Shown in pieces: positions 1-64,000 of a stretch of DNA of 64,000 nucleotides (its first letter is position 1; each line of letters opens with the position of its first letter). Origin of the DNA: Clostridia bacterium. GTDB lineage: Bacteria > Bacillota > Clostridia > Monoglobales > Monoglobaceae. The stretch lies in NCBI GenBank assembly GCA_017622215.1, contig JAGARO010000006.1, forward strand, positions 1 through 64,000, read 5' to 3'. Position numbers and translations under genes: made by a program. The notes beneath the pieces were generated by a model, which had not been told where the DNA came from, ran no database searches, and worked only from the letters and a program-made list of their open reading frames with translations.

Positions 1-168
1 ACTAACGTTTTTTGTAAAGTTCGTTAAAACCTTTGGAATTGACAAGGTTCCAATCCAATACAGATTTCACCTTGTGCAATTGTCGTAATATCTTTATTCT
101 AAAGTATATTACCGCTTTATCACTGTTTACTTTTCAAACATCACTCGCTGTCTTGCGACAGCTTTAAC

Positions 169-197
169 AGTATATCACGGAAATCCCTTATTGTCAA
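169..197 (-). promoter_or_regulatory. Downstream SigA promoter P2 of a probable rRNA operon
   Basis: TTGACA (192-197) and TATACT (169-174) on the minus strand, 17-bp spacer, with an A/T tract upstream. Just downstream is a short hairpin (CTGTC-GCAA-GACAG), with a related GTTGTCGCGAG sequence after P1. The transcript leaves the window through about 165 nt of leader (positions 1-165) without an ORF, containing GGAACCTTGTCAATTCC-type sequence reminiscent of pre-16S leaders. What follows beyond position 1 is inferred to be 16S rRNA. Confidence 0.72.
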
Positions 198-267
198 GAA
201 CTTTTTTCGACTTTTTTAAAAAAGTTTTAAATTCTTTTTTCGGGTCGTTTCTCGCGACAACTTCTAT

Positions 268-296
268 AAGATACCACTAATTATCTCTTTTGTCAA
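268..296 (-). promoter_or_regulatory. Upstream SigA promoter P1 of a probable rRNA operon
   Basis: On the minus strand TTGACA (291-296) and TATCTT (268-273) are 17 bp apart, preceded by A/T tracts that resemble an UP element. It points leftward out of the window. A second copy lies exactly 99 bp downstream, so this looks like a duplicated promoter unit. Tandem strong promoters with a long gene-free leader are typical of rRNA operons; the 16S gene itself is not in the window, so that part is inference. Confidence 0.7.
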
Positions 297-337
297 TACT
301 TTTTTTGAATTTTTTTAAAAAAATTTGCAAAATAATT

Positions 338-372
338 AAAACGGTCTATTTCACGAGGAAATAAACCGTTTT
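338..372 (-). terminator. Intrinsic terminator of spoIVA
   Basis: Arms 338-351 and 359-372 pair over 14 positions with one G-T wobble around a 7-nt loop, followed on the minus strand by an A/T-rich run. It lies 5 bp after the spoIVA stop codon, so the true 3' end of the interrupted gene keeps its terminator. Confidence 0.75.
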
Positions 373-377
373 TCTTC

Positions 378-660
378 CTATAATATAATACAAATTAAGC
401 CTCCGCTGCCTTCGTTTATAATTCTTGTAAGTGTTTCCCTGAGTTTTATTCTTGCATCCTCAGGCATATGATACAATTTATTATTCAGTCCCTCATTCAC
501 AAGCTCGTGAAGAGATTTTCCGAAAATATTACTCTGCCAGATTGATTTCGGGTCATTTTCAAATTCATTAAGCAGATAATGCACAAGCTCTTCGGACTGT
601 TTCTCTGTTCCTACTATTGGGCTTACCTCTGTTTCAATATCTGCCCTTATCATATGTATT
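378..660 (-). CDS. spoIVA: spoIVA 3' segment (last 91 codons), separated from the 5' segment
   Basis: This is the C-terminal part of the spore-coat morphogenetic ATPase SpoIVA. From codon 653-651 it reads MIRADIETEVSP..., continues through GTEKQSEELV and ends in INEGSGGLICIIL, closely matching the family C-terminus, which in Bacillus subtilis is needed for SpoVM binding and proper assembly around the forespore. The six codons before it (to an ATG at 671) belong to the inserted element, there is no ribosome binding site, and it is unlikely to be translated alone. Joined at the core 652-660/27075-27083 it completes the 5' segment at 27077-28273 in the same frame, giving 490 residues against about 492 in B. 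subtilis. It therefore looks like a gene held in two pieces and not a decayed pseudogene: both parts are free of frameshifts and stops. Confidence 0.95.
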
Positions 661-672
661 ATTCGCTGCAAA
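652..672. other. Left attachment site (core plus inner arm)
   Basis: Core ATATGTATT at 652-660, inner arm CGCTGCAAA at 664-672. The arm is complementary at 8 of 9 positions to TTTGTAGCG (27062-27070) at the other end. In the excised circle the two arms would flank a 16-bp centre symmetrically about the TG dinucleotide of the core, the expected shape of a large-serine-integrase attP. The recombinase stop codon is only 10 bp further in. Confidence 0.85.
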
Positions 673-681
673 ACAATGTGC

Positions 682-2355
682 TTAGCTGCATAGTAACTGA
701 TAATTAAATTTCATTTCATATTCTTTTAAGGCTCTTGTATTTCCTCCCCGTGTTTTTATTACAGTTCCCTCTGTTTTGCCTCCAGGTGCAACCTTTAATT
801 GTATTTTAAGGTCTATTTCATCTTCCTCTTTACTTTTAGCAACTATAATTTTATCAATAAAACTATCAAAAACATTTTTCCCAAGCTCATCAGTAAATTT
901 CATTTCATTTTCAATGCCAAAGCGCAGATTTTCTATTGACTCTTTTTGGTCAAGACTTCTTTTTTCTTCCTCATCAAGTTCCAAGAGCTTATTCTTAAAG
1001 CTTTCTATTTGACTGTTAAAAATACTATTTCGTTGTTCAAATTCTTCATTGGAAAGTCTGTTGTCAAGGGTTAAATCCAACAACTTTTCTTTTTTTAAGT
1101 AAACTGCGTCCATATCTGACTGAATTTTATGCCTTGCTTTTCCAATAGCTTTTGTTCCTCCGCTTTGACTATATATCTCAATCAATTCATTTACTATATC
1201 CTTTTTATCATATAGAATTTTATTATACACCTCACTCATCACAGCATCAATCTCTGTTTTATAAATCAACGGACTTTTACACTTGTTACCGTTTGCGTAT
1301 TCTTTGCAAGTCCAAAGCTCCTTATTCCCTGATTTATATTTATAAACTGTGTGATGGTAACAGGTTTTATGTTCTGCACAAATAAGCTTTCCCGAATATA
1401 AATACTTATTCTGATAGCTTGTCTTATTCTCGCTTGTCATTTTCATGCTTCGCTCTTTTAATTTTTTATTCGCTCTCTCCCATAACTCCTGCGACACAAT
1501 AGGAGGCACAGCATTGTCATCCTCATACAATATCCATTCATCAGGTGAGACACGGATTATTTCATTACTTAAAAAATTTACCTTATGAGTTTTATTTCCA
1601 CAGTAAAATCCTTTATATTTGGGGTTAGTAAGAATTCCCTTTATTGATGAAAATGAAAATGGATTGCCGTTAGAATTCTTAAACCCCAAGTCAGATATAA
1701 CCTTTGCTATTTTTCTTACTCCATAATCCTCGTTTGCATACATATCAAATACTTTTCTTACCATTTCTGCCTCTTCAGGAACAATTATCAATTTGCCTTT
1801 TTCCTTGCGATATCCCCATATGCTGTTATTCCCTAAAACTGTTCCCTTTTTAATAGATTCCCTGAAACCAAATTTTAATCTTTCGGATATTTTCCGCGAT
1901 TCCTCCTGGGCAAGACTTGCCATAGTAGTAAGTCTGAAATCGCAATCTTCATCAATTGTATTTAAATTATCATTTTCAAAAAGAACTGCAACACCATAGG
2001 ATAACAGCTCTCTTGTACAACTTAAGCTATCTAGTGTGTTTCTTGCAAATCTTGATACCTCTTTTGTGCAGATAAGGTCAAATTTCCCAAGCTTTGCATC
2101 TCTCATCATTTCTATAAAGCTGTCTCTTTTGTCAATTTTTGTTCCTGTAAGACCTTCATCCACATAACCTCTTATAAATGTCCAGTTAGGATTTCTCTCC
2201 AACAGATTTTCAAAATAGGTCTTCTGCGCTTCAAGGGAATGCAATTGGTCATACTTATCAGTGGAAACTCTTGCATAGTAAACAACCCTTAAATTAAAAT
2301 CAGAAATTCTTTTATGAAAAGCCTTCATATCCTGTCGTATTTTATATATATTCAC
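682..2355 (-). CDS. Large serine recombinase of the spoIVA element
   Basis: A 557-residue large serine recombinase that should catalyse integration and excision of the element. Residues about 23-170 form the resolvase catalytic domain, with nucleophile Ser31 in YYARVSTD; about 190-290 is the recombinase DNA-binding domain (GYRKEKGKLIIVPEEAEMV...); about 320-375 is a zinc ribbon (CAEH...C...CKEYANGNKC); about 390-500 is charged coiled coil. Length and order are normal for the family that includes the skin recombinase SpoIVCA. The start is a GTG at 2355 with AGGAGAG seven bases upstream. It ends 22 bp from the left core, the usual int-attP proximity. It lies downstream of a 55-codon gene and a SigE-like promoter, so mother-cell expression is plausible but not shown. 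Confidence 0.95.
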   Translation of the reverse strand: MNIYKIRQDMKAFHKRISDFNLRVVYYARVSTDKYDQLHSLEAQKTYFENLLERNPNWTFIRGYVDEGLTGTKIDKRDSFIEMMRDAKLGKFDLICTKEVSRFARNTLDSLSCTRELLSYGVAVLFENDNLNTIDEDCDFRLTTMASLAQEESRKISERLKFGFRESIKKGTVLGNNSIWGYRKEKGKLIIVPEEAEMVRKVFDMYANEDYGVRKIAKVISDLGFKNSNGNPFSFSSIKGILTNPKYKGFYCGNKTHKVNFLSNEIIRVSPDEWILYEDDNAVPPIVSQELWERANKKLKERSMKMTSENKTSYQNKYLYSGKLICAEHKTCYHHTVYKYKSGNKELWTCKEYANGNKCKSPLIYKTEIDAVMSEVYNKILYDKKDIVNELIEIYSQSGGTKAIGKARHKIQSDMDAVYLKKEKLLDLTLDNRLSNEEFEQRNSIFNSQIESFKNKLLELDEEEKRSLDQKESIENLRFGIENEMKFTDELGKNVFDSFIDKIIVAKSKEEDEIDLKIQLKVAPGGKTEGTVIKTRGGNTRALKEYEMKFNYQLLCS

Positions 2356-2370
2356 GTCTTTTCTCTCCTA

Positions 2371-2538
2371 TTATTTTCTAATTCCCTGCTTAATTAGAAC
2401 TTCCTTAGCATCAAAATACATCTGTTCTGAAATTATATTTTTTTCAAAAAGCTTTTCGTTTATGTAGATTTTTACTTCGTTATTAAAACGATTATAATTG
2501 TTTATTAATTTTTCATCGTTTTTAATCTGACATGACAT
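2371..2538 (-). CDS. Small protein before the recombinase; candidate directionality factor
   Basis: A 55-residue protein beginning MSCQIKNDEKLINN and ending KEVLIKQGIRK. Start at 2538 is chosen because AAGGCAGG lies 8 bases upstream; longer versions back to 2598 lack such a site and would begin at or upstream of the predicted transcript start. The C-terminal half (LFEKNIISEQMYFDAKEVLIKQG) resembles the short SHOCT-like helical motif of small proteins often encoded before serine recombinases in clostridial elements. It ends 15 bp before the recombinase, so the two are probably co-transcribed. Serine integrases need a small partner for excision (SprB in SPbeta is about this size); this is the best candidate here, by position and size only. 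Confidence 0.6.
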   Translation of the reverse strand: MSCQIKNDEKLINNYNRFNNEVKIYINEKLFEKNIISEQMYFDAKEVLIKQGIRK

Positions 2539-2596
2539 TTGACATACCTGCCTTTTTTCAATAATTTGTTTGTACATAGATATGAATGTTACTTTC

Positions 2597-2625
2597 AAAA
2601 TATGTATACAGTATTGATACTATTG
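2597..2625 (-). promoter_or_regulatory. Possible SigE-type promoter for the recombinase unit
   Basis: On the minus strand CAATAGT (2619-2625) and CATATTTT (2597-2604) are 14 bp apart, resembling the mother-cell SigE pattern kmATAtt-14-CATAcaaT. The -10 keeps CATA and the final T. The transcript would start near 2590, just before the 55-codon gene. A/T-rich DNA makes chance matches common, so the call rests partly on context. Confidence 0.45.
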
Positions 2626-2650
2626 ACAAATAATTAAGTCATGATATAAT
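2623..2650 (+). promoter_or_regulatory. SigA promoter of the nucleotidyltransferase-fold gene
   Basis: TTGACA (2623-2628) and TATAAT (2645-2650), both perfect, with a 16-bp spacer. Reads right into the gene at 2696. Its -35 overlaps the -35 of the SigE-like promoter on the other strand, so the two directions may exclude each other. Confidence 0.8.
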
Positions 2651-2695
2651 TTTAAGTGTGTAAATTCACATAAAATTATGAATGGAGAGTTTTCA

Positions 2696-3874
2696 ATGAA
2701 TTTGGAGTTATACGTTTCATATATTACTGAATTAATAAGTTCTTTCTTGAAAAACGAAAATATAAAACCTTTACCGTCAGGTATTGACATTAACTATTTT
2801 TTTTCATTTTGTAAATTTCACAGGCTTGAAAACATTGTTTATCTTGCCTTGAAAAACACTGATATTCCCAAAGAATTGAGAAGCTTATTTGAAAAATCAT
2901 ACTTTGTTTCTATTAATCACATGGCAAAACAACAGTATTATATGGAAAAGGTGGAAAAGGCATTTGAAGATGCAGGTATAGACTATTTTGTCATGAAAGG
3001 AAAAGAGCTGTCAGGTCTTTATCCTTCAGAAGACATGCGTATATCCTCTGACTTTGATATGTATATCGGAAATGAAAAAGCTGAGCTTGCACGAGATATT
3101 ATGGTAAATCTTGGTTTCACAATCAAGGACTACATGGATGATGACGGGCATGACCAATATGTGATTGATAAAACAATACTCTGTGAACTCCACAGAGTCC
3201 TCATTCAAAGCGATTTTCCATGGAAAAATGAATGTAATAATATAGCTGAGCGTGTGATTAAATGTGAGGGCAACAATCACCGTTATAAAATGAGGATTGA
3301 GGATTTTTATATCTATAATCTTGCACATGCTGCAAATCATATTAAAACTGCAGGCGTGGGCATTAGAATTTATACAGATTTATGGCTAATCTATACTAAA
3401 TACCAGGACACATTCGACTATTCATATCTTAATGAAAAACTTCGATTAGCAAATCTTACAAGATTTGAAGAATGTTCAAGGGAACTTTATCTATATTGGT
3501 TTGAGGGAAAAACACCTATTGATTCAACTGTTATGGCTATGGCCATATTTGTTGCCCAAAGTGGCTGGATGGGAACTTACAACCAGTACAGCTCAGCAAA
3601 GCTTGCGCAGGATGCCAAAGATAATAGTTCTTCCACGGCTACAAAGATAAAAAGCTATTTGGATATTATATTTCCTACCTATAAAAACCTAGTAAAGAGA
3701 TATCCAAATGCAAAAAAACATAAAGTACTTATTCCGTTTTACTACATCTACAGAATTTTTAAATCTGTATTTGGAAAGGATAAGGGTGCAAAAAGGGTAA
3801 TTAATGAAATAACTGCTGGCGATTTAGAAAAGGGTAAATATATACTTAGACTTAAAAAAGATATGGGACTTTAA
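2696..3874 (+). CDS. Nucleotidyltransferase-fold protein (NTP_transf_5 type)
   Basis: A 392-residue protein of the uncharacterised nucleotidyltransferase group (PF14907 type). The signature is around residues 100-130: YFVMKGKELSGLYPSEDMR followed by SSDFDMYI, where the DFD acidic pair would bind metal. Such proteins occur in capsule clusters and in some peptide-modification loci, with unproven substrate. The start at 2696 has GGAGAG six bases upstream; an earlier in-frame ATG at 2678 lies before that site. It is the only plus-strand gene in the element, with its own SigA promoter, and converges on the polysaccharide operon with a shared terminator. No lasso-peptide partners are present, so a role in glycan or precursor transfer is more likely, as inference. 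Confidence 0.75.
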   Translation: MNLELYVSYITELISSFLKNENIKPLPSGIDINYFFSFCKFHRLENIVYLALKNTDIPKELRSLFEKSYFVSINHMAKQQYYMEKVEKAFEDAGIDYFVMKGKELSGLYPSEDMRISSDFDMYIGNEKAELARDIMVNLGFTIKDYMDDDGHDQYVIDKTILCELHRVLIQSDFPWKNECNNIAERVIKCEGNNHRYKMRIEDFYIYNLAHAANHIKTAGVGIRIYTDLWLIYTKYQDTFDYSYLNEKLRLANLTRFEECSRELYLYWFEGKTPIDSTVMAMAIFVAQSGWMGTYNQYSSAKLAQDAKDNSSSTATKIKSYLDIIFPTYKNLVKRYPNAKKHKVLIPFYYIYRIFKSVFGKDKGAKRVINEITAGDLEKGKYILRLKKDMGL

Positions 3875-3882
3875 TTTTAAAT

Positions 3883-3920
3883 AATAAAAGATGCTGCCAA
3901 AATTGGCAGCATCTTTTATT
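3883..3920. terminator. Bidirectional terminator between convergent genes
   Basis: A perfect 17-bp stem (3883-3899 with 3904-3920) with a 4-nt loop, GC-rich at the top and A/T-rich at the base, giving T runs on both strands. It ends the plus-strand gene at 3874 and the polysaccharide operon at 3919. Confidence 0.9.
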
Positions 3921-4341
3921 ATTTAATTTTTTCTAATGTTTCCTTTAAAAAGGTTGAGGACGTTCCCGCAGTATACGGAAAATATACTATCTCTGCACCA
4001 CGTTCTTTAAATTTTGGTTCAAGACTTAAAAACAATTCTGTACCCTTCCAGTCATCCCCAACAAACATCTTATTAAACTTATATTTTTCCAGGGCACTTA
4101 GCTTATCTCTGTTTTCTTGCGGAACCACCATATCAACATATTTAATCGCCTTAACAATCTCCGCCCTTTCTTCATAGCAAATCACAGGGGTTTTATTCTT
4201 GTATTGTTGCACAAGTTCATCTGTACTTACCGCCACTATTAGAAAATCACAATTTTCCTTTGCTCTTTTTAATATATTTAAATGCCCTATGTGAAATAAA
4301 TCAAAAACGCCGGCAGTATATCCTATAATTTTTTTATCCAT
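3919..4341 (-). CDS. tagD: Glycerol-3-phosphate cytidylyltransferase
   Basis: A 140-residue cytidylyltransferase making CDP-glycerol from CTP and glycerol-3-phosphate. HIGH is at residues 17-20 (FDLFHIGHLNIL) and TAGTSSTFLK near residue 125 corresponds to the RTxGISTT motif. Length is close to TagD (about 130). It is the last gene of the operon, just after the flippase, and a TagB/TagF-like transferase (5867-7024) in the same operon should use its product. Together they suggest glycerol-phosphate decoration of the polymer. GAGGG lies upstream of the ATG. Confidence 0.9.
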   Translation of the reverse strand: MDKKIIGYTAGVFDLFHIGHLNILKRAKENCDFLIVAVSTDELVQQYKNKTPVICYEERAEIVKAIKYVDMVVPQENRDKLSALEKYKFNKMFVGDDWKGTELFLSLEPKFKERGAEIVYFPYTAGTSSTFLKETLEKIK

Positions 4342-4346
4342 ATTTT

Positions 4347-5870
4347 TTACCCTCTTTGTTTTTTCATTAGAATATTTTTTGCTATTAACTTTAAATAACT
4401 CATTTCATTTGTTCTTGCATATATCACTAAGAATACACTATTTGATATAACAAATGCTACAATAGCTTTAAATATTACAGAAATAATTTCATCACCTGGA
4501 ATCACTTCTGTTACATAAAAACAAAGGGCTCCTGTTACAAATAGTATAACTAATTTTACTAAATAATCAATAAAATAATACTTAGGACTCGACTGCAGAC
4601 CTTTTTTAAATACAATATACGGATCGAACCATACATTAGTGGTAGCTCTTGCAATTATAGTTCCCCACAATATACCTTCAAGTCCAAAACGCTTTCCAAG
4701 AGCAACAGATGCTATAATATTAATTACTGCAGATATAATAGGTCTTATTTTACCATAAACAAATAATCCCATAGTCTGTCTGTAATTAAACGGTGCAAAC
4801 AACATCCCGGCAACATACGCATTTAAAACAATAACAAACAACTCTCTGTATGATAATAAATATTCTTTACCAATCCAAACCGTTATAAAGGGATTTGATA
4901 CACAGAATATACATATAGAACAGACTCCATACAACCAGAAAGTTGCCAGGTTTATGACATTAAACATTTCTATTTTCTTTTCCTTAGTTTCTACTGCATT
5001 GAGATTTCCAATACTTGCTGTTAAATTCCCAAAAATAGTTGACAAAAAGCCAGTAACCGATGTACTTATCAAATGATAATTAGAATATAAACCTACCTTA
5101 ACGATGCCTACAAAAGCAGATATTAATATATTATCAGTTGAATTAAGTGCCAAAGTACCCACTTTATAAATCATAAGAGATTTAATATTTTTTATAAGAC
5201 TATTCTTTTCTTCAGTGTCCAACCCTTTAACATTTTTTGTTCTCAACTCAGGAAAAAGCTTCCCTGCAACAATTGCAGTTGCTATATTTTGACAAATAAC
5301 TGTACATATCTGTACAATTAAATAGACAAAATAATTTTTAAAGACAACCAGTCCCACAATCTGCAACGCCATCATAAGAATTGAGAAAATATAGGATAAC
5401 TGACTAATTATATAATTTTTCTGACTCGCTGTTATAAGAGTATTCCTATATACAAACAAATAGGAAGATGCAGAATTAAACACATACAGTATGTAAATGA
5501 CAGTTATATGCGGTATTTTATCAAAATCCTTGATTATATATCGCAAAAATGGAGCAAGAGACATTCCAACAATAAGAACAAATACAAAAATTCCTGAATA
5601 TATTTTCTTATATATCGCCATTAAACTGCTTATTTTATCATTGTCATTTTCTGCAATTGGCTTATACAAGCTAAACATAATAGCTTGACCCACACCTAAC
5701 TCTGCAAGAGATAATAGAGATAAAATGTTGCCAAACAGTCCGCTTACACCTAAATATGTTGAACCTAATACATTTATAAATACTGTTCTTGTTATAAAAT
5801 TTGCAAATAACAACAACATCTGACCAATAAGACCGGTAGTTATATTTTTAATAGAATTCTTTATTCTCAT
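4347..5870 (-). CDS. Wzx-type polysaccharide flippase
   Basis: A 507-residue membrane protein with about 12-14 hydrophobic helices of the MOP/MviN-like polysaccharide biosynthesis family. It should flip the undecaprenyl-diphosphate-linked repeat unit to the outer face of the membrane. The N-terminal VFINVLGSTYLGVSGLFGNILSLLSLAELGVGQAI stretch is the characteristic start of this family, and there is a charged loop around residues 200-225. It overlaps the CDP-glycerol transferase gene before it by 4 bp. It is the only flippase in the operon. Confidence 0.9.
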   Translation of the reverse strand: MRIKNSIKNITTGLIGQMLLLFANFITRTVFINVLGSTYLGVSGLFGNILSLLSLAELGVGQAIMFSLYKPIAENDNDKISSLMAIYKKIYSGIFVFVLIVGMSLAPFLRYIIKDFDKIPHITVIYILYVFNSASSYLFVYRNTLITASQKNYIISQLSYIFSILMMALQIVGLVVFKNYFVYLIVQICTVICQNIATAIVAGKLFPELRTKNVKGLDTEEKNSLIKNIKSLMIYKVGTLALNSTDNILISAFVGIVKVGLYSNYHLISTSVTGFLSTIFGNLTASIGNLNAVETKEKKIEMFNVINLATFWLYGVCSICIFCVSNPFITVWIGKEYLLSYRELFVIVLNAYVAGMLFAPFNYRQTMGLFVYGKIRPIISAVINIIASVALGKRFGLEGILWGTIIARATTNVWFDPYIVFKKGLQSSPKYYFIDYLVKLVILFVTGALCFYVTEVIPGDEIISVIFKAIVAFVISNSVFLVIYARTNEMSYLKLIAKNILMKKQRG

Positions 5871-7024
5871 AACAACTCTCTCTTCTTAACAATTAAATCT
5901 ACAATTGTTTTACATGCAATTCCCTTCTCAAAAGAACCAATTTTATCCAAGAAAGAACATATATCTGATTGATACTTCTTTTCATTAAATTTTTCGATTG
6001 CATCGAAAATTTCACTTTCAGTATATGCTTTTAAAAAAGGAAGCTCTTTTATGTTAAAATATAACGCTCTCTCTTTTTTTGTATAATCCTCAAAATCAGG
6101 CATGTACAAAATACACGGTTTTTTAATATACATCACATCAAACATACACGAAGAATAATCTGTAACCATTAAATCGCTTACAGCAATCAATTCCTGCATA
6201 TCACTATAGCTACACACATCAATACACACGTCGGAAATATTATGTTCCTGAATTTTAAAAATCAGGTTGGGATGCAGTCTATATAAAACCTTCCATTTTC
6301 CTCCCATAGATTTTTCGCATACATCCACAAGTTTTTCAAAATCAAAATTATACTCATAATTATTATCAGCACGAAATGTAGGTGCATATAATATATATCT
6401 ATATTTATCAGAAAGCTTTATTTTTTTTAATATATCTCGTCTGTCGCTTTGCCGTAACAAAAAATCAATTCTTGGTGTACCGCATTCTAAGACACATCCA
6501 TCATACCAAAAGGATTCTTTAAATATGCGGCTACTGAAATCACATCCTGAAATTATATAATCTATTTTTTTACTATCGCTTTTTGCTGCCTCAATATATC
6601 TTTCTGGCAGTGAATTTTCTGCATCTTTTTCTATGGTTTTAAGTCTTATGGAACTATGCCATGTCTGAATATATATCTGATTCTTACGTTTATGCCAAAA
6701 ATATGCGTCACTTGTTCTCGCATTGCATATAACAAAACGTGCTGTATGTAACTCATATAGATATTGCTTTGAAAAATACCTTACAATACGAACGCCCTCA
6801 GGAATATCTGAAGGTACTGGTAAATCAGCATCAATTACCCATACAATATCAAATTCCCCAGGATAATTTTCCAAAATATATTCTGCAATATACTTAGGAT
6901 TGCAACCATATGATTTGAAACTATTGCTCCATATAATAATCTTATTCTTTTTTATAGGAATGGACGAGTACATTTTTATTAAAAATTTATGTCTTAGCCT
7001 TTTTACCATATTAACTATGTTCAT
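5867..7024 (-). CDS. CDP-glycerol glycerophosphotransferase (TagB/TagF family)
   Basis: A 385-residue GT-B enzyme of the CDP-glycerol glycerophosphotransferase family (PF04464). Typical motifs are QTWHSS near residue 140, YAPTFRADNN near 213, LHPNL near 253 and VTDYSSCMFD near 290, the last forming the CDP-glycerol site. It would transfer glycerol phosphate from CDP-glycerol to the repeat unit or a carrier-linked acceptor. It lacks the long N-terminal region of polymerising TagF, so a single transfer as in TagB, or a short chain, is possible. TagD, which makes the donor, is two genes downstream. Confidence 0.88.
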   Translation of the reverse strand: MNIVNMVKRLRHKFLIKMYSSIPIKKNKIIIWSNSFKSYGCNPKYIAEYILENYPGEFDIVWVIDADLPVPSDIPEGVRIVRYFSKQYLYELHTARFVICNARTSDAYFWHKRKNQIYIQTWHSSIRLKTIEKDAENSLPERYIEAAKSDSKKIDYIISGCDFSSRIFKESFWYDGCVLECGTPRIDFLLRQSDRRDILKKIKLSDKYRYILYAPTFRADNNYEYNFDFEKLVDVCEKSMGGKWKVLYRLHPNLIFKIQEHNISDVCIDVCSYSDMQELIAVSDLMVTDYSSCMFDVMYIKKPCILYMPDFEDYTKKERALYFNIKELPFLKAYTESEIFDAIEKFNEKKYQSDICSFLDKIGSFEKGIACKTIVDLIVKKRELL

Positions 7025-7026
7025 TT

Positions 7027-7974
7027 TTATACCCTCATAATATGTGAATTTGAGATGTTTAATCTTTTTAACAACTTAACTATTAGCACTTCTGAAACAA
7101 ATACAACAATTGTAACAAAAACTGCTTTCAAAAAACCCTCGGCATGCCATACATCATATCCATTCAAAAAAGAAACTGACAAATATTGCAAAAATCTTAG
7201 CAAGAAATAATGAGTGCACATTACATTCATGCTATATGCCCCGCATTTTTTTAAAAGATCAAATATAATGTTATTTCTTATAACAAGCTTTGCAATTAAA
7301 AAAATTCCAACAACACCTGACACACCAGCTATCAAAGCAATTATATAATTGCCAAAATAGTTACCATACATAGAAATTCTATTATTCAATTGGCTCCCCA
7401 ATATACTTACAAAAATCATTGGAACAGCTAAAAAATATTGTGTCTTTGATATTTGTATTTTAGACAATAAAACCCCAATACCAAAAAATATTATTGCATT
7501 AGGCAAAATATTTAATCCCATAGGTAAGGAATCGAATATACCATAATAACTACAAAACACCATTAAACACAGTATAGTTATTAATAAATGTTTTTTATTA
7601 CTTAATGCTTGATAGAACATTCTCGACCAGAATAACACTACCAAAAACCAAACAGGAGCATTCCAACTTACTCCATTTAGAAAAAACATCTTCTCTATAC
7701 CTTGTGTAAAAGTGTACTCTCCCATCAACAAGCTAAAAATAATTGCCACCGCATTCCAAAAAGCATACGGCAAAAGGAGAGTCTTTGTACTTGTTTTAAA
7801 CTGTTCACCTAGACTTGTTTTTTTCTTAAATACATAACCTGATAGAAAAAAGAAAAGAAACATATGAAAAGAATAAATCCACTTTTCCAGATAAATGCAT
7901 GGATTTAAATGTCCAAATACAACTAAGATAATTCCTATTCCTTTTAAAACATCGATTGATATGTTCCTCTTCAT
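7027..7974 (-). CDS. Membrane acyltransferase 3 family protein
   Basis: A 315-residue integral membrane acyltransferase (PF01757 type, fucose-4-O-acetylase-like) with about 10 hydrophobic segments. It begins RNISIDVLKGIGIILVVFGHLNP, whose (R/K)...D..K...I..V..GH pattern includes the likely catalytic His. It should O-acylate a sugar of the surface polymer using acyl-CoA. GAGAGGA precedes the start. A second, soluble acetyltransferase (16390-16944) is in the same operon, so two different modifications are likely. Confidence 0.87.
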   Translation of the reverse strand: MKRNISIDVLKGIGIILVVFGHLNPCIYLEKWIYSFHMFLFFFLSGYVFKKKTSLGEQFKTSTKTLLLPYAFWNAVAIIFSLLMGEYTFTQGIEKMFFLNGVSWNAPVWFLVVLFWSRMFYQALSNKKHLLITILCLMVFCSYYGIFDSLPMGLNILPNAIIFFGIGVLLSKIQISKTQYFLAVPMIFVSILGSQLNNRISMYGNYFGNYIIALIAGVSGVVGIFLIAKLVIRNNIIFDLLKKCGAYSMNVMCTHYFLLRFLQYLSVSFLNGYDVWHAEGFLKAVFVTIVVFVSEVLIVKLLKRLNISNSHIMRV

Positions 7975-8002
7975 TACTATCCTCTCATACCATACGTATT
8001 AT

Positions 8003-8974
8003 TTATATTTGTTTCATAACCTTCTTATACATATAATAAAAATTAAGTAGCTTTATATTTGTTTTACACAATTTATATACAATCTCCATTTTTCTACTAA
8101 AATAAAACTTAGAACTTTTATCAAATAGATTTATTTTTTCTTCTATTAACTTTATAGATTCTCTGTCTTTTACTTTTTTTGCCGAGCACCATAAAGTTAT
8201 TAATTTCAAAAAATAGTCCTCTTTTGCATGATTTTCCAAATCAGTAAACCCAAGTCTATTAAACTCATTAATCCTAGTTTCTAAAACTAAAATACCATCA
8301 AGTTTTTTCTTTGAGAATGCGGATGTTATAATACTATCTGAATGTATTAAATAATTATAAGGGCTTATGTCAAGATAAAGTGCTTTTTTTACTTTTTGCA
8401 GCATAAAGGTAGTAAAATATACATCCTCATGAATTATGCCTTCTTTAAATCTGAGTCCGTCAAAAATCATACTTTTATATAATTTGCTACAAGCAGAGTC
8501 CCCTGAACCGACTGTTTCAAACATCTTCCAGTACATCTGTCTCAAATCTGTAATAAGCTCAGCATTATACTCATATGAAATTTGTTTTGGCAAACTCTCT
8601 TCACTTGTAATATGATTTAAATAAAACTGTACAATATCAGCATCATATTTCAAGCTATCCCGTACAAGAATCTCTACTGCATTATCCACAAGACAATCAT
8701 CACTGTCTACAAACATTATGTAGGCACCTGTTGCAATGTCTAGCCCCGCATTTCTGGCAGATGATAAACCACCGTTTGTTTTATGAATTACAGTAACACG
8801 ATTATCTTTTTTTGCATATTCTTCACAAATTTCACCTGAATTGTCAGGAGTTCCGTCATCCACTAATATAATTTCCAAATTTTTATACGTCTGTCCTATT
8901 ATACTTTTAATGCATGTATTAATATATTTCTCAACATTATATACGGGTACAATAATGCTCACCAAAGGTTCCAT
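8003..8974 (-). CDS. GT2 glycosyltransferase
   Basis: A 323-residue GT-A family 2 glycosyltransferase. Motifs: PLVSIIVPVYNVEKYI at the start, VDDGTPDN near residue 38 and the metal-binding DSDD near residue 91. The C-terminal third is less conserved and probably binds the acceptor. ATG at 8974 is preferred over a TTG at 8983 because AAAGGA lies 10 bases before it. It follows the FrhB-DUF1919 fusion gene. Donor and linkage cannot be told from sequence. Confidence 0.9.
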   Translation of the reverse strand: MEPLVSIIVPVYNVEKYINTCIKSIIGQTYKNLEIILVDDGTPDNSGEICEEYAKKDNRVTVIHKTNGGLSSARNAGLDIATGAYIMFVDSDDCLVDNAVEILVRDSLKYDADIVQFYLNHITSEESLPKQISYEYNAELITDLRQMYWKMFETVGSGDSACSKLYKSMIFDGLRFKEGIIHEDVYFTTFMLQKVKKALYLDISPYNYLIHSDSIITSAFSKKKLDGILVLETRINEFNRLGFTDLENHAKEDYFLKLITLWCSAKKVKDRESIKLIEEKINLFDKSSKFYFSRKMEIVYKLCKTNIKLLNFYYMYKKVMKQI

Positions 8975-8979
8975 ATCTT

Positions 8980-10731
8980 TCAATCCTTTATCTTGTTTAA
9001 ATACTTTGATTCATCAAAATATTTTTCAATTTCAGGGGTTTCATCTCCCACTAATGTGTTTATATTGTCAATAATTACAGTATCGTCTGTATACTTTTTC
9101 GATGCAAATATTAACTTATTTTTTAATGGAAGTTCTGCAAATTTTTGCATCATCTCAGGAGTGAATGTATTTCTTTCACTAATCTTATATATTATACAAT
9201 TCCAATTAATACGTTCTGCACGTCTATACCATTTTTTAGCAGCGTCTTCCTCTGTATCGTAATGCATAAAATAAATTTCAATATCATCAAGCTTTGCAAC
9301 AGGGAACGGTTCGTGGTTAATTAACCCGCTATACTTTCCCTCAGAAAAGTTAATAAACTCAAGCTTTTGAGATAAGTAATATTTTAAATTACTACAGAAC
9401 TTAATATAATCCTCTCCCATAATCAACAGACCGCATGTAGGCGAGCGATACGGCAATCCATATTTTTTGCTAATTAATCCTCCCCAACAATTGTTGGAAA
9501 TTATTGTGAAATCTTTATTTCTTAGCTTAAAACCATTTTTTATTTTATTGATATAAGTTAAAAGCATGATTTTTAATTTTTTTTCAATTTTCTCTAATTT
9601 ATACACAGCAACTTCCTTAATCCATTCTGCCAAGGTTGGCTGGATACATTTTTGCATATTTATCTCTATATTTTCTCTATTTAAATTTTTAAAAAATTGT
9701 TTTCGCCTTTTTGACAATTTGCAATGACCATCAATAAAGGGATTGCCTTTTTTTATATCCTCTATAGATACTTCATTCATTATAAATTTATCCTGAATCT
9801 TATCAAACCCCAATATCCCTTTGGGACTATTTATAACTGCAATTGATATACCTCTTTCTGCATCAGCATTTTTAAGCTTTCCTTGCCAAAAATCACCCAA
9901 AGTAATATCCGCTTGTCTCGGCAAAACATTAAATTTACAGTTTCCACAGGATTTGCGAATAGACACATTTGCCAAAAAAGCCTTTAGATATATATTTTCG
10001 TTTCGAGGTTCACACAATATCTCTTTCCCGTCAGTCAGAATCTGCATAGAGAATCTGCTCCACCCAAATTTTTTACTGCGGAAAATAATATTATTTATAT
10101 CAGTATTATATTTCTCTTCACAGTGTTCAATATATTTACTCAAAACTTTTGGGCTTGGAACACCATGACAGATAAAATCAACACATAACAGGTTTTCAAA
10201 ATCCTTTTTCAAATAACTCTTCAGTCCTGCTATATGACAAGGCGTACCAGAAAAAAGAACCTTTAAACCATTAGTCAAATCCTCTTTCACTTCTCTAAAA
10301 CAACGCACGTCACTCTGCACATACTTTGAACCTAAAAGCGGAATTAGATTTTCTATGTCATCCACTTTTATATGAGTTGCGACATTATCAATCATTGCAC
10401 AGCCATATACAACACCATTTTCTAATAATGTTTGTTTTGCCAACTCATAGAATATGCCGCCACTACTGCTGTTTAGTAAAATATTATCATCCAAATTTTG
10501 CATCGCATATGCTTTAGGCACATCGTTATATTCATTCTTCTCACTATTTATAGGACATACCTTATAACACATGCCACAATCAATACATTTTGACATATTA
10601 ATTTGAGGAAACTTAAAGCCCTCTTCATCAGGAGTTAATTCGATTGCATTCACCGGGCAAGCACTGTAACACGCTGAACAACCGGTACAGTATTTTCGAT
10701 TTATTTCACTAACAGTCTTTACCTTTTTCAA
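8980..10731 (-). CDS. F420-dehydrogenase-beta-like ferredoxin protein fused to DUF1919
   Basis: A 583-residue fusion. Residues about 10-60 hold two [4Fe-4S] motifs (CTGCSACYSACP and CIDCGMCYKVCP); about 75-350 is the FrhB/FdhB-like domain (SSSGGIFYELA, FSGTPCHIAGLKSYL, CHGVPSP, CGNCKF, ADITLGDFWQ). From about 400 on it matches DUF1919 (SNNCWGGLISKKYGLPYRSPT, FMHYDTEEDAAKKW). These FrhB-like proteins commonly sit beside polysaccharide pyruvyltransferases in capsule clusters, where their redox role is unresolved. A TTG start at 10731 has AGGTG 8 bases upstream. It overlaps the preceding gene by 23 bp. The fusion with DUF1919 is unusual, as a separate DUF1919 gene lies two genes upstream. Confidence 0.88.
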   Translation of the reverse strand: MKKVKTVSEINRKYCTGCSACYSACPVNAIELTPDEEGFKFPQINMSKCIDCGMCYKVCPINSEKNEYNDVPKAYAMQNLDDNILLNSSSGGIFYELAKQTLLENGVVYGCAMIDNVATHIKVDDIENLIPLLGSKYVQSDVRCFREVKEDLTNGLKVLFSGTPCHIAGLKSYLKKDFENLLCVDFICHGVPSPKVLSKYIEHCEEKYNTDINNIIFRSKKFGWSRFSMQILTDGKEILCEPRNENIYLKAFLANVSIRKSCGNCKFNVLPRQADITLGDFWQGKLKNADAERGISIAVINSPKGILGFDKIQDKFIMNEVSIEDIKKGNPFIDGHCKLSKRRKQFFKNLNRENIEINMQKCIQPTLAEWIKEVAVYKLEKIEKKLKIMLLTYINKIKNGFKLRNKDFTIISNNCWGGLISKKYGLPYRSPTCGLLIMGEDYIKFCSNLKYYLSQKLEFINFSEGKYSGLINHEPFPVAKLDDIEIYFMHYDTEEDAAKKWYRRAERINWNCIIYKISERNTFTPEMMQKFAELPLKNKLIFASKKYTDDTVIIDNINTLVGDETPEIEKYFDESKYLNKIKD

Positions 10732-12688
10732 ATTCTATACACCTTTCTATGTAACTTTTGGATGTGTTAACAAAATCTTCTATCAAGATATTTACTTTTG
10801 AATAATTAATCTTGTCACTATATCTATTAATTACATCTTCTAACGTAGCTATTTTCCGCTCCATTAGATTTGCAATCTCTAAAATATTATCCAGCCTTTC
10901 ACTTAATTCTTTTTCTGCACGATCTACAACCCAGAATTGTTTTTCAAATATTAAAGAAAAGGCTATTGCATGAAAAGAATTCGTTACTACATATTGAGCA
11001 TTTTTAATTAAATACAAAAATTCACATGGTCCAGAAGAATATTCGCTCTTACCATATGCAAATTCCTTAATTTCAAAATCATTTTGAAAAGCTATATGTT
11101 TTGCAATCTCCCGTGCCTTTTCCATATTATTAAATGCATAAATCAACACATATGGTTTCTCTATTTTTTTTCTAGCTAATTTGCTCCATTCATTTTGGGG
11201 CAACAGAAAAACAGGGTCAACCACAAATTCTACATCTGACACATTCAAAGATTCTAAAATTGCCTGCCCGCTTTTCTCACGGACAGAAATTGCATCAAAG
11301 CTACTCAACTTCTCTTTTATAAATTCAGAGTAATCTTCATCAATTCTATTACTGCCAAAGCTTGCAGCATAAGAAAATTTCGATGCATTTGACGGTGCAA
11401 AATCCAAAAAAAATGCCGGGTCCTTGCCACAAGGATAGTTGTAACTATTCCAAATCTGATCACTGCCACAAAAATACATATCAGCAGGTTTAAGCATCCT
11501 TAATTGCTCATTATTTATAAATTTTTCTGAAGTTAATTTTAAATATTTTTTATTAAATTTCTTATAACGAAAATATTTAGGTATGGCAGGTATATACACA
11601 TTTAGCAAATGACATCTGAATAACCATTTCAGAACAAGGTTTTTTTTGCATTTTTCAGGCATATCATTAAAATCAAACAATTTTGATAAGTATGGTGCCT
11701 GATAATCAATAATCCTTGCATCTACTTCTCTTTTCTCCAAAAAGGTCTGCAATGCATATGCCTGCAAAGATGCACCATAATTATATACATCATGACATGT
11801 AATAATATATGCACTTTTATCAGCTTTTTTAATAGACACATTTTTTTTAATATTTTTTATAAATCGGGATGGCGCTTGATATTTTTTGTCAATCTCGTCA
11901 ATTATACGACTAAAAACCTTGAATTCATATGCGGTATATTCCTTAATCCCCACGCAATATTTACTAAAAATCCTTGCTTCATCCAATGAAACACAAATAC
12001 CCATCTCATTTAAAAATTTATGCTTTAAAACTGCATGTTTTTCTAATTTATGACCGTCCGTTTTTTTTGTTACCTGAAGGCTATGTTTCCTATATCTAAG
12101 TAATGGTTCCGATAAATTACATATCTTTGACTTTTGAACAATTCTCGTCCAAAGTTCATAATCTTCACGGCCTTCCCATGTTGAATCATATCTATATATA
12201 CCATCTTCAACCAAACTGCGTCTCGTCATCACTGTAGGATGCGCTAGTTGAGAATTTATAAAAAGATGTATGCGAACATCCTTTTCATTACATGGGAATT
12301 CAGTTTTATTTTCCTCAGTTTCTGTAAAAACTATAACATTGCTTCCTAAAACTCCAACGTCCTGATTCTTATCCAAATAAGCTACCTGTTTTTCAAATCT
12401 TTGGGGCATGGATATATCATCTGCATCCATTCTTGCAATATACTCACCTTTTGCAATGTCAAGCCCTCTGTTTAAAGTTCCAGCCACGCCAAGATTTTGC
12501 TCATTTTTTAGATACACAATTCTATTATCATCATAAGATTTTATAATTTCTTCTGTAGAATCTTTTGAATCATCATTTATTATAATAAATTCAAAATCAG
12601 AAAAAGTCTGATTTAGTATGCTGTCTATTGCCTCGCGAAGATATTTTTCACCGTTATACACAGGCATTATAACACTAATTTTTGGCAT
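10709..12688 (-). CDS. GT2 glycosyltransferase fused to polysaccharide pyruvyltransferase
   Basis: A 659-residue two-domain protein. Residues 1 to about 260 are a GT2 glycosyltransferase (KISVIMPVYNGEKYL, NDDSKDST, RMDADDISMPQR). From about 295 to 630 it is a polysaccharide pyruvyltransferase (YIITCHDVYNYGASLQAYAL, FCGSDQIWN, SVREKSG, NSFHAIAFSLIF), which would place a pyruvate ketal or related group on a sugar. The start at 12688 has AAGGAGGGG four bases upstream; the earlier ATG at 12715 does not. The fusion probably couples sugar addition with its modification. It is flanked by both DUF1919 proteins. Confidence 0.9.
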   Translation of the reverse strand: MPKISVIMPVYNGEKYLREAIDSILNQTFSDFEFIIINDDSKDSTEEIIKSYDDNRIVYLKNEQNLGVAGTLNRGLDIAKGEYIARMDADDISMPQRFEKQVAYLDKNQDVGVLGSNVIVFTETEENKTEFPCNEKDVRIHLFINSQLAHPTVMTRRSLVEDGIYRYDSTWEGREDYELWTRIVQKSKICNLSEPLLRYRKHSLQVTKKTDGHKLEKHAVLKHKFLNEMGICVSLDEARIFSKYCVGIKEYTAYEFKVFSRIIDEIDKKYQAPSRFIKNIKKNVSIKKADKSAYIITCHDVYNYGASLQAYALQTFLEKREVDARIIDYQAPYLSKLFDFNDMPEKCKKNLVLKWLFRCHLLNVYIPAIPKYFRYKKFNKKYLKLTSEKFINNEQLRMLKPADMYFCGSDQIWNSYNYPCGKDPAFFLDFAPSNASKFSYAASFGSNRIDEDYSEFIKEKLSSFDAISVREKSGQAILESLNVSDVEFVVDPVFLLPQNEWSKLARKKIEKPYVLIYAFNNMEKAREIAKHIAFQNDFEIKEFAYGKSEYSSGPCEFLYLIKNAQYVVTNSFHAIAFSLIFEKQFWVVDRAEKELSERLDNILEIANLMERKIATLEDVINRYSDKINYSKVNILIEDFVNTSKSYIERCIEFEKGKDC

Positions 12689-12699
12689 ACTACCCCTCC

Positions 12700-13356
12700 T
12701 TATTGACTGAACCATTTTATAAAATCAAATTGATCATAATATCTCTTTCCAAATAAATTGGAGAACTGTAAAATATTCCCCAAACTTTGTTTCTTTTCAA
12801 ATCCTTTTATATAGTACATATTATCATATGTCTTACACAACTCAGATTTATTAACAAATCCTACTTTTTTTTCGACCGGTAGAGCCTGAAATCTTTTATA
12901 GTCTTCCTGTGTGTAATTATCAAAAGCAAATGTCCAAACAACATATATATTATTTTTATTCATTCTCTTCTTACGTTCATTCCATTTCTCACTTGCTTCT
13001 TTAAAATCCCTATAATGCATAAAATGAACAAGAATATCCGGTTTTTCTCCATCACCCTTTAAAACACCAATAGGATACTGTGGATCTTTATTCACACCAC
13101 CATCTTCCAGCTGTTTTTCAAGATAATATTCCATATGTTCAACAAAATCAAAAAAACTCCGATCAGGAAAAAATAAATTTACCGTAGGTGAACGAAACTG
13201 CTGACCAAAATCATGAGTAACCAATCCACCCAAACAATTATTGCATATAAGTGTCCAATCACAATTTTCGTTTCTTCTCCTTAAAATAGGCATCCTTATT
13301 TTAGTTCGTACAAATCCATTTATTCTTTTTGAAATTGCATTATTATATAAATCCAT
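12700..13356 (-). CDS. DUF1919 family exopolysaccharide protein
   Basis: A 218-residue DUF1919 protein. The family signature is visible: CDWTLICNNCLGGLVTHDF, then FRSPTVNLFF, and VHFMHYRDFKEASEKW. The family is found in capsule and exopolysaccharide loci; some members resemble glycosyl or phospho-sugar transferases, but no reaction is assigned with confidence. It aligns with the C-terminal domain of the FrhB fusion two genes downstream, so the operon holds two paralogous DUF1919 domains. GGGAG precedes the ATG. Confidence 0.85.
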   Translation of the reverse strand: MDLYNNAISKRINGFVRTKIRMPILRRRNENCDWTLICNNCLGGLVTHDFGQQFRSPTVNLFFPDRSFFDFVEHMEYYLEKQLEDGGVNKDPQYPIGVLKGDGEKPDILVHFMHYRDFKEASEKWNERKKRMNKNNIYVVWTFAFDNYTQEDYKRFQALPVEKKVGFVNKSELCKTYDNMYYIKGFEKKQSLGNILQFSNLFGKRYYDQFDFIKWFSQ

Positions 13357-13362
13357 AATTTA

Positions 13363-14355
13363 TTATCTCCCATGTTTCATATTCAGCATAATTGCTATAA
13401 TGCTCAATATAAAAATATTTTTACGTTCAATCAATCGCGAGCGAACATCAGTAGCACCTGTTACTTTTATTGTGTTCTGAATCAGCTGACTACTACATAT
13501 TTCCTTGATTTCTTCAATCTTCTCTTTAAAATTTTTCGGCGAATCTTTATAAAAAGCATTATTAATCGCACCATGTGTCATATGTACAATTTGCTTTTCA
13601 TATATAAGCTTGTATTCGGATCTGTCATTCCACGCCATCTCTATGGCTTCCATATATCCATTTCTGACCTTATCAATAATGCTACACATATTTATATGAT
13701 ATTTACTGACTGCACTTCCCTTACGGACATATCTGTTATAAAAAGGATTTTTCGTATAATACACTGCATTTGCATATCCCATTGCCAATATATTAAATAT
13801 TCTGTCTTCTGAAAGCGGAATGTTTTTAGGGAAAAGCACATTATTATTTATAAGAATTTGTCTCCTATAAATACATCTGCATGCAGAGCCTGCAATCTCG
13901 CATAATAATTTAGGGGAAATCTGCTCCTTCATTAATAAAACATCCTCAGGCAACTGTGTTATAGTATCCTCTTCATCAGGCTTGTCATCATATTTTGTTA
14001 CAGTATCACACATTACTATATCACAGCTGTTTTTAAGAGCAAGATTATATAGCTTTTCATACATATCTGGTTCAATCCAGTCATCAGAATCAATAAAGCC
14101 TATATATTCACCTTGTGCAATCTTAAGACCTGTATTTCTCGCAATGCTCACACCTTCATTTTCTTTATGGATAACCTTTATTCTGTCATCCTGACTTGCA
14201 TATTTATCACATATTGTACCGCTTTCATCAATCGAGCCGTCATCAACTAAAATTAATTCAAAGTCGGTTAATGTTTGAGAAAGTATTGAATCAATACATT
14301 TATGAAGATATTTCCCAGTATTGTAAATCGGCATTATTATCGACAAGTGTATCAT
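13363..14355 (-). CDS. GT2 glycosyltransferase
   Basis: A 330-residue family 2 glycosyltransferase: IHLSIIMPIYNTGKYL, VDDGSIDES and the metal-binding IDSDDW. The start at 14355 is chosen for GGAGGAG seven bases before it; the reading frame extends to 14388 without such a site. It overlaps the end of the polymerase gene by 56 bp, indicating translational coupling. Substrate unknown. Confidence 0.9.
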   Translation of the reverse strand: MIHLSIIMPIYNTGKYLHKCIDSILSQTLTDFELILVDDGSIDESGTICDKYASQDDRIKVIHKENEGVSIARNTGLKIAQGEYIGFIDSDDWIEPDMYEKLYNLALKNSCDIVMCDTVTKYDDKPDEEDTITQLPEDVLLMKEQISPKLLCEIAGSACRCIYRRQILINNNVLFPKNIPLSEDRIFNILAMGYANAVYYTKNPFYNRYVRKGSAVSKYHINMCSIIDKVRNGYMEAIEMAWNDRSEYKLIYEKQIVHMTHGAINNAFYKDSPKNFKEKIEEIKEICSSQLIQNTIKVTGATDVRSRLIERKNIFILSIIAIMLNMKHGR

Positions 14356-15475
14356 TATTTTTCTCCTCCAGGGTGATTGTTCTTGCATATATCAATCCTA
14401 AAATCAGATATGGAATTACATTTGGTTTTGAAGCTATTATCCCCAGTTCAACGGACTGCTGCATCCATACAACCAGGAATGATGTAATTAAGCCATATAT
14501 AACACTGTCGTCTATCCATCTTAATGCACGTCTTATAATTCCGTAGCATGCACCTATTAATATCAAATATCCAAATGCGCCTACTGCTACAATTGTAGTA
14601 ATTGCACTGTTATGATAGCTTTCATGAGCAAAATCTCCATTGCCTATAAACGGTGATTCAAGCCAGGCTTCAATACCCCATTCCCAAAGTACATCTCTTC
14701 CATTGAAAATAGGCTTGTTAAAAGTTTCAATACTCCATTCATTTAAAATATCGGCAAGCGCCGTTTCATTAATACTCATAACAAATATTGCTATAAGCAA
14801 AGGCGACAATAATATAAGATATATAAATGTTTTACTTAAAAATTTTTTAAAAGGTATAACCGATAATGTACATAGAAGCATTACAATGGAAAACAATAGA
14901 GCACTTCGCGAATCAAATTTATTAAGCAAATAAAAATATACCGCTGAAAATACTACAATATTTCGTATGTTTTTTATGTCTCTAACCTCAGTAAATATGG
15001 ACATAAACACAGTATAACTGAAAAACTGTACCATAGATACTGAATTTCCGTCCCAGCCATCAAATGTATCAGTGAAATTACCAATCAACAAAACTGCTGT
15101 AGACATTCCTCCAAAGATATATCCAATCTTTTTCATTTGGGATTTCTCAAGACCAAAGCTTTTCATTATGGGTATTAACAACCAAACCCATATATAGTCT
15201 TCTATAGATTTATCATTACGAATTACGTTAATTACAGTAATACATGCTATAATTATTGTAGCTAAGGCAATTTTTGTAGTAAGATGGTAGTTTTCATTAT
15301 TAAAAATAATGCAAGCTAGAAAAACTACTACTGTAACTTTTTTTGCTGTTTCAAATACATTGTAACTTTGACCAAAGCCTGTAGGATAGGTGAATCCCAC
15401 AAACCAAATCAAAATGCATACAAATATCAGTAATTTACTTATAAAGGGTTTTGATTCTGTATTTTCCATATTCAT
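14300..15475 (-). CDS. O-antigen polymerase/ligase-like protein (Wzy)
   Basis: A 391-residue polytopic protein with about 10-11 hydrophobic helices and one large loop (about residues 235-290) that includes FNGRDVLWEWGIEAWLESPFIGNG, the signature of the Wzy_C/O-antigen ligase superfamily. As the operon also has a Wzx flippase and an initiating transferase, it most likely polymerises repeat units outside the membrane. It is the only such protein here. Such polymerases are poorly conserved, so identity rests on topology, motif and context. Confidence 0.85.
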   Translation of the reverse strand: MNMENTESKPFISKLLIFVCILIWFVGFTYPTGFGQSYNVFETAKKVTVVVFLACIIFNNENYHLTTKIALATIIIACITVINVIRNDKSIEDYIWVWLLIPIMKSFGLEKSQMKKIGYIFGGMSTAVLLIGNFTDTFDGWDGNSVSMVQFFSYTVFMSIFTEVRDIKNIRNIVVFSAVYFYLLNKFDSRSALLFSIVMLLCTLSVIPFKKFLSKTFIYLILLSPLLIAIFVMSINETALADILNEWSIETFNKPIFNGRDVLWEWGIEAWLESPFIGNGDFAHESYHNSAITTIVAVGAFGYLILIGACYGIIRRALRWIDDSVIYGLITSFLVVWMQQSVELGIIASKPNVIPYLILGLIYARTITLEEKNNDTLVDNNADLQYWEISS

Positions 15476-15505
15476 TTCGTCTCACTATCATTAAACTTTT
15501 ATTTA

Positions 15506-16378
15506 TTATATATTTTTTCTTTTATTATAATATTTTGTCAGCAACCATCCAATAGGTTCTAAAAACTTAACAAAAACATTATATTTTCCATTATAATCGT
15601 ATTCATTATCCTTGCTTAAAATATTAAAAGCATTATAGCGAATTATATATCCTATTCGCTCTTTTAAGGAACACGCCATATCTATTCGCTGTTTGTAATA
15701 AATTTTATAACCAGTCGGGTTTTTTAACATGTTAATAAATATTCTATTAGTTAACCCATCGGGTTGATATTCACAAACCGTAAGAACTTTATTAATTACC
15801 AGCATTTCATAGTCTTTATCTATTTTATCATAGACAACACATTCGCCAATAAACTTCTCATTCTTAATTTCAGGGTAAGGATATTTGCGCAAAATGTCCG
15901 TTTTAAATATCAATGATTTTTCACCATAACATTTATATTTATTTACAAGTTCATACATTGTTGTTTGAGCTACTCCCACAGGAAAAACTTCGCTCAAGAG
16001 ATTTTCATCAATATCTGTTTTTAACCCGATAATGCCTGCAATTTTGTCATCTTTAACGCTATTAAAAGCATCTATAATTTCATCAACACAATGTTCCGGC
16101 AGATAATCATCAGAATCTACACAGAAAAATAGCTCCCCAGATGCATTTTTTACACCTTGATTAAATGCAAAATGTTTTCCTCTGTTTTCCTGATAAACAT
16201 ACTTGATTTTAATAACAGCTTCATCAATCCATTGTTGCACTACTGTTTTTGTATCATCAACTGAGCCATCATCAACTATAACCCATTCGAAGTTTGGATT
16301 TGTCTGTGATTTTAAACTATTATAAATACGATTTAACAGCCCTGCACGGTTATAAGTCGGCGTAAAAATTGTTACCAT
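15506..16378 (-). CDS. GT2 glycosyltransferase
   Basis: A 290-residue family 2 glycosyltransferase: VTIFTPTYNRAGLLNRIYNSL, VDDGSVDDTK, and FFCVDSDDYLPEHC. The TPTYNR opening and shorter C-terminus set it apart from the other GT2 enzymes of the operon and resemble WaaE/Cps2I-like transferases. Substrate unknown. Confidence 0.9.
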   Translation of the reverse strand: MVTIFTPTYNRAGLLNRIYNSLKSQTNPNFEWVIVDDGSVDDTKTVVQQWIDEAVIKIKYVYQENRGKHFAFNQGVKNASGELFFCVDSDDYLPEHCVDEIIDAFNSVKDDKIAGIIGLKTDIDENLLSEVFPVGVAQTTMYELVNKYKCYGEKSLIFKTDILRKYPYPEIKNEKFIGECVVYDKIDKDYEMLVINKVLTVCEYQPDGLTNRIFINMLKNPTGYKIYYKQRIDMACSLKERIGYIIRYNAFNILSKDNEYDYNGKYNVFVKFLEPIGWLLTKYYNKRKNI

Positions 16379-16389
16379 AATATATTACC

Positions 16390-16944
16390 TCATTTTACAA
16401 AGCCCTTACTGTTTTCCAATGCATAATACATTTCTTCTTTTTGTTCCATAGTCATATTTTTATTTCTCAATGTATATTCTTCTCCATACACTCTGCTATT
16501 CTTGAAAATATTTTCTTGTTTTTGAATATACTCGTTATAACTCATTATTCTTTTTGCGGGATTTCCTGCGTAAACTCCGTCAGACTCTAAATTTTTACTG
16601 ACTACCGCTCCCGCACCTATAATTACTCTGTCTCCAATTGTTACATCAGGCAAAACAATTGTTGAAGCACCTATGAAAACGTTATTACCAATATTCACTC
16701 TGCCAATTTTCGCATACCCCAATTCATAGCATGTACTTGCGTCATGTGCTAAAATATGCACATTAGGCGCCATAGTAACATTATCTCCTATTGTAATTAA
16801 CCAACAATGAGAAGGGTCTAATATTACCCCATGAAGCCTTAAAAAGTTCTTTCCAACCTTTAGTCCAAGTTTAACTAACTTTTCTGTTGTATACTCTCCC
16901 CTTATTCTGTAAAGCATCTCTCTTAAAAATCTTTTTATAATCAT
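16390..16944 (-). CDS. Left-handed beta-helix O-acetyltransferase
   Basis: A 184-residue hexapeptide-repeat acetyltransferase. Hexapeptide repeats run over about residues 50-140 (IGDNVTMAPNVHI, IGNNVFIGASTIVLPDVTIGDRVIIGAGAVV), ending in VYAGNPAKRI, as in WcaF/CysE-like sugar O-acetyltransferases. The likely catalytic His is in ILAHDAST. Start 16944 has AGGTGG eight bases before it, better than a GTG at 16956. It starts before the end of the preceding transferase gene, so the two are coupled. Confidence 0.9.
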   Translation of the reverse strand: MIIKRFLREMLYRIRGEYTTEKLVKLGLKVGKNFLRLHGVILDPSHCWLITIGDNVTMAPNVHILAHDASTCYELGYAKIGRVNIGNNVFIGASTIVLPDVTIGDRVIIGAGAVVSKNLESDGVYAGNPAKRIMSYNEYIQKQENIFKNSRVYGEEYTLRNKNMTMEQKEEMYYALENSKGFVK

Positions 16945-17669
16945 TTTTTTAACCACCTAAAGCAATCATTTCCAAAAATTCTGTGAAATGGTTTTGTAAT
17001 TTTGCTCCTTAAAATTTCACCTTTACTTAGCCACGTTTTGGAATACCAATGAATTGAATGAGTATTCTCAGTTATCCGTAGCCTACCTGTTGCATCATCA
17101 AAAGGATTAAAGTAATCTTTAGGATAAATTGTTATATCCGAAACCTTCTGAACGCCAGGTCCGTCAGATAACCCATTTTTTAAAAGTATATCCGTTGTAT
17201 ATTCAACTATTGTTGTGGTATTTAAGGTTCCATCTTCATTTATAAACTTGAATGTACTGTATGCGTCAAGAATCTGCTTGTAAATTTCCTGTCCCGGTGC
17301 TACTGCAATCCCTAATCCCGGATTAACATTTATATGATTGCTTCCTTTTCCGTCAATTTCACAACCCATAAATGCACCGTTTTTTAATATGTCATCAAAA
17401 GACTTTATAACTTCAACATCGGTGTCAAAATACACACCGCCGTATGTATATAAAATATCAAAACGGGCATAATCACTTACAAATGCATATTTCTTAGCCT
17501 CATACGCTTGTTTTGTATATGAAATATTATTGACATCATAATTACTCTCGTTCCACTCTTTTATTTCATAATCAGGAAAATACTTCTTCCAGCTTTCAAT
17601 ACATTTTTGAGCAGATTTTGGCAATTGATTTCCACCAAACCAACAATAATGAATAATTTTTGGTATCAT
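16941..17669 (-). CDS. DXD-motif glycosyltransferase (GT32/Och1-like)
   Basis: A 242-residue transferase opening IPKIIHYCWFGGNQLPKSAQKCIESW, with YARFDILYTYGGVYFDTDVEV around residues 67-90; the DTD is the metal-binding DXD motif. This is the capsular-polysaccharide GT32-like group, which typically adds hexoses to repeat units. It is the only GT32-like enzyme here. Donor sugar cannot be assigned. Confidence 0.9.
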   Translation of the reverse strand: MIPKIIHYCWFGGNQLPKSAQKCIESWKKYFPDYEIKEWNESNYDVNNISYTKQAYEAKKYAFVSDYARFDILYTYGGVYFDTDVEVIKSFDDILKNGAFMGCEIDGKGSNHINVNPGLGIAVAPGQEIYKQILDAYSTFKFINEDGTLNTTTIVEYTTDILLKNGLSDGPGVQKVSDITIYPKDYFNPFDDATGRLRITENTHSIHWYSKTWLSKGEILRSKITKPFHRIFGNDCFRWLKK

Positions 17670-17695
17670 TTAACCCCTCCATTAATTATGTATGA

Positions 17696-18706
17696 TTACC
17701 AGCTTTTAAATTTCGACTTACAATATAGCTTCATAAGAAAAAAACATTTATATTTTAATGCCAAAAGCGATATTCTTCCTTTGTAATTTTTCCTGCCAAA
17801 TTTACAATTTTTTATCGTTTTCCTATAATATGGCTCTTTAAGACACGATTTTATATCATTAATAATTTCCTTATAGGGCTTATTATAATAAAATTGAGAT
17901 GAGCATGCATTGAATAAATTATGTGCCACATATCTGTATATCTGTGCCTGAAAATCAAATTTCTCAGCATCAATATTTTCCTCAAAACTTTGGCCAACTC
18001 TCATAGGATAATATAAGTCAAATGGCTTATGTCCTTTTGTCATTGAATTCGTATTTATTCTATAATTGTATAGGATGTCATTCATAACATACATCGAATT
18101 TGCACCACATATTATAGGTTTTGTACACACTGCATCTTCACCTATATCTACATCATCCGAAATATTTAGCTGTACAGGTACATACAATTCCCTATTAACT
18201 ACAGCATCTACTATTGATGTGTCATAATATAGAGAATTTTCATCCTCAATCAGTATTGGAAAAATATCTCTTTCGATATCTTCCTTTGTATAAAGACCAC
18301 TTTTTAAACCTACGTGTTTTTCTATAATTTTATCTTCATATACATTTCTCCAGTCAAAACGAATAATATCTGGTGAATATTTTTTTATAATTTCAAGAAT
18401 CTTTTTAAAAAAATTGTCATCATACCAATCATCACCATCAAGACTTGCTATATATTCTCCTTTAGCCTCGACAGTTCCTGCTTTTCTTGCACTTACTAAG
18501 CCTCCATTTTCTTTATGAATAACTTTTATTTGCGGATACGCCTTTGCGTATTCATCACAGATTTTTCCACAATTATCAGGAGAGCCGTCATCTACTAAAA
18601 TAATTTCTATTTCATCTGTAATTTGACAGATAAGACTGTCCACACATCTGTTTAAATATTTTTCAACGTTATAAATAGGAACTATAACACTTAAAGTAGG
18701 AATCAT
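17696..18706 (-). CDS. GT2 glycosyltransferase
   Basis: A 336-residue family 2 glycosyltransferase: TLSVIVPIYNVEKYLNRCV, VDDGSPDNCG and LDGDDWYDD (G replaces the usual S in the DxDD motif). Preceded by the second ATP-grasp gene with a 24-bp gap. Substrate unknown. Confidence 0.9.
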   Translation of the reverse strand: MIPTLSVIVPIYNVEKYLNRCVDSLICQITDEIEIILVDDGSPDNCGKICDEYAKAYPQIKVIHKENGGLVSARKAGTVEAKGEYIASLDGDDWYDDNFFKKILEIIKKYSPDIIRFDWRNVYEDKIIEKHVGLKSGLYTKEDIERDIFPILIEDENSLYYDTSIVDAVVNRELYVPVQLNISDDVDIGEDAVCTKPIICGANSMYVMNDILYNYRINTNSMTKGHKPFDLYYPMRVGQSFEENIDAEKFDFQAQIYRYVAHNLFNACSSQFYYNKPYKEIINDIKSCLKEPYYRKTIKNCKFGRKNYKGRISLLALKYKCFFLMKLYCKSKFKSW

Positions 18707-18730
18707 ATTATACCCTCGCTTTTACTATTA

Positions 18731-19756
18731 TTAAGAATACATCTCAATATATCTTCTTTTCATAATAACTCCATATTTAGGGGTGATTTCAGGAAGTTCT
18801 TCCCCCAAGCAACGCTTAACATTGAGATATAATAAGTTTACTCCCGATGCAGTAAACTCTGAAACCCCCGCTGTAGCTCTTGGGTTGCATTCCATAATCA
18901 AAGGTGTGCCATCCGCCCTTTCTTTTATGTCAAAACCTATATTTCCTGAAAGCTTAAGACTTTCGGCAACCGAATTACACATCTCTATAATTTCCGGCTT
19001 ATCTTCTACAACCCCATCTAAAATAATGCTTGACTGTACATTAAGACCTCGTCTTACTAAACTGTATTTAACAACACCTTCGTCAACAAGCATATCAACC
19101 GTATATTCGTTACCCGGAAGGTATTCCATCGCAAGCATTTCAGGCATATTCCCCTCTAAAAGAGTTTCTTTAAATTCTTTTAAAGTTGTATACAAAGAAT
19201 TTGGTTTTTCATGAAAAAGAATATCAAATCTTGATTTTGTTGAATCAATAATTCTCATGCCTCTGCTTCCGCTACCCTCTGTCGCCTTAAAAACTATTGG
19301 TGTACCAATACTATCAATTGCTTTATCTACATCGTCAATGCTCTTAACAGAGCAAAACTTTGGCGTCTCGATACCATTTTTTTTCATATACTCAAATAGT
19401 GAGAGTTTATTATTTGCAATTTTAAGCGGCTCTAAATCAGATACAGATATAATAATACCTGCGTTCAAAAAGCGTTCCTTGTTTTTGGATAATATTTCAA
19501 GCTCAACCGACATAATTGGAATTACTACATCGACGTTCTCCTTTTTACAGATTTCAAAAATACAATCAGCATATGAAGGGTCATCCCCTCTCGGAACCTG
19601 ATAGTATGTATCAAACATCTGTAAAATTGTATCATCCTTATTCATGTCTGCCCCGATAAGACGAATATTTCTTTCTTCAATATTCTTAAGGCATTCTGCT
19701 GTTCCTGGCATATATACATTTCCGCAAGCTGTAATTAATACCGTAACATCATTCAT
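18731..19756 (-). CDS. ATP-grasp ligase (CarB-like), second copy
   Basis: A 341-residue ATP-grasp enzyme. The N-terminal pre-ATP domain (VLITACGNVYMPG) resembles CarB/PylC-like proteins; ATP-grasp signatures are KATEGSGSRGMRI near residue 170, EYLPGNEYTVDM near 220 and IMECNPRATAG near 295 (metal-binding E..N). Members join a carboxylate to an amine or thiol via an acyl phosphate. ATG 19756 is preferred over a GTG at 19789 because it begins at the conserved domain. It overlaps the decarboxylase-like gene by 8 bp. With the first ATP-grasp enzyme it suggests two amide-forming steps. Confidence 0.85.
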   Translation of the reverse strand: MNDVTVLITACGNVYMPGTAECLKNIEERNIRLIGADMNKDDTILQMFDTYYQVPRGDDPSYADCIFEICKKENVDVVIPIMSVELEILSKNKERFLNAGIIISVSDLEPLKIANNKLSLFEYMKKNGIETPKFCSVKSIDDVDKAIDSIGTPIVFKATEGSGSRGMRIIDSTKSRFDILFHEKPNSLYTTLKEFKETLLEGNMPEMLAMEYLPGNEYTVDMLVDEGVVKYSLVRRGLNVQSSIILDGVVEDKPEIIEMCNSVAESLKLSGNIGFDIKERADGTPLIMECNPRATAGVSEFTASGVNLLYLNVKRCLGEELPEITPKYGVIMKRRYIEMYS

Positions 19757-20855
19757 AAGTCGAAAAAACCTCCTCAAAAGTTTCTGCACGCTTAATTATT
19801 TTTCCATTTTCCGTTATCATCGGGCAGTTTGGGCGAATAAACGGCGGCTTTGAAACCAACGAATATCCACCTACATTTCCAAAGACAATTATGTCCCCCA
19901 CAGCAAGACTCCCTGAAAATTCTTTATATATAACATCATGTTCCAAACATGTATATCCAACCAAATCTGCATTATTTAACAGGGTTTGCTTTTTTCCACA
20001 TGGAATAATTTTTACTGGTAGTTTCTTTAATTCACATATCTCGCCAAGATTTTGTTTGCTACAATTGAGTTCAACAAAGCTCTTCCCTCTAATTTCCTTA
20101 ATGCTGATAACTTGCGAGACAAATTCTATATATTTATTTATAAGAGTAGTTCCGGGTTCAGTAAAAAGAAGTGGTTTATTTTCTTCGTTTTTATAATGTT
20201 CTTCAACAATAGCTGCAGTTACTTTTGCATAATCTTCATATGAAGGAACAAATGAAAACTGAGATTTTAAGCTTTCGTCCATATCTCCATACATTCCGCT
20301 CCCCAAATCTATATATAAAAGATTGCCATTTTTAAAATATTTATCTGCAATATTAAGCATAAGTTGGGTCCTTTTTTCCCACGCCTCTAGAGTTCTTGCC
20401 TGACTGATATGACAATGAATGCCTACTATACGATCGCCTGCAATACGAAATGCTTCATCAAGGTCCTCAACCCCAAAACGACTTATAAATCCTTGCCCAA
20501 CATCTATATTTACACGTAATCCAATTCTCTTATTTGGAATAATTGATAGCTCGTCCAAATTGTCAACATTAATTATACATTCTGGAAATTCTTCTTTACT
20601 TGGCCCGTTAAAAATTATTTTATCATCAGTAAAACCAATTTTTTTTGCAAGATTATATTCCATCATCGATACAACCTCTGCATATCCACCAAGACTTTTA
20701 ATAAGTTTTAATATGTAAGGTGTATAATTTGTTTTAAAGGAGTATGCAATATTATAATTTGAATAATATTTTTTAAAAGTTTGTAATAAATTATTATAAT
20801 TATCTATAAAATCTTTTTCCTTAAACAGATAACAAGGAGTTAAAGAATACTGCAT
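19749..20855 (-). CDS. PLP-dependent diaminopimelate/ornithine decarboxylase-like enzyme
   Basis: A 368-residue fold-type III PLP enzyme of the LysA group. The PLP lysine is in YSFKTNYTP (about residue 42); GIHCHISQ (H about 147), DLGSGMYG (glycine loop about 184) and EPGTTLI bind cofactor phosphate, and YTCLEHDVIY resembles the CxxxD region of the active site. Canonical LysA is about 420 residues and has a stricter substrate-binding motif. Its place between two ATP-grasp genes and a PIG-L deacetylase suggests biosynthesis of an amino or amine substituent, as in CarC/BtrK-type side pathways, and not housekeeping lysine synthesis. Confidence 0.82.
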   Translation of the reverse strand: MQYSLTPCYLFKEKDFIDNYNNLLQTFKKYYSNYNIAYSFKTNYTPYILKLIKSLGGYAEVVSMMEYNLAKKIGFTDDKIIFNGPSKEEFPECIINVDNLDELSIIPNKRIGLRVNIDVGQGFISRFGVEDLDEAFRIAGDRIVGIHCHISQARTLEAWEKRTQLMLNIADKYFKNGNLLYIDLGSGMYGDMDESLKSQFSFVPSYEDYAKVTAAIVEEHYKNEENKPLLFTEPGTTLINKYIEFVSQVISIKEIRGKSFVELNCSKQNLGEICELKKLPVKIIPCGKKQTLLNNADLVGYTCLEHDVIYKEFSGSLAVGDIIVFGNVGGYSLVSKPPFIRPNCPMITENGKIIKRAETFEEVFSTYE

Positions 20856-21505
20856 TTTTCATCAAACCCCATTTCAAGTCTTAGCACTTCAAATGCTTCT
20901 GCATATTTTCTTCCTATTTCATATCCTCTGTACCCGCATCTGCTGTGAACACCTGTTACCCAGTCCTCTGCACCAAATTTATTGTATTCACTTTTATGTT
21001 CTCTTAATGAATCAATTTTTTTATCAATTGTTGACTCTATATCTACATACAACTGCGGTCTGAAAGCTACATATGATCTTCCAGATGGAGATATTGGTTC
21101 ATAAAAAAACACAGTGTTCTTTCGCCTTGCAGCGGCAATTGTCGCATTGCTCACACCAACATGTGCCTGATGTGTATCAAACGGATGATGTGTAAAAATT
21201 ATGTCAGGGTTAAACTCGCTAATTCTTAGATCAATTGCGTTAACTACATCTGACTGAAACGGAATATCTTTTGTGGGAAAATCAAGTATTTCAATCTTTT
21301 CTATGCCTAATGTATGTAATGCATTCAATCCTTCCTGCACTGCATCTTCATCAGAACGTTGTACATTTCCTTCTTTATTTGTATATCCCGATTTGCTCAT
21401 TATTAAAACACACACATCGTGTCCTGATTCTACCGCCTTTGCCAAGGTTCCCCCGCAAGCTATTTCCACATCGTCCAAATGTGCACCTACTGCTAAAATT
21501 TTCAT
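20840..21505 (-). CDS. PIG-L family zinc deacetylase
   Basis: A 221-residue zinc deacetylase of the PIG-L/LmbE family. AHLDDVE at residues 8-14 supplies the metal ligands and catalytic Asp, and HHPFDTHQAH near 107 the third ligand. Members remove the N-acetyl from GlcNAc-containing molecules or bacillithiol/mycothiol precursors. It starts after GGGGAGG with 8-bp spacing and overlaps the next gene by 16 bp. Here it may expose an amine for the ATP-grasp ligases; that link is inference. Confidence 0.9.
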   Translation of the reverse strand: MKILAVGAHLDDVEIACGGTLAKAVESGHDVCVLIMSKSGYTNKEGNVQRSDEDAVQEGLNALHTLGIEKIEILDFPTKDIPFQSDVVNAIDLRISEFNPDIIFTHHPFDTHQAHVGVSNATIAAARRKNTVFFYEPISPSGRSYVAFRPQLYVDIESTIDKKIDSLREHKSEYNKFGAEDWVTGVHSRCGYRGYEIGRKYAEAFEVLRLEMGFDEKCSIL

Positions 21506-21567
21506 GTTTTATCCTCCCCATAAATTATTTTCAAATCAATACATGTAGAAACTTTATTAATCTAAAT

Positions 21568-22668
21568 TCAAAACTTTTTTTCATACAATGACTGCATTTC
21601 ACAAAAGACCGCTTGATTTCCAAATGAACAAACTTTATTTGCATTATATTCACCCATTGAAATCAAGTTTTTACTCAGTACTTTTTCAATTGCTTTTTTA
21701 CAATCAGCAACATTGCGTGGTTCAAAAAAGGTCCCTCCACTTTCATCAATTAAATCAGTATTGCCACGAATTTTTGTTACTACACATGGTAACGAACTTG
21801 CCATTGCCTCCATCAAGGAGACAGGCAATCCCTCACGAGTTGATGGAAAAACAAAAATATCAGCTATGGCACATAATTCTAAAATATCTTTTCTGTATCC
21901 AAGTAACCTTACTCTATCACCAAGATCTAATTCTTTTATGATACCATCTAAATATTGATGCAAATTGCCTTCTCCTGCTACTAAATAATACACATTATCC
22001 ATATCTTTTATTGCCCGTATTACTGTTTCATGATTCTTAAATATATCAAGCTCTCCAACCGATAATAACAATTTTTTGTTTTCAGGTATATTCATTTCCT
22101 TTTTCTTAGCTTTTACATCTATACTTATATTCTTAAACTTATCAACATCTATACCTACCCCCGGTACATAAGAAATCAATTTTGCTTTTATTTTCTTCCT
22201 CGCAAAGTTATAATCTTCTTTATTTATAGTTATAAGCACATCGGTTAACCTAGCACATAATTTTTCAACGGGATAATACATCATCCAATTCTTAAAAGGT
22301 GCTCCCTTGTAAAAATGGAAACCATGTGCTGTATAAAAAACTTTTGTACCTTTTTTTCTTGTCTTTATACACGCAATCCTTGTACACATAGCCGCAATAG
22401 GAGTATGACAATGAACTATGTCATAACTATTTTCTTCTACAATCTTTTTAATTTGTTTTATTGCTTCTATATTTCCGATATTTAAAGGAGAGCGAACACA
22501 TGAAAGCGGATATATTTTACATCCCCAATTTTCATAGCAATCCGAAACCATACTTATATTTTGATTAGTCGCAATATGCACCTCATTGCCTTCGTCCAAC
22601 AATCTTCTAATAAAAGCCCTAAAAAAATTCATTGTTGTCCCAACGGTGGTAACATACAATATTTTCAT
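21568..22668 (-). CDS. GT4 glycosyltransferase
   Basis: A 366-residue GT-B family 4 glycosyltransferase (EpsD/PglA-like). N-terminal domain: ILYVTTVGTTMNFFRAFI and VHCHTPIAAM, then YTAHGFHFYKG. C-terminal domain: LLSVGELDIFKNHETVI, VAGEG, VFPSTREGLPVSLMEAMA, where EGLP...E is the donor-binding EX7E motif. ATG 22668 with AAGGAG upstream is favoured over a GTG at 22689 that overlaps that site. As the GT nearest the initiating transferase it is a candidate for adding the second sugar. Confidence 0.9.
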   Translation of the reverse strand: MKILYVTTVGTTMNFFRAFIRRLLDEGNEVHIATNQNISMVSDCYENWGCKIYPLSCVRSPLNIGNIEAIKQIKKIVEENSYDIVHCHTPIAAMCTRIACIKTRKKGTKVFYTAHGFHFYKGAPFKNWMMYYPVEKLCARLTDVLITINKEDYNFARKKIKAKLISYVPGVGIDVDKFKNISIDVKAKKKEMNIPENKKLLLSVGELDIFKNHETVIRAIKDMDNVYYLVAGEGNLHQYLDGIIKELDLGDRVRLLGYRKDILELCAIADIFVFPSTREGLPVSLMEAMASSLPCVVTKIRGNTDLIDESGGTFFEPRNVADCKKAIEKVLSKNLISMGEYNANKVCSFGNQAVFCEMQSLYEKKF

Positions 22669-22695
22669 ACTCTCTTTCTCCTTTGACACACTCTA

Positions 22696-23655
22696 TTATG
22701 CGATTATAACCTCATTATATTTCATCATATATACGTCATCTTTATAAGACCCTATATTGGGATTATTGACATTACCATTTATATTATTAACAATAAGTTT
22801 TATATGATTTATACCACATTCATATGCGTGAGGATATCCGCCTCCAAATCTCGGATTCACCTCAGAGATGTAATACTCCCCACTAATATCAAAAATATCA
22901 ATATCAATCTGACCTAAAAATCCAAATTCCTTACAAAATGTATTTATAAGCTCAAACAGTCTCTCATCCTTAAACGATACCGCCTTATCGGTTTCTCCCG
23001 CTCTCATTACTAGTTTCTTCTTCGTAAAAACAGACACAAGTTCACCGCTTATCATATCAATATAGCAATCAGCGCCAATTTCCTGTCCATCTAAAAATTC
23101 CTGTATCATCAAGTTATCATTATGAGAAAACAAACACTCAAGTGTTTCCTCGTCATAGACCTTAGAGATTTCAATACTCGCACTTCCACATATCGGCTTT
23201 ACAAATACAGGGTAAGAGATTTGTCCTAATTTTTCATCCTTAATAAATTCTTCCTTGTCCACATATGTTTTAGCACAGTTGTATCCATGTTCTTTAAGCC
23301 ACAAATACATATCGTATTTATTTAATGTTTTCTCACATATATTATAATTAGACTCAATAACCATGACGCCCAAAGCTTCAAATTCATTCTTGTGCTTTGC
23401 AATCAAAGATAATTCAGGATCAATAAGCGATAAAACTCCCTTTATTTTTTCTTTCTTACAGATATCAAAAATGACATTAATGTATCCAGGTTCTGTTATT
23501 CTTGGTACTATGTAATAATTATCAGCCTCATAAATTGCAGGCGCAATCGAACTACAATCGGTTACTATAACCCTTCCTTTTCCACCAAGTTCCCTTTTAA
23601 AATACTGTACAATTTTATTTCTTGACCCTGCGCTAAGTATTAAAATATTTGTCAA
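22696..23655 (-). CDS. ATP-grasp ligase (CarB/PylC-like), first copy
   Basis: A 319-residue ATP-grasp enzyme. Opening NILILSAGSRNKIVQYF, ATP-binding KPICGSASIEISKV near residue 152, QEFLDGQEIGADCYID near 188 and SEVNPRFGGGYPHAYECG near 275, giving the metal-binding E..N. Related to the 18731 gene but shorter and divergent. It overlaps the PLP gene before it by 4 bp. It probably ligates an amino acid-like unit to a sugar or carrier; substrate unknown. Confidence 0.85.
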   Translation of the reverse strand: MTNILILSAGSRNKIVQYFKRELGGKGRVIVTDCSSIAPAIYEADNYYIVPRITEPGYINVIFDICKKEKIKGVLSLIDPELSLIAKHKNEFEALGVMVIESNYNICEKTLNKYDMYLWLKEHGYNCAKTYVDKEEFIKDEKLGQISYPVFVKPICGSASIEISKVYDEETLECLFSHNDNLMIQEFLDGQEIGADCYIDMISGELVSVFTKKKLVMRAGETDKAVSFKDERLFELINTFCKEFGFLGQIDIDIFDISGEYYISEVNPRFGGGYPHAYECGINHIKLIVNNINGNVNNPNIGSYKDDVYMMKYNEVIIA

Positions 23656-24575
23656 CTTAAAGCCTCCAATCCATCAAAAAACAACGGTGTTCCCCCTGTA
23701 TTTAAAAACAATATGTTTTTATTTTTAATTCCATTTTCTTCTATATATTTCTTCATTCCCCAAAAAGCTTTTCCCGTATATGTAGCATTCAATGCTATTC
23801 CATCAAAAAAAAGTACATCTTTTATGGTTCCTAAAATATCACTGTTATACTCTCCATATCCTTCACATATATATTTATCTATAAAAATAACATCTGACTC
23901 ATAATTTATATTACTATTAAAATATTCCTTTAGTGAATCAATTATCACTTGTCTTCCGTAAGGATTTTTTCTAGCAATACTAATTCCTACAATCTTTTGT
24001 GTTATATTTTTATTCTTTATTTTCCCAGCAATCAGCCCTGCCTGAGTTGTTCCTGTTCCTGAAGCAAGGAAGATATAATCAAAACAAATATTATTTTCTT
24101 TTTCATACTGTAAAATTTCTTCATACGCATTTACATACGCCTGTGTTCCTAAATTGCCGTGTCCTCCACCCTTGATAAAATACGGGGTGTATCTTTTTTT
24201 TAAGTCTAACATTGTTTTTTCAATGGTATCTGCCACACAATCTAATGGTGTTTTTACAATGCTAGCTCCAAACAAACCAACCATTTTACTATTATATGTC
24301 TCTTCATAACCTTCTTCTGGCGAAATTATATAACACTTTATATTATTTAAAGCCGCCATATTCGCAATAATCCTGCAATGGTTTGAACTGCTACTCCCAT
24401 ATGTTACTACCACATCACTATTATTGCTTCTTAAATCACCAAAAAAAAGTTCGGCTTTACGAACTTTGTTTCCACCAAAGCAAAACGGTAACAAATCCTC
24501 TCTCTTAACATAAAATCTATTATCATTATATTCTTCCTTAAGTCTTGTTATTGGAGTTTCAAACAACATTTTCAT
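23652..24575 (-). CDS. ACC deaminase/D-cysteine desulfhydrase family PLP enzyme
   Basis: A 307-residue fold-type II PLP enzyme. PLP lysine in FGGNKVRKAE (about residue 37), SSSNHCRI near 63 and LASGTGTTQAGL near 168 as phosphate-binding loop, as in D-cysteine desulfhydrase and ACC deaminase. It overlaps the GNAT gene by 17 bp and the ATP-grasp gene by 4 bp, so it belongs firmly to the operon. Such an enzyme is unusual in a polysaccharide cluster; here it may process a D-amino acid or act as a beta-replacement enzyme. Confidence 0.85.
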   Translation of the reverse strand: MKMLFETPITRLKEEYNDNRFYVKREDLLPFCFGGNKVRKAELFFGDLRSNNSDVVVTYGSSSSNHCRIIANMAALNNIKCYIISPEEGYEETYNSKMVGLFGASIVKTPLDCVADTIEKTMLDLKKRYTPYFIKGGGHGNLGTQAYVNAYEEILQYEKENNICFDYIFLASGTGTTQAGLIAGKIKNKNITQKIVGISIARKNPYGRQVIIDSLKEYFNSNINYESDVIFIDKYICEGYGEYNSDILGTIKDVLFFDGIALNATYTGKAFWGMKKYIEENGIKNKNILFLNTGGTPLFFDGLEALS

Positions 24576-25089
24576 ATACCTCTTTTAAAATACCATAAAC
24601 ATACCGGTTAACTTTTTTCCCGTCGCATATCAAATCTTGTCTAATTAAACCTTCCTTTTGAAAGCCCAGCTTTTCAAAAAGATTTTGAGCAGAAATATTT
24701 TCTTCTTCTGTATACAAAAAGATTTTATTCAATCCTAATGTGTTAAAAGCATAATTAATCAACAACATACTTGCCTTTTTTGCAATTCCACAACCCTTAA
24801 ACTCTTGTTCTCCTATGCATACATAATATTCCGCTTTTTTATTTTTATTATCTATGTTTAGCAATCCAATTAAACCAACTGGAATACCCTCATACTCAAT
24901 AACAGCGTCAAACCGTGTATCCAAATCCTTTATTCTATGAAACCACATTGTTGTTTTATCATATTCCAGTGGCAAGTCATAGTGAAGATACTTATTGTTA
25001 TCAGTATTATTTATCCACTCTACCTTCTTTGGTATATCCTCCAAACAAAACTTGCGCAAAGAAACATTCCCATCTCTTAAAATAATCAC
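24559..25089 (-). CDS. GNAT N-acetyltransferase (RimJ/PseH-like)
   Basis: A 176-residue GNAT acetyltransferase. The acetyl-CoA loop is in GEQEFKGCGIAKKASMLL and the C-terminal NLFEKLGFQKEGLIRQD pattern is typical of RimJ/RimL and PseH-like enzymes. It directly follows a PglC-like transferase and a DegT aminotransferase, so it probably N-acetylates the amino sugar made by the latter, as PseH and PglD do in their pathways. A tailoring role on an amino acid is an alternative. Confidence 0.85.
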   Translation of the reverse strand: MIILRDGNVSLRKFCLEDIPKKVEWINNTDNNKYLHYDLPLEYDKTTMWFHRIKDLDTRFDAVIEYEGIPVGLIGLLNIDNKNKKAEYYVCIGEQEFKGCGIAKKASMLLINYAFNTLGLNKIFLYTEEENISAQNLFEKLGFQKEGLIRQDLICDGKKVNRYVYGILKEVYENVV

Positions 25090-25091
25090 TA

Positions 25092-25718
25092 TTAAATCCT
25101 TTCTTTTTGTATAGTTCTTTCCTCGTACAACTTTCCAACAGTATGTTGTTCTCCCACTAAAATATCAGCACCATTTGCAGCTTTGAACACTGTACGGAAA
25201 ATAATTTTAATGTCCAATAAAAACGATATATTATTTACATATTCCAAGTCATACTTAAATTTTTCTTCCCATGTAATAGCATTTCTGCCATTGACCTGTG
25301 CAAGCCCCGAAAGTCCCGGTCTTACGTCATGACGATGTCTTTCCTCTTCAGTATAATAATCGAGATATTCAACCAGAAGAGGTCTGGGGCCGACTACACT
25401 CATATCGCCCTTTAGGATATTAAACGCCTCAGGAAGCTCATCAAGGCTTGTCTTTCTTAAAAGCCTTCCAAACTTTGTAAGTCTTACATCATCAGGAAGA
25501 AGATTTCCATTTTCGTCCTTTTCGTCTGTCATCGTCCTGAACTTATAAAGATTAAAAATCTTCTCATCTTTACCAGGACGTACCTGCTTAAACAAAACAG
25601 GACTGCCAAGCTTTATCTTCACAAGGACTGCAACAATTATGTAAAGCCAGCCAAAGACTATCAGCGCTGCCAGGGCACACACTATGTCAAAAAGCCTTTT
25701 TCCATATTTTTTATACAC
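25092..25718 (-). CDS. Initiating sugar-1-phosphate transferase (PglC-like)
   Basis: A 208-residue monotopic phosphoglycosyl transferase (PF02397). It has one N-terminal membrane segment (about residues 12-32), then VLFKQVRPGKDEKIFNLYKFRTM, TSLDELPEAFNILKGDMSVVGPRP (catalytic DE near residue 94) and RPGLSGLAQVNGRN. Lacking the large N-terminal region of WbaP, it resembles PglC, which uses UDP-diNAcBac. It would load the first sugar phosphate onto undecaprenyl phosphate. Second gene of the operon, sharing a base with the aminotransferase stop. Confidence 0.93.
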   Translation of the reverse strand: MYKKYGKRLFDIVCALAALIVFGWLYIIVAVLVKIKLGSPVLFKQVRPGKDEKIFNLYKFRTMTDEKDENGNLLPDDVRLTKFGRLLRKTSLDELPEAFNILKGDMSVVGPRPLLVEYLDYYTEEERHRHDVRPGLSGLAQVNGRNAITWEEKFKYDLEYVNNISFLLDIKIIFRTVFKAANGADILVGEQHTVGKLYEERTIQKERI

Positions 25719-26842
25719 TAAAACAACCCCTTAATTATACTAATTACCTCTTTTTGTTGCTCCGCTGTCATTTTTACATCTGACGGCAGACACAATCCTC
25801 TTTTGAATATATCTTCACCTACATTATCGCCATTAACCATTATATAATCATTTCCAGAATAAACCGGCTGCATATGCATAGGCTTCCATATTGGTCTTGA
25901 CTCAATATTTTCCGTTTCTAAAGCAAGTCTTATTTTTTCAGGGGTTACAATATGTAACGCTTCCTCATCAATTATCATACAGCTGAGCCAGAAGTTTGGT
26001 TCAGAATTCTTTTCATCATAAGGATTCATACTAACAGGAAGCCCCTCAAAGCCCTCCTTATATCTCATATAAATCTCTTTCTTCTTCGCTATATGTTCTT
26101 CAAGGTGCGGGAACTGTCCCCTTACCACGCCTGCGATTACATTACTCATACGATAGTTATAGCCAATCTCTTCATGCTGGTACCAGGGAGCATTCTCTCT
26201 TGACTGAGTTGACCATTTTCTTGCCTTATCAGCACTTTCCTTACAGTCTGTTAGAAGCATTCCGCCTGAAGAACCTGTTATAATCTTATTTCCATTAAAT
26301 GAGATTGCATTGAAATTACCAAAATCACCTGTCTGTTTTCCCTTATAGCTTGCGCCAAGAGATTCTGCAGCGTCCTCAATTATCATTGCACCGTGCTTTT
26401 TACAAATCTTTGTGATTTCATCAATCTTTGCAGGAGTTCCGTAAAGGTGGGCATAAACCACAAGCTTTACATCAGGATAGATTTCAAAAGCCTTTTCAAG
26501 TGCCGCAGGGTCCATATTCCATGTGTCATACTCTGTATCAATAAATACAGGCACACCCCCCTCGTAAACAACAGGATTAACTGTTGCGGCAAAGGTCATA
26601 TCTGAGCAAAAAACCTTGTCCCCCGGTTTCACACCGGCAAGTTTAACTGCCATATGTAGTGCCGCTGTGCCCGCTGAGAGACCAACTGCGTACTTACAGC
26701 CCACCTTTTCACAGACAAGTTTTTCAACCTCGTTAATATTTTCCCCAACTGTGGACATCCAGTTTGTTTCATAAGCCTCTCTTACAAAGTCCATTTCTTC
26801 CCCGTGCATTGTGGGTGTAGAAAGCCATATCTTCTCCTTCAT
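25718..26842 (-). CDS. DegT/DnrJ/EryC1 sugar aminotransferase
   Basis: A 374-residue PLP aminotransferase of the DegT family, acting on a nucleotide-linked keto sugar (PglE-like). GLSAGTAALHMAVKLAGV binds PLP phosphate, IEDAAESLGASYKGKQTG holds the ring-contacting Asp, and the Schiff-base Lys is in SFNGNKIITG near residue 185. First gene of the operon. Start 26842 has GAGGGG seven bases before it; the ATG at 26857 does not. A 4,6-dehydratase (PglF-like) to supply its substrate is not in the window and must be elsewhere. Confidence 0.92.
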   Translation of the reverse strand: MKEKIWLSTPTMHGEEMDFVREAYETNWMSTVGENINEVEKLVCEKVGCKYAVGLSAGTAALHMAVKLAGVKPGDKVFCSDMTFAATVNPVVYEGGVPVFIDTEYDTWNMDPAALEKAFEIYPDVKLVVYAHLYGTPAKIDEITKICKKHGAMIIEDAAESLGASYKGKQTGDFGNFNAISFNGNKIITGSSGGMLLTDCKESADKARKWSTQSRENAPWYQHEEIGYNYRMSNVIAGVVRGQFPHLEEHIAKKKEIYMRYKEGFEGLPVSMNPYDEKNSEPNFWLSCMIIDEEALHIVTPEKIRLALETENIESRPIWKPMHMQPVYSGNDYIMVNGDNVGEDIFKRGLCLPSDVKMTAEQQKEVISIIKGLF

Positions 26843-26921
26843 AATTAAACCCCTCATATTTCAAATTTTCATATAAAAAAATCAAAAACTTATATGAAAA
26901 CTATTAAACTTATACATATTC

Positions 26922-26950
26922 ATTATACCACCGCACATTTTGCTTGTCAA
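26922..26950 (-). promoter_or_regulatory. Consensus SigA promoter of the polysaccharide operon
   Basis: TTGACA (26945-26950) and TATAAT (26922-26927), both perfect, with a 17-bp spacer, on the minus strand. The leader runs from about 26915 to the ATG at 26842. It lies inside the element, so operon and promoter leave together on excision. I see no riboswitch or antiterminator-like structure in the short leader. Confidence 0.9.
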
Positions 26951-27001
26951 CCTTTATATACCGATATATATACATATATTTACGTTGACTTTTCACACAA
27001 A

Positions 27002-27041
27002 AATATGCACCATTAAATTATCACATTTAATGGTGCATATT
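27002..27041. repeat. Perfect 17-bp inverted repeat just inside the right end
   Basis: Arms 27002-27018 and 27025-27041 are perfect complements with a 6-nt loop. It lies 34 bp inside the right core, over the last codons of the aberrant spoIVA reading frame and upstream of the operon promoter. It could terminate transcripts of the 5' spoIVA segment (a weak T run follows on the minus strand) or bind a dimeric regulator or accessory recombination protein. Confidence 0.7.
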
Positions 27042-27061
27042 ATATATTTATAACACTTGGG

Positions 27062-27083
27062 TTTGTAGCGGTTAATATGTATT
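27062..27083. other. Right attachment site (inner arm plus core)
   Basis: Inner arm TTTGTAGCG at 27062-27070, core ATATGTATT at 27075-27083. To the right, spoIVA codons ...GCTCCGTCA continue. The circle junction would place this arm opposite CGCTGCAAA (664-672) with the core TG at the exact centre of symmetry. A non-palindromic central dinucleotide is what sets directionality for serine integrases. Confidence 0.85.
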
Positions 27084-28273
27084 GACGGAGCCGATGCCTT
27101 AAGCTTTACGCCGAAACGACTGCCCTGTTTTACAATTTCAGGCTCCTCCAGAGTTAAGTCTGTTATTTCAGGAGTTACTATACCGTAACCTGTTCTTTCC
27201 AAGTCGCTTAAGGCTACCGCAATCTTATCGTACTCCTTCTTCATTCCCGCAAGGTCCATAAAGAGTCTCATTATTTCGCCCTCGTTTTCAGCCTTAAAGC
27301 CTGTTTGTTCATCAATCATTCTGTAAAACAGTTCTTTCGGAGTATTAAGATGAAGTATAGCTGTGCCGTCAGCAGGATTTACAGAAACATATCCGTTATC
27401 ATCAAAAAAATCTTCCTTTTCAAGATTTTCTGCAAAAGCTTTTATATCTGAAATCTTATTTATTTCGCCTGTGGCATTGACTATTGCCTCTCTTATTCCC
27501 TTTTTCAGCCAGTTGTCATCATCAAGCATCTCAATCCAGTCAGGAATCTCAATTCCTATCTCTTTAACAGGGAATTCAAAAAGCATTTTAGCCATTATAT
27601 CTTCAAGGGCATCCGCTGTCATTTCAAGGCAGTTTACAGGAATTACTGACACGCCGTATTTTTCTTCCATTTTCTCTGCAAGATTTATTGTATTTTCGCT
27701 ATATGGTTCAGCACTGTTTAAAAGAACTACAAAAGGCTTTCTTATATCCTTAAGTTCTCCTATAACCCTTTCTTCCGCCTCTTCATATTCATCCCTTGGA
27801 ATATCAGTTATACTTCCGTCAGTAGTAACTACAATTCCAACTGTGGAATGGTCATTTATTACCTTTCTTGTACCAAGTTCTGCGGCGTCCCTAAACTCCA
27901 TTGGCTTATCAGACCAGGGGGTCATAACCATTCTTGGATTTTCATCCTCAATCTGTCCCATGGCACTGTCAACTACATAGCCTACACAGTCAATCATCCT
28001 CACCTTTGCGTGAGCATCCTCGCCCACAGGAATTTCAACTGCTCTTTCAGGAACGAACTTTGGCTCTGTTGTCATTATTGTTCTTCCCCCTGCACTCTGG
28101 GGAAGCTCATCCATTGCCCTGTTCCTCTTATACTCATTTTCAATATTAGGAATTACAACTGTATCCATAAACCTTTTTATAAAGGTGGATTTTCCTGTTC
28201 TTACAGGGCCGACAACTCCTATGTAAATATCCCCCTGGGTCCTTCCTGCTATATCCTTATAAATATTATTCAT
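27077..28273 (-). CDS. spoIVA: spoIVA 5' segment (codons 1-399), interrupted by the element
   Basis: SpoIVA is the ATPase that polymerises on the forespore surface as the base of the spore coat. Residues 1-399 are here: Walker A GPVRTGKST (22-30), DELPQSAGGRTIMTTEPKFVP, VRMIDCVGYVVD, TPWSDKPM, and DEPEIVKQGSRFGVKLKASAPSIH at the break. Past the break the frame runs into the element and adds 27 unrelated residues, stopping at 26993. Without excision the 426-residue product would keep ATP-binding regions but lack the C-terminal assembly domain. The ATG at 28273 has GGAGGA seven bases upstream. Completed by codons at 653-378. Confidence 0.96.
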
Positions 28274-28303
28274 AAAAATTCCTCCATAGCTTTTCTTGTT
28301 TTA

Positions 28304-28331
28304 AGTCTATGAAGGAATTTTACTTTTATGA
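28304..28331 (-). promoter_or_regulatory. Possible SigE promoter of spoIVA
   Basis: TCATAAA (28325-28331) and CATAGACT (28304-28311) on the minus strand, 13 bp apart, fit the SigE pattern expected for spoIVA, which is SigE-dependent in B. subtilis. The predicted start near 28297 gives a leader of about 25 nt. Match is moderate. Confidence 0.5.
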
Positions 28332-28353
28332 TTGTTTGTCTGTATTTTATTTT

Positions 28354-28803
28354 TTATTTACCTAAAACCTCATCAATTATATCACAGGCTATGCCTACAA
28401 GCTCTCCGCAAGGTCTTTTCTTATAATACTCTTCTGTCCTTGTTTCAGGATTTGGGTTGTTATGTACTGTGTCTGTCAGTCCCAAAAGCTCTCTGCAGTA
28501 TATTGAGCCGTTTTCTTCCTTAAACTTTTCCGCAAGTTTCTGGACTGTTTCATAATTATTAACCTTGGACTGTCCGTCCTTTGGGTCGGTCTGTCCGTTT
28601 TCCAGGCCTGCTACCATAAACATTCCGCTGACTGCTCCGCAGACCTCTCTCATTCTGCCCATACCTCCGCCAAAGGAAGATGCGATTTTCTTTGCCTGTG
28701 TTTCATCCATTCCGTAGTCCTCGGCGTAGGCTAAGAAAACTGCCTGGGCACAGTTATAGCCCTCCTTAAAAAGTTCCATGGCTTTTTCTCTTTTAATCCC
28801 CAT
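28354..28803 (-). CDS. C_GCAxxG_C_C family protein
   Basis: A 149-residue protein with the defining cysteine pattern: YNCAQAVFLAY, SSFGGGMGRMREVCGAVSGMFM, a later C in YCRELLG and another in KRPCGELVG. The family may bind metal or act in redox or selenium metabolism, but function is unproven. It has its own SigA promoter (28829-28858) and a GAGGTGAT site. Located just upstream of spoIVA, same strand, 80 bp apart. Confidence 0.88.
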   Translation of the reverse strand: MGIKREKAMELFKEGYNCAQAVFLAYAEDYGMDETQAKKIASSFGGGMGRMREVCGAVSGMFMVAGLENGQTDPKDGQSKVNNYETVQKLAEKFKEENGSIYCRELLGLTDTVHNNPNPETRTEEYYKKRPCGELVGIACDIIDEVLGK

Positions 28804-28828
28804 AATATCACCTCTGTTTTATGATTTT

Positions 28829-28858
28829 ATTATAGCCTACCTTGTCTGTCTATGTCAA
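28829..28858 (-). promoter_or_regulatory. SigA promoter of the C_GCAxxG_C_C gene
   Basis: Minus-strand TTGACA (28853-28858) and TATAAT (28829-28834) with an 18-bp spacer, about 26 bp before the ATG at 28803. Confidence 0.75.
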
Positions 28859-28869
28859 CAAACAAAATC

Positions 28870-28898
28870 TTGATTTTTGCGACTTTTTATGATATTAT
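28870..28898 (+). promoter_or_regulatory. SigA promoter of the EamA-ABC-F unit
   Basis: TTGATT (28870-28875) and TATTAT (28893-28898), 17-bp spacer. It decides the start of the downstream gene: the upstream ATG at 28877 falls inside this promoter. Confidence 0.65.
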
Positions 28899-28930
28899 TT
28901 TCCCATAACATAACATTAAGGAATGAATTT

Positions 28931-29818
28931 ATGAAAGACAATCCCATTATAAACCATTTACTTGCATCCTTTACCATATTTGTATGGGGGATTACATTTG
29001 TCTGCACAAAGCATCTTGAATATCATTTTTCTGCACTTGAAATTTTATTTATAAGATATTTTATCGCATATATTGCCCTTTGGATACTTTGTCCGAAGTT
29101 TATGCCTTTTAAATCCTTTAAGGACGAGCTTTACATATTCGGGGCATCTCTTTCAGGAGCATCCCTTTATCAGTACCTTGAAAACTTATCGGTTGTATAC
29201 ACAAGTCCCTCAAGTGTTTCATTTATTACTGCAATCGCACCAATCTTTACCGCGCTTCTGGCTCACAAATATCTTGGGGAGAAGCTTACCGTAAAGCTTA
29301 TGGTTGGTATGTTTGTATCCCTTGTGGGTGTATTCTTTATCTGCTTTGGTGATGCACATAAAATTGAAACGGGACTTCTCGGGGACATAATTATTTTCTG
29401 CACCGTTTGGCTCTGGGCAATTTATTCTGTGCTTATTAAAAAGCTGTCCGAAAAGGGCTACACTGGTTTTCAGGTTACAAGAAGAATTTTCTTCTATTCC
29501 CTTTTAAGTATGATTCCTTTTATGCTTTTAAAGGGCAAACCTATGAACTTATCAGGCTTTACAGGACTTAACACATTCTTCCTGTTCTTCCTAGGCTTTT
29601 TTGCCTCGGCACTTTGCTTTGCAACCTGGAACAGGTCGGTGGAAACCCTTGGGGCTACCACCTCAAGCAAGTACCTTTTTGTTATGCCTGTTATCACCCT
29701 TGTGTGTCAGGCTTTCTACGACAGCTCTGCTATCGGCATCTATGCACTTTTAGGTATGTTTATCACCCTTTTGGGAATTGGAATTACTGAATTTGATTTA
29801 AAGAGGATTAAAAAATGA
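28931..29818 (+). CDS. EamA/DMT family transporter
   Basis: A 295-residue inner-membrane protein with ten hydrophobic segments in two EamA repeats (GITFVCTKHLEYHFSALEILFIRYF; later GFFASALCFATWNRSVETLGATTSSKYLFVMPV). Such transporters export metabolites such as amino acids; substrate cannot be read. ATG 28931 is preceded by AAGGAA. Its last codon overlaps the next start by 4 bp, so it is coupled to an ABC-F gene. Confidence 0.9.
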   Translation: MKDNPIINHLLASFTIFVWGITFVCTKHLEYHFSALEILFIRYFIAYIALWILCPKFMPFKSFKDELYIFGASLSGASLYQYLENLSVVYTSPSSVSFITAIAPIFTALLAHKYLGEKLTVKLMVGMFVSLVGVFFICFGDAHKIETGLLGDIIIFCTVWLWAIYSVLIKKLSEKGYTGFQVTRRIFFYSLLSMIPFMLLKGKPMNLSGFTGLNTFFLFFLGFFASALCFATWNRSVETLGATTSSKYLFVMPVITLVCQAFYDSSAIGIYALLGMFITLLGIGITEFDLKRIKK

Positions 29819-31368
29819 GTATATTAAACGTTGAAAATGTCAGCCACGGTTTTGGCGGACGAACTATTTTAGAGAACGCATCATTCAGGCTCTTAAAGGG
29901 CGAACACATCGGTCTTGTGGGAGCTAACGGTGAAGGAAAATCTACTTTCCTTAACATTATCACGGGAAAATTACAGCCTGACTCAGGTAATATCGAATGG
30001 TGCAAGCACATTACAACAGGCTATCTTGACCAGTTTTCTACCCTGGAAAAAGGCAAAACTATCCGTGATGTTCTTCGCGATGCATTCATCCACCTTACAA
30101 AGCTTGAAGAGGAAATGCTTGCAATCTACGATAAAATGGGCGAGGCTTCCCCTGAGGAGCTTGAGGACCTTATGGCTGAAGTAGGGGACATTCAGGATAT
30201 TCTTGAAACCTCAGGCTATTACGTTATTGACAGTAAAATTAACGAATGTGCCAACGGTTTAGGACTTGGGGAAATCGGACTTGAGCGTGATGTAACTGAA
30301 CTTTCAGGGGGACAGAGAGCAAAGGTGCTTCTTGCTAAACTTCTCCTTGAAAATCCTATGATTCTTATCTTAGACGAGCCTACAAACTTCCTTGACGAAA
30401 ACCACATTGTATGGCTCAAAAACTTCTTACTTAACTATGAAAACGCATTTATTCTTGTATCCCACGATATTCCTTTCTTAAACGATGTAATTAACGTTGT
30501 GTATCACGTGGAGAATGCAGTTTTAACACGCTATACAGGTAACTATCACGACTTTGAACGTATGTACGACCTTAAGAAAAAACAGCTTGAGCAGGCATAC
30601 AACAAACAGCAGAAGGAAATTGCCGACCTGACTGAATTTGTAAACAGAAACAAGGCGAGGGCTGCTACCGCTACTATGGCACGTTCAAGGCAGAAACAGC
30701 TTGACAAGATGGACATTATCACTCTTGCACCTGAAAAGCTCAAGCCAAGTTTTTCATTTAAGTCTGCACGAACAACGGGGCGTGTTGTTATCGAGGCAAA
30801 GGACCTTGTTTTAGGCTACGATGAGCCTCTTACATCGCCAATCAACCTCCTTGTTGAACGAAACAAGAAGATTGCTATTAAGGGAACAAACGGTATTGGA
30901 AAATCTACACTCCTAAAAACATTACTTGGAATTATACCGCCTTTTGAGGGGACTGTTTCCCGCGACCAGTTCATTGAGCTTGGTTACTTCGAGCAGGAGG
31001 AAAGCGCATCCGACAGGACTGCCCTTGACGAAATGTGGGCGGAATATCCATCACTTACAAACGCTGAAATCCGTGCAGCTCTTGCACGATGCGGACTTAC
31101 AACTGAACACATCACTACACAGATGAGAGTTCTCTCCGGTGGCGAAAACGCAAAGGTACGCCTTTGTAAGCTTATGAACAGAGAAATCAATCTCCTGGTT
31201 CTTGACGAACCTACAAATCATCTTGACATTTACGCTAAAGAAGAGCTTTCCAGAGCTGTTAAGGAATTTAAGGGGACTGTTATTTTAGTTAGCCACGAAC
31301 CTGAATTCTATCAGGGGGTTGTGGACGAAGTTATTAACCTTGAAAATGTATCAAATAAACTAATATAA
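29815..31368 (+). CDS. ABC-F family ATPase
   Basis: A 517-residue soluble protein with two ABC domains and no membrane segments. First: GANGEGKST Walker A, LSGGQRAKVLLAKLL signature, ILDEPTNFLDE. The linker (about residues 240-310) is basic and helical, as in ABC-F proteins that insert toward the ribosomal peptidyl-transferase centre. Second: GTNGIGKST, LSGGENAKVRLCKLM, LDEPTNHLDI. Closest in layout to YbiT/YkpA-type translation factors and not to a known resistance protein. Confidence 0.9.
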   Translation: MSILNVENVSHGFGGRTILENASFRLLKGEHIGLVGANGEGKSTFLNIITGKLQPDSGNIEWCKHITTGYLDQFSTLEKGKTIRDVLRDAFIHLTKLEEEMLAIYDKMGEASPEELEDLMAEVGDIQDILETSGYYVIDSKINECANGLGLGEIGLERDVTELSGGQRAKVLLAKLLLENPMILILDEPTNFLDENHIVWLKNFLLNYENAFILVSHDIPFLNDVINVVYHVENAVLTRYTGNYHDFERMYDLKKKQLEQAYNKQQKEIADLTEFVNRNKARAATATMARSRQKQLDKMDIITLAPEKLKPSFSFKSARTTGRVVIEAKDLVLGYDEPLTSPINLLVERNKKIAIKGTNGIGKSTLLKTLLGIIPPFEGTVSRDQFIELGYFEQEESASDRTALDEMWAEYPSLTNAEIRAALARCGLTTEHITTQMRVLSGGENAKVRLCKLMNREINLLVLDEPTNHLDIYAKEELSRAVKEFKGTVILVSHEPEFYQGVVDEVINLENVSNKLI

Positions 31369-31389
31369 ATTTTCCAGGAGGTAAAAATT

Positions 31390-31794
31390 ATGTGGAAAGA
31401 TTTTAAAAAATTTATCTCAAGAGGCAACGTAGTTGACATGGCTGTCGGTGTTATTATCGGTGGTGCTTTCGGTTCTATCGTTTCATCTCTCGTTAACGAC
31501 ATCATTATGCCTGTTATCGGCGTAATTACATCAGGTATGGACCTTAAGGCTATGAAGTTCGTACTCAGAGCTGCCGAAATGGACGGTGCAACAGTTGTTA
31601 AGCCTGAAGCTGCTATTACTTACGGTATGTTCATTCAGAACATTGTGAACTTCTTTATTATCGCTGCTTCAATCTTCGTTATGATTAAGTGCATCGAAAA
31701 GCTTCAGAAAAAACAGGAGCCTGCTCCAGAACCACCAAAGGGTCCTACAACTGAAGAACTTTTAACAGAAATCCGCGACCTTATGAAGAAATAA
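31390..31794 (+). CDS. mscL: Large-conductance mechanosensitive channel
   Basis: A 134-residue MscL. The N-terminal amphipathic helix WKDFKKFISRGNVVDMAVGVIIGGAFGSIVSSLVNDIIMP leads into TM1, TM2 is GMFIQNIVNFFIIAASIFVMIK, and the C-terminal helix is proline/acid rich. It opens under membrane tension on hypo-osmotic shock. Preceded by CAGGAGG; ends at a bidirectional terminator. Confidence 0.97.
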   Translation: MWKDFKKFISRGNVVDMAVGVIIGGAFGSIVSSLVNDIIMPVIGVITSGMDLKAMKFVLRAAEMDGATVVKPEAAITYGMFIQNIVNFFIIAASIFVMIKCIEKLQKKQEPAPEPPKGPTTEELLTEIRDLMKK

Positions 31795-31802
31795 AAACAA
31801 GA

Positions 31803-31830
31803 AAAAAGCCCTTGAGTTCAAGGGCTTTTT
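31803..31830. terminator. Bidirectional terminator between mscL and a protease gene
   Basis: A 13-bp perfect stem with a GT apex, AAAAAG... on one side and CTTTTT on the other, giving T runs on both strands. Confidence 0.92.
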
Positions 31831-32488
31831 AATTTGTGAATTTTGTTATATCTTTTAGGGTCGGGGAGATTGCCATAGCGTTATTTGTTTCAAGGATTGC
31901 AGATGCAACTCCTACTACCTCGCCTGTGGCAGATATAATCGGACCTCCTGACACACCATTGGTTATAGGGATTGTCAGCATTGTAACATCCTTTCCATTG
32001 ACCTTTGTATCAGGGGTTGAAACTACTCCGTCGCTAATGAAAATACTCTCTCCGTAGGGAAAGCCGATAACATAAACCTTTTCGCCGTAATCGGGAATTT
32101 TCTTACTTATATTAAGATATGTATAATTTTCGGTCTGTTCCTTTATTCTTATTAAAGCTATGTCATTTTTTATATCTGTTTTAATTATCTCAAAGTTTCC
32201 AAGGCTTTCACTTTCTCCGCCAAATCCCTCTATATTATCACATCTGTTTATCACGTGGGCTGCAGTTAAGGCTGTCCCATTTTCGTCAATGAAAAAGCCT
32301 GTGCCTGACATCTGGGTTCTTTTTTCTTCGGATACTGCTCTTATGCGGAATACTGCGCCGTTATATGCTTCAAAAATTTCTTCTGCTGTTTTAACAGGAG
32401 GTTGAGTTTTTTCACCTTTATTTGAGGTAGCAACCAAAACAAAAGACAATATTAAAATAAATCCAACTGTTTTTATGAAGGTTTTCAT
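31829..32488 (-). CDS. Exported trypsin-like serine protease, single domain
   Basis: A 219-residue S1C-like serine protease with an N-terminal signal or anchor segment (residues about 5-22). Catalytic triad: His in TALTAAHVI, Asp in KNDIALIRI, Ser in NGVSGGPII. Unlike DegP/HtrA there is no PDZ domain after the protease domain, so substrate choice and regulation must differ. Acts outside the membrane. Monocistronic; shares its terminator with mscL. Confidence 0.9.
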   Translation of the reverse strand: MKTFIKTVGFILILSFVLVATSNKGEKTQPPVKTAEEIFEAYNGAVFRIRAVSEEKRTQMSGTGFFIDENGTALTAAHVINRCDNIEGFGGESESLGNFEIIKTDIKNDIALIRIKEQTENYTYLNISKKIPDYGEKVYVIGFPYGESIFISDGVVSTPDTKVNGKDVTMLTIPITNGVSGGPIISATGEVVGVASAILETNNAMAISPTLKDITKFTN

Positions 32489-32543
32489 TTTATCTCCTCC
32501 AAGTACATAATAATACTTTTTTTATCTCTTGTCAAATTCATAA

Positions 32544-32569
32544 TTAAAGGCGGATTGCTCCGCCTTTAA
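32544..32569 (-). terminator. Terminator after tspO
   Basis: 11-bp stem (32544-32554 with 32559-32569), GC-rich, 4-nt loop, followed on the minus strand by TTTAATTAT. Directly after the tspO stop. Confidence 0.8.
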
Positions 32570-32570
32570 A

Positions 32571-33035
32571 CTAATTCAGTAAATTTATCATCCATGTAAG
32601 GTATCCTGCAAAAATTATCCACAATATATACGGAATCTGCATTATTCCTGCCCATTTATCAATTCTGTAAAACTCATATGCCATATAAATTACAAGCACA
32701 AGCAGGAATATGAGCCATATAAACGCAAGTAAATAGGACTGCATATTAAAGAATATCAGGCTCCAGAAGAAATTTACAATAAGCTGTATTCCGTAAATAA
32801 AAAGAGGAAAAACTTTTCTGTCTCCGCCCTTTATATACACTCTTGCCGAGCCTATTCCCATAAGCACAAAGAGTATGCCCCAGACTATAGGAAAAACTGC
32901 GCCAGGGGGAGCAAGGGGCGGTTTTACAATCTCCTCATATATGTCCATACTGTTTCTTGTGGCTAAAGCTGACAGTCCGCCTACTAAAAGGGGAATCAAT
33001 ATTCCTATTACATAGGGTTTAATTTTTTTCCACAT
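32571..33035 (-). CDS. tspO: TspO/MBR family membrane protein
   Basis: A 154-residue, five-helix TspO/peripheral benzodiazepine receptor homologue. Characteristic PPLAPPGAVFPIVWGILFVLMGIGSARVY and NFFWSLIFFNMQSYLLAF. Binds porphyrins in studied cases; physiological role in Clostridia is unclear. It lies 15 bp downstream of the LysM-GH18 gene on the same strand and may be co-transcribed with it. Confidence 0.93.
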   Translation of the reverse strand: MWKKIKPYVIGILIPLLVGGLSALATRNSMDIYEEIVKPPLAPPGAVFPIVWGILFVLMGIGSARVYIKGGDRKVFPLFIYGIQLIVNFFWSLIFFNMQSYLLAFIWLIFLLVLVIYMAYEFYRIDKWAGIMQIPYILWIIFAGYLTWMINLLN

Positions 33036-33050
33036 ATAATCACCTCTCTC

Positions 33051-34316
33051 TTATTCTATGTACTTTTTTATAAAAAATTCATTTGACAGAAGCGACCAGT
33101 TGGGCGGAAATCTTCGCATTATATTCCAATAGCCTCCTCCACGGAGCCCAAGTTCCTTAATTAAATCAAGCTTTGCCTTAATTGACCTTACATCTTCAAA
33201 ATAAACAATATGGTTTCTGTATTCAAAAAATGGTGCCATTGCTTTTTCGTCAAATTTAATCTCTGCACCGCTTCTTAATGCCCTCATAACTGCCTCTTCG
33301 TTTCCGATTGTTTCAGCCATTGTTACACCCTTTTCAAAAGGCAGAGGCCAGTCATATCCATAGTTTGGTATACCTAAAGTTATCTTCTCCTTTGGAATTT
33401 CAGTCAAGGCATACTCCGCTACCTGTCTTACATTGGGCAGGGGAGCTACCGCCATAGGAGGTCCAAAGGTATATCCCCATTCATAAGTCATAATCAGCAC
33501 TGTGTCAGCTATTTCTCCGATTGCCCTGTAATCGTGCGCCTCATAGAGCAGTCCTTTCTGGTCGGCTGAGGTTTTTGGAGCTAAATCCACATTGACTGTG
33601 AAGCCGTAGGGTCTGAGCTGTGCAACTGAATTTTCAATAAAGCCCACAAAGGCATCCTTATCCTCAGGCTTTATAAATTCAAAATCTATATCCAGCCCTG
33701 TGTAGCCCTTTGCCTGCATTGTGTTTATTATATTTGCAAGGACTTTATTCTGCAGTGCTACATCGTTAAAAAGCTTTGAAGCATTTTCACTGCTGAAATT
33801 TCCTGTGCCTGTGATTGAGGACAACAGCAATATGGGTCTTGCTTTATAAAATTTTGCCGACGCTAAAAGAGGCTCATCGTTTATTGTAATCAGACTTCCG
33901 TCCATATTAAAGCCATAACCGAAAATTGTCAGTTCACTCAGGCACACAAGGGCACGGCTTAAAGTATTTAAATTTATATATGGATATGCGTAGCCGTTAA
34001 AATCACCCTCTGTTGCGTCCTGCTCCTCATATTCTATAACCAGCGTTTCTCCCTCGTATAGTGTTCTTCCAATCAATGTTGGGTTTCTCTGAAGAAGCTC
34101 TATTTCTGTTATTCCGTAGTTTTGTGATATGGAGAAAACTGTGTCTCCTCTGCTTACTCTATGGGTTATTCTTGGGCGCAAAATCAAAAGCGCCTGTCCA
34201 ACAACAAGGGGATTACGGGAATTAAGACCGTTTATAATTTCTATTCTTGTAGGTGTAACGCCGTACTCCCGTGCAATTTTGAAGACTGTATCGCCTTTTT
34301 TAACTACATATATCAT
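33051..34316 (-). CDS. LysM-GH18 spore cortex-lytic enzyme (SleL/YaaH-like)
   Basis: A 421-residue protein with two N-terminal LysM repeats (YVVKKGDTVFKIAREYGVT and HRVSRGDTVFSISQNYGIT, residues 1-95) and a GH18 domain from about 115 to 410. The catalytic DxxDxE-type motif is GLDIDFEF near residue 200. This layout is that of SleL/YaaH, a spore-coat-associated glucosaminidase that breaks cortex fragments at germination. No signal peptide, as in SleL, consistent with synthesis in the mother cell. I could not identify a convincing sporulation promoter upstream. Confidence 0.9.
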   Translation of the reverse strand: MIYVVKKGDTVFKIAREYGVTPTRIEIINGLNSRNPLVVGQALLILRPRITHRVSRGDTVFSISQNYGITEIELLQRNPTLIGRTLYEGETLVIEYEEQDATEGDFNGYAYPYINLNTLSRALVCLSELTIFGYGFNMDGSLITINDEPLLASAKFYKARPILLLSSITGTGNFSSENASKLFNDVALQNKVLANIINTMQAKGYTGLDIDFEFIKPEDKDAFVGFIENSVAQLRPYGFTVNVDLAPKTSADQKGLLYEAHDYRAIGEIADTVLIMTYEWGYTFGPPMAVAPLPNVRQVAEYALTEIPKEKITLGIPNYGYDWPLPFEKGVTMAETIGNEEAVMRALRSGAEIKFDEKAMAPFFEYRNHIVYFEDVRSIKAKLDLIKELGLRGGGYWNIMRRFPPNWSLLSNEFFIKKYIE

Positions 34317-34344
34317 TATTTCACCTCATTTTATTATACTGTGA

Positions 34345-34554
34345 GATAAAATAAAAAATACCATGCAAACGCAAGGTATTTACTAAAAACGTTTAAATAA
34401 TAGCAGGAAATTATATCTACGAAAAAGTCGGATGGTTTGGATGACTACAAAAATAAGCTTTGCAAAAGCAAAGCTACCTCAACCTATTCCTTCTTCACTA
34501 TTACTTATTACTTCCCAAAAATCGACGATAGTTTTTATTGAAAAGTGAATAAGT
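34345..34554. other. Gene-free stretch with two small hairpins
   Basis: No ORF with a start and ribosome site. There is an AAATACC...GGTATTT inverted repeat near 34361-34381 and a perfect 8-bp hairpin AGCTTTGC-AAAA-GCAAAGCT at 34456-34475 without T run. No function assigned. Confidence 0.4.
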
Positions 34555-34592
34555 AAAAATCGACATTCCTCTGTCGAAGAATGTCGATTTTT
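34555..34592 (-). terminator. Terminator of the tRNA-Lys gene
   Basis: 14-bp stem (34555-34568 with 34579-34592) and 10-nt loop, directly after the tRNA 3' end on the minus strand, ending in a T run. Confidence 0.85.
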
Positions 34593-34667
34593 GGTACACC
34601 ATCACGGACTCGAACCGTGGACACCCTGATTAAGAGTCAGGTGCTCTACCAGCTGAGCTAATGGTGC
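34592..34667 (-). tRNA. tRNA-Lys (anticodon CTT)
   Basis: Read on the minus strand: acceptor GCACCAT pairs with ATGGTGT (first pair G-T), D arm GCTCAGCTGGTAGAGC, anticodon stem CCTGA/TCAGG around loop CTCTTAA with anticodon CTT, T arm CACGG-TTCGAGT-CCGTG, and an encoded CCA end. All arms pair. It has its own consensus promoter and terminator, forming a single-tRNA unit. Confidence 0.96.
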
Positions 34668-34687
34668 ATATCGTGTCAACAGATGCT

Positions 34688-34716
34688 ATTATATCGCACC
34701 ATTCCTCATTTGTCAA
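34688..34716 (-). promoter_or_regulatory. Consensus SigA promoter of tRNA-Lys
   Basis: TTGACA (34711-34716) and TATAAT (34688-34693) on the minus strand with 17-bp spacer and an A-rich upstream tract. Same A-tract-TTGACA layout as the two promoters at 169-296. Confidence 0.88.
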
Positions 34717-34743
34717 GACTTTTTTCAAGATTTTTCAAAAAAT

Positions 34744-34770
34744 TTTCGGGGTAAATTTTTTACCCCGAAA
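34744..34770 (-). terminator. Terminator after the SLH-phosphodiester glycosidase gene
   Basis: 12-bp stem TTTCGGGGTAAA/TTTACCCCGAAA with 3-nt loop; the minus strand continues into a run of six T. Confidence 0.9.
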
Positions 34771-34792
34771 TTATATCCGTTTTATGCCCTTT

Positions 34793-37345
34793 TTACATAA
34801 TATTATAAAGGATTTTAGCCGCCTCCGCTTTTGTTAAATTCTTTTTCGGTTTTATACTTCCGTCCTCATAGCCGTTGACTGCTCCGATTCCAACTAAAAT
34901 CTCAAATCCCTCTTTCGCCCAGTCGGCAATATCTCCTTTATCCGTATTCTTTATCTCCGACTTTTTAAGTCCCGACGGGATTGTTCTTGAAATGATTGTT
35001 ACCGCTTCAGCACGGTTTATACTTGTCTTCGGGTCAGCCAGAAGTCCTCCGTCGGTATCCTTTCTTCCCTTGACTGTGCCCCACTTATAAAGGGCCTTAA
35101 AGCTATTAAGCGCCCAGGCAGGAATTTCCTCCACATCCTTATAAGGAAGCTCAACATCAGCATAGGAATCTACATCAATCCTCAAATAATTTGTTATCAT
35201 TACTGCAAATTCTGACCTTGTCATCTCTTTCTGTGGATTGAATTTAAGACCTGAATTTGTCTTTTCGCCACTAACTATCCCTGTTTTATACATATAATTT
35301 ATAAGACTTTCAGCCCAGTTACCCTTTGTGTCAACAAAAGGATTTTCTGCATTTCCGTCAAGGCCTTTGTTTTCCTCAATCTTCGTTGTATAGCCAACTG
35401 TGTTTGTTATATAAAGGGTTATTTTATCATATTTTTCATAGTTCTCAATATGAAGGACTTCTGTTTCTTCGTTATAGTCATAGGCTATGCCTCTGCCGTC
35501 TGCACGGAGCTTTATTCCGTCAGCTTTAACCTCAAGTCCGTAATTAGACTTTATCTTAAAATAAAGGTCTGTGCCGTCCTTTTCCACTTCTGCATAGGAA
35601 TAAAGTTTTTCTTCTTCCTCTGTGCCGTTTGGCATAATTCTTACAGTTTTTGTACCTGTTTTATCCCCTGCTGTTGCCATAACAAAACCTGTTTTGCCCA
35701 TTACATCTCCTGCCGTGAAACAGCCCTCGTGGTCAATCTCACCGATTTCTTCGTCGCAGTCCCATTCGTAGCAACTGTCATCAGACACAAGAAGATTAAA
35801 TCCTCCGTAGCTTTCCGCTGTCAAATCAATTTTTTCTCCTCTTTTTACAACAATTTCGTCCTTTGAATAGGCTGTGTTTTCTTTCTTTATGTAGATGTCT
35901 GTCGGGGTATCAAGACAAACTATATCTGCTGTTGTTTCTACGCCCTGAGATTCAGCAGAAACAGTTACTACACCTGTTTCGCCTGCTGTGAACAGGCCGT
36001 TTCTTGTTATATCACTTTCCTCTGCCTTTTCAAGAGAAAACCTTACATTCCTTACATCAACAGGGTGATAGCCCCCGTCCACACCCTTGGCTGTAAGCTG
36101 TACGCTTGCGCCCTTAAGCACATAATTCATAAGCGGGTAGATTGTAAGATATTCAAGGTCTCCTTTTTTTTCCATTTCATTCTTCAGAAAGAAGAAGTTT
36201 GCAACCTTTCTCTCTCTGCCGTCTGAGGGCTTATTTATAACTGTTGCCTCTTTCTCACCAGGAAGTCTTACAACACAGGTTGTAGAGCCTCCGCCGTCAA
36301 GGTTTATGGCATCAACGCAACCAAGTTCTTTCATTCGGGTTGCAAGGGTTTTAAGCTGGGCACCGTAGCTATAATCTGTCTGTCTGCCGTCAAGGGTATA
36401 GAAAACTATTGAGCCGTCGTTCTTTCTGCCGATAGCTGTCCTTGGGTCTGCACCTGCCTTAAGATTCGGATTTACATTTCCGCCCGAAAGCAACATTCCG
36501 CCTGTTGCACCAATTAAAAGGTCAGCATTCTTCCACCTTTCGTCTCCCATAATCCCAAAGGAAATTGTAATTTCCTCTCCGATTTCAAGATTTTTGATTG
36601 GTTCTAAAAATTCCTCAGGAGCATTTTTATCAACTGTGAGCACCACCTTGCCCTCTGGGATTTTTATCGAGCCATTATATTCATCAACAGAGTCAACCAC
36701 AAGGGACATTGTTGTTCCAAGTCGCATTTCGCCCTCTAAAACTGTCAAAATTACATCTATTCCGTCAGTTTTATTATGGGTTTCAGTGGAAAATTCCTCT
36801 GTCATCATATAAATCGCGTAAGGCTGGCGGTACTTATTTATATTATAAATATTTACCTCTGTGCCATCCGCCTTTTTCATTACTGAAAACATTGTGCCCT
36901 CTGACACAAAGGAATTGCCATCCTTATCAATACCGAAAGCGTACTGTTTCGAGGCATCCTTTGTTTTTATAAGTCCGTCAACTATCAGGTTGCTCATTGG
37001 CACTCCTGTTTCAAGGGAGAAAAAGTCTGCATTTACGCCACCGATAATGTCCAGTCCCTCGCCTGTGAGCCTCTGGACTTCAGCTGTTGCGATTGATTTT
37101 CCGTACATTTTTTCACCAAAGGTTATAATCGGTTTTACATCCTCGTTTGGCTTATATACAATATAATTTTCAGTCTGTCTTCCTACACCGCTCTGGTCGC
37201 TGTACCACTGGTTATGGTAGAGGGTTGTCCCCTGTCCGATTTCAAGCTCATATCCATTTATTTTTGAAGAACCCAAAACAGAGCCGAAAACTGTTTCGCA
37301 CAGCATAAGACCCGTTAGAGCTACTGATAAAAATCTCTTATTCAT
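34793..37345 (-). CDS. S-layer-anchored phosphodiester glycosidase (NAGPA domain)
   Basis: An 850-residue exported protein. Signal peptide at residues 1-25 (FLSVALTGLMLCETVFGSVLGSS). Residues about 90-395 are a NAGPA phosphodiester glycosidase domain (GGVNADFFSLETGVPMSN, AIGRKNDGSIVFYTLDGRQ, DAINLDGGGSTTCVV). The middle (about 400-660) has Ig-like/BIG-type segments. Three SLH repeats cover about 670-850 (FVDTKGNWAESLINYMYKTGIV, ...INRAEAVTIISRT, ...LTKAEAAKILYNIM) and should anchor it to pyruvylated secondary wall polymer. Related proteins uncap N-acetylglucosamine phosphodiesters. No partner genes adjacent. Confidence 0.88.
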   Translation of the reverse strand: MNKRFLSVALTGLMLCETVFGSVLGSSKINGYELEIGQGTTLYHNQWYSDQSGVGRQTENYIVYKPNEDVKPIITFGEKMYGKSIATAEVQRLTGEGLDIIGGVNADFFSLETGVPMSNLIVDGLIKTKDASKQYAFGIDKDGNSFVSEGTMFSVMKKADGTEVNIYNINKYRQPYAIYMMTEEFSTETHNKTDGIDVILTVLEGEMRLGTTMSLVVDSVDEYNGSIKIPEGKVVLTVDKNAPEEFLEPIKNLEIGEEITISFGIMGDERWKNADLLIGATGGMLLSGGNVNPNLKAGADPRTAIGRKNDGSIVFYTLDGRQTDYSYGAQLKTLATRMKELGCVDAINLDGGGSTTCVVRLPGEKEATVINKPSDGRERKVANFFFLKNEMEKKGDLEYLTIYPLMNYVLKGASVQLTAKGVDGGYHPVDVRNVRFSLEKAEESDITRNGLFTAGETGVVTVSAESQGVETTADIVCLDTPTDIYIKKENTAYSKDEIVVKRGEKIDLTAESYGGFNLLVSDDSCYEWDCDEEIGEIDHEGCFTAGDVMGKTGFVMATAGDKTGTKTVRIMPNGTEEEEKLYSYAEVEKDGTDLYFKIKSNYGLEVKADGIKLRADGRGIAYDYNEETEVLHIENYEKYDKITLYITNTVGYTTKIEENKGLDGNAENPFVDTKGNWAESLINYMYKTGIVSGEKTNSGLKFNPQKEMTRSEFAVMITNYLRIDVDSYADVELPYKDVEEIPAWALNSFKALYKWGTVKGRKDTDGGLLADPKTSINRAEAVTIISRTIPSGLKKSEIKNTDKGDIADWAKEGFEILVGIGAVNGYEDGSIKPKKNLTKAEAAKILYNIM

Positions 37346-37365
37346 AAGACTGCCTCCAAATAAAA

Positions 37366-37389
37366 AAGTCCGAATTCATATTCGGACTT
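37366..37389 (-). terminator. Terminator of the rnf operon
   Basis: 9-bp stem AAGTCCGAA/TTCGGACTT, 6-nt loop, followed on the minus strand by a six-T run. It lies between rnfB and the next gene. Confidence 0.88.
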
Positions 37390-37444
37390 AATTATATCAC
37401 TTTTTACTTTTTTTGTAAATATTAAACCTTTGTAAGTTTTTGGA

Positions 37445-38230
37445 TTAAATTACAGAAATTGTTTTCTGCGGGCATTTTTCTACGCAAAGTCCACAGTTCT
37501 TACATTTTTCTGTATCAATCACTGCAAGGTTATTTTCCATTGTAATTGCTTCTTCAGGACAGTTCTTTGCACAAATTCCGCAACCGATACAGCCCTTGCT
37601 ACAATTCTCTTTAACCTTTTTACCCTTATCAAGAGAATGGCATTTTACCAAAGTTTCCGCTGAGTAGTCCACCAACTTTATTACGTTTTTAGGACATTCC
37701 TTAACGCACACTCCACAGCCGATACATTTCTCTTTATCTACAACTGCGAGACCGTCTTTAACGGAGATTGCACCTGTAGGGCACGCCTTTACACAGGTAC
37801 CAAGACCAAGACAGGCATATTTACAGGACTTTGGACCGCCACCTAATCTGTTTGCATAGTTACAGTCATTTAATCCCTGATAAATATATCTTGTTTCTGC
37901 TACGTCTGTTGCACCGCTACAAGCTACAAAAGCAACCTTTTTATCAACCTTTTCTGCAGAAACGCCCATAATTTCAGCAATTCTTTCAGCAGATTTGCTT
38001 CCGCCAGGGGCACAAAGGCTACACTTTGCCTCGCCCTTAATGATTGCATCGGCATAACCTGCACATCCTGCATAGCCACAACCACCACAGTTTGCACCAG
38101 GGAGAGCTTCAACTATCATTGGAATACGTTCGTCCTCTTTAACTGCAAAAATCTTTGAGGCAAGGGCAAGAATTATTCCGAAAAACAATCCCATTCCGCC
38201 TACTATGGCACAAGGAAAAATTATATCCAT
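37445..38230 (-). CDS. rnfB: Rnf complex subunit B (multi-cluster ferredoxin)
   Basis: A 261-residue RnfB. An N-terminal membrane helix (residues 5-25) anchors it; NCGGCGYAGCAGYADAI near 47-63 belongs to the CxxC...C cluster domain; then come ferredoxin motifs CKYACLGLGTCVKACP, CIGCGVCVKECP, CSKGCIGCGICAKNCP and CKNCGLCVEKCP. It is the likely entry point for electrons from reduced ferredoxin. Last gene of the rnfCDGEAB operon. Confidence 0.96.
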   Translation of the reverse strand: MDIIFPCAIVGGMGLFFGIILALASKIFAVKEDERIPMIVEALPGANCGGCGYAGCAGYADAIIKGEAKCSLCAPGGSKSAERIAEIMGVSAEKVDKKVAFVACSGATDVAETRYIYQGLNDCNYANRLGGGPKSCKYACLGLGTCVKACPTGAISVKDGLAVVDKEKCIGCGVCVKECPKNVIKLVDYSAETLVKCHSLDKGKKVKENCSKGCIGCGICAKNCPEEAITMENNLAVIDTEKCKNCGLCVEKCPQKTISVI

Positions 38231-38242
38231 AACTCTACCCCC

Positions 38243-38836
38243 TTAAAACGACATTCCTGAAAATCCCATAAAGGCAATTGACAGGAGACTTGCTGTTATT
38301 AAAACAATTGGCATTCCCTTTAAAAATTCAGGAATATCTGCATTTTCAAGGCGTTCTCTTACGCCTGCAAATAAAATTATCGCAAGGGTAAAGCCCAGAC
38401 CTGCAGCACCGCCGTAAACTACTGAATCCAAAAAGCTTGTGGTGGAATCAGCAAACTTTGTTATATTAAGAATTGCAACACCTAAAACTGCACAGTTTGT
38501 TGTAATAAGGGGAAGATATATACCCAGCGAATTATAAAGTGGCGGGATATTCTTTCTTAAAAACATTTCAACGAACTGTACTAAAACTGCAATTACCAAT
38601 ATAAAGGCAATTGTCTGAAGATATTCAATATTACAAAGCACTAAAAGCTGATTTACGAGCCAGGTAAGAGCCGAGGCACACACCATAACGAAAACTACTG
38701 CAAAGCCCATACCGAAAGCTGTTTCAGTTTTCTTTGATACTCCAAGGAAAGGACAGATACCTAAAAACTTTACCAAAACAAAGTTTTCGGCGAAAATTGC
38801 ACCAAGGGAAATCATCAAAAGTCTAGTCAATAGCAT
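38243..38836 (-). CDS. rnfA: Rnf complex subunit A
   Basis: A 197-residue, six-helix membrane subunit. [20 protein letters not shown] near the start holds the conserved cysteine that, with its partner in RnfE, coordinates an intramembrane iron-sulfur cluster. Overlaps rnfE by 14 bp. Confidence 0.96.
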
Positions 38837-39440
38837 TTTCTTCCCCTCCCTTTTTCTTCATCTCAATTATGTTCTTTACCATAGCAAGAAGTCCTAATGT
38901 GAGAAACGCACCAGGGGCAAGAACGAAAATTGTAATTGGCTGGAAATGAGTTGTTAAGATATGGAAACCAAAGAGAGTTCCCGCACCTAAAAGTTCACGG
39001 AGTGCTCCGATGATTGTCAGGGCAGCTGTAAAACCAAGTCCCATTCCTACGCCGTCAAGCATTGAATCGATTGCGCTGTTTTTAGACGCAAAAGCCTCTG
39101 CTCTTCCTAAAATAATACAGTTTACAACTATCAAGGCAATATAAATACCCAGCGCCGAGTAAAGTGAAGGTAAAAACGCTTTAAGAAGCATTTCAACCAA
39201 TGTTACAAAGCTTGCGATTACTACTATGTAGGCTGCAATTCTTACCTTTTCAGGTATAAACTTACGAAGAAGGGAAATGAAAAGGTTTGAAAAAACAAGA
39301 ACCACCATAGTTGAAAGTCCCATTCCGATTGCATTTACAACTGAGGTTGTTACAGCAAGGGTCGGGCACATACCTAAAAACAAAACAAAGGTAGGATTTT
39401 CCTTAAGGAGACCATTTAATAGGACATCTTTTTTATTCAT
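38823..39440 (-). CDS. rnfE: Rnf complex subunit E
   Basis: A 205-residue, six-helix subunit homologous to RnfA ([20 protein letters not shown] with the conserved Cys). Pairs with RnfA to form the ion-translocating membrane core. Overlaps rnfG by 8 bp. Confidence 0.95.
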
Positions 39441-40110
39441 CAGCCTTTTCCTCCTCTACCTGTTCTATCTGTTTATGGGATTCCTCATCAAGCTTTTCAA
39501 ATTCTTCGTTTACAGCCTGTGAAATATCTATACTTGTTGTTACAGTTCTCTTTCCCACAGCCTCAAGACCTGCATTCACGGCTCTTGTAACTGCTTCAGA
39601 GGTTATTGTAGCACCTGAAATAGCCTCAATTTCGTCAAAGTCTGCATCCTCATTCTTTACAACTGAAAGAAGCATACTTTTGTCCTTATACTGGTCAATA
39701 AACTCAGGTTCAGAGGCTTTAGCGCCGAGACCTGCAGTTTCAGAAGAATTAAGGATTTTTACTGCACAGATTTTTCCGTCTGTGCCTACACCCATAATTA
39801 TTTCAAGTTCTCCGCCGTAGCCGTTTGTTATAACATCTACAACATAGCCTACAAGTCTTTCTTCCGCTGTTCCTGTATAGAATTCCTTAATCCTTACATC
39901 CTTTTCAGAAAGCTCAAGTCCTCCTGTATCCACTTTCTTAAAGTCCTTTGCATCAGGAAGAACTTCCTGCATAGCCATTTCCTGTCTTTTAGCATCATTT
40001 TCAGCTATAACAGGGGCTGTTACCTTATTTGCAACTGCAAGTACTAAGGCTGAAACAAGAGTTATTACGAAAAGCTTAAGGGCGTCCTTAATAAGATGAT
40101 TTTTAAGCAT
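39433..40110 (-). CDS. rnfG: Rnf complex subunit G (covalent flavin)
   Basis: A 225-residue subunit with one N-terminal helix and an extracytoplasmic FMN domain. The flavinylation motif SGATIT ends at Thr170, the expected covalent FMN site. The charged Glu/Lys-rich C-terminal tail (from about 200) is longer than strictly needed. Overlaps rnfD by 8 bp. Confidence 0.95.
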   Translation of the reverse strand: MLKNHLIKDALKLFVITLVSALVLAVANKVTAPVIAENDAKRQEMAMQEVLPDAKDFKKVDTGGLELSEKDVRIKEFYTGTAEERLVGYVVDVITNGYGGELEIIMGVGTDGKICAVKILNSSETAGLGAKASEPEFIDQYKDKSMLLSVVKNEDADFDEIEAISGATITSEAVTRAVNAGLEAVGKRTVTTSIDISQAVNEEFEKLDEESHKQIEQVEEEKADE

Positions 40111-41077
40111 TCTCCTTCGCCTCCTTTACCTTGCCGAAGCGACGGGGATGTGTGTATCTCTCAATAAGAGGTGATGCCACATTCATCAAAAGTATTCCGT
40201 ATGTAACGCCCTCAGGGTAGCCTCCGAAGAATCTTATGAGGACTGTTATAAGTCCGCAGCCGATACCGAAGATTACCTTACCCCATGGGGTATATGGTGT
40301 TGTAGTATAGTCTGTTACCATAAATACTGCACTGAAGAGAAGTCCCCCTGCAAAAACGTGGTAAACGCCCGAATAAAGTGTTCCGCCAAGGCATGCACTT
40401 AAAACAAATGTTGTAAGCACATAGGCAAGCGGGCATTTATAGTCAATAACTTTTCTCCAGATGAGATATGCAAAGCCTATAATAATTGCAATCGCCGATG
40501 TTTCGCCGATACATCCGCCTCTGTTTCCTATAAACAAATTCCAGAAGCTTGTAAGTTCCTCTCCCGCTTTATAAAGGCTGAGAGGTGATGCAGATGTGAT
40601 TGCATCTGCATTATTTATAAGGTGAAGCTTTTCAAAAGGCTCAACCCATCTTGTCATAGGCATTGCAAAAGATGTAAGAAGAAAAGCTCTTGCTGCGGCT
40701 GCAGGGTTCATAAAGTTATGACCAAGACCGCCAAAGAATGCCTTTACAATAATAATCGCGAAAAGTGAGCCTAAAATTGCCTGATAAAACGGCAGGGTTG
40801 CAGGAAGATTCATTGCAAGAATTATACCTGTTACCGCTGCACTTAAATCGCCCACTGTTGACGGCTTCTTAAGGAGCTTACACCAGCCCCATTCAAAAAA
40901 TATACAGGCTGCCATACATACAGCTGTAAGAAGGGCTGCCCTGTAACCGAAGAAAATTACACCTGCGATTACTGACGGAAAGAGAGCAATAATTACATCA
41001 AGCATTACTGTCTGTACTCTTTCTTCCCCTGAAATATGAGGGGCGTGTGAAACTATAAACTTTTTAGTCTTTTCCAT
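40103..41077 (-). CDS. rnfD: Rnf complex subunit D (covalent flavin)
   Basis: A 324-residue subunit with about nine helices; GHNFMNPAAAARAFLL is a conserved loop. The covalent FMN site of RnfD is usually a Thr in a (S/T)xAT motif; here it reads DAITSASPLSL, with Ser164 where Thr is expected. Either the flavin is bound to Ser or the neighbouring Thr161 is used. Follows rnfC by 13 bp. Confidence 0.95.
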   Translation of the reverse strand: MEKTKKFIVSHAPHISGEERVQTVMLDVIIALFPSVIAGVIFFGYRAALLTAVCMAACIFFEWGWCKLLKKPSTVGDLSAAVTGIILAMNLPATLPFYQAILGSLFAIIIVKAFFGGLGHNFMNPAAAARAFLLTSFAMPMTRWVEPFEKLHLINNADAITSASPLSLYKAGEELTSFWNLFIGNRGGCIGETSAIAIIIGFAYLIWRKVIDYKCPLAYVLTTFVLSACLGGTLYSGVYHVFAGGLLFSAVFMVTDYTTTPYTPWGKVIFGIGCGLITVLIRFFGGYPEGVTYGILLMNVASPLIERYTHPRRFGKVKEAKENA

Positions 41078-41090
41078 TTTGCTCCCCTCC

Positions 41091-42467
41091 CTATTTCTTT
41101 TCTCTTATCTTAGCCTTGGCAATTCTTATATTCTGTACCACCCTCTGGGAGGACTGGCAGATATAAGAACAGCTTCCGCATTCTATACAATCCATTACGT
41201 TAAGCTTCATAAGTGCATCAAAGTCATTTCTCTTATAAGCATTGTTTATCTCAAGAGGAACAAGTCTCATAGGACAAATTTCAACGCACTTTCCGCATCT
41301 TAAACAGGTTGTCTCTTCCTGTGCTCTGGCAAATTTTCTACCGAAAGCAAGAAGACCTGAAGTACCCTTAACCACAGGTGTATCAAGGCTTATCTGGGCA
41401 ATTCCCATCATAGGTCCGCCCATAATTACCTTTCTTGGTTCTTTCTTAAAACCGCCTGCTTTTTCAACAATATAATTAAACGGTGTACCGATGCGAACTC
41501 TGAAGTTCACAGGGTTTCCTATACAATCCCCTGCCACCGTTACAATTCTTGAAATAAGAGGTCTGCCCTTTGTTACTGCACGGCAGATTGAGGCAACTGT
41601 GTCAACATTGTCAACTATCGCACCCACATCTGCAGGGAGCTTACCTGGAGGAATTTTTCTTCCTGTTATAGCGTCAATAAGCTGTTTCTCGCTACCCTGA
41701 GGGTACTTTGTTTTAAGAGTTACAATTCTTATATCTGCCTCTCCGTCAAGGGATGCTGCATTCTGAAGCACCTCGATTGCATCAGGCTTATTTTCCTCTA
41801 TTCCGATATAACCTGTTGTAAGTCCGAAAATCTTCATTAAAATTTTAAGACCTGTAATTACATCCTTTGGATTTTCAAGCATCTGTCTGTGGTCAGATGT
41901 AAGATATGGTTCACACTCTGCACCGTTTACGATTACATAGTCAATCCTTTTATCGTCGGAAACATTAAGCTTTACATGGGTAGGGAAACAGGCTCCGCCC
42001 ATTCCAACTATACCTGCTTCACGGACAATATCAACTATCTCCTTTGGAGAAAGTTCCCTGTAATCATAGCCCTTAAGACCTTCTACAACTTCATATCTTC
42101 CGTCGTTTTCTATGAAAATACATTCTACCTCTGTTCCGTTGGGATGGAGGCTTGGTTTAATTTCTTTAACTGTTCCCGATACAGAAGAATGGATATTTGC
42201 AGAAACATAACCGCTGGCTTCTGCAATTTTCTGTCCTACCTTAACTTCATCTCCAACCTGAACAATCGGAGTGGCAGGTGCACCCAGATGCTGTACCATC
42301 GGGAAAATCATAAGCTGTGGCGCATCAATATCAACAATGGGCTTATCCTTTGTTTCTTCCTTCATTGCGTCAGGATGTATCCCTCCCCTGAAGGTATAAA
42401 CTTCTTTCTTGTCAGAGATAAAGCCTTTTATCTTTTCTGCTGCACCTTCAAAAAATTTATTTTCCAA
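41091..42467 (-). CDS. rnfC: Rnf complex subunit C (NADH-binding)
   Basis: A 458-residue RnfC, the NAD- and FMN-binding cytoplasmic subunit. N-terminal barrel-sandwich region (VQVGDEVKVGQKIAEASGYVSANIHSSVSGTV), then GMGGACFPTHVKL (nucleotide binding), and two [4Fe-4S] motifs near the C-terminus (CLRCGKCVEICP, CIECGSCSYIC). A TTG start at 42467 is chosen because GAGGTG lies eight bases before it; an upstream TTG at 42488 would overlap that site. First gene of the Rnf operon, which couples ferredoxin:NAD oxidoreduction to ion pumping. Confidence 0.95.
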   Translation of the reverse strand: MENKFFEGAAEKIKGFISDKKEVYTFRGGIHPDAMKEETKDKPIVDIDAPQLMIFPMVQHLGAPATPIVQVGDEVKVGQKIAEASGYVSANIHSSVSGTVKEIKPSLHPNGTEVECIFIENDGRYEVVEGLKGYDYRELSPKEIVDIVREAGIVGMGGACFPTHVKLNVSDDKRIDYVIVNGAECEPYLTSDHRQMLENPKDVITGLKILMKIFGLTTGYIGIEENKPDAIEVLQNAASLDGEADIRIVTLKTKYPQGSEKQLIDAITGRKIPPGKLPADVGAIVDNVDTVASICRAVTKGRPLISRIVTVAGDCIGNPVNFRVRIGTPFNYIVEKAGGFKKEPRKVIMGGPMMGIAQISLDTPVVKGTSGLLAFGRKFARAQEETTCLRCGKCVEICPMRLVPLEINNAYKRNDFDALMKLNVMDCIECGSCSYICQSSQRVVQNIRIAKAKIREKK

Positions 42468-42512
42468 GATTTTTACACCTCGTTTCAATCATAATTACAA
42501 TATACTAGTTTA

Positions 42513-42541
42513 ATTATAACAAATACTGTCGGAAATTGCAA
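42513..42541 (-). promoter_or_regulatory. SigA promoter of the rnf operon
   Basis: TTGCAA (42536-42541) and TATAAT (42513-42518) on the minus strand, 17-bp spacer. A 0A-like box (CTGTCGGAA, 42526-42534) sits inside the spacer and a perfect 0A box (42550-42557) just upstream, so Spo0A could repress this promoter. Confidence 0.75.
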
Positions 42542-42549
42542 CAAAAATA

Positions 42550-42580
42550 TTGTCGAAGAATTTTTGTCCCATTTGTCCAA
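42550..42580 (+). promoter_or_regulatory. Spo0A box cluster upstream of spoIIE
   Basis: TTGTCGAA at 42550-42557 is a perfect 0A box; TTGTCCCA (42564-42571) and TTGTCCAA (42573-42580) are close variants in the same orientation just upstream of the -35. This is the position where Spo0A-P activates spoIIE in B. subtilis. Confidence 0.75.
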
Positions 42581-42583
42581 AAA

Positions 42584-42616
42584 ATGACAATTTATATTTG
42601 GCTTTTTTCCTATAAT
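42584..42616 (+). promoter_or_regulatory. Spo0A-dependent SigA promoter of spoIIE with 21-bp spacing
   Basis: ATGACA (42584-42589) and TATAAT (42611-42616) are 21 bp apart. Abnormally long spacing (21 bp at spoIIE, 22 bp at spoIIG) is a known hallmark of Spo0A-activated SigA promoters in B. subtilis. Start would be near 42623, before AAGGAGG. Confidence 0.72.
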
Positions 42617-42642
42617 ATTCCTAAGATTAAGGAGGTATTACC

Positions 42643-44964
42643 ATGCAGAAAATATATACACCCCTCAAAAATGATTTTCAAAAGAAAATTGTCCCAAACG
42701 GGCTATCCTCCACAGAAATTTTTCTCTGTGTTATGGGGCTGTTCTTTTCAAGAGCTATGCCCTTTGGAGGTGTTGCACCTTTCGGGCTTTCCTTTCTTTC
42801 CACAAGACACAAAATGAGCCGTATTACAATTTATACATATATCGGGACTGTTATAGGCTCTCTCTGGCTCGGGGACAAGCTTCTCTCCATAAGATACATC
42901 TGTGCAGGCTTTCTTTATATGGCATCTTTATTTGTCCTTGAAAAAGGAGAGAAAACAACTCCTTTTGCATCAGCTGTAATTATCGGAATCTCATTGGCTG
43001 TTACAGAAAGTCTTATGATTTACTGGGCAGGATTTAAGGCTGAATACTTTTTAATAATGGTTTTCGATGTTGCTTTGGCTGTGGCAGGTTCATTCTTTTT
43101 CAGCAAGGCTGTATCCTTAATTAAATCAGGAAAAATTTCTTCCTACCGTCTTTCACAAAATGAAAAAAACTGCCTTGGTTTATTCTTTTCCCTATTTCTT
43201 ATGGGGCTTAACGGTCTCGAATTTACTTCGTATTTTTCTGTGTCCCATTTTGTCTGTATCCTTCTCCTTCTCCTTATTGCTGAATCCTCAGGAGCAGGCA
43301 TCGGAGGCAGTTCGGGAGTTATTTTAGGTCTTATTTCAGGACTTGGGACAGACTATCTTCTCCCTACAATCGGGGTCTTCGGTTTTAGTGGATTTCTCGC
43401 CGGAATGTTCTCCCGTTTCGGCAAGGGAGGTGCAGTTTCAGGACTTGCAATAGCTAACGCTGTTATTGCAATCTACATAAATGAAGTGGCTGACACCATT
43501 CTTACAATTTACGAAATTATCGGTTCAAGTATAGTTTTTGCACTTTTACCTGTAAAATTCTCCGTTTTTATCCGCACGCTACTCACACCTGAATCAAATG
43601 ACAGCCTGGAAAAACTTAAAAACGGACTTAACTCAAGACTTTCTGCTTTAATTCACGCCCTTTCAAATCTTGCCACATCTCTTTCGCGTTTTACGGCAAG
43701 CAGATGTACTGCTGACATTTCAACTGTTGGCAACAAAACAATAGACAATGTCTGCAGAAACTGTCAGCGTTATTCTTTATGTTGGGAGAAAAACTGCGAG
43801 GAAACAAAAAAAGCTTTTGGCGAAACAATATCTCTTCTCCGAAAAAACAGCAACATAAACAAAGGTATGCTTCCCGACATTCTCCGAAAAGACTGTGTAT
43901 TAGGGAACACCCTTTCCACTGAATTTAACAGACAGTACGAAATTTACACCCTTAAAAAAATTATTGACAGCAACATAAGACAAGGTCAGCTTTTAGCCAA
44001 AGACCAGCTTGAAGGCATATCCACTCTTATTGAGAACCTTGCAGAAGAGGTGGAGCACGATATAAATTTTGACACAGTATGCGCTGACAACATTCGTTTT
44101 GCACTTGAAAACAAAGGAATTCAGGTTTATGACATAAATGTCAACACCAACCGTTTCGGCAAGTGCAGAGTTGAACTGTCTCTTAAGAAAATATACTGGA
44201 GCAGTAAAAACAAATCCCTCATAACAAAAGTTTTATCAAATATCACAGGCTGTGATATTTCCATTGTACAGGTTTCCGAAGAAAATGACCTTATAATGCT
44301 CTCCGCAAGGGAGTGTGAACAATTTTATGTTGAGCACGGGGCTTTTGCTGTTACTTCTTCAAAGGAAAGCGGCGACAATTTTCACATTATAAATCTCTCT
44401 TCAGGAAAACTTGTTGCCATACTCTGCGACGGAATGGGCACAGGCCCTCTGGCATCACGGCAGAGTAAATTTGTCATCAGTCTTTTTGATGATTTTATCA
44501 AGGCGGGGTTCAGCGTTTCTCTGTCTATCCGTCTTATCAACTCCTTTATGGCTTTTAGACCCGACTCCGAAGTTTTTGTTACCATTGACATCTGCATTAT
44601 CGACCTCTATTCAGGAAAAACCGAATTCATTAAAACAGGGGGAGAACCTACATTCGTCCGTCGGGACAACCGTGTGGATACCATTTCTCTCTCTTCCTTG
44701 CCTGTAGGACTCGTTCCACAGCTTGTATCCGAAAAAAAATCAGGACAGCTTAAAGACGGGGATGCTGTCGTTATGGTAACAGACGGGCTTTCCTCCCGCA
44801 CCGAAAACAATTTATGGATTAGAAATTACATAAGTCAGTCCCAAATCCTTTCTCCTGAAAATTTCTCAAAAGAGCTTATTAACAAGGCAATTTCCAAAAA
44901 CAACGGTGAAATCAAAGACGATATGACCGTAATTACATTAAAGCTTAAAAGAAAATCTGCATAA
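42643..44964 (+). CDS. spoIIE: Stage II sporulation protein E phosphatase
   Basis: A 773-residue SpoIIE. About ten hydrophobic segments occupy residues 20-320, a central region with a CRNCQRYSLCW cysteine cluster follows (about 365-385), and the C-terminal 200 residues are a PP2C phosphatase: LCDGMGTGPLASRQSK, KTGGEPTFVRR, MVTDGLSSR and KDDMTVITL hold the metal-binding Asp residues. It dephosphorylates SpoIIAA in the forespore to release SigF and interacts with FtsZ. AAGGAGG precedes the ATG. Driven by a 0A-boxed promoter. Confidence 0.96.
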   Translation: MQKIYTPLKNDFQKKIVPNGLSSTEIFLCVMGLFFSRAMPFGGVAPFGLSFLSTRHKMSRITIYTYIGTVIGSLWLGDKLLSIRYICAGFLYMASLFVLEKGEKTTPFASAVIIGISLAVTESLMIYWAGFKAEYFLIMVFDVALAVAGSFFFSKAVSLIKSGKISSYRLSQNEKNCLGLFFSLFLMGLNGLEFTSYFSVSHFVCILLLLLIAESSGAGIGGSSGVILGLISGLGTDYLLPTIGVFGFSGFLAGMFSRFGKGGAVSGLAIANAVIAIYINEVADTILTIYEIIGSSIVFALLPVKFSVFIRTLLTPESNDSLEKLKNGLNSRLSALIHALSNLATSLSRFTASRCTADISTVGNKTIDNVCRNCQRYSLCWEKNCEETKKAFGETISLLRKNSNINKGMLPDILRKDCVLGNTLSTEFNRQYEIYTLKKIIDSNIRQGQLLAKDQLEGISTLIENLAEEVEHDINFDTVCADNIRFALENKGIQVYDINVNTNRFGKCRVELSLKKIYWSSKNKSLITKVLSNITGCDISIVQVSEENDLIMLSARECEQFYVEHGAFAVTSSKESGDNFHIINLSSGKLVAILCDGMGTGPLASRQSKFVISLFDDFIKAGFSVSLSIRLINSFMAFRPDSEVFVTIDICIIDLYSGKTEFIKTGGEPTFVRRDNRVDTISLSSLPVGLVPQLVSEKKSGQLKDGDAVVMVTDGLSSRTENNLWIRNYISQSQILSPENFSKELINKAISKNNGEIKDDMTVITLKLKRKSA

Positions 44965-44978
44965 TTTTCAAAATCTAC

Positions 44979-45007
44979 TTGAAATAGCTACTAAAAAATG
45001 GTAAAAT
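44979..45007 (+). promoter_or_regulatory. SigA promoter of galE
   Basis: TTGAAA (44979-44984) and TAAAAT (45002-45007), 17-bp spacer, 36 bp before the galE ATG. Confidence 0.7.
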
Positions 45008-45042
45008 GACTATAATTATTATTGTTTTTCGGAGGTGCTTTT

Positions 45043-46056
45043 ATGAATATATTAGTTACAGGCGGTGCAGGTTACATAGGTTCCCATACCTGTATTCAGC
45101 TTTTAAACGCAGGCTACGATGTTGTTGTTGTTGACAATCTTTCAAACAGCTCTGAAATTTCTTTAAATCGAGTTGAAGAAATTACAGGCAAATCCCTTAA
45201 ATTCTACAAGGTTGACTTGTGCGACATTGACGAGCTTCACAAGGTTTTTGAGGAAAATACATTTGACGCTGCTATCCACTTTGCAGGTCTTAAGGCTGTT
45301 GGAGAATCAGTTTCCATGCCTGTAAGATACTACGAAAACAACATTTTAAGCACACTTAATCTCTGCAAGGAAATGGCTGCACATGGCTGTAAAAAGCTTG
45401 TTTTCAGCTCTTCAGCCACAGTTTACGGCAATCCTCACACTGTTCCGATTACAGAGGATTTTCCTACTTCCTGTACCAACCCTTACGGCTGGACAAAATA
45501 TATGATTGAGCAGATTTTAAGAGATATTCACGTTTCTGACAAGGAATGGGATATTGCACTTTTAAGATATTTTAACCCTGTTGGCGCTCACGAAAGCGGA
45601 CTTATCGGGGAAGACCCGAAGGGTATTCCAAACAACTTAATGCCATACATTTCTCAGGTTGCTGTTGGCAAGCTTGAAAAGTTACACGTATTCGGCAACG
45701 ACTATGATACTCCTGACGGTACAGGCGTACGCGACTACATCCACGTAATTGACTTGGCTGACGGTCATCTTTGCGCTCTTAACAAAATCAAGGATTCTGT
45801 TGGAGTTGTTACCTACAACCTGGGCACAGGCACAGGCTACAGCGTTTTGGATATGGTTAAAGCATTCGGCAAAGCATCAGGCAAGGAAATCGCTTACCAG
45901 ATTGACCCTCGCAGACCGGGAGATGTTCCTGCTTGTTACGCTGACCCTAAAAAAGCAAGAGAGGAAATCGGCTTTGAGGCAAAGAAAACTCTCGAAGATA
46001 TGTGCCGTGATACATGGAACTGGCAACAGAAAAACCCTATGGGTTACAATAAATAA
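45043..46056 (+). CDS. galE: UDP-glucose 4-epimerase
   Basis: A 337-residue SDR epimerase interconverting UDP-glucose and UDP-galactose (possibly also the N-acetyl forms). NAD-binding GGAGYIGSH at residues 7-15, catalytic Ser in FSSSATVYG and Tyr-x-x-x-Lys in YGWTKYM. The start at 45043 follows GGAGG; the frame extends to 45022 without another site. It likely supplies nucleotide sugars for cell-surface polymers, possibly including the element's polysaccharide. Followed by a strong terminator. Confidence 0.95.
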
Positions 46057-46063
46057 AATGAAT

Positions 46064-46101
46064 TGCGATTTGCATTATATTGTTGCAAATCGCATTTTTT
46101 T
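46064..46101 (+). terminator. Terminator of galE
   Basis: 11-bp stem TGCGATTTGCA/TGCAAATCGCA, 9-nt loop, followed by seven T. Confidence 0.9.
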
Positions 46102-46141
46102 ATGGTAAAATATTTAAAGACAATTTATAGGAAGAAAGGCT

Positions 46142-46885
46142 GTGAAAATTATGAAAAAATTTGATGTTTTAGGCGTTAAAATTGCACATATTACAAATGC
46201 TGAAGCCCTTGAAATTTCCAAAGGACTTCTTGCTTCAGAGGGAGTTTCCAAAATTTTTACTCCTAACCCTGAAATAATTATGGCGGCACAGGAAGATACT
46301 GAACTTAAGGAAATCTTAAACTCTGCTGACCTTTGCACAGCCGACGGAATTGGTGTTGTTTATGCATCAAAAATTTTAGGTAAACCTCTTCCTGAAAGAG
46401 TTGCAGGCTTTGACCTTGCCTGCAGTCTTTTAGAGCACGTAAGCCACACAGGAGACGGTGTTTTCCTTTTCGGTGCAAAACCGGGAGTGGCTGAAATTGC
46501 AAAGGCAAAGCTCGAAAACAAGTACCCTGGAATTAAAGTTTCAGGCACAAGAAACGGATATTTTAAGGATGAGGATTGCGATGAAATTGTAGAAGAAATC
46601 AACAATTCAGGGGCAAAGCTTCTCCTTGTCTGTCTTGGTGCTCCAAAACAGGAAAAGTGGATTGCAAAATACGAAGACCGCTTAAATGTAAATCTCTGTA
46701 TGGGGGTCGGCGGAACTTTAGACGTTCTTGCGGGGACTGCAAAAAGAGCTCCTGAGGTTTTCATAAAGCTCAATTTAGAATGGGCATACAGATTTATGAA
46801 ACAGCCAAACAGAATTATAAGCCGTGGAAAAGCACTTCCGCAGTTTTTAATCAAAGTTATTAACTCAAAAGGAGAAAAGAAATGA
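46142..46885 (+). CDS. WecG/TagA/CpsF family glycosyltransferase (GT26)
   Basis: A 247-residue GT26 enzyme: TPNPEIIMAAQ, LCTADGIGVVYASKILG (catalytic Asp), VFLFGAKPGVAEIA, CLGAPKQEKWI, GVGGTLDVLAGTAKRAPE and a C-terminal RFMKQPNRI membrane-binding tail. In B. subtilis TagA adds ManNAc to undecaprenyl-PP-GlcNAc, starting the wall teichoic acid linkage unit. GTG 46142 or ATG 46151 could both serve as start. Overlaps the next gene by 4 bp; heads a run of coupled genes to mltG. Confidence 0.9.
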   Translation: MKIMKKFDVLGVKIAHITNAEALEISKGLLASEGVSKIFTPNPEIIMAAQEDTELKEILNSADLCTADGIGVVYASKILGKPLPERVAGFDLACSLLEHVSHTGDGVFLFGAKPGVAEIAKAKLENKYPGIKVSGTRNGYFKDEDCDEIVEEINNSGAKLLLVCLGAPKQEKWIAKYEDRLNVNLCMGVGGTLDVLAGTAKRAPEVFIKLNLEWAYRFMKQPNRIISRGKALPQFLIKVINSKGEKK

Positions 46886-47421
46886 TTTATATGTTTTTAG
46901 CTGACGGCTTTGAGGAAACTGAAGCTATTGCTACTTTGGATATGATAAGACGCGGGGATATCCTCGTACAGACTGTGAGCTGTGAAAAGGATTTATTTGT
47001 AACAGGAAATCACGGCATTACTGTTAAAGCTGACATAAGTCTTGGCTCTGTTTCCCTTGAGGAAATTGACGGCATTGTTCTTCCGGGGGGAATGCCGGGA
47101 ACACTTAACCTTAAAAACAATAAGGCTGTGGAGGAAATTATCCTCTACTGCTTTGAAAACAAAAAGCTCCTCTCCGCAATCTGTGCGGCGCCGATGATTC
47201 TGGGCAATCTCGGACTTTTAGAGGGACAGGAAGCAACCTGTTTCCCTGGGTTTGAACAGGAGCTTCACGGAGCAAAAGTCAGCGATGCTATCGCTGTAAC
47301 TTCAGACAATTTTATTACAGGCAAGGGTATGGGGGCTGCTGTTATTTTCGGAGCTCACATCATCAACTATTTTAAGCCTGACTTCGGGGAAAAGGTGTTG
47401 AAACAGATACATTATGCTTAA
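46882..47421 (+). CDS. DJ-1/PfpI family protein (YajL-like)
   Basis: A 179-residue DJ-1 superfamily protein. LADGFEETEAIATLDMIRRGD at the start, LPGGMPGTLNL and ICAAPMILGNLGLL with the reactive nucleophile Cys (about residue 100). Members act as glyoxalases or protein deglycases or chaperones; the exact activity is debated. Coupled to genes on both sides by overlaps. Confidence 0.92.
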   Translation: MIYMFLADGFEETEAIATLDMIRRGDILVQTVSCEKDLFVTGNHGITVKADISLGSVSLEEIDGIVLPGGMPGTLNLKNNKAVEEIILYCFENKKLLSAICAAPMILGNLGLLEGQEATCFPGFEQELHGAKVSDAIAVTSDNFITGKGMGAAVIFGAHIINYFKPDFGEKVLKQIHYA

Positions 47422-47983
47422 AGATGAAATGCGAAAAAAATTTACTGAAATAAGAGGGGAAATCCCTCACGATATCCGTGTTATGAAAAGTACAATGATA
47501 TGGAAGTATTTTTGCAACCTGTCATTCTACAAGGATGCGGAGATGATTATGACATACGTAAATACCAAGTCAGAGGTTACAACCTACCAGCTTATCCCTC
47601 TTCTTCTTGCACAGGGAAAGCGTGTCTGCGTTCCTAAATGCATAGGAGAAAGTCTTGTGCCTTACGAAATAACCGACCTTACACAGCTTTGTGCAGGGTC
47701 TTTCGGAGTTTTAGAGCCATCCCAGGACCTTATCGACAAGGGCGTTCTTAAGGAAGTTCCAAAAGATGAGATTGATATTTCAGTCTGCCCCGGACTTGCC
47801 TTTGACTTTCTTGGCTACCGTTTAGGCTACGGTAAGGGTTACTATGACAGATTTTTAAAGGATTTTCAGGGAATTAAAATCGGTTTCTCTTTCGATTCAT
47901 GTCTTTGCCCTGAAATCGAAGCAGACGAATTTGATATCCCTATGAATATTATTATTACAGAATCCGGAGTTGAGTACTGTTGA
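47414..47983 (+). CDS. 5-formyltetrahydrofolate cyclo-ligase
   Basis: A 189-residue MTHFS. N-terminal KDEMRKKFTEIRGEIP with substrate-contacting basic residues, YVNTKSEVTT, and the ATP/folate site PGLAFDFLGYRLGYGKGYYDRFL near residue 120. Converts 5-formyl-THF to methenyl-THF. Overlaps the DJ-1 gene by 8 bp and the next gene by 4 bp. Confidence 0.95.
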   Translation: MLKDEMRKKFTEIRGEIPHDIRVMKSTMIWKYFCNLSFYKDAEMIMTYVNTKSEVTTYQLIPLLLAQGKRVCVPKCIGESLVPYEITDLTQLCAGSFGVLEPSQDLIDKGVLKEVPKDEIDISVCPGLAFDFLGYRLGYGKGYYDRFLKDFQGIKIGFSFDSCLCPEIEADEFDIPMNIIITESGVEYC

Positions 47984-48876
47984 AGCAAGGTTATGAGGAG
48001 ATAAAAAGAATAAAGCAGGTCCGTTGGCTTGTCTTCGGCATTGTCTTAGCTCAGTTTGCATCTGAGCTTATTATGGATGCCCTGGCAAGCTTTATGGCAA
48101 AGCCTTTTAATCCTTATCTGGAAATTGCAATTGTTGAAATTTTTACCTTTATTATTCCTTTTTCAATTTATGGCAAAAATTTCAAGAACAGTAAAAATAC
48201 AGTTGAAGAGCTTAACATGTCTCCTATGAAACTTTCCCACATCTTTCTGATTATTCCTCTTGCAATCTCGGGACAGTTCATTATGCAACTTTTAGACGTT
48301 CCCGGCTGGCTTATCTTAAACAGCCTGGGCAGAAATGCCGTTACAACTGTTTTGCCAAAAAGTTTTGGCAACATTTTTCTCGCTGTAATTGCAATCGGAA
48401 TTATCCCTGCTTTCCTTGAGGAAATATGGATGAGAGGCATTGTGTTCGGGGTTTTCAGCCGTGTCAGCACTTTTGTGGCTGTTATGTTTACAACCATAAT
48501 TTTTGCAATACTTCACGTTAATCCTGCTGAAATTCTCGGCATCATTTTCCTTGGATTTATGGCCTGTCTTTTGGTTATCCGCACAGGCTCACTTTATTCT
48601 GCAATTTTATTCCACCTTGTTATAAATATATCTTCCATTTTTGCAACCTACGGTATGGAAAATCTGGAAAATGCCAACACAATTATTGTTCTTATGGCTT
48701 TGTCAGTTATAGTTTTTGCACTACTTCTTTTCCTCTTCCTTAAAACTACAAAGCCTATGATTATCAAAAAATACAAAAGAGAAAAGAAAATGCTTGCGTC
48801 AAGTCTTTTAAGCCTCCCTGTTCTTCTGAGTTTTGCTCTTATTATTATCAAAATCTGGCTTAAGAGTACACTGTAA
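47980..48876 (+). CDS. CPBP family intramembrane metalloprotease
   Basis: A 298-residue polytopic protein with about eight helices and the CPBP (ABI) motifs: PAFLEEIWMRG (EExxxR), FAILHVNPAEI (FxxxH) and a later YSAILFHLVINI His. These act as type II CAAX-like or Rce1-like proteases. A TTG start at 47980 overlaps the stop before it; CCGGAG is ten bases upstream and no in-frame ATG offers a better start. Confidence 0.87.
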   Translation: MKQGYEEIKRIKQVRWLVFGIVLAQFASELIMDALASFMAKPFNPYLEIAIVEIFTFIIPFSIYGKNFKNSKNTVEELNMSPMKLSHIFLIIPLAISGQFIMQLLDVPGWLILNSLGRNAVTTVLPKSFGNIFLAVIAIGIIPAFLEEIWMRGIVFGVFSRVSTFVAVMFTTIIFAILHVNPAEILGIIFLGFMACLLVIRTGSLYSAILFHLVINISSIFATYGMENLENANTIIVLMALSVIVFALLLFLFLKTTKPMIIKKYKREKKMLASSLLSLPVLLSFALIIIKIWLKSTL

Positions 48877-48900
48877 GCAATAACCTTTGGGGTGATGGTT

Positions 48901-49899
48901 ATGAAAAAATTTATAAAAATTGCATTGGCAATTGCAATTCTCATTTTAATAGTCGGACTTATCTTCGTTTCAGCTGAAGTTCTCGGGCTTGGCAAAGGTG
49001 AAGATATCGTCGTAAACATCCCTGAGGGAGTAAACAACCGTGGGATTGTGAAAATTCTTGAAAATGACGGAATAATTGAGCATCCCAACATTTTTCTTGC
49101 TTTAATCAAGCTTAAACAGCCTGTTTTTCAGTGCGGTATGCACACCTTAGGCACAAAAGAAAACTATTTTTCCATAATAAAAAAGCTTATTGATTTCCCT
49201 GATGCAGGGTATGATAACATTGTGAAATTCACAATTCCTGAGGGCTACGAAGTCAAGGATATTGCAAAGCATCTTCACGGACTTGGATATGCTGACTACG
49301 ACAAATTTATCGAAGAAGTAAACACTGGAAGCTTTGACTATGCCTTTCTAGATGGCATCGACAGAAAAGAATATCGTTTAGAGGGATACCTTTTCCCTGC
49401 AACCTACGAAATTGTTTTAGGGGAAAGCGAACACAGCATTATAAACCGTATGCTTGAAGCATTTGAGCTTAACATTCTTCCTCTCTACGAAGAAAGCAAA
49501 ACCGAAAAAACCTTAGACGAAGTCATTATTATGGCGTCAGTTGTTGAAAGAGAGGCTGCAAACGACGAAGAACGAGGAAAGGTTGCATCTGTTTTCTACA
49601 ACCGTCTTGAGGCAGGTATGACACTCTCCTCCTGCGCAACTGTGCAGTACATTATTGGAGAGAGAAAGGATGTCCTCTCAAACAGAGATATTGAAATTAA
49701 ATCTCCATACAATACATATAAAAACCCAGGACTTCCATACGGACCTATTGCCTCGCCGGGTGTGAACTCTGTTAAGGCAACACTTTACCCTGAGGATACT
49801 GATTTCTACTACTTTGCCGCAACAAAGGACGGCTCGTACAACGTGTTCACAAAAACAGGCGAAGAACACTTAAAAACTGTAAAGGAGCTTCAGAAATGA
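48901..49899 (+). CDS. mltG: Endolytic murein transglycosylase MltG
   Basis: A 332-residue membrane-anchored YceG/MltG. One N-terminal helix (residues 5-25), a LysM-like region, and a catalytic domain with VVEREAANDEERGKVASVFYNRL (catalytic Glu) and NTYKNPGLPYGPIASPG. It cuts nascent glycan strands to set their length. ATG 48901 follows GGGGTGAT; the GTG at 48892 overlaps it. Confidence 0.94.
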   Translation: MKKFIKIALAIAILILIVGLIFVSAEVLGLGKGEDIVVNIPEGVNNRGIVKILENDGIIEHPNIFLALIKLKQPVFQCGMHTLGTKENYFSIIKKLIDFPDAGYDNIVKFTIPEGYEVKDIAKHLHGLGYADYDKFIEEVNTGSFDYAFLDGIDRKEYRLEGYLFPATYEIVLGESEHSIINRMLEAFELNILPLYEESKTEKTLDEVIIMASVVEREAANDEERGKVASVFYNRLEAGMTLSSCATVQYIIGERKDVLSNRDIEIKSPYNTYKNPGLPYGPIASPGVNSVKATLYPEDTDFYYFAATKDGSYNVFTKTGEEHLKTVKELQK

Positions 49900-50555
49900 G
49901 AGCTTTAATTGAAGACGACAACATAAATTATGAATACATAATCCGTTATTTAAGGGACAGCATCCCTGAAAGACAGGGACTTTTAAAGGAAATGGAGGAG
50001 TTTGCACATACATACTCTGTTCCTATTTCACAGCCTGAGAGCATCCGTTTTATTGAGGTGCTTCTTAAAATCAAACCTGCCGAAAAAATACTTGAAGTGG
50101 GGACCGCTATCGGCTACTCTGCAATTATTATGGCAGAGGCTTCAAGGGGCGAGGTTACCACTATCGAACTCAGCGACGACGCCTACCGCAAAGCCAACGA
50201 ATTTATTTCAAGAAGTGATGTAGCAGACAAAATCAACGTAATTCACGGCGATGCAAACGAAATTTTGCCTACCCTTGATGGCTCATTCGATTTTATATTT
50301 GTTGACGCTGCAAAGGGACAATATATGGAGTTTCTTCCTCACTGTATGAGGCTATTGAAAAAAGGCGGAGTTCTCGTTTCAGACAACATACTTTATAAGG
50401 GTATGACTGCAACCGACGAGCTTTTAACTCACAGAAAAATCACTATTGTAAAAAGGCTCCGTTCCTACATCGAAACCCTTAAAGAAAGCAAAGAATTATC
50501 CACTGCAATTATCCCAATCGGAGACGGAATTGCACTCAGTTTCAAAGAAGTTTAA
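49896..50555 (+). CDS. SAM-dependent O-methyltransferase (family 3)
   Basis: A 219-residue class I methyltransferase of the TrmR/caffeoyl-CoA-like group. SAM motif ILEVGTAIGYSAIIMAE near residue 65, FDFIFVDAAKGQYMEF near 128, VLVSDNILYKG near 160. Related TrmR in B. subtilis methylates hydroxyuridine at tRNA position 34, so a tRNA substrate is the best guess. Overlaps mltG by 4 bp, the same order seen in many Firmicutes. Confidence 0.9.
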   Translation: MRALIEDDNINYEYIIRYLRDSIPERQGLLKEMEEFAHTYSVPISQPESIRFIEVLLKIKPAEKILEVGTAIGYSAIIMAEASRGEVTTIELSDDAYRKANEFISRSDVADKINVIHGDANEILPTLDGSFDFIFVDAAKGQYMEFLPHCMRLLKKGGVLVSDNILYKGMTATDELLTHRKITIVKRLRSYIETLKESKELSTAIIPIGDGIALSFKEV

Positions 50556-50573
50556 TATTTTCAGGAGGAAAAT

Positions 50574-51698
50574 ATGACAGGTTACAACACCTTCTCAACT
50601 ACTAAAAAAGATATTGTAAAAAAACTTGATATGCCCCTTTCAATCTATACCCTTATTGCTGTTATATGGGGTATAATTATGATTGCAAGTGCTTCCTCCT
50701 CCCCTGTTAAGCACGTTGCAGTGCAGACTGTTGCTTCCTGTCTAGGTCTCGTGGGAATTTTTATGATAATAATCTGGGACTATGAATATCTGGCAGGAAT
50801 TTCAAAGTTCCTCTACCTTGGTTCTGCTTTTCTCCTCACAATTGTCCTTATCCCCGGCATCGGGTCTATGGCAAACGGAGCGAGAAGCTGGTTCAGAATT
50901 GGAAATCTTATCAGTATTCAGCCTGCTGAAATTGGGAAGCTCTTTTTTATTATCACCTTTTCCAACCTGCTCTCTGCAAGAGAAGACGCCATTGATGACC
51001 CTATGAATGTTATTGCATTTCTCCTGCATCTTGCAATTCCTATCGGCTTAATACTTCTGCAACCTGACCTCGGGACTGCATTTGTATTTTTCTTTATTTT
51101 CTTTGTACTCCTTTTCGTAGCAGGTATTTCCTGGAAATACATTTTGGGAGCTTTGGGAACTCTTGTTCCTGTTATTCCTGTTTTATGGTTCTTTGTTCTC
51201 AAGGACTATCAGAAACTACGAATTATAAACCTTTTTCATCCTGAAAATGACCCGTCAGGCTCGGGCTATCATGTTGTTCAGTCCAAAATTACCATTGGCT
51301 CCGGACAGCTTACGGGCACAGGGCTGTTTGGTGGCGCAAGTCAGTACAACAACTTCCTCCCTGAACGCCACACAGACTTTATTTTTTCTGTAATCTGCGA
51401 AGAGCTTGGACTTATCGGCGGTCTTTTATGTATAGCACTTCTTATTGCAATTATTGTCCGCTGTATTCAGATTGGTTTAAATTCCAAAAACAGCCTTGGA
51501 AAATACATCTGTCTTGGGGTTGCCGCTATGTTTACATTCCACGTTTTTGAAAACATCGGCATGTGCATTGGGATTATGCCTGTTACAGGCATTCCTCTGC
51601 CTTTCTTCACCTACGGAGGCTCGTCAATCCTGACCAACCTTATAGCAATCGGACTTGTTCTTAACGTTGACTACCGAAGTAAACAGATAAACATATAA
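50574..51698 (+). CDS. rodA: RodA/FtsW family peptidoglycan polymerase
   Basis: A 374-residue SEDS protein with about ten helices. Characteristic LQPDLGTAFVFFF (with the catalytic Asp region), FLPERHTDFIFSVICEELGLIGG, and MPVTGIPLPFFTYGGSS. FtsW, RodA and SpoVE are close; no divisome neighbours are present and the length and motifs fit RodA. AGGAGG precedes the ATG. Ends with a terminator. Confidence 0.9.
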   Translation: MTGYNTFSTTKKDIVKKLDMPLSIYTLIAVIWGIIMIASASSSPVKHVAVQTVASCLGLVGIFMIIIWDYEYLAGISKFLYLGSAFLLTIVLIPGIGSMANGARSWFRIGNLISIQPAEIGKLFFIITFSNLLSAREDAIDDPMNVIAFLLHLAIPIGLILLQPDLGTAFVFFFIFFVLLFVAGISWKYILGALGTLVPVIPVLWFFVLKDYQKLRIINLFHPENDPSGSGYHVVQSKITIGSGQLTGTGLFGGASQYNNFLPERHTDFIFSVICEELGLIGGLLCIALLIAIIVRCIQIGLNSKNSLGKYICLGVAAMFTFHVFENIGMCIGIMPVTGIPLPFFTYGGSSILTNLIAIGLVLNVDYRSKQINI

Positions 51699-51702
51699 CA
51701 AA

Positions 51703-51728
51703 AAAAGAGGCTTATACAAGCCTCTTTT
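51703..51728. terminator. Bidirectional terminator between rodA and cca
   Basis: 11-bp stem AAAAGAGGCTT/AAGCCTCTTTT with 4-nt loop and A/T runs on both sides. Confidence 0.92.
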
Positions 51729-53052
51729 ATTTTTTCATATTCTTATAAGCATCAAGGAGTGCCTTCTTATTATTATCACAGTCTCCTGAAATTACCATAT
51801 TAAGCAGTTTTTCAAGAATCTCTCCCAGCTCCTTGCCTGGGCTACAACCCTGCTTTATAAGGTCGCTGCCTGACACTTTAAGCTGACTTAAAGAATAACA
51901 GCTCCTGTCGTTTATAACTTTATTTACTATTTTTTCAAATCTTACAACCTCATCAAATCTATACTGGGCCGCTGAACTTTTAGCAAGATTATCTGCCTTT
52001 CTTACCTTTATAAGGTTCAAAAGGGTATGATATCCCAGTTTTCCAAGCCAGAATTTTGCATTTTTTTCGTCAGGCTGTATTATTGTATCGTGGTAGAAAA
52101 CAAGCCTCTCTACCTCTTTTATTGTCCTTGTATCATACCTTAAGCGTTTTAAAACTGTTTCAGCAATCTCCGCCCCAAGTCTTGGATGACCTCCAAAATG
52201 AGCACAGCCGTCTGTTCCCATTACCATGCATTTCGGCTTTCCTAAATCGTGGAAAAACAAAGAAAGTCGCACTGTAAGATTATTTTCCGATTTACCAATT
52301 GCCTTTGTTATATGGTGCCAGACATCATAAATATGGTTCTTTGTGTTCTGGGCATAGCCTATACTGTCTCCGATTTCAGGTATGAAAACTCTTATTATCT
52401 CCGCATATTCGTTAAGCACCTTTTCGGCATATTCGCCCATTAAAAGCTTATTAAATTCTGCACCGATACGCTCTGCTGAAATATTTTTAAGGAGCTCCTT
52501 TGTTTCAAAGATAGCTCTTCTTGTATTTTCCTCAATGTCAAATCCAAGGCATGCAGAAAAACGGATTGCTCTTAAAATTCTTAAAGCATCCTCTCTAAAT
52601 CTCTCCTGAGGGTCCCCAACAGCACGAATAATCTTACTCTCGATGTCCTCCCTGCCTCCGAACAAATCCACAAAACCTTTTTCATTATAGGCAATTGCAT
52701 TCATTGTAAAATCTCTGCGTTTTAAGTCGTCCTCAATATTTTTTGTAAATTCCACTATATCAGGGCGCCTGTTATCAGTATATTTCCCCTCAAGCCTGAA
52801 GGTTGTTATCTCAATATGGCAATGGTTTATTATAACCGTAACCGTTCCATGTTGTATCCCTGTTTCAACAGTTTTATAACCATCAAAAACCCTCATAATC
52901 TGATTAGGCTCTGCCGATGTTGTTATATCCCAATCAGATGGAACTTTTTCTATTAAATTGTCCCGTACACAGCCTCCGACTATATACGCGTCATAGCCCT
53001 CTTTTTCAAGCATCAAAAGGGCCTGACTCACCTGTTTTGGAATATTTATCAT
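51727..53052 (-). CDS. cca: CCA tRNA nucleotidyltransferase with HD domain
   Basis: A 441-residue class II CCA-adding enzyme. Head motif IVGGCVRDNLIEKVPSDWDITT with the DxD metal pair (about residues 24-44), RRDFTMNAIAYN, neck RFREDALRILRAIRFSACLGF (about 160-180), and an HD phosphohydrolase region (HIYDVWHHITKAI, FHDLGKP, YHD) between about 240 and 330. It repairs or adds the 3' CCA of tRNAs. Overlaps only the shared terminator. Confidence 0.94.
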   Translation of the reverse strand: MINIPKQVSQALLMLEKEGYDAYIVGGCVRDNLIEKVPSDWDITTSAEPNQIMRVFDGYKTVETGIQHGTVTVIINHCHIEITTFRLEGKYTDNRRPDIVEFTKNIEDDLKRRDFTMNAIAYNEKGFVDLFGGREDIESKIIRAVGDPQERFREDALRILRAIRFSACLGFDIEENTRRAIFETKELLKNISAERIGAEFNKLLMGEYAEKVLNEYAEIIRVFIPEIGDSIGYAQNTKNHIYDVWHHITKAIGKSENNLTVRLSLFFHDLGKPKCMVMGTDGCAHFGGHPRLGAEIAETVLKRLRYDTRTIKEVERLVFYHDTIIQPDEKNAKFWLGKLGYHTLLNLIKVRKADNLAKSSAAQYRFDEVVRFEKIVNKVINDRSCYSLSQLKVSGSDLIKQGCSPGKELGEILEKLLNMVISGDCDNNKKALLDAYKNMKK

Positions 53053-53070
53053 AGGTTTCTCCTCTGTGAT

Positions 53071-53781
53071 TTATAAATCGGCAAAAAATATTTCTGCAAG
53101 TTTTGCGTCTATTTCCGATTCTCCCAAATCCTCTCTTATTGCCACACTTCCATCTTCCTTCTTTGGAATTGTAATCATACATCTTGTGGTATTCTTCTGT
53201 TTCTTTTCCCCATAGTCAAAGCCCATTACTTCGGCAATTTTCTTTGCCACAAAGAACATACAGTTATCAAGCTCTGTTGCTTTTTCAAAAAATGTGCTTT
53301 CGCCCTTAAACTCCATAAAGAGCTTCCTGTCTGTTTCATAAAGCCTGATTTTCAGTTTCGGTTTCTGTCCCATAGAGCCAAGTAAATAAATTCTTGCAAT
53401 ATTATAAACTAAAATCTGCATTCTCTCCGGATTAAAGCTGAGCATTGGTTCATCGGTTTCATCTGTAAATTCAATTTTATCAGCTGATGCAGGATAAACT
53501 CTTTTTATTTCATTTATAAGCCTGCTTAAAAACTCCGCAAAATTACAGTAACTCTCTCCGCCAAGCATTGCCCCGTCCTTTGATGTCATAATCTCAATAA
53601 CAGACAAATACTTTCTTATATTCAAAAGGGCTATTCTGATGCTTTCAAGATTTGATGCTCCGTCCATAGAAAAGGTCTCTGTCATCTTAAAAAGCTTTAA
53701 GCCCGACTCTGCAAGATTAAGATACTCCTCTATTCCTCCTATTATCATTTCAAGAGATTCAAGTCTTTTTTCCAAATTCAT
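53071..53781 (-). CDS. Unrecognised protein with a histidine-kinase-like ATPase fold
   Basis: A 236-residue soluble protein. N-terminal helices (residues 1-110) resemble a dimerisation helical hairpin but hold no clear phospho-accepting His. FNPERMQILVYNIARIYLLG (about 125-145) resembles the N box of GHKL ATPases and KKIAEVMGFDYGEKKQKNTTRCMITIP (about 185-210) the end of that domain; G boxes are degraded. It may be a catalytically dead sensor or scaffold. Preceded by TGGACA-16-TATACT on the minus strand. 18 bp upstream of cca on the same strand, so possibly co-transcribed. Confidence 0.45.
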   Translation of the reverse strand: MNLEKRLESLEMIIGGIEEYLNLAESGLKLFKMTETFSMDGASNLESIRIALLNIRKYLSVIEIMTSKDGAMLGGESYCNFAEFLSRLINEIKRVYPASADKIEFTDETDEPMLSFNPERMQILVYNIARIYLLGSMGQKPKLKIRLYETDRKLFMEFKGESTFFEKATELDNCMFFVAKKIAEVMGFDYGEKKQKNTTRCMITIPKKEDGSVAIREDLGESEIDAKLAEIFFADL

Positions 53782-53849
53782 CCTCCCCTTTGTCTATATT
53801 ATCAGTATATCACAAATTTAATTATTGTCCATATTTTAATCAAATTATG

Positions 53850-53878
53850 TTGAAAAAAATGAGCTCTTGTGTTACAAT
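53850..53878 (+). promoter_or_regulatory. SigA promoter of the copper-amine-oxidase-domain gene
   Basis: TTGAAA (53850-53855) and TACAAT (53873-53878), 17-bp spacer, about 45 bp before the ATG with AAGGAGTG upstream of it. Confidence 0.7.
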
Positions 53879-53922
53879 AAATCTATGAAATTCTTTCTTA
53901 ATCTAAGATAAGGAGTGTTTTT

Positions 53923-54381
53923 ATGAAAAAAATTATCACTTTATTACTCATCGGCGTTTTACTTTGTTCATCTGTAGCTTTTGCAGACGGCTCTACTATT
54001 ATGATTGACGACAAAGAGGCTACTATTGCCGAGGGCATGGGCTCTGTGAAAAATATTTCCGACAGAACCTTTGTTCCAGTTCGTTTCATGCTTGAATACT
54101 TTGGCTATACAGTTGTATGGGACGAAGATAGTCAGCTTGTTGCAGGCTATTCAGGCGACAGCTTCTTCGCTCTTAACATTGGTGCAAAAACCTTATTTCA
54201 CGGCGTAGAAAACGGCGAGACGAAGAAAACTGAAATGGACGTCGTTGCTTTTCTTGACGAAACTGAAGACAGAACTTACGTTCCACTCCGTTTTCTTGCA
54301 GAGGCTTTTGGCTTTTTAGTTGACTACGATGAAGCAACTGACACCGTTATAATCACAAGTCAGACTGAAATTACAGAATAA
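53923..54381 (+). CDS. Exported copper amine oxidase N-terminal domain protein
   Basis: A 152-residue secreted protein: signal peptide residues 1-22 ([18 protein letters not shown]), then a two-part Cu_amine_oxidN1 (stalk) domain with [26 protein letters not shown] and [26 protein letters not shown] repeats. No oxidase catalytic part is present; in Clostridia this domain is a common extracellular protein module of unknown function. Followed by a hairpin. Confidence 0.87.
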
Positions 54382-54386
54382 TTATC

Positions 54387-54414
54387 TTATGCAGAGCTAT
54401 TTTGCTCTGCATAA
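54387..54414 (+). terminator. Terminator upstream of recR
   Basis: 11-bp stem TTATGCAGAGC/GCTCTGCATAA, 6-nt loop, then ATTTTC. Moderate T run. Confidence 0.7.
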
Positions 54415-54458
54415 ATTTTCATTACGCCTTTTCAGGCAGAAAGACTATGGAAATTATT

Positions 54459-55058
54459 ATGGACTACTACGTTACACCCCTACAAAATTTAATAGATGAA
54501 TTTGAAAAGCTCCCGGGAATTGGCAACAAGACTGCACAGCGTCTTGCCTACCACGTGCTTAATCTCCCAAAAGAGAAGTCAACCAAGTTTGCAAATGCCA
54601 TACTTGAAGCACAGGAGAAAATCTGTTACTGCAGAATCTGTCAGAACTTTTCCGAAAATGAAGTTTGTACCCTCTGCGACAACCCTGTTCGTGATAAATC
54701 CGTGATTTGTGTTGTGGAAAATCCAAAAGATGTTCTCCAGATGGAAAAAACCAACGAATTCAAAGGGCTCTACCACGTTCTTCACGGAGCGATTTCCCCT
54801 ATGGACAACGTTGGACCTGATGACCTTAAAATCAAGGAGCTTATGGTAAGAATCTCCACCGGAGAAGTCAAGGAGCTTATTATGGCTACAAACCCAAACC
54901 TTGAGGGAGAAACTACAGCTATGTATATTTCTAAACTTGCAAAGCCTTTCGGAATTAAGGTTACAAGGATTGCTCACGGCGTACCTGTGGGCGGAGAGCT
55001 TGAATATGCCGACGAAGTTACTCTTTCAAAGGCATTAAAATGGCGTGTTGAGATATGA
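54459..55058 (+). CDS. recR: Recombination mediator RecR
   Basis: A 199-residue RecR. Helix-hairpin-helix [18 protein letters not shown] (residues 14-31), zinc finger [18 protein letters not shown] (about 55-72), and Toprim domain from about 80 ([39 protein letters not shown]). Works with RecF/RecO in loading RecA. ATG 54459 gives the family's usual length and is preceded by GGAAA; ATG 54447 is an alternative. Its stop overlaps the next start (ATGA). Confidence 0.95.
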
Positions 55059-55813
55059 GAAACAAAATTAAAAACTTTGCCTGTGAAATCGGGATTAAAG
55101 AATGCGGTTTTTGTAAAATTGACGGCAGAACCTACCTTGTCTGCCTTTTTCCTTACTATGTAAAGGGTGAAGAAGGCAACATTTCTATGTATGCCCGTGG
55201 CAGAGATTATCATCTTGTCATTCGCGAGAAGCTTGATAAAATCAATGAATTTTTAGGGCAAGAGGGCGAAATTCTTGCCGACATTGGTACACAGGATGAC
55301 AGAAAAGCTGCTTTCCTTTCGGGGCTTGGTTTCTATGGCAAAAACGGACTTCTTATAAACCCTAGGCTTGGTACTTACTTTTTTATCGGACAGCTTGAAA
55401 TTCACGCTGAAATTACACCAGACAGTCCCCTTGACGAGAGCTGTATGAATTGCGGTGCCTGTGAAAAAAGTTGTCCAGGTGGTGCACTGAGAGAATATTT
55501 TAATATTTCCAATTGTGCATCGGAAATTTCCCAGAAAAAAGGAGACCTTACGGAAGCTGAAATTGAAATTCTTAAAAAGTCAGGCTTAATATGGGGCTGT
55601 GATATCTGCCAGTCGGTTTGTCCTCACAACAAGGGGCTTGAAACTACTGCTATGGCTGAATTTATAACTGACAGAATTACTTATTTTAAGGATTTTAACC
55701 TTTCAAACAGAGAGTTTTTAAGGAAATACAAGGAATACGCTTTTTCCTGGAGAGGACTCTCTCCAATCAAGCGCAACGCAGAATTACTTGGAGCAGATAA
55801 TGAAGAAAAATGA
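55055..55813 (+). CDS. Short QueG-like iron-sulfur protein
   Basis: A 252-residue homologue of epoxyqueuosine reductase Que[43 protein letters not shown] corresponds to the catalytic Asp/cobalamin region, followed by two [4Fe-4S] sites: [14 protein letters not shown] and [11 protein letters not shown]. Typical QueG is 310-390 residues; here the N-terminal domain is shorter by roughly 60 and the C-terminal HEAT region is lacking. It may still complete queuosine synthesis or act on another substrate. Overlaps recR by 4 bp. Confidence 0.8.
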
Positions 55814-57125
55814 CATTTTTGAAATTGAAATAACAGGCGTAACCGACGAGGGCGACGGCGTTGGAAGAGCTGAAAACATTGCGGTTTTCGTGCCTTTTGC
55901 ACTTTTAGGCGAGGTTGTGGAGGTTCTTATTATCAAGACCTACAAAACCTACGCAATCGGCAAACTCCAGCGTGTAATTTCCCCATCTCCCCATCGAATC
56001 AAGTCGGAGTGTGAGCATTTTTACAGGTGCGGTGGTTGTAGTTTTCAGAATGTAAATTATGATGCCGAGCTTTCCTTTAAGGAAAAGGCTGTTACAGACG
56101 CTATTCGCAGAATAGGTAAGTGCGACTGTGAGATTTTGCCCATACTTGGTGCAAAAAATCAGAACTGTTACAGAAACAAGGCACAATTTCCTGTAGGAGT
56201 AGAGGGCATCGGACTTTACGCAAGAAAAAGTCATCGAATTATTGATATGGATTTTTGCTCTATTCAGGACGAAAAGACTGCTATTATTATTAAAACTGTG
56301 CGAAAGTGGATGGCTGATTTTGGCGTTCCTGCCTATGACGAAGCGACTGACAGCGGACTTATAAGACACATCTACACCCGAGTTGGCAACAACAAAATGC
56401 TCCTTTGCATTGTTTCAAGAAAGGCTGAAATTCCTCACAAAGACGAGCTTATTTCCGCACTTCTGGACACAGGAATTGAGTTCTGGGGCATTATTCTTAA
56501 CGTTAACGAGAAACAGACTAACGTTGTTTTAGGTAAAAAGAGCCTTGTGCTCTACGGCAAGGATTATATGTTCGGCAAAATCGGGGACTGCGAATTCAAG
56601 GTTTCCCACCTTTCCTTCTGGCAGGTGAACTCTGCACAGACCAAGGTTTTATACGATGTTGTAATGGATTTTGCTTCACTTAAGGGCAACGAAACTGTTT
56701 GGGATTTATACTGCGGAATCGGCACAATCGGTCAGTATATCGGCAAAAATGCAAAGAAACTTATTGGTATTGAAATTGTGCCTGAGGCTATTGAGGACGC
56801 AAAGGAAAACGCTAAGCGCAACGGCATTTCTGACTTTGAATATTACTGCGGAACGGCGGAAAGCCTTGCATCTTCTATAAAGGACAGACCTGATTTAATC
56901 ATCCTTGACCCACCGAAAAAGGGTTGCGACAGAGCGCTTATCGACACTGTGATTAAAACAGGGGTTAAGAAAATTGTTTACGTTTCCTGTAAGGCATCTA
57001 CTCTTGCAAGGGATTTGGAAATTTTAGAGAAAAACGGCTACAAGGCTACCCGCATTCAGCCTGTGGACCTTTTCCCACGGACAAACCATTGCGAAGCTGT
57101 GGCGGAGATTGTGAAGGTAAAATAA
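55800..57125 (+). CDS. 23S rRNA (uracil-C5)-methyltransferase, RlmD/RlmCD family
   Basis: A 441-residue TrmA-family enzyme. TRAM domain at the N-terminus (IEITGVTDEGDGVGRAENIAVFVPFALLGEVVEV), [4Fe-4S] site CEHFYRCGGCSFQNVNY, SAM site WDLYCGIGTIGQYIG, LILDPPKKGCDRAL and catalytic Cys in YVSCKASTLARDL. ATG 55800 has GGAG six bases before it and overlaps the previous gene by 14 bp. RlmCD versus RlmD specificity cannot be decided by eye. Confidence 0.92.
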   Translation: MKKNDIFEIEITGVTDEGDGVGRAENIAVFVPFALLGEVVEVLIIKTYKTYAIGKLQRVISPSPHRIKSECEHFYRCGGCSFQNVNYDAELSFKEKAVTDAIRRIGKCDCEILPILGAKNQNCYRNKAQFPVGVEGIGLYARKSHRIIDMDFCSIQDEKTAIIIKTVRKWMADFGVPAYDEATDSGLIRHIYTRVGNNKMLLCIVSRKAEIPHKDELISALLDTGIEFWGIILNVNEKQTNVVLGKKSLVLYGKDYMFGKIGDCEFKVSHLSFWQVNSAQTKVLYDVVMDFASLKGNETVWDLYCGIGTIGQYIGKNAKKLIGIEIVPEAIEDAKENAKRNGISDFEYYCGTAESLASSIKDRPDLIILDPPKKGCDRALIDTVIKTGVKKIVYVSCKASTLARDLEILEKNGYKATRIQPVDLFPRTNHCEAVAEIVKVK

Positions 57126-57134
57126 GGAGTTAAT

Positions 57135-57716
57135 ATGCTTCATATTAAAGAAACTATTATTGTCGAGGGAAAGTTCGACAAGGAAAAACTGAAAAAAATT
57201 ACTGATGCAGCCATAATCTGCACTGAGGGTTTTAACCTCTACCGAGACGGGCGGATTATATCATCAATCAAGAAAATGGCGGAGAAAACAGGCATCATTA
57301 TTCTTACGGACTCTGACGCTGCGGGCTTCCGCATACGAAATTACATAAAGAACTGTTTAGGAGGAAAGGGCATTATCAAGCACGCCTACATCCCAAAAGT
57401 TGAGGGGAAAGAGCGTCGGAAAGCCATCGGTGGCAAAGAAGGAATCCTTGGCGTTGAGGGAATGACTGAAGAAGTTTTGGAGAAAATTTTGACAACTGTA
57501 ACAGACATTTCCTACGAAAAAGTAAACGAAAACCCTGTTACAAAAACAGACTTTTTCCTTGACGGGCTAACGGGGAAAGCCGACAGCGCTGACAAACGGA
57601 GACGGCTTGCGCAAAGGCTTGGACTTCCGCCAAGATTATCTGCAAACGCCCTCCTTGAGGTTATAAACAAGACCTGCACAAAAGATGAATACGAAAAAGT
57701 AAAAGACGGGATTTAG
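57135..57716 (+). CDS. rnmV: Ribonuclease M5
   Basis: A 193-residue Toprim nuclease that matures 5S rRNA. KETIIVEGKFDKEKLKKI has the catalytic Glu, IIILTDSDAAGFRIRNYI the metal-binding DSD, and the C-terminal part (KTDFFLDGLTGKADSADKRRRLAQRLGLP) is the DUF4093 region. Follows AAGGAG. Its stop codon lies in the first arm of a long inverted repeat. Confidence 0.93.
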   Translation: MLHIKETIIVEGKFDKEKLKKITDAAIICTEGFNLYRDGRIISSIKKMAEKTGIIILTDSDAAGFRIRNYIKNCLGGKGIIKHAYIPKVEGKERRKAIGGKEGILGVEGMTEEVLEKILTTVTDISYEKVNENPVTKTDFFLDGLTGKADSADKRRRLAQRLGLPPRLSANALLEVINKTCTKDEYEKVKDGI

Positions 57717-57955
57717 GCGTCTTCACTTAGGGAGAAGCCAATTTGGATTTCAAGATGTAAAAAAAGCCTTGCAGCACAGCGTGTTGCAAGGCTTTATATT
57801 ATTTCTCCAAACAATTTATTGCTTAAAACGAAGTGTTTTAGATGGCGGACAAGGTAAAAAACGCAGTTAATCCTTTGTGGATTGACGAGGCTTTTTCCGC
57901 AGTACGACGCTAAAACACAAAGTTTTAAGTTGGCTTCTCCCTAAGTGTAGATGCC
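57716..57955. repeat. Palindromic repeat element with embedded terminator
   Basis: Outer arms 57716-57741 and 57930-57955 are complementary at 24 of 26 positions; adjoining inner arms 57822-57841 and 57910-57929 match at 18 of 20. The right outer and inner arms are contiguous, while on the left they are separated by a hairpin (57763-57795). No ORF. It resembles a dispersed palindromic unit or a miniature inverted-repeat element; only one copy is in the window. Confidence 0.7.
57763..57795 (+). terminator. Terminator after rnmV, within the palindromic repeat
   Basis: 11-bp stem AAAGCCTTGCA/TGCAAGGCTTT with an 11-nt loop, followed by A/T-rich sequence on the plus strand and preceded by an A run that gives T on the minus strand. 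Confidence 0.75.
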
Positions 57956-57967
57956 TTATATACAAAA

Positions 57968-57992
57968 AAGGGACATCCATTGGATGTCCCTT
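57968..57992 (-). terminator. Terminator of the rpoA-rplQ operon
   Basis: Stem AAGGGACATCC/GGATGTCCCTT with a tight loop, followed on the minus strand by six T. Twelve bp after the rplQ stop. Confidence 0.92.
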
Positions 57993-58003
57993 AAAATCAT
58001 AGA

Positions 58004-58345
58004 TTAAACAAGCTCTAAGATTGCTACTTCAGCAGCATCTCCACGTCTTGGGCCTGCCTTAATTACTCTTGTGTAACCGCCGTTACGTTCAGCGTACTTT
58101 GGAGCGATTTCCTCAAATACCTTTGTAACAACGTCTTCCTTTGTAATATAAGCTAAAGCCTGTCTTCTTGTGTGAAGAGTATTTTTCTTGCCGAGAGTAA
58201 TCATCTTTTCAGCTAACTTCTGTACTTCCTTTGCTCTTGCATAAGTTGTTTCAACCTTGCCTGTTTCGAGGAATGAAGTAGTGAGATTTCTGAGCATTGC
58301 TCTTCTCTGATCTGTTGGTCTGCCGAGTTTTCTCTGCATAGCCAT
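58004..58345 (-). CDS. rplQ: 50S ribosomal protein L17
   Basis: A 113-residue bL17 ([49 protein letters not shown]). ATG 58345 follows GAGGTG with six-base spacing; an ATG at 58354 overlaps that site. Last gene of the rpmJ-rplQ operon. Confidence 0.97.
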
Positions 58346-58384
58346 ACATATCACCTCTTTCTTTAACGATTATGCAACTTAGAA

Positions 58385-59335
58385 TTAGTCTTCGTCGTTT
58401 GCAAGTGTTAATCCCATTGAATCAAGTTTTGCAATAACTTCTTCTAACGACTTACGTCCGAGATTTCTAACCTTCATCATATCGTTTTCAGATCTTGTTG
58501 TAAGGTCCTGAACAGTATTGATTCCGGCTCTCTTTAAGCAGTTATAAGAACGAACTGATAAATCCAGTTCTTCGATTGTTGTTTCCAAAACTTTTTCTTT
58601 CTTGCTCTGTTCTTTTTCAACCATTATCTGTGTATCCTTAGCCTTTTCAGATAAGTCAATGAAGAGATTTAAGTGTTCATTGATAATCTTTGCACCGAGG
58701 GATACAGCGTCGGATGGATTGATTGTACCGTTTGTCCAAACTTCAAGTGTGAGCTTGTCAAAGTCAGTAATCTGTCCAACTCTTGTATTTTCAACAGTAT
58801 AATTAACCTTTTCTACTGGTGTGTAGATTGAGTCAACAGCTATTGTTCCGATAATTGGCTGGAGCATCTGCTTGTTTCTGTCTGAAGAAACATAGCCACG
58901 ACCCTTATCAATATTGATTTCAATAAAGAGCTTTGCATCATCATTACATGTAGCAATGTGAAGGTCTCCGTTTAAAATCTCAACGTCTGAGTCGCACTTA
59001 ATATCACGGGCACAAACTTCGCCTGCGCCTTCGTGATTAATGTATATGGTCTTAGGACCCTCTGAGTGAAGCTTCATAGCTAAAGCCTTGATATTAAGAA
59101 CGATTTCTGTAACATCTTCCTTCACTCCTGGAATTGTAGAAAATTCATGTACAACTCCGTCAATTTTGATAGAATTAGCAGCCACGCCCGGAAGAGAAGA
59201 AAGCAAAATTCTTCTAAGGGAGTTGCCGAGTGTAATTCCGTAGCCTCTCTCTAAAGGTTCTACTACAAACTTTCCGTATTTTTCGTCATCGGAAATCTGG
59301 ACACACTCAATTTTTGGTTTTTCAATTTCTATCAT
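58385..59335 (-). CDS. rpoA: RNA polymerase alpha subunit
   Basis: A 316-residue alpha subunit. [42 protein letters not shown] is the standard N-terminus, hence the start at 59335 after AGGAGGGCG and not at 59389. The C-terminal domain (about 250-316) holds [22 protein letters not shown] and [13 protein letters not shown], the UP-element/activator-binding surface. Confidence 0.97.
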
Positions 59336-59410
59336 ACTCGCCCTCCTATTATCCTTTTTAATAAACGATTCTAAATCGTACTTTACCAATTAGGGCTAAA
59401 AGTCTAATTA

Positions 59411-60037
59411 TTACTTGCTGTATAATTCGACTATTAAATGTTCCTCGATTGGAAGGTCAATATCTTCTCTTTCAGCAAAAGCAACTACTCTTCCTTCAAG
59501 AGCTTCCTTATTCATATCAAGCCATTTTGGAACTATTCTACCCTCTGTTGAAGCGAGAACTGCTTCAAATTTAGGACTCTTCTTGCTTGTTTCAGCAACT
59601 GTAATTACGTCCCCTACCTTAACGAGATATGATGGAATATTTACTTTCTTACCGTTTACGAGGAAGTGTGCATGTGATACGAGCTGACGAGCTTCAGGTC
59701 TTGATACTGCAAGACCAAGTCTGTAAACTACGTTATCAAGTCTTCTTTCGATAAGTGTTAAAAGGTTTTCACCTGTAACGCCCTGCTTTTTATTAGCAAG
59801 TTCAAAATAGTGAGCAAACTGACCTTCTAAGATACCGTATGCACGTCTTACCTTCTGCTTTTCACGAAGCTGTGTACCGTATTCAGAAAGCTTCTTTCTG
59901 CTCTGTCCGTGCTGACCAGGAGCGTATGCTCTTCTGTCGATAGCACATTTATCTGTATAACATCTGTCGCCCTTTAAGAACAACTTCTGTCCTTCACGTC
60001 TACAAATTCTGCAAACTGACTCTGTATATCTTGCCAT
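59411..60037 (-). CDS. rpsD: 30S ribosomal protein S4
   Basis: A 208-residue uS4. N-terminal [28 protein letters not shown] keeps four zinc-binding cysteines (C+ form), and [41 protein letters not shown] is the S4 RNA-binding domain. S4 often autoregulates this operon; see the RNA at 60918-60999. Confidence 0.97.
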
Positions 60038-60059
60038 GACTTAATTCACCTCCTGAGTA

Positions 60060-60452
60060 CTATACACGTCTTCTCTTTGGCGGTCTACAACCGTTATGAG
60101 GAATTGGTGTTACATCCTTAATCATATTTACTTCAAGTCCTGCAACCTGAAGTGCGCGGATAGCTGATTCTCTACCGCTACCTGGTCCCTTTACGTATAC
60201 TTCTACATACTTAAGACCGTGTTCCATAGCAGCCTTTGCTGCTGTTTCTGCAGCCATCTGTGCTGCGAACGGTGTGCTTTTCTTTGAGCCTCTGAATCCG
60301 AGTCCACCAGCTGAAGCCCATGAAATTGCGTTTCCTTCAACATCAGTGATTGTAACAATAGTATTGTTGAAAGTAGACTTGATATGAGCGGCACCGCGTT
60401 CTATATTCTTTCTTTCTCTACGACGTCTGGTTTTCTTAACCTGTTTTGCCAT
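60060..60452 (-). CDS. rpsK: 30S ribosomal protein S11
   Basis: A 130-residue uS11 ending [18 protein letters not shown] 60452 begins [16 protein letters not shown] after GGAGG; the frame extends upstream to 60479 through that site. Binds 16S rRNA platform. Confidence 0.97.
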
Positions 60453-60509
60453 AGTAAATCCACCTCCTGAATTTTGCATCTAAATTGCAAAATCTAAATC
60501 GAAAATATC

Positions 60510-60875
60510 TTATTTCTTTTTGTTAGCCATTGTCTTTCTTGGGCCTTTTCTGGTTCTAGCATTTGTCTTAGAACGCTGTCCTCTTACAGGAAGACTCTTT
60601 CTATGACGCATACCTCTGTAACAGTTGATTTCGATAAGTCTCTTAATGTCGAGAGCAACGTTTCTTCTTAAGTCGCCTTCTACAGTATAGTTATCGATTT
60701 CAGCTCTGAGCTTTGATACTTCGTCCTCTGTTAAATCACGAACTCTTGTGTCAGGGTTAATTCCTGTAGCAGCAAGAATCTTCTTTGATGATGTAAGACC
60801 GATTCCGAAAATATAAGTTAAGCCGATTTCAACTCTCTTATCATTTGGTAAATCTACACCTGCTATACGTGCCAT
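60510..60875 (-). CDS. rpsM: 30S ribosomal protein S13
   Basis: A 121-residue uS13 ([25 protein letters not shown] ... [18 protein letters not shown]). GGAGGTG precedes the ATG. A structured RNA lies between rpmJ and this gene. Confidence 0.97.
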
Positions 60876-60917
60876 ACTTCAATTTCACCTCCGAGAATAG
60901 ATTTTTTTGAAAAGTAT

Positions 60918-60999
60918 GGACAGAATTTCATTCAGCGGTCTCCCGCCTACATCAGCTTATATGCTTTCGCATTTGTGGTTCATAAGCCTGACCCTGTCC
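60918..60999 (-). ncRNA. Structured RNA leader between rpmJ and rpsM; candidate r-protein autoregulatory element
   Basis: On the minus strand an 82-nt segment is closed by GGACAG/CTGTCC. Inside are two hairpins: CA(G)GCTTAT paired with ATAAGCTG, with a 9-nt one-sided bulge and an inner ATGC-GAAA-GCAT hairpin; and GCGG-GAGA-CCGC. Both loops are GNRA tetraloops. The three-way junction sits where the S4-binding alpha-operon leader lies in E. coli (before rpsM). Structure is seen; ligand S4 is inference. Confidence 0.65.
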
Positions 61000-61032
61000 G
61001 ACTTTCAAGATTTTTAAAGATACGGTTTCTGA

Positions 61033-61146
61033 TTAACCCTGCTTCTGCTTATGGCGTGGGTTTTCGCAAATAACCATTACCTTTCCTTTTCTCTTGATAA
61101 TCTTACACTTTTCACAAATAGGTTTTACTGAAGGTTTAACTTTCAT
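61033..61146 (-). CDS. rpmJ: 50S ribosomal protein L36
   Basis: A 37-residue bL36: [20 protein letters not shown] then [15 protein letters not shown], with the C-x2-C...C...H zinc-binding set. AGGAGGTGGAGGAT precedes the ATG at 61146. First gene of the operon transcribed from 61204-61232. Confidence 0.96.
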
Positions 61147-61203
61147 TATCCTCCACCTCCTAAAAGTAATTATTGGCAATTTTTCTCCATTGTCAACCTA
61201 AAA

Positions 61204-61232
61204 ATTATATCATCTTTAGAAAACTTTGTCAA
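61204..61232 (-). promoter_or_regulatory. Consensus SigA promoter of rpmJ-rpsM-rpsK-rpsD-rpoA-rplQ
   Basis: TTGACA (61227-61232) and TATAAT (61204-61209), both perfect, 17-bp spacer, on the minus strand, just after infA. It splits this block from the upstream secY-adk-map-infA genes. Confidence 0.88.
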
Positions 61233-61260
61233 TAACTTTTTGTAATAATTTTATAATTTT

Positions 61261-61479
61261 TTATTTTGCTCTCCAGGTAATTCTTCCTTTTGTTAAATCA
61301 TAAGGAGAAATTTCAAGTGTAACCTTATCTCCTGGGAGAATTTTAATAAAATGTGTTCTGAGTTTACCTGAAATATGCGCTAAAACCTGATGTCCGTTTT
61401 CAAGTTCAACCTTAAACATTGCGTTTGGTAAAGCTTCAAGGACTGTGCCTTCAACTTCAAGTACGTCTTCCTTTGCCAT
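61261..61479 (-). CDS. infA: Translation initiation factor IF-1
   Basis: A 72-residue S1-like OB-fold IF-1 ([65 protein letters not shown]). AGGAGG precedes the ATG. Standard length and place. Confidence 0.98.
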
Positions 61480-61491
61480 ATCTAATCCTCC

Positions 61492-61776
61492 TTAAAAATT
61501 AAGAAAAAATTTTTCCGAAAACTCTGCAATCTCTCTTCTCAGTTCTGCATTGGTCGGTCTTTCACCGTTTTCAAGCTTTCCCTTTATGAAACTGCTTGTC
61601 TCCATATATTTTAAATGTTTAATATTTTTCTTCTTCAGATTGTCCATCTTCCTTACATCACCGTCTGCAATCTCTGCAAAGTTTCCTTCTTTGCCAATTA
61701 CAACGAGGAACTTTCCTCCGTCTCGGCCTGACTGTGAAAGGACAATATCTCCTATATTGATTTCGAAATTTTCCAT
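61492..61776 (-). CDS. KOW-domain RNA-binding protein (L14e-like)
   Basis: A 94-residue protein with a KOW motif at the N-terminus (INIGDIVLSQSGRDGGKFLVVIGKEGNFAEIADGDVRKMDNLKKKNIKHLK). Members are encoded between map and infA across Clostridia and are thought to bind ribosomal RNA, but function is unproven. ATG 61776 follows GGTGAGG; the upstream ATG at 61797 lies in the end of map. Confidence 0.88.
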   Translation of the reverse strand: MENFEINIGDIVLSQSGRDGGKFLVVIGKEGNFAEIADGDVRKMDNLKKKNIKHLKYMETSSFIKGKLENGERPTNAELRREIAEFSEKFFLNF

Positions 61777-61786
61777 ATCCTCACCT

Positions 61787-62539
61787 TTAGTCCACATATG
61801 TTAAAAGCAGTGGTTCTCCGTCGGTAATCAAAATAGAATTTTCATAATGTGCCGAAAGCTTTCCGTCCTTTGTAAAAACTGCCCAGCCGTCATCTGCAAT
61901 AAAGTAATCCTTCTTGCCCTGACACACCATAGGTTCAACCGCTATACACATTCCGTTCTTAAGGCGCGCCCCTCTTTCCCTCTTTGATACATAATTAGGA
62001 ATTTCAGGGTCTTCGTGCATTTCTGCTCCTATTCCGTGTCCGCAGAAGTCTCTTAAAACGCTGAAGCCGTTTTCTTCAACAAAGTCCTGGACTGCTTTTG
62101 AAATATCTGAAACTCTGAAGCTTTCCTTACAGAATTTCAATCCTTCAAAAAAGCTTTCTTTTGTTACATCAATAAGTCTTTGTGCCTCATCCGACACCTT
62201 TCCTACAGCAAAGGTTCTTGCAGCGTCGCCATGATATCCCTTCCAGCATGCACCTACATCTATAGACACAACATCTCCCTCACGAAGAGGTTCGTTATTA
62301 GGAAAACCGTGGATAATCACATCATTTACACTTGCACAAACAGTTGCAGGAAATCCGCCGTATCCCTTAAAGGATGGCAAACAACCCTGACTTCTGATAT
62401 AATCCTCTGCTATCTTATTAAGTTCGTTGGTTGTAACACCAGGCTTTACAGCCTCCTCAACTCTCTTAAGAGTTTCGCCTGTTACTCTACCCGCAATCTT
62501 CATAAGCTCAATTTCAGCTTTTGATTTTATAGTAATCAT
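61787..62539 (-). CDS. map: Methionine aminopeptidase, type I
   Basis: A 250-residue type Ia MetAP. Metal ligands: DVGACWKGYHGDAART (two Asp), GHGIGAEMHEDPEIPNY (His), VEPMV (Glu) and YENSILIT (Glu). Removes initiator Met cotranslationally. ATG 62539 starts one base after the adk stop, with GGTGAA upstream. Confidence 0.97.
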   Translation of the reverse strand: MITIKSKAEIELMKIAGRVTGETLKRVEEAVKPGVTTNELNKIAEDYIRSQGCLPSFKGYGGFPATVCASVNDVIIHGFPNNEPLREGDVVSIDVGACWKGYHGDAARTFAVGKVSDEAQRLIDVTKESFFEGLKFCKESFRVSDISKAVQDFVEENGFSVLRDFCGHGIGAEMHEDPEIPNYVSKRERGARLKNGMCIAVEPMVCQGKKDYFIADDGWAVFTKDGKLSAHYENSILITDGEPLLLTYVD

Positions 62540-62540
62540 T

Positions 62541-63173
62541 TTATTCACCCAGCACTCTAAGTACCTCTCTTGAGGTATCCTCAATACCCTCTCTGCCTAC
62601 AACTGTCTTAAGAAGTCCTCTTTCTTCAAAGTATTTCTTAAGAGGCTCTGTTAAGGTATGATATGTGTTAAGTCTTTCTTTAACTGTTTCAGGTTTATCG
62701 TCCTTTCGGGTCTTGATTGCCCCTCCACAGTTATCGCAAACACCCTCTACGGCAGGTTTTCTGTATTCCTTATGGAAAGCTGTTCCACATTCGCTACATT
62801 CAAGTCTTCCTGACACTCGTCTTATAATTTCATCATCCGAAACATCAAGAGTGAGCACAACATCAATTTTAAGTTTTGACGCAGTGAGAGTTTCTGCCTG
62901 TTTTATATTTCTTGGAAATCCGTCTAAAATAAAACCGTTCTTACAGTCAGGCTGACTTAATCTTTCCTTGACCATCTTTATCATAACGTCGTCAGGGACA
63001 AATTTACCATCATCTATAAACTTCTTTGCAATCTCACCTAATTCTGTGCCTTCATCGATATTATGTCTAAGCATTGCTCCGGTTGAAATTGTCGGAATAT
63101 TAAAATGTTTGCTGAGCATCTCCGCCTGTGTTCCTTTGCCGGCTCCCGGCGGTGCAAGAATTATAAGATTCAT
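62541..63173 (-). CDS. adk: Adenylate kinase (zinc-binding form)
   Basis: A 210-residue Adk. P-loop APPGAGKGTQ (residues 7-16), NMP site, and an extended LID with CSECGTAFH...CDNCGG, the four-Cys zinc site of Gram-positive enzymes. Located after secY as usual. Confidence 0.97.
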   Translation of the reverse strand: MNLIILAPPGAGKGTQAEMLSKHFNIPTISTGAMLRHNIDEGTELGEIAKKFIDDGKFVPDDVMIKMVKERLSQPDCKNGFILDGFPRNIKQAETLTASKLKIDVVLTLDVSDDEIIRRVSGRLECSECGTAFHKEYRKPAVEGVCDNCGGAIKTRKDDKPETVKERLNTYHTLTEPLKKYFEERGLLKTVVGREGIEDTSREVLRVLGE

Positions 63174-63294
63174 TTATGTCACATTTCCTTTCGATAATAA
63201 ATTAAGTCTAAAGCCTCTGTTTTCAAGGTTTTTATCGATTTTATTGTTAATTTTTATTTCTGCTTTTGGAAAAATATTCCTATAAACTCCACAA

Positions 63295-63333
63295 GGGGCT
63301 GTGTCAGAAGCATATTTCTCCTGACACATCCCC
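63295..63333 (-). other. Hairpin between secY and adk
   Basis: GGGG-c-TGTGTCAG pairs with CTGACACA-t-CCCC around a 13-nt loop, with no good T run on the minus strand. Could be a processing site or attenuator in the secY-adk transcript. Confidence 0.4.
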
Positions 63334-63358
63334 TGTATGTTTGTTTATTTAAGATATC

Positions 63359-64000
63359 TTATTCAAGAAATCCCTTATAATGTCTCATAAGCATCTGGGA
63401 TTCGAGCTGCTGAACTGTTTCAAGGGCAACACCAACTACGATAAGGAGTGATGTTCCGCCGATTGAGAAGTTCTGAATATTAAGTCCAAGGTTCATCAAA
63501 ATCGGAAGGATTGCGACGAGACCGAGGAATATAGCTCCGCCAAATGTAATCTTAGAGAGCACTCTATTGATATATTCAGATGTTGGACGGCCCGGTCTGA
63601 TACCTGGCACGAAACCACCGTTCTGCTTCATATTGTTCGCCATTTCTACAGGATTGAACTGAATCGCTGTGTAGAAGTATGTGAAGAATATGATGAGCAA
63701 GAAGTACACAATAGCATAAACTACACTATCACCTGAGAATATCTTAAGGAATCCACCCCAGAATCCGCCTGAAGCAGCTGTCTTTCCGAAGAAAGCAGCG
63801 ATTGTGCCAGGGAATGCAAGGATTGACATAGCAAAGATTACAGGAATAACGCCTGCTGACGCTACCTTAATCGGAATATGTGTGCTCTGTCCGCCGTACA
63901 TTTTTCTTCCCACAACACGCTTAGCGTACTGTACAGGGATTCTTCTTTCAGCTTCATTGAACATTACAACAAATCCGATTACTACAACAACCAATATTAC
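63359..64000 (-). CDS. secY: Preprotein translocase subunit SecY, 3' part
   Basis: The C-terminal half of SecY; the gene continues beyond the right edge. Visible: ERRIPVQYAKRVVGRKMYGGQSTHIPIKVASAGVIPVIFAMSI (cytoplasmic loop C4 and TM7), FNPVEMANNMKQNGGFVPGIRPGRPTSEYINRVLSKIT (loop C5, ribosome/SecA contact) and TM9-10. About 211 or more residues are in the window, no frameshift. Confidence 0.96.
   Translation of the reverse strand, partial: VILVVVVIGFVVMFNEAERRIPVQYAKRVVGRKMYGGQSTHIPIKVASAGVIPVIFAMSILAFPGTIAAFFGKTAASGGFWGGFLKIFSGDSVVYAIVYFLLIIFFTYFYTAIQFNPVEMANNMKQNGGFVPGIRPGRPTSEYINRVLSKITFGGAIFLGLVAILPILMNLGLNIQNFSIGGTSLLIVVGVALETVQQLESQMLMRHYKGFLE

Follow-up and report, generated by a model that had tools for sequence, protein, structure and literature searches.

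In the 64,000-nucleotide stretch of DNA analysed here (the window), spoIVA, a gene used only by the mother cell and encoding the spore coat's base protein, is divided between two ORFs, 26993-28273(-) and 378-671(-). This raises the question of whether the gene has been destroyed or is put together again when the cell sporulates. Our analysis indicates that the intervening DNA is probably a non-phage sporulation intervening element, that is, a mobile island excised during sporulation. The original prediction had proposed such an element in spoIVA, and the in-frame join of the two parts, the failure to find a second copy and the recurrence of the split across genera support that reading.

Structure of the interrupted spoIVA locus

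The element measures 26,423 bp from core to core, in agreement with the 26.4 kb first proposed, and sits within a sporulation gene's coding sequence, with a short direct core at each end (Table 1). Both spoIVA halves are free of stop codons, and their join at the core in silico is exact, giving 1473 nt that encode 490 amino acids plus a stop (...SAPSIHMIRADIETEV...GGLICIIL), the 490-codon SpoIVA that had been expected. The break leaves the conserved SpoIVA_C domain (PF20439) on one side and the remainder of the protein on the other. Beyond these two pieces, no other spoIVA copy was found in the window's own genome (G000, an assembly of 1.18 Mb in 14 contigs with 93.6% completeness), so a second intact gene, which would have spoken against the prediction, did not emerge there.

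Both junctions carry the 9-bp core originally described, but the part common to the elements is only ATACAT, mostly ATACATAT. By itself the 9-mer is not rare (5 matches versus 1.39 expected; 3 of 100 shuffles reach 5) and insignificant, so we never used it alone as evidence; its significance comes from its placement, the reading frame, the inverted arms at one offset and the recurrence in other genomes. The att arms of the window element form an inverted match of 16 positions, which none of 2000 shuffles equalled, and such inverted arms occur at one identical offset in all 11 elements tested; two close relatives of elements in this set, G282 and G399, were not included.

The island encodes its own large serine recombinase (LSR), with intact domains, adjoining one end; the LSR stop codon is 21 bp inside the core, which confirms that an enzyme of this class lies just inside the element. 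The glycan operon encodes a DegT aminotransferase, a sugar transferase, glycosyltransferases, pyruvyl and acyl transferases, ATP-grasp and PLP enzymes and others, as well as Wzx- and Wzy-like proteins, both under the Pfam cut-offs. A Pfam scan of 26 element ORFs matched none of them to a phage family for structure, lysis or replication, on which ground a phage origin was rejected; among the three window ORFs tested against PHROGs, the LSR is the sole phage-type gene of the element. GC content in 4-kb blocks is 0.30-0.33 within the element versus 0.39-0.41 in the right flank. Matches to the LSR in phage and plasmid records are all below 60% identity. Viral contigs yielded 35 relatives of the LSR, none above 47% identity; the DNA examined for these contained neither a spoIVA match nor a match to a strict att-arm pattern, a pattern that would also miss the window's own arm.

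Table 1. Features of the spoIVA locus and its island, in window coordinates.
Feature	Position	Strand	Remarks
spoIVA 3' part	378..660	-	core to stop, C-terminal ~92 codons
Core repeat, 3' junction of spoIVA, AATACATAT	652..660	-	attR as used here
Element-side arm at 3' junction, ...CACATTGTTTTGCAGCG...	661..686	-	inverted copy of other arm
Large serine recombinase (LSR), 557 aa	682..2355	-	Resolvase and Recombinase domains; zinc ribbon below cut-off
Candidate recombination directionality factor (RDF), 55 aa	2371..2538	-	same motif next to other spoIVA LSRs
Sigma-E-type promoter-like site, ACATATT-N14-CATATCTATGTACAAA	2569..2605	-	19.8 bits; precedes candidate RDF/LSR operon
NTP_transf_5 nucleotidyltransferase-like gene	2678..3874	+	divergent from LSR operon
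Surface-glycan operon	3919..26857	-	Pfam-based content
Perfect sigma-A promoter TTGACA-17-TATAAT ahead of glycan operon	26922..26950	-	12/12 positions
17-bp hairpin with A/T tail	27002..27041	.	between truncated spoIVA and glycan operon
Element-side arm at 5' junction, ...CTACAAACCCAAGTG...	27050..27074	-	inverted match to other arm
Core repeat, 5' junction of spoIVA, AATACATAT	27075..27083	-	attL as used here
spoIVA 5' part	27075..28273	-	codons 1 to ~399, core included; ORF continues to 26993
Sigma-E-type promoter-like site ahead of spoIVA	28296..28331	-	21.8 bits; training-set member

Interruptions at the same site in other genomes

Interruption of spoIVA is widespread rather than isolated. 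Same-site interruptions are present in at least 14 genomes of at least nine genera; counts by interruption class are lower bounds, and follow-up covered 14 genomes whose matches were multiple or weak. All 12 interrupted genes tested (the window and 11 relatives) are restored in frame by precise excision in silico, and no stop codons occur in the 12 five-prime and 14 three-prime spoIVA parts of the interrupted genomes. Five genomes that also had two or more spoIVA pieces (G081, G154, G165, G177 and G373) were dropped because of contig ends, frameshift-like neighbours or duplicates. G358 was not counted, since its contigs break off precisely at the core and show nothing of an element, nor were G018, G328 and G198, which have single pieces with no junction seen.

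Of the 14 same-site genomes, 10 encode an orthologous LSR (eight whole, two cut by a contig end), which adjoins the 3' junction in each of them. No LSR match was found by the 3' junction in the element DNA examined from G314 (~11.9 kb), G030 (~0.8 kb) and G012 (~0.5 kb), where other ORFs occupy this place, indicating that the LSR was lost, has moved or is replaced by another enzyme; G003 offers too little element DNA to judge. Relatives of the LSR with 39-72% identity are located at spoIVA in 25 of 26 named-genome loci (L070-L095), 24 of which were placed by tblastn and one, L085, by reading; L070-L073 are from the same genomes as G393, G067, G282 and G107. The LSR tree was built without L085 and without eight near-duplicate LSRs.

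Proposed control of excision and alternative explanations

A sigma-E-type model trained on spoIVA promoters returns only two sites of at least 16 bits in the window, one ahead of spoIVA and one ahead of the operon comprising the LSR and a small ORF, which we infer to be its recombination directionality factor. The ATG start of this ORF was chosen by us (the listed ORF is 2371-2598); the protein has no match in Pfam or PHROG, and its motif was found in only 10 of the 26 named loci. The site ahead of the candidate RDF in the window (G000; Table 1) and those in G067 (16.5 bits), G393 (19.3 bits) and G003 (20.3 bits) were each matched by none of 300 randomised sequences. Lower scores were obtained for the four Ruminiclostridium elements of 6 kb (13.4-15.8 bits), for R. 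sufflavum (11.0 bits, equalled by 15 of 300 randomised sequences) and for six named loci (9.1-15.2 bits; for L075, 37 of 300 did as well). The stronger sites suggest that sigma-E may drive the candidate RDF.

In the mechanism we propose, the island would have been inserted by its own LSR at a fixed attB in spoIVA, ATACAT within the S-I-H-M-I-R codons. During growth it would stay in place, with the glycan operon expressed from its own sigma-A promoter and spoIVA silent. Once sigma-E is active in the mother cell, the promoter type of spoIVA would also fire the candidate RDF and the LSR, and these would excise the island at the core and restore spoIVA in frame; the excised circle would be lost with the mother cell, and the forespore would retain the island. 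Related islands occupy this position in many spore-formers, a good sporulator probably among them, so excision probably takes place during spore formation in the mother cell, which then dies.

Of the alternatives, the one that survives best, although we think it unlikely, is an ordinary LSR-mobile island for which spoIVA serves as attB by chance, with low, undirected excision and no developmental control, so that only the few cured cells sporulate. In G107 and in three of the four Ruminiclostridium elements of 6 kb, the LSR has, by eye, a sigma-A-like promoter of its own (TTGACA..TATAAT), which implies that the LSR is not sporulation-specific there, and intact relatives with the attB core exist (ATACAT is present in 12 of the 26 intact spoIVA loci read). 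However, undirected excision does not account for the sigma-E-type sites ahead of the candidate RDF/LSR operon, nor for retention of the element in four related Ruminiclostridium species in which the detached 3' part has a dN of 0.000-0.005 versus a dS of 0.225-0.870 (four of six pairs), a dN near 0 that shows purifying selection on a 3' part still in use. One of these four, genome G181, is probably R. cellulolyticum H10 and shows only a split spoIVA. Heat survival of wild-type C. cellulolyticum is given as 35.7 +/- 7.3% in the available text of PMC3936895, a high spore yield that rare loss of the island would fit poorly if G181 is that strain.

We consider it quite improbable that the insertion is dead, with no normal spores formed any more and spoIVA decaying as a pseudogene in this genome. 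The genome is small (1.18 Mb), no SASP gene was found in it (28 of 38 family genomes have a SASP match), and spoIIID, a second mother-cell gene, is also split; the lineage could be losing sporulation, given these last two observations. In G181, spoIIID was not found within the 400 kb searched (140-540 kb). On the other hand, a dead insertion would sit poorly with the stop-free halves and their exact join, and with omega values against an intact congener of 0.029 for the 5' part and 0.019 for the 3' part, though much of that branch may be older than the insertion. The genome also retains spo0A, and the sigK model gives one hit above its cut-off and another strong hit that stays under it and is probably sigE. 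A dead insertion would also leave the other genera unexplained.

Less probable still is a split protein, the halves being translated separately and working together with no excision. The 3' part lies directly downstream of the LSR, with an ATG located at the core and, a few codons further up, a TTG, but no ribosome-binding site was seen by eye ahead of it, the break parts the conserved C-terminal domain from the rest, and the LSR, att arms and core would be useless. An assembly chimera, a concern raised with the original prediction and one that a draft genome in 14 contigs invites, is very unlikely indeed, because the same split architecture recurs in the one-contig genomes G181 and G243 and in named isolates.

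Relation to known elements and significance

Integrative polysaccharide islands carried by serine integrases are known in general, and the window element is like them in bearing surface-glycan cargo on an LSR-mobile island; what sets it apart is its position within a developmental gene, which would be made whole again by excision. The skin elements in sigK of Clostridioides difficile and Bacillus subtilis are likewise LSR-bearing and split a mother-cell sporulation gene, whereas here the target is spoIVA, no phage structural genes were seen and a glycan operon is the cargo. The genes first listed as interrupted in this manner, sigK, spsM and spoVFB, stand, but the list was short, as spoVR, gerE and yabG also belong to it according to the accessible portions of PMC4191935, PMC5595907 and PMC10747680. 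The gin element in gerE of Bacillus cereus ATCC10987, as far as its available description extends (PMC5595907), is also a non-phage island in a sporulation gene, is similar in size (28.6 kb) and pairs serine recombination with a small accessory factor, GirX; it differs in its target gene, in having three recombinases and in cargo mostly without known homologues. SPbeta (spsM, B. subtilis), vfbin (spoVFB), vrin (spoVR) and yin (yabG, C. botulinum) follow the same principle of precise excision but are phage or phage-like and occupy other genes, and each is described in the portions available from one or a few strains (PMC4191935, PMC10747680), compared with at least nine genera for the spoIVA interruptions.

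We also put forward a broader model, which we regard as having about an even chance of being correct, in which genes active only in the mother cell serve generally as parking places for vegetative loci that have been acquired. The LSRs that target spoIVA would form a dedicated group, equipped with an excision switch that mimics the spoIVA promoter type, and would have spread through the Clostridia and into the Bacilli. Some lineages would have several islands at once, as with spoIVA and spoIIID in the window genome, and their mother cells would perform multi-locus programmed elimination from the genome, never in the germ line.

SpoIVA has been called universally present in bacilli and clostridia, and the spoIVA of C. 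cellulolyticum H10 is listed among genes omitted in genome annotation (both in the available text of PMC3533761); a split spoIVA likely explains this gap. Surveys of gene presence may call spore-formers spoIVA-negative. If G181 is H10, a culturable laboratory system is at hand for a direct test of programmed DNA excision. With its repeated splitting, spoIVA joins the developmentally interrupted genes as a central member, and the case shows how a surface-glycan locus can occupy a gene that the growing cell does not need.

The split spoIVA and its recurrence

The original prediction, that an inserted element splits spoIVA and that joining the two parts restores the gene in frame, was borne out. 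Both parts carry the common core AATACATAT, and joining them there in silico yields 490 aa with nothing lost, the junction reading ...KASAPSIHMIRADIETEV...; the inserted DNA is 26,423 bp long. As for the second intact copy that the prediction had named as an outcome against it, a search of the organism's own genome (G000; about 6% may be missing) found no further spoIVA. The uninterrupted gene sought in relatives is present, for example in congener G001 (97% identity over 490 aa to the joined gene), whose site reads TCACTCCACCTCATA where the ATACAT-bearing sequence would stand.

Coordinates of the features discussed (window positions, or positions in locus L)
Feature	Location	Strand	Remark
spoIVA 5' part	27075-28273	minus	AATACATAT at 27075-27083
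spoIVA 3' part	378-660	minus	AATACATAT at 652-660
Island sigma-A promoter	26950-26922		12/12 consensus positions
Type-2 LSR ORF	L045:3597-5471	+	crosses junction
Type-2 LSR ORF	L047:5492-7411	-	crosses junction
G314 3' junction flank	L063:1-11834
Minimal spoIVA element	L081 ~1162-4641		~3.5 kb
Adjacent junctions	L085 ~4630-4690
G181 small element	L052:3014-6895		Ruminiclostridium
spoIIID half	L158:9208-9351	+	contig C14
spoIIID half	L157 ~14654-14805	-	contig C13
spoIIID-side LSR, 547 aa	L157:14777-16420	-	overlaps start of spoIIID 3' part
G001 SASP	L160:1381-1476	-

Matches to spoIVA were found in 93 of 118 relatives, 280 of 391 genomes drawn from the class and 34 of 38 family genomes, these sets overlapping. 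Junction reading places an interruption at the window's site (type 1) in 14 genomes of nine genera, with both ends read in 12 (G000, G003, G012, G030, G067, G107, G136, G181, G243, G282, G393, and G399) and the 3' junction alone in G016 and G314. These include Ruminiclostridium papyrosolvens C7 (G282), R. sufflavum DSM 19573 (G107), MAGs RGIG5265 from sheep colon (G393) and RGIG2094 from goat colon (G067), and G181, a single contig of 4,068,724 bp, a size that fits R. cellulolyticum H10. Elements with both ends on one contig measure 26.4, 21.9, 39.4, 5.9, 6.1, 6.3, 6.3, and 24.0 kb. All 12 spoIVA joins tested are in frame; the G393 join runs into a contig end. A type-2 interruption, about 10 codons further on, has the core ACAGAGGT and a different large serine recombinase (LSR); it was read at both ends in G031 and G042 and at the 3' end alone in G035.

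On the element side, the two arms are inverted copies of each other about a centre within ATAC|ATAT, at an identical offset in 11 of 11 elements tested; none of 2000 shuffles matched as well in 10 of them, and 5 of 2000 did in G393. Among 26 readable intact sites (29 intact loci in all), ATACAT is present in 12 and lacking in 14.

Three further arrangements were observed. A Lachnospiraceae MAG (L081) holds a minimal element with LSR and candidate directionality factor, both spoIVA halves lying in one locus. An Oscillospiraceae MAG (L085), presumably from termite gut, seems to carry two elements back to back within one spoIVA, since an apparent type-2 junction follows a type-1 junction by about 10 codons. 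In G358, left out of the interruption counts, two contigs (L061, L062) stop exactly at the core, overlapping by about 9 bases; a population in which some copies are excised and others still integrated might give this picture.

Recombinases and the candidate switch

The window LSR is 74% identical to that of G393, 59% to that of G067, and 48% to those of both G107 and G181. An LSR adjoins the 3' junction in 10 of the 14 type-1 genomes, whole in eight and as its end only in two (G016, G136). None lies beside that junction in the element DNA examined from G030 (about 0.8 kb), G012 (about 0.5 kb), or G314 (about 11.9 kb), which shows that not every interruption retains the full layout; for G003 the DNA available there spans only about 0.2 kb. 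The G314 stretch (L063) has no match to the spoIVA LSR family, yet its att arm is present.

A scan of named genomes using the LSR alignment returned 46 loci. A spoIVA part lies at 25 of the 26 loci L070-L095 (24 by tblastn, L085 by reading), the sole exception being L094; L070-L073 repeat G393, G067, G282, and G107. The hosts of these 25 include Ruminiclostridium, Flavonifractor, Pseudoflavonifractor, Oscillospiraceae, Lachnospiraceae, Roseburia, and two Bacilli MAGs. The other 20, mostly distant or short matches, show no spoIVA in the flanks examined (up to 3 kb); the nearest are L099 (40% over about 300 residues), L100 (55% over 148), and L115 (63% over 43).

In a tree of 66 LSRs, the window's enzyme groups with those of L070 and G067 (support 100/100), inside a 19-row clade (96/96) of 16 type-1, two other spoIVA, and one viral-contig LSR. 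The type-1 label requires four changes on this tree and the two Bacilli LSRs (L086, L087) lie outside the 19-row clade, so that LSRs may have come to target spoIVA, or have retained it as a target, on more than one occasion. In type-2 loci L045 and L047, the LSR ORF reads on across the junction without leaving the frame and takes in the C-terminal domain of SpoIVA (in L045, PF20439 at residues 549-624 of 624); excision would therefore alter the LSR C-terminus.

Our best candidate for a directionality factor is a small ORF, beside or upstream of the LSR, whose copies have a motif in common (about INxxLFExxxITEEMYxxAK). A motif scan recovered it from 10 of 26 named loci and from 10 of 18 genome entries; several of the negative entries do not include the DNA upstream of an LSR, and G031, one of the negatives, has a similar ORF by eye. 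Of five copies compared with Pfam, only that of G181 matched, weakly and below cut-offs (SHOCT_2, GvpG).

A two-box promoter model was trained on 34 spoIVA upstream regions, the window included; its fit to Ruminiclostridium spoIVA is poor (13.8-14.3 bits), and five of the training genes, at under 10 bits, barely fit it. The site before the small ORF scores 19.8 bits in G000, 16.5 in G067, 19.3 in G393, and 20.3 in G003, and in none of these four did any of 300 randomised sequences do as well. The four 6-kb Ruminiclostridium elements give 13.4-15.8 bits (0 to 7/300 as good), G107 11.0 (15/300), and six named loci 9.1-15.2 (0 to 37/300). Across both strands of the window only two sites reach at least 16 bits, one before spoIVA and one before the small ORF. 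In Ruminiclostridium, three of the four 6-kb elements and that of G107 show, by eye, a sigma-A-like promoter for the LSR itself. This resembles the C. difficile skin scheme, in which the LSR is constitutive and its factor under sigma-E control (PMC5025042).

Island cargo and conservation of the detached part

Besides the LSR, the small ORF, and NTP_transf_5, the window island has about 23 genes that appear to make up a surface-glycan cluster; its GC (4-kb blocks) is 0.30-0.33 versus 0.39-0.41 in the right flank. In addition to the sigma-A promoter the island has a 17-bp hairpin that should keep truncated spoIVA transcripts apart from the cluster. The G067 element likewise carries a glycan cluster, here too with DegT adjoining the 5' junction and NTP_transf_5 the LSR end (10 ORFs scanned, nine with matches). 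By ORF reading, other spoIVA elements have different genes; the G181 element (L052) encodes AgrB, a GHKL sensor kinase, and a GH53-dockerin protein, by gene content a quorum-sensing-like cargo inside a sporulation gene.

Pairwise comparison of the four Ruminiclostridium species that carry the 6-kb element gives, for the detached 3' part, dN of 0.000-0.005 against dS of 0.225-0.870 (4/6 pairs). A useless fragment would not keep such a pattern. The 5' part in same-element pairs gives dN of 0.005-0.021 and dS of 0.181-0.431 (4/6 pairs). Several wider pairs, including intact pair G074/G331, are saturated at silent sites and uninformative on the ratio.

Sporulation and the meaning of the split gene

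Another mother-cell gene of G000, spoIIID, is also split; its halves share GTACA and join into an 87-aa SpoIIID, and an ArdC-like gene lies beyond the adjoining LSR. The two weak SpoIIID matches that this split gene gives, with no single strong one, recur in the class sample in G002, G097, G107, G109, G181, G335, and G391; two of these, G107 and G181, are among the genomes with a spoIVA interruption. No SASP is recognisable in G000, some 6% of which may be missing, and 28 of 38 family genomes have a match. Because of the missing SASP and the split spoIIID, decay of sporulation in the window organism is a live, if minor, alternative. In congener G001, the SASP reading ends mid-contig after ...FKMEAANEV.

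One paper lists C. cellulolyticum H10 spoIVA as a gene omitted in annotation, in a passage that does not mention splitting (PMC3533761), and another gives heat survival of 35.7 +/- 7.3% for wild-type C. cellulolyticum (PMC3936895). If G181 is that strain, a split spoIVA is compatible with efficient spore formation, a strong argument for excision.

Known targets of skin and other intervening elements, as named in the accessible literature, are sigK, spsM, spoVFB, spoVR, gerE, and yabG. No published report of a spoIVA interruption was recognised among the matches listed, subscription papers lying largely outside the search. The element is a widespread, non-phage, spoIVA-targeting intervening element with glycan cargo in the window, and its putative developmental excision is strongly indicated.

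What the first reader, a model, noticed from the sequence alone, without database searches (positions are those of the whole stretch)
2371..2625. SigE-like promoter and a 55-residue candidate directionality factor upstream of the recombinase
CAATAGT-14-CATATTTT on the minus strand resembles mother-cell SigE promoters, as used by spoIVCA of skin and by spoIVA itself. The first gene after it encodes a 55-residue protein with a SHOCT-like tail, immediately before the recombinase. Serine integrases excise only with a small directionality factor; in SPbeta that factor is of similar size and sporulation-induced. This gives a simple circuit: SigE turns on both spoIVA and its repair.
Basis: partly seen in the sequence, partly recalled or inferred. 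Interest (0 to 1): 0.75.

Follow-up and report, generated by a model that had tools for sequence, protein, structure and literature searches.

The report
Sporulation-timed excision switch inside spoIVA
A 26-kilobase mobile DNA element splits the essential spore gene spoIVA, and a tiny gene beside its recombinase, which appears to be switched on by the same sporulation signal as spoIVA, probably tells the recombinase to cut the element out so that the gene is repaired; similar elements split spoIVA in several families of Clostridia.

Summary
The 55-residue ORF (2371-2538, -) is real, under purifying selection, and lies directly before an intact large serine recombinase (LSR, 682-2355). The LSR belongs to a 26,423-bp element that splits spoIVA between 9-bp cores AATACATAT (652-660, 27075-27083). 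Joining the flanks gives an intact 490-codon spoIVA.

Every sampled genome with a close LSR has spoIVA split. In a 196-genome class sample, 7 of 145 genomes with the SpoIVA C-terminus had it split (5 families). A homologue of the small protein is in every spoIVA element whose LSR-upstream region was readable. Even the severed 3' part of spoIVA is under strong selection (dN/dS about 0.01), so excision probably restores it.

It aligns in five diverged elements. With a trailing GTACAAA-type box it occurs only before this small gene (5) and spoIVA (3); 0 expected.

Best reading: a SigE-driven directionality factor plus the LSR excise the element in the mother cell. RDF activity and SigE dependence are inferred, not shown.

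The parts
2371..2538 (-). 55-residue candidate recombination directionality factor (SHOCT-like two-helix protein)
   Evidence: ORF; homologues next to related LSRs; purifying selection among homologues; model
682..2355 (-). Large serine recombinase: Resolvase, Recombinase and zinc-ribbon domains, 557 aa, intact
   Evidence: Pfam; relatives
2599..2605 (-). -35 (ACATATT) of the conserved SigE-type promoter of the small gene
2577..2584 (-). -10 (CATATCTA) of the conserved SigE-type promoter, 14 bp from the -35
2569..2576 (-). TGTACAAA box directly after the -10, shared with spoIVA promoters of relatives; function unknown (possible SpoIIID or operator site)
2597..2625 (-).
652..660 (-). attR core AATACATAT
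   Evidence: sequence
27075..27083 (-). attL core AATACATAT; half-site ACAAACCCAAG follows on the element side
   Evidence: sequence
27075..28273 (-). 5' part of spoIVA (codons 1 to about 400)
   Evidence: TIGR02836
378..660 (-). 3' part of spoIVA (last 90-odd codons)
   Evidence: TIGR02836 and SpoIVA_C; selection
28304..28331 (-). SigE-type promoter of spoIVA itself: TCATAAA-13-CATAGACT
27005..27038 (-). Hairpin (ATGCACCATTAAAT...ATTTAATGGTGCAT) just inside the attL end, probably a terminator
   Evidence: read from the sequence
2623..2650 (+).
   Evidence: read from the sequence; NTP_transf_5

Best explanation
This is a sporulation-gene-intervening element in spoIVA. In vegetative cells it stays integrated and spoIVA is broken. 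When SigE becomes active in the mother cell it transcribes the 5' part of spoIVA and, from the promoter at 2605-2577, the two-gene unit small protein + LSR. The small protein acts as recombination directionality factor (RDF): it lets the LSR recombine attL with attR, so the 26.4-kb circle, which carries a polysaccharide gene cluster, leaves the terminal mother-cell chromosome and spoIVA is repaired, while the forespore keeps the element. Supported by sequence: split gene and matching cores, conserved pairing of small gene and LSR, SigE-type promoter shared with spoIVA, selection on both halves of spoIVA. Inferred: RDF activity, SigE dependence, mother-cell-only excision.
For: Restored spoIVA is open over 490 codons and 97% identical to the intact gene of a same-genus genome. 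All nine sampled genomes with a close LSR have split spoIVA. Severed 3' part: 28 synonymous against 1 non-synonymous change between two split genomes. Small-protein HMM hits strongly only LSR-linked ORFs among 4,944 ORFs; strong purifying selection on it. SigE-type promoter: nine independent elements above controls, p 1e-5; aligned site in five elements, G031 found afterwards; composite 8 observed, all at this gene or spoIVA, 0 expected. LSR has its own perfect SigA promoter in G399, G243, G282 and G107 and the small gene has none. Genome encodes SigE, SigF, SigG, SigK. Precedents: CD1234 in PMC5025042, GirX in PMC5595907.
Against: No experiment. The window's promoter alone is only marginal (shuffle p 0.096). 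The g44 small-gene promoters are weak (score 3.4). The small protein has no detectable homology to SprB and no significant structural match. The composite pattern was partly shaped on the sequences it was tested on. An LSR-linked small ORF of G008, not known to be in spoIVA, also has a SigE-like site (6.96).
Confidence: 0.74

Rival explanations
1. The small protein is an LSR-linked accessory other than an RDF (transcription regulator, stabiliser or integration cofactor), and the RDF lies elsewhere in the element.
For: SHOCT-like proteins are mostly of unknown function; no homology to SprB; small ORFs of this kind also precede LSRs of elements not known to sit in sporulation genes.
Against: It is the small gene found in every readable spoIVA element, from 6 to 39 kb with otherwise different cargo, and it has the SigE-type promoter even where the LSR has a SigA promoter, the arrangement expected of a timing RDF.
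Confidence: 0.15
2. The unit is transcribed constitutively (SigA or read-through) and the timing of excision comes from elsewhere.
For: LSRs of four g44 elements have perfect SigA promoters; C. difficile CD1231 is constitutive (PMC5025042); the window's SigE-type site is marginal on its own.
Against: No SigA-type promoter of the small gene beyond 9-10 of 12 matches; the aligned SigE-type site recurs in five elements and is shared with spoIVA.
Confidence: 0.08
3. A dead insertion: spoIVA is a pseudogene and the organism no longer sporulates, or the split is an assembly error.
For: Fragmented 14-contig assembly of a reduced 1.18-Mb genome; the contig begins just after spoIVA.
Against: The same split occurs in two genomes held as one contig (G181, G243) and in several families. 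Both halves, the LSR and the small ORF are intact and constrained. The sporulation sigma factors are kept.
Confidence: 0.03

Closest known systems
skin element of Clostridioides difficile (sigK; LSR CD1231, RDF CD1234; PMC5025042)
   Same: LSR plus small protein; small gene under a SigE promoter; excision repairs a sporulation gene in the mother cell; in four spoIVA elements the LSR has a SigA promoter, as CD1231 does
   Different: Target is sigK, not spoIVA; CD1234 has 72 residues and no database similarity was reported; in the window the small gene and LSR form one unit
gin element of Bacillus cereus (gerE; GirC and RDF GirX; PMC5595907)
   Same: Non-phage element of 28.6 kb, 9-bp core, LSR plus very small RDF (42 residues), both expressed in sporulation
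   Different: Target gerE, acting late; three recombinases; GirX gene not next to the LSR gene by the paper's map; GirX has no conserved motif
SPbeta prophage of Bacillus subtilis (spsM; SprA, SprB; PMC4191935)
   Same: LSR plus a 58-residue RDF induced in sporulation
   Different: Active phage; SprB shows no homology to the small protein
yin element of Clostridium botulinum (yabG; PMC10747680)
   Same: Intervening element with an LSR, a putative small RDF and a putative mother-cell sigma promoter
   Different: Prophage-like, SigK-type promoter, reported in one strain only; the spoIVA elements recur across families

Membership tests
Sporulation gene-intervening elements (skin/gin type) | Foreign element splits a sporulation gene between short direct-repeat cores; joining the flanks restores the frame | tested here: met
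   9-bp cores, 490 codons, no stop
Sporulation gene-intervening elements (skin/gin type) | Element encodes an intact serine recombinase | tested here: met
   557 aa with all three Pfam domains
Sporulation gene-intervening elements (skin/gin type) | Excision in sporulating mother cells | not testable with these tools
   Only indirect: constraint on the severed 3' part
Recombination directionality factor of a serine integrase | Small protein encoded with the integrase and inherited with it | tested here: met
Recombination directionality factor of a serine integrase | Needed for attL x attR and inhibits attB x attP recombination | not testable with these tools
   Needs an in vitro or plasmid assay
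SprB family | Sequence homology to SprB (YotN) | tested here: not met
   hhalign probability 0.1
SHOCT_2 (PF20612) | Score above the curated cut-off of 24 bits | tested here: not met
   No hit for the window protein; homologue 16.3 bits; more distant LSR-linked ORFs 29.4 and 55 bits
   Score 2.92; 18 of 75 controls as good
SigE-dependent promoters | Match to the lineage's SigE consensus with correct spacing and conservation, at 2605-2577 | tested here: met
   Score 6.09; five aligned elements; composite shared with spoIVA
SigE-dependent promoters | Transcription lost in a sigE mutant; mapped 5' end | not testable with these tools
   Needs RNA work

The most novel reading that the evidence does not exclude
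SHOCT-like 45-70-residue proteins encoded directly before LSRs are a widespread, so far unrecognised family of directionality factors in Clostridia. In the spoIVA-intervening elements this factor has come under the same SigE-type composite promoter as its target gene, making a self-repair circuit that recurs across families.
Probability: 0.55. Interest if true: 0.85.

Novelty: new variant of a known kind. Interest (0 to 1): 0.72.

Why it matters
spoIVA was not among the interrupted sporulation genes named in the papers read (sigK, spsM, spoVFB, gerE, yabG), and the library searches found no spoIVA element. It is an early, SigE-level gene, so the element must leave as soon as the mother-cell programme starts. 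The elements recur in several families, some in genomes held as one contig, so the question of how one small protein sets direction and timing becomes testable. A family of LSR-linked small proteins would also offer directionality factors for many orphan integrases used as genome tools.

Tried and rejected
A SigA promoter before the small gene: nothing better than 9-10 of 12 matches. SprB homology: none. PDB sequence search with the small-protein profile: only chance matches. PDB fold search: no E below 0.001; a helical hairpin is too generic, and the weak hit to the SPbeta integrase was not used. Viral contigs for the LSR and phage records for the small ORF: nothing. The last whole-genome pattern search was set with a 3-4 bp gap before GTACAAA by mistake, so it could only find the spoIVA-type variant; it gave two hits in six genomes, both upstream of spoIVA, and says nothing about the 5-bp variant of the small gene. 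Structure of the LSR-small protein complex was not attempted because the tool takes single unaltered proteins.

Full report
Setting. The window is the first 64 kb of a 113-kb contig of a 1.18-Mb, 14-contig genome. Its ORFs show an N-terminal SpoIVA (26993-28273, -) that ends in junk residues and a C-terminal SpoIVA (378-671, -), about 26 kb apart. The piece between is bounded by AATACATAT (660-652 and 27083-27075, -). Joining the flanks at that core gives an open 490-codon spoIVA, 97% identical to the intact gene of a same-genus genome, G001. The element is 26,423 bp long and filled mainly with genes that look like polysaccharide synthesis (by eye; for three of them).

The small gene. The ORF at 2371-2538 codes MSCQIKNDEKLINNYNRFNNEVKIYINEKLFEKNIISEQMYFDAKEVLIKQGIRK. 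A rumen genome labelled uncultured Ruminococcus (L003; same contig as G034:C144, 9,127 bases) has an LSR 63% identical, preceded by a 53-aa homologue 47% identical. Further homologues precede the LSRs of G393, G067, G107, G010 and G048. In four ~6-kb elements of genus g44 the homologue lies upstream of the LSR's neighbour; in G181 and G399 that neighbour was read as a dockerin-bearing glycosidase. An HMM run on 4,944 ORFs from all loci matched strongly only these LSR-linked ORFs, plus one new member at the end of the contig that holds G031's spoIVA 5' part (E 1.7e-21). Between G393 and G034, 21 of 28 synonymous but only 5 of 131 non-synonymous sites differ. More distant LSRs in the family have 47-68 aa ORFs in the same place, some scoring over the SHOCT_2 cut-off. 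The structural model is a two-helix hairpin (mean pLDDT 85, from an alignment of two sequences).

Recurrence. In the order, spoIVA is also split in G010, G022, G031, G034 and G048, and only a C-part was found in G036, G009 and G020, some at contig edges. In a class sample of 391 genomes, the nine with a close LSR (the window's genome included) all have split spoIVA; the elements measure 5.9, 6.1, 6.2, 6.3, 21.9, about 24, 26.4 and 39 kb, the ninth (G034) being unmeasurable. Among 196 genomes filtered for at least 90% completeness, 145 have the SpoIVA C-terminus and 7 of them, from 5 families, have it split. Two insertion sites exist. Site 1, that of the window, has near-palindromic attP arms, clearest in G034: CTTGGGTTTG...ATACATAT...CAAACCCAAG. 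Site 2 is about 20 bp downstream and used by another LSR type whose ORF runs in frame into SpoIVA's C-terminal part. The G067 element, from another family, carries the same kinds of cargo as the window's, with an NTP_transf_5 gene near the small gene and a DegT-type aminotransferase next to the spoIVA 5' part.

Is it alive? G181 and G399 are both split; their severed 3' parts differ by 28 synonymous and 1 non-synonymous change. Their LSR and small protein are also constrained (dN/dS 0.05 and 0.04). G000 against G001 gives 0.008 for the 3' part, but G001 is intact, so part of that divergence may predate the insertion. Constraint on a cut-off, promoterless gene end is hard to explain unless the gene is regularly repaired. 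The genome encodes SigE, SigF, SigG and SigK, and a SigH-like protein was assigned by eye.

Promoter. A SigE-type matrix was learned from 22 spoIVA upstream regions (TCATAtT-13..15-CATAnacT). The best site, ACATATT-14-CATATCTA, scores 6.09, reached by 3 of 75. Upstream regions of the small gene in nine elements (one g44 representative) outscore the controls, p 1e-5; the matrix was trained on spoIVA only. In the window, G393, G034, G031 and G067 the site lines up with the same 14-bp spacing and is followed by TGTACAAA, or TATACAAA in G034 (G067 was lined up by eye because the automatic alignment misplaced it). That composite occurs 8 times in 406 kb: five before the small gene, three before spoIVA, none elsewhere, 0 expected in 20 resamplings. 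The pattern was shaped partly on these sequences; G031 was found afterwards. In G399, G243, G282 and G107 the LSR has its own perfect SigA promoter TTGACA-16-TATAAT and the small gene has none.

Mechanism. Taken together: SigE transcribes spoIVA's 5' part and the small gene, with the LSR in the same unit in the window and G067. The small protein, as RDF, switches the LSR from integration to excision; spoIVA is repaired in the mother cell only and the forespore inherits the element. The logic is that of skin in C. difficile (PMC5025042) and gin in B. cereus (PMC5595907). RDF function, SigE dependence and cell-specific excision remain inferred.

Known or new. The papers read name sigK, spsM, spoVFB, gerE and yabG as interrupted genes (PMC10747680). 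No paper on a spoIVA element or a SHOCT-type RDF turned up in seven searches of an open-access library that lacks most subscription journals, so novelty is provisional. The small protein shows no homology to SprB; CD1234 and GirX sequences were not at hand.

Limits. Most relatives are unnamed and many are fragmented. In G034 the LSR contig is not linked to the spoIVA halves.

Noticed in passing
L097 2114-5995 (also L100): ~6-kb spoIVA elements of G181 and G399: The element carries an AgrB gene, a 44-aa AgrD-like ORF, a GHKL sensor-kinase gene and a GH53 glycosidase with a dockerin: what looks like a quorum-sensing module inside a split sporulation gene.
   Followed up: partly
L062 5492-7411 (-), L063 3597-5471 (+): In site-2 elements (G010, G048) the LSR ORF reads in frame into the SpoIVA C-terminal part, so an LSR-SpoIVA fusion would be made before excision.
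   Followed up: partly
   Followed up: no
window 2696-26857; L101-L102: A polysaccharide-type gene cluster is the cargo of two spoIVA elements from different families; it would be lost from the mother cell at sporulation.
   Followed up: partly
L069 (G001), spoIVA attB region: The intact spoIVA of the same-genus genome has CTCCACCT where the window's core reads ATACATAT, so this site may resist the integrase.
   Followed up: no
L103, L003, L067, directly after the small-gene -10: A dyad TTATGTA-CAAA-TACATAA (one mismatch in L003) overlaps the expected transcription start of the small gene in G393, G034 and G031; possible repressor or SpoIIID site.
   Followed up: no
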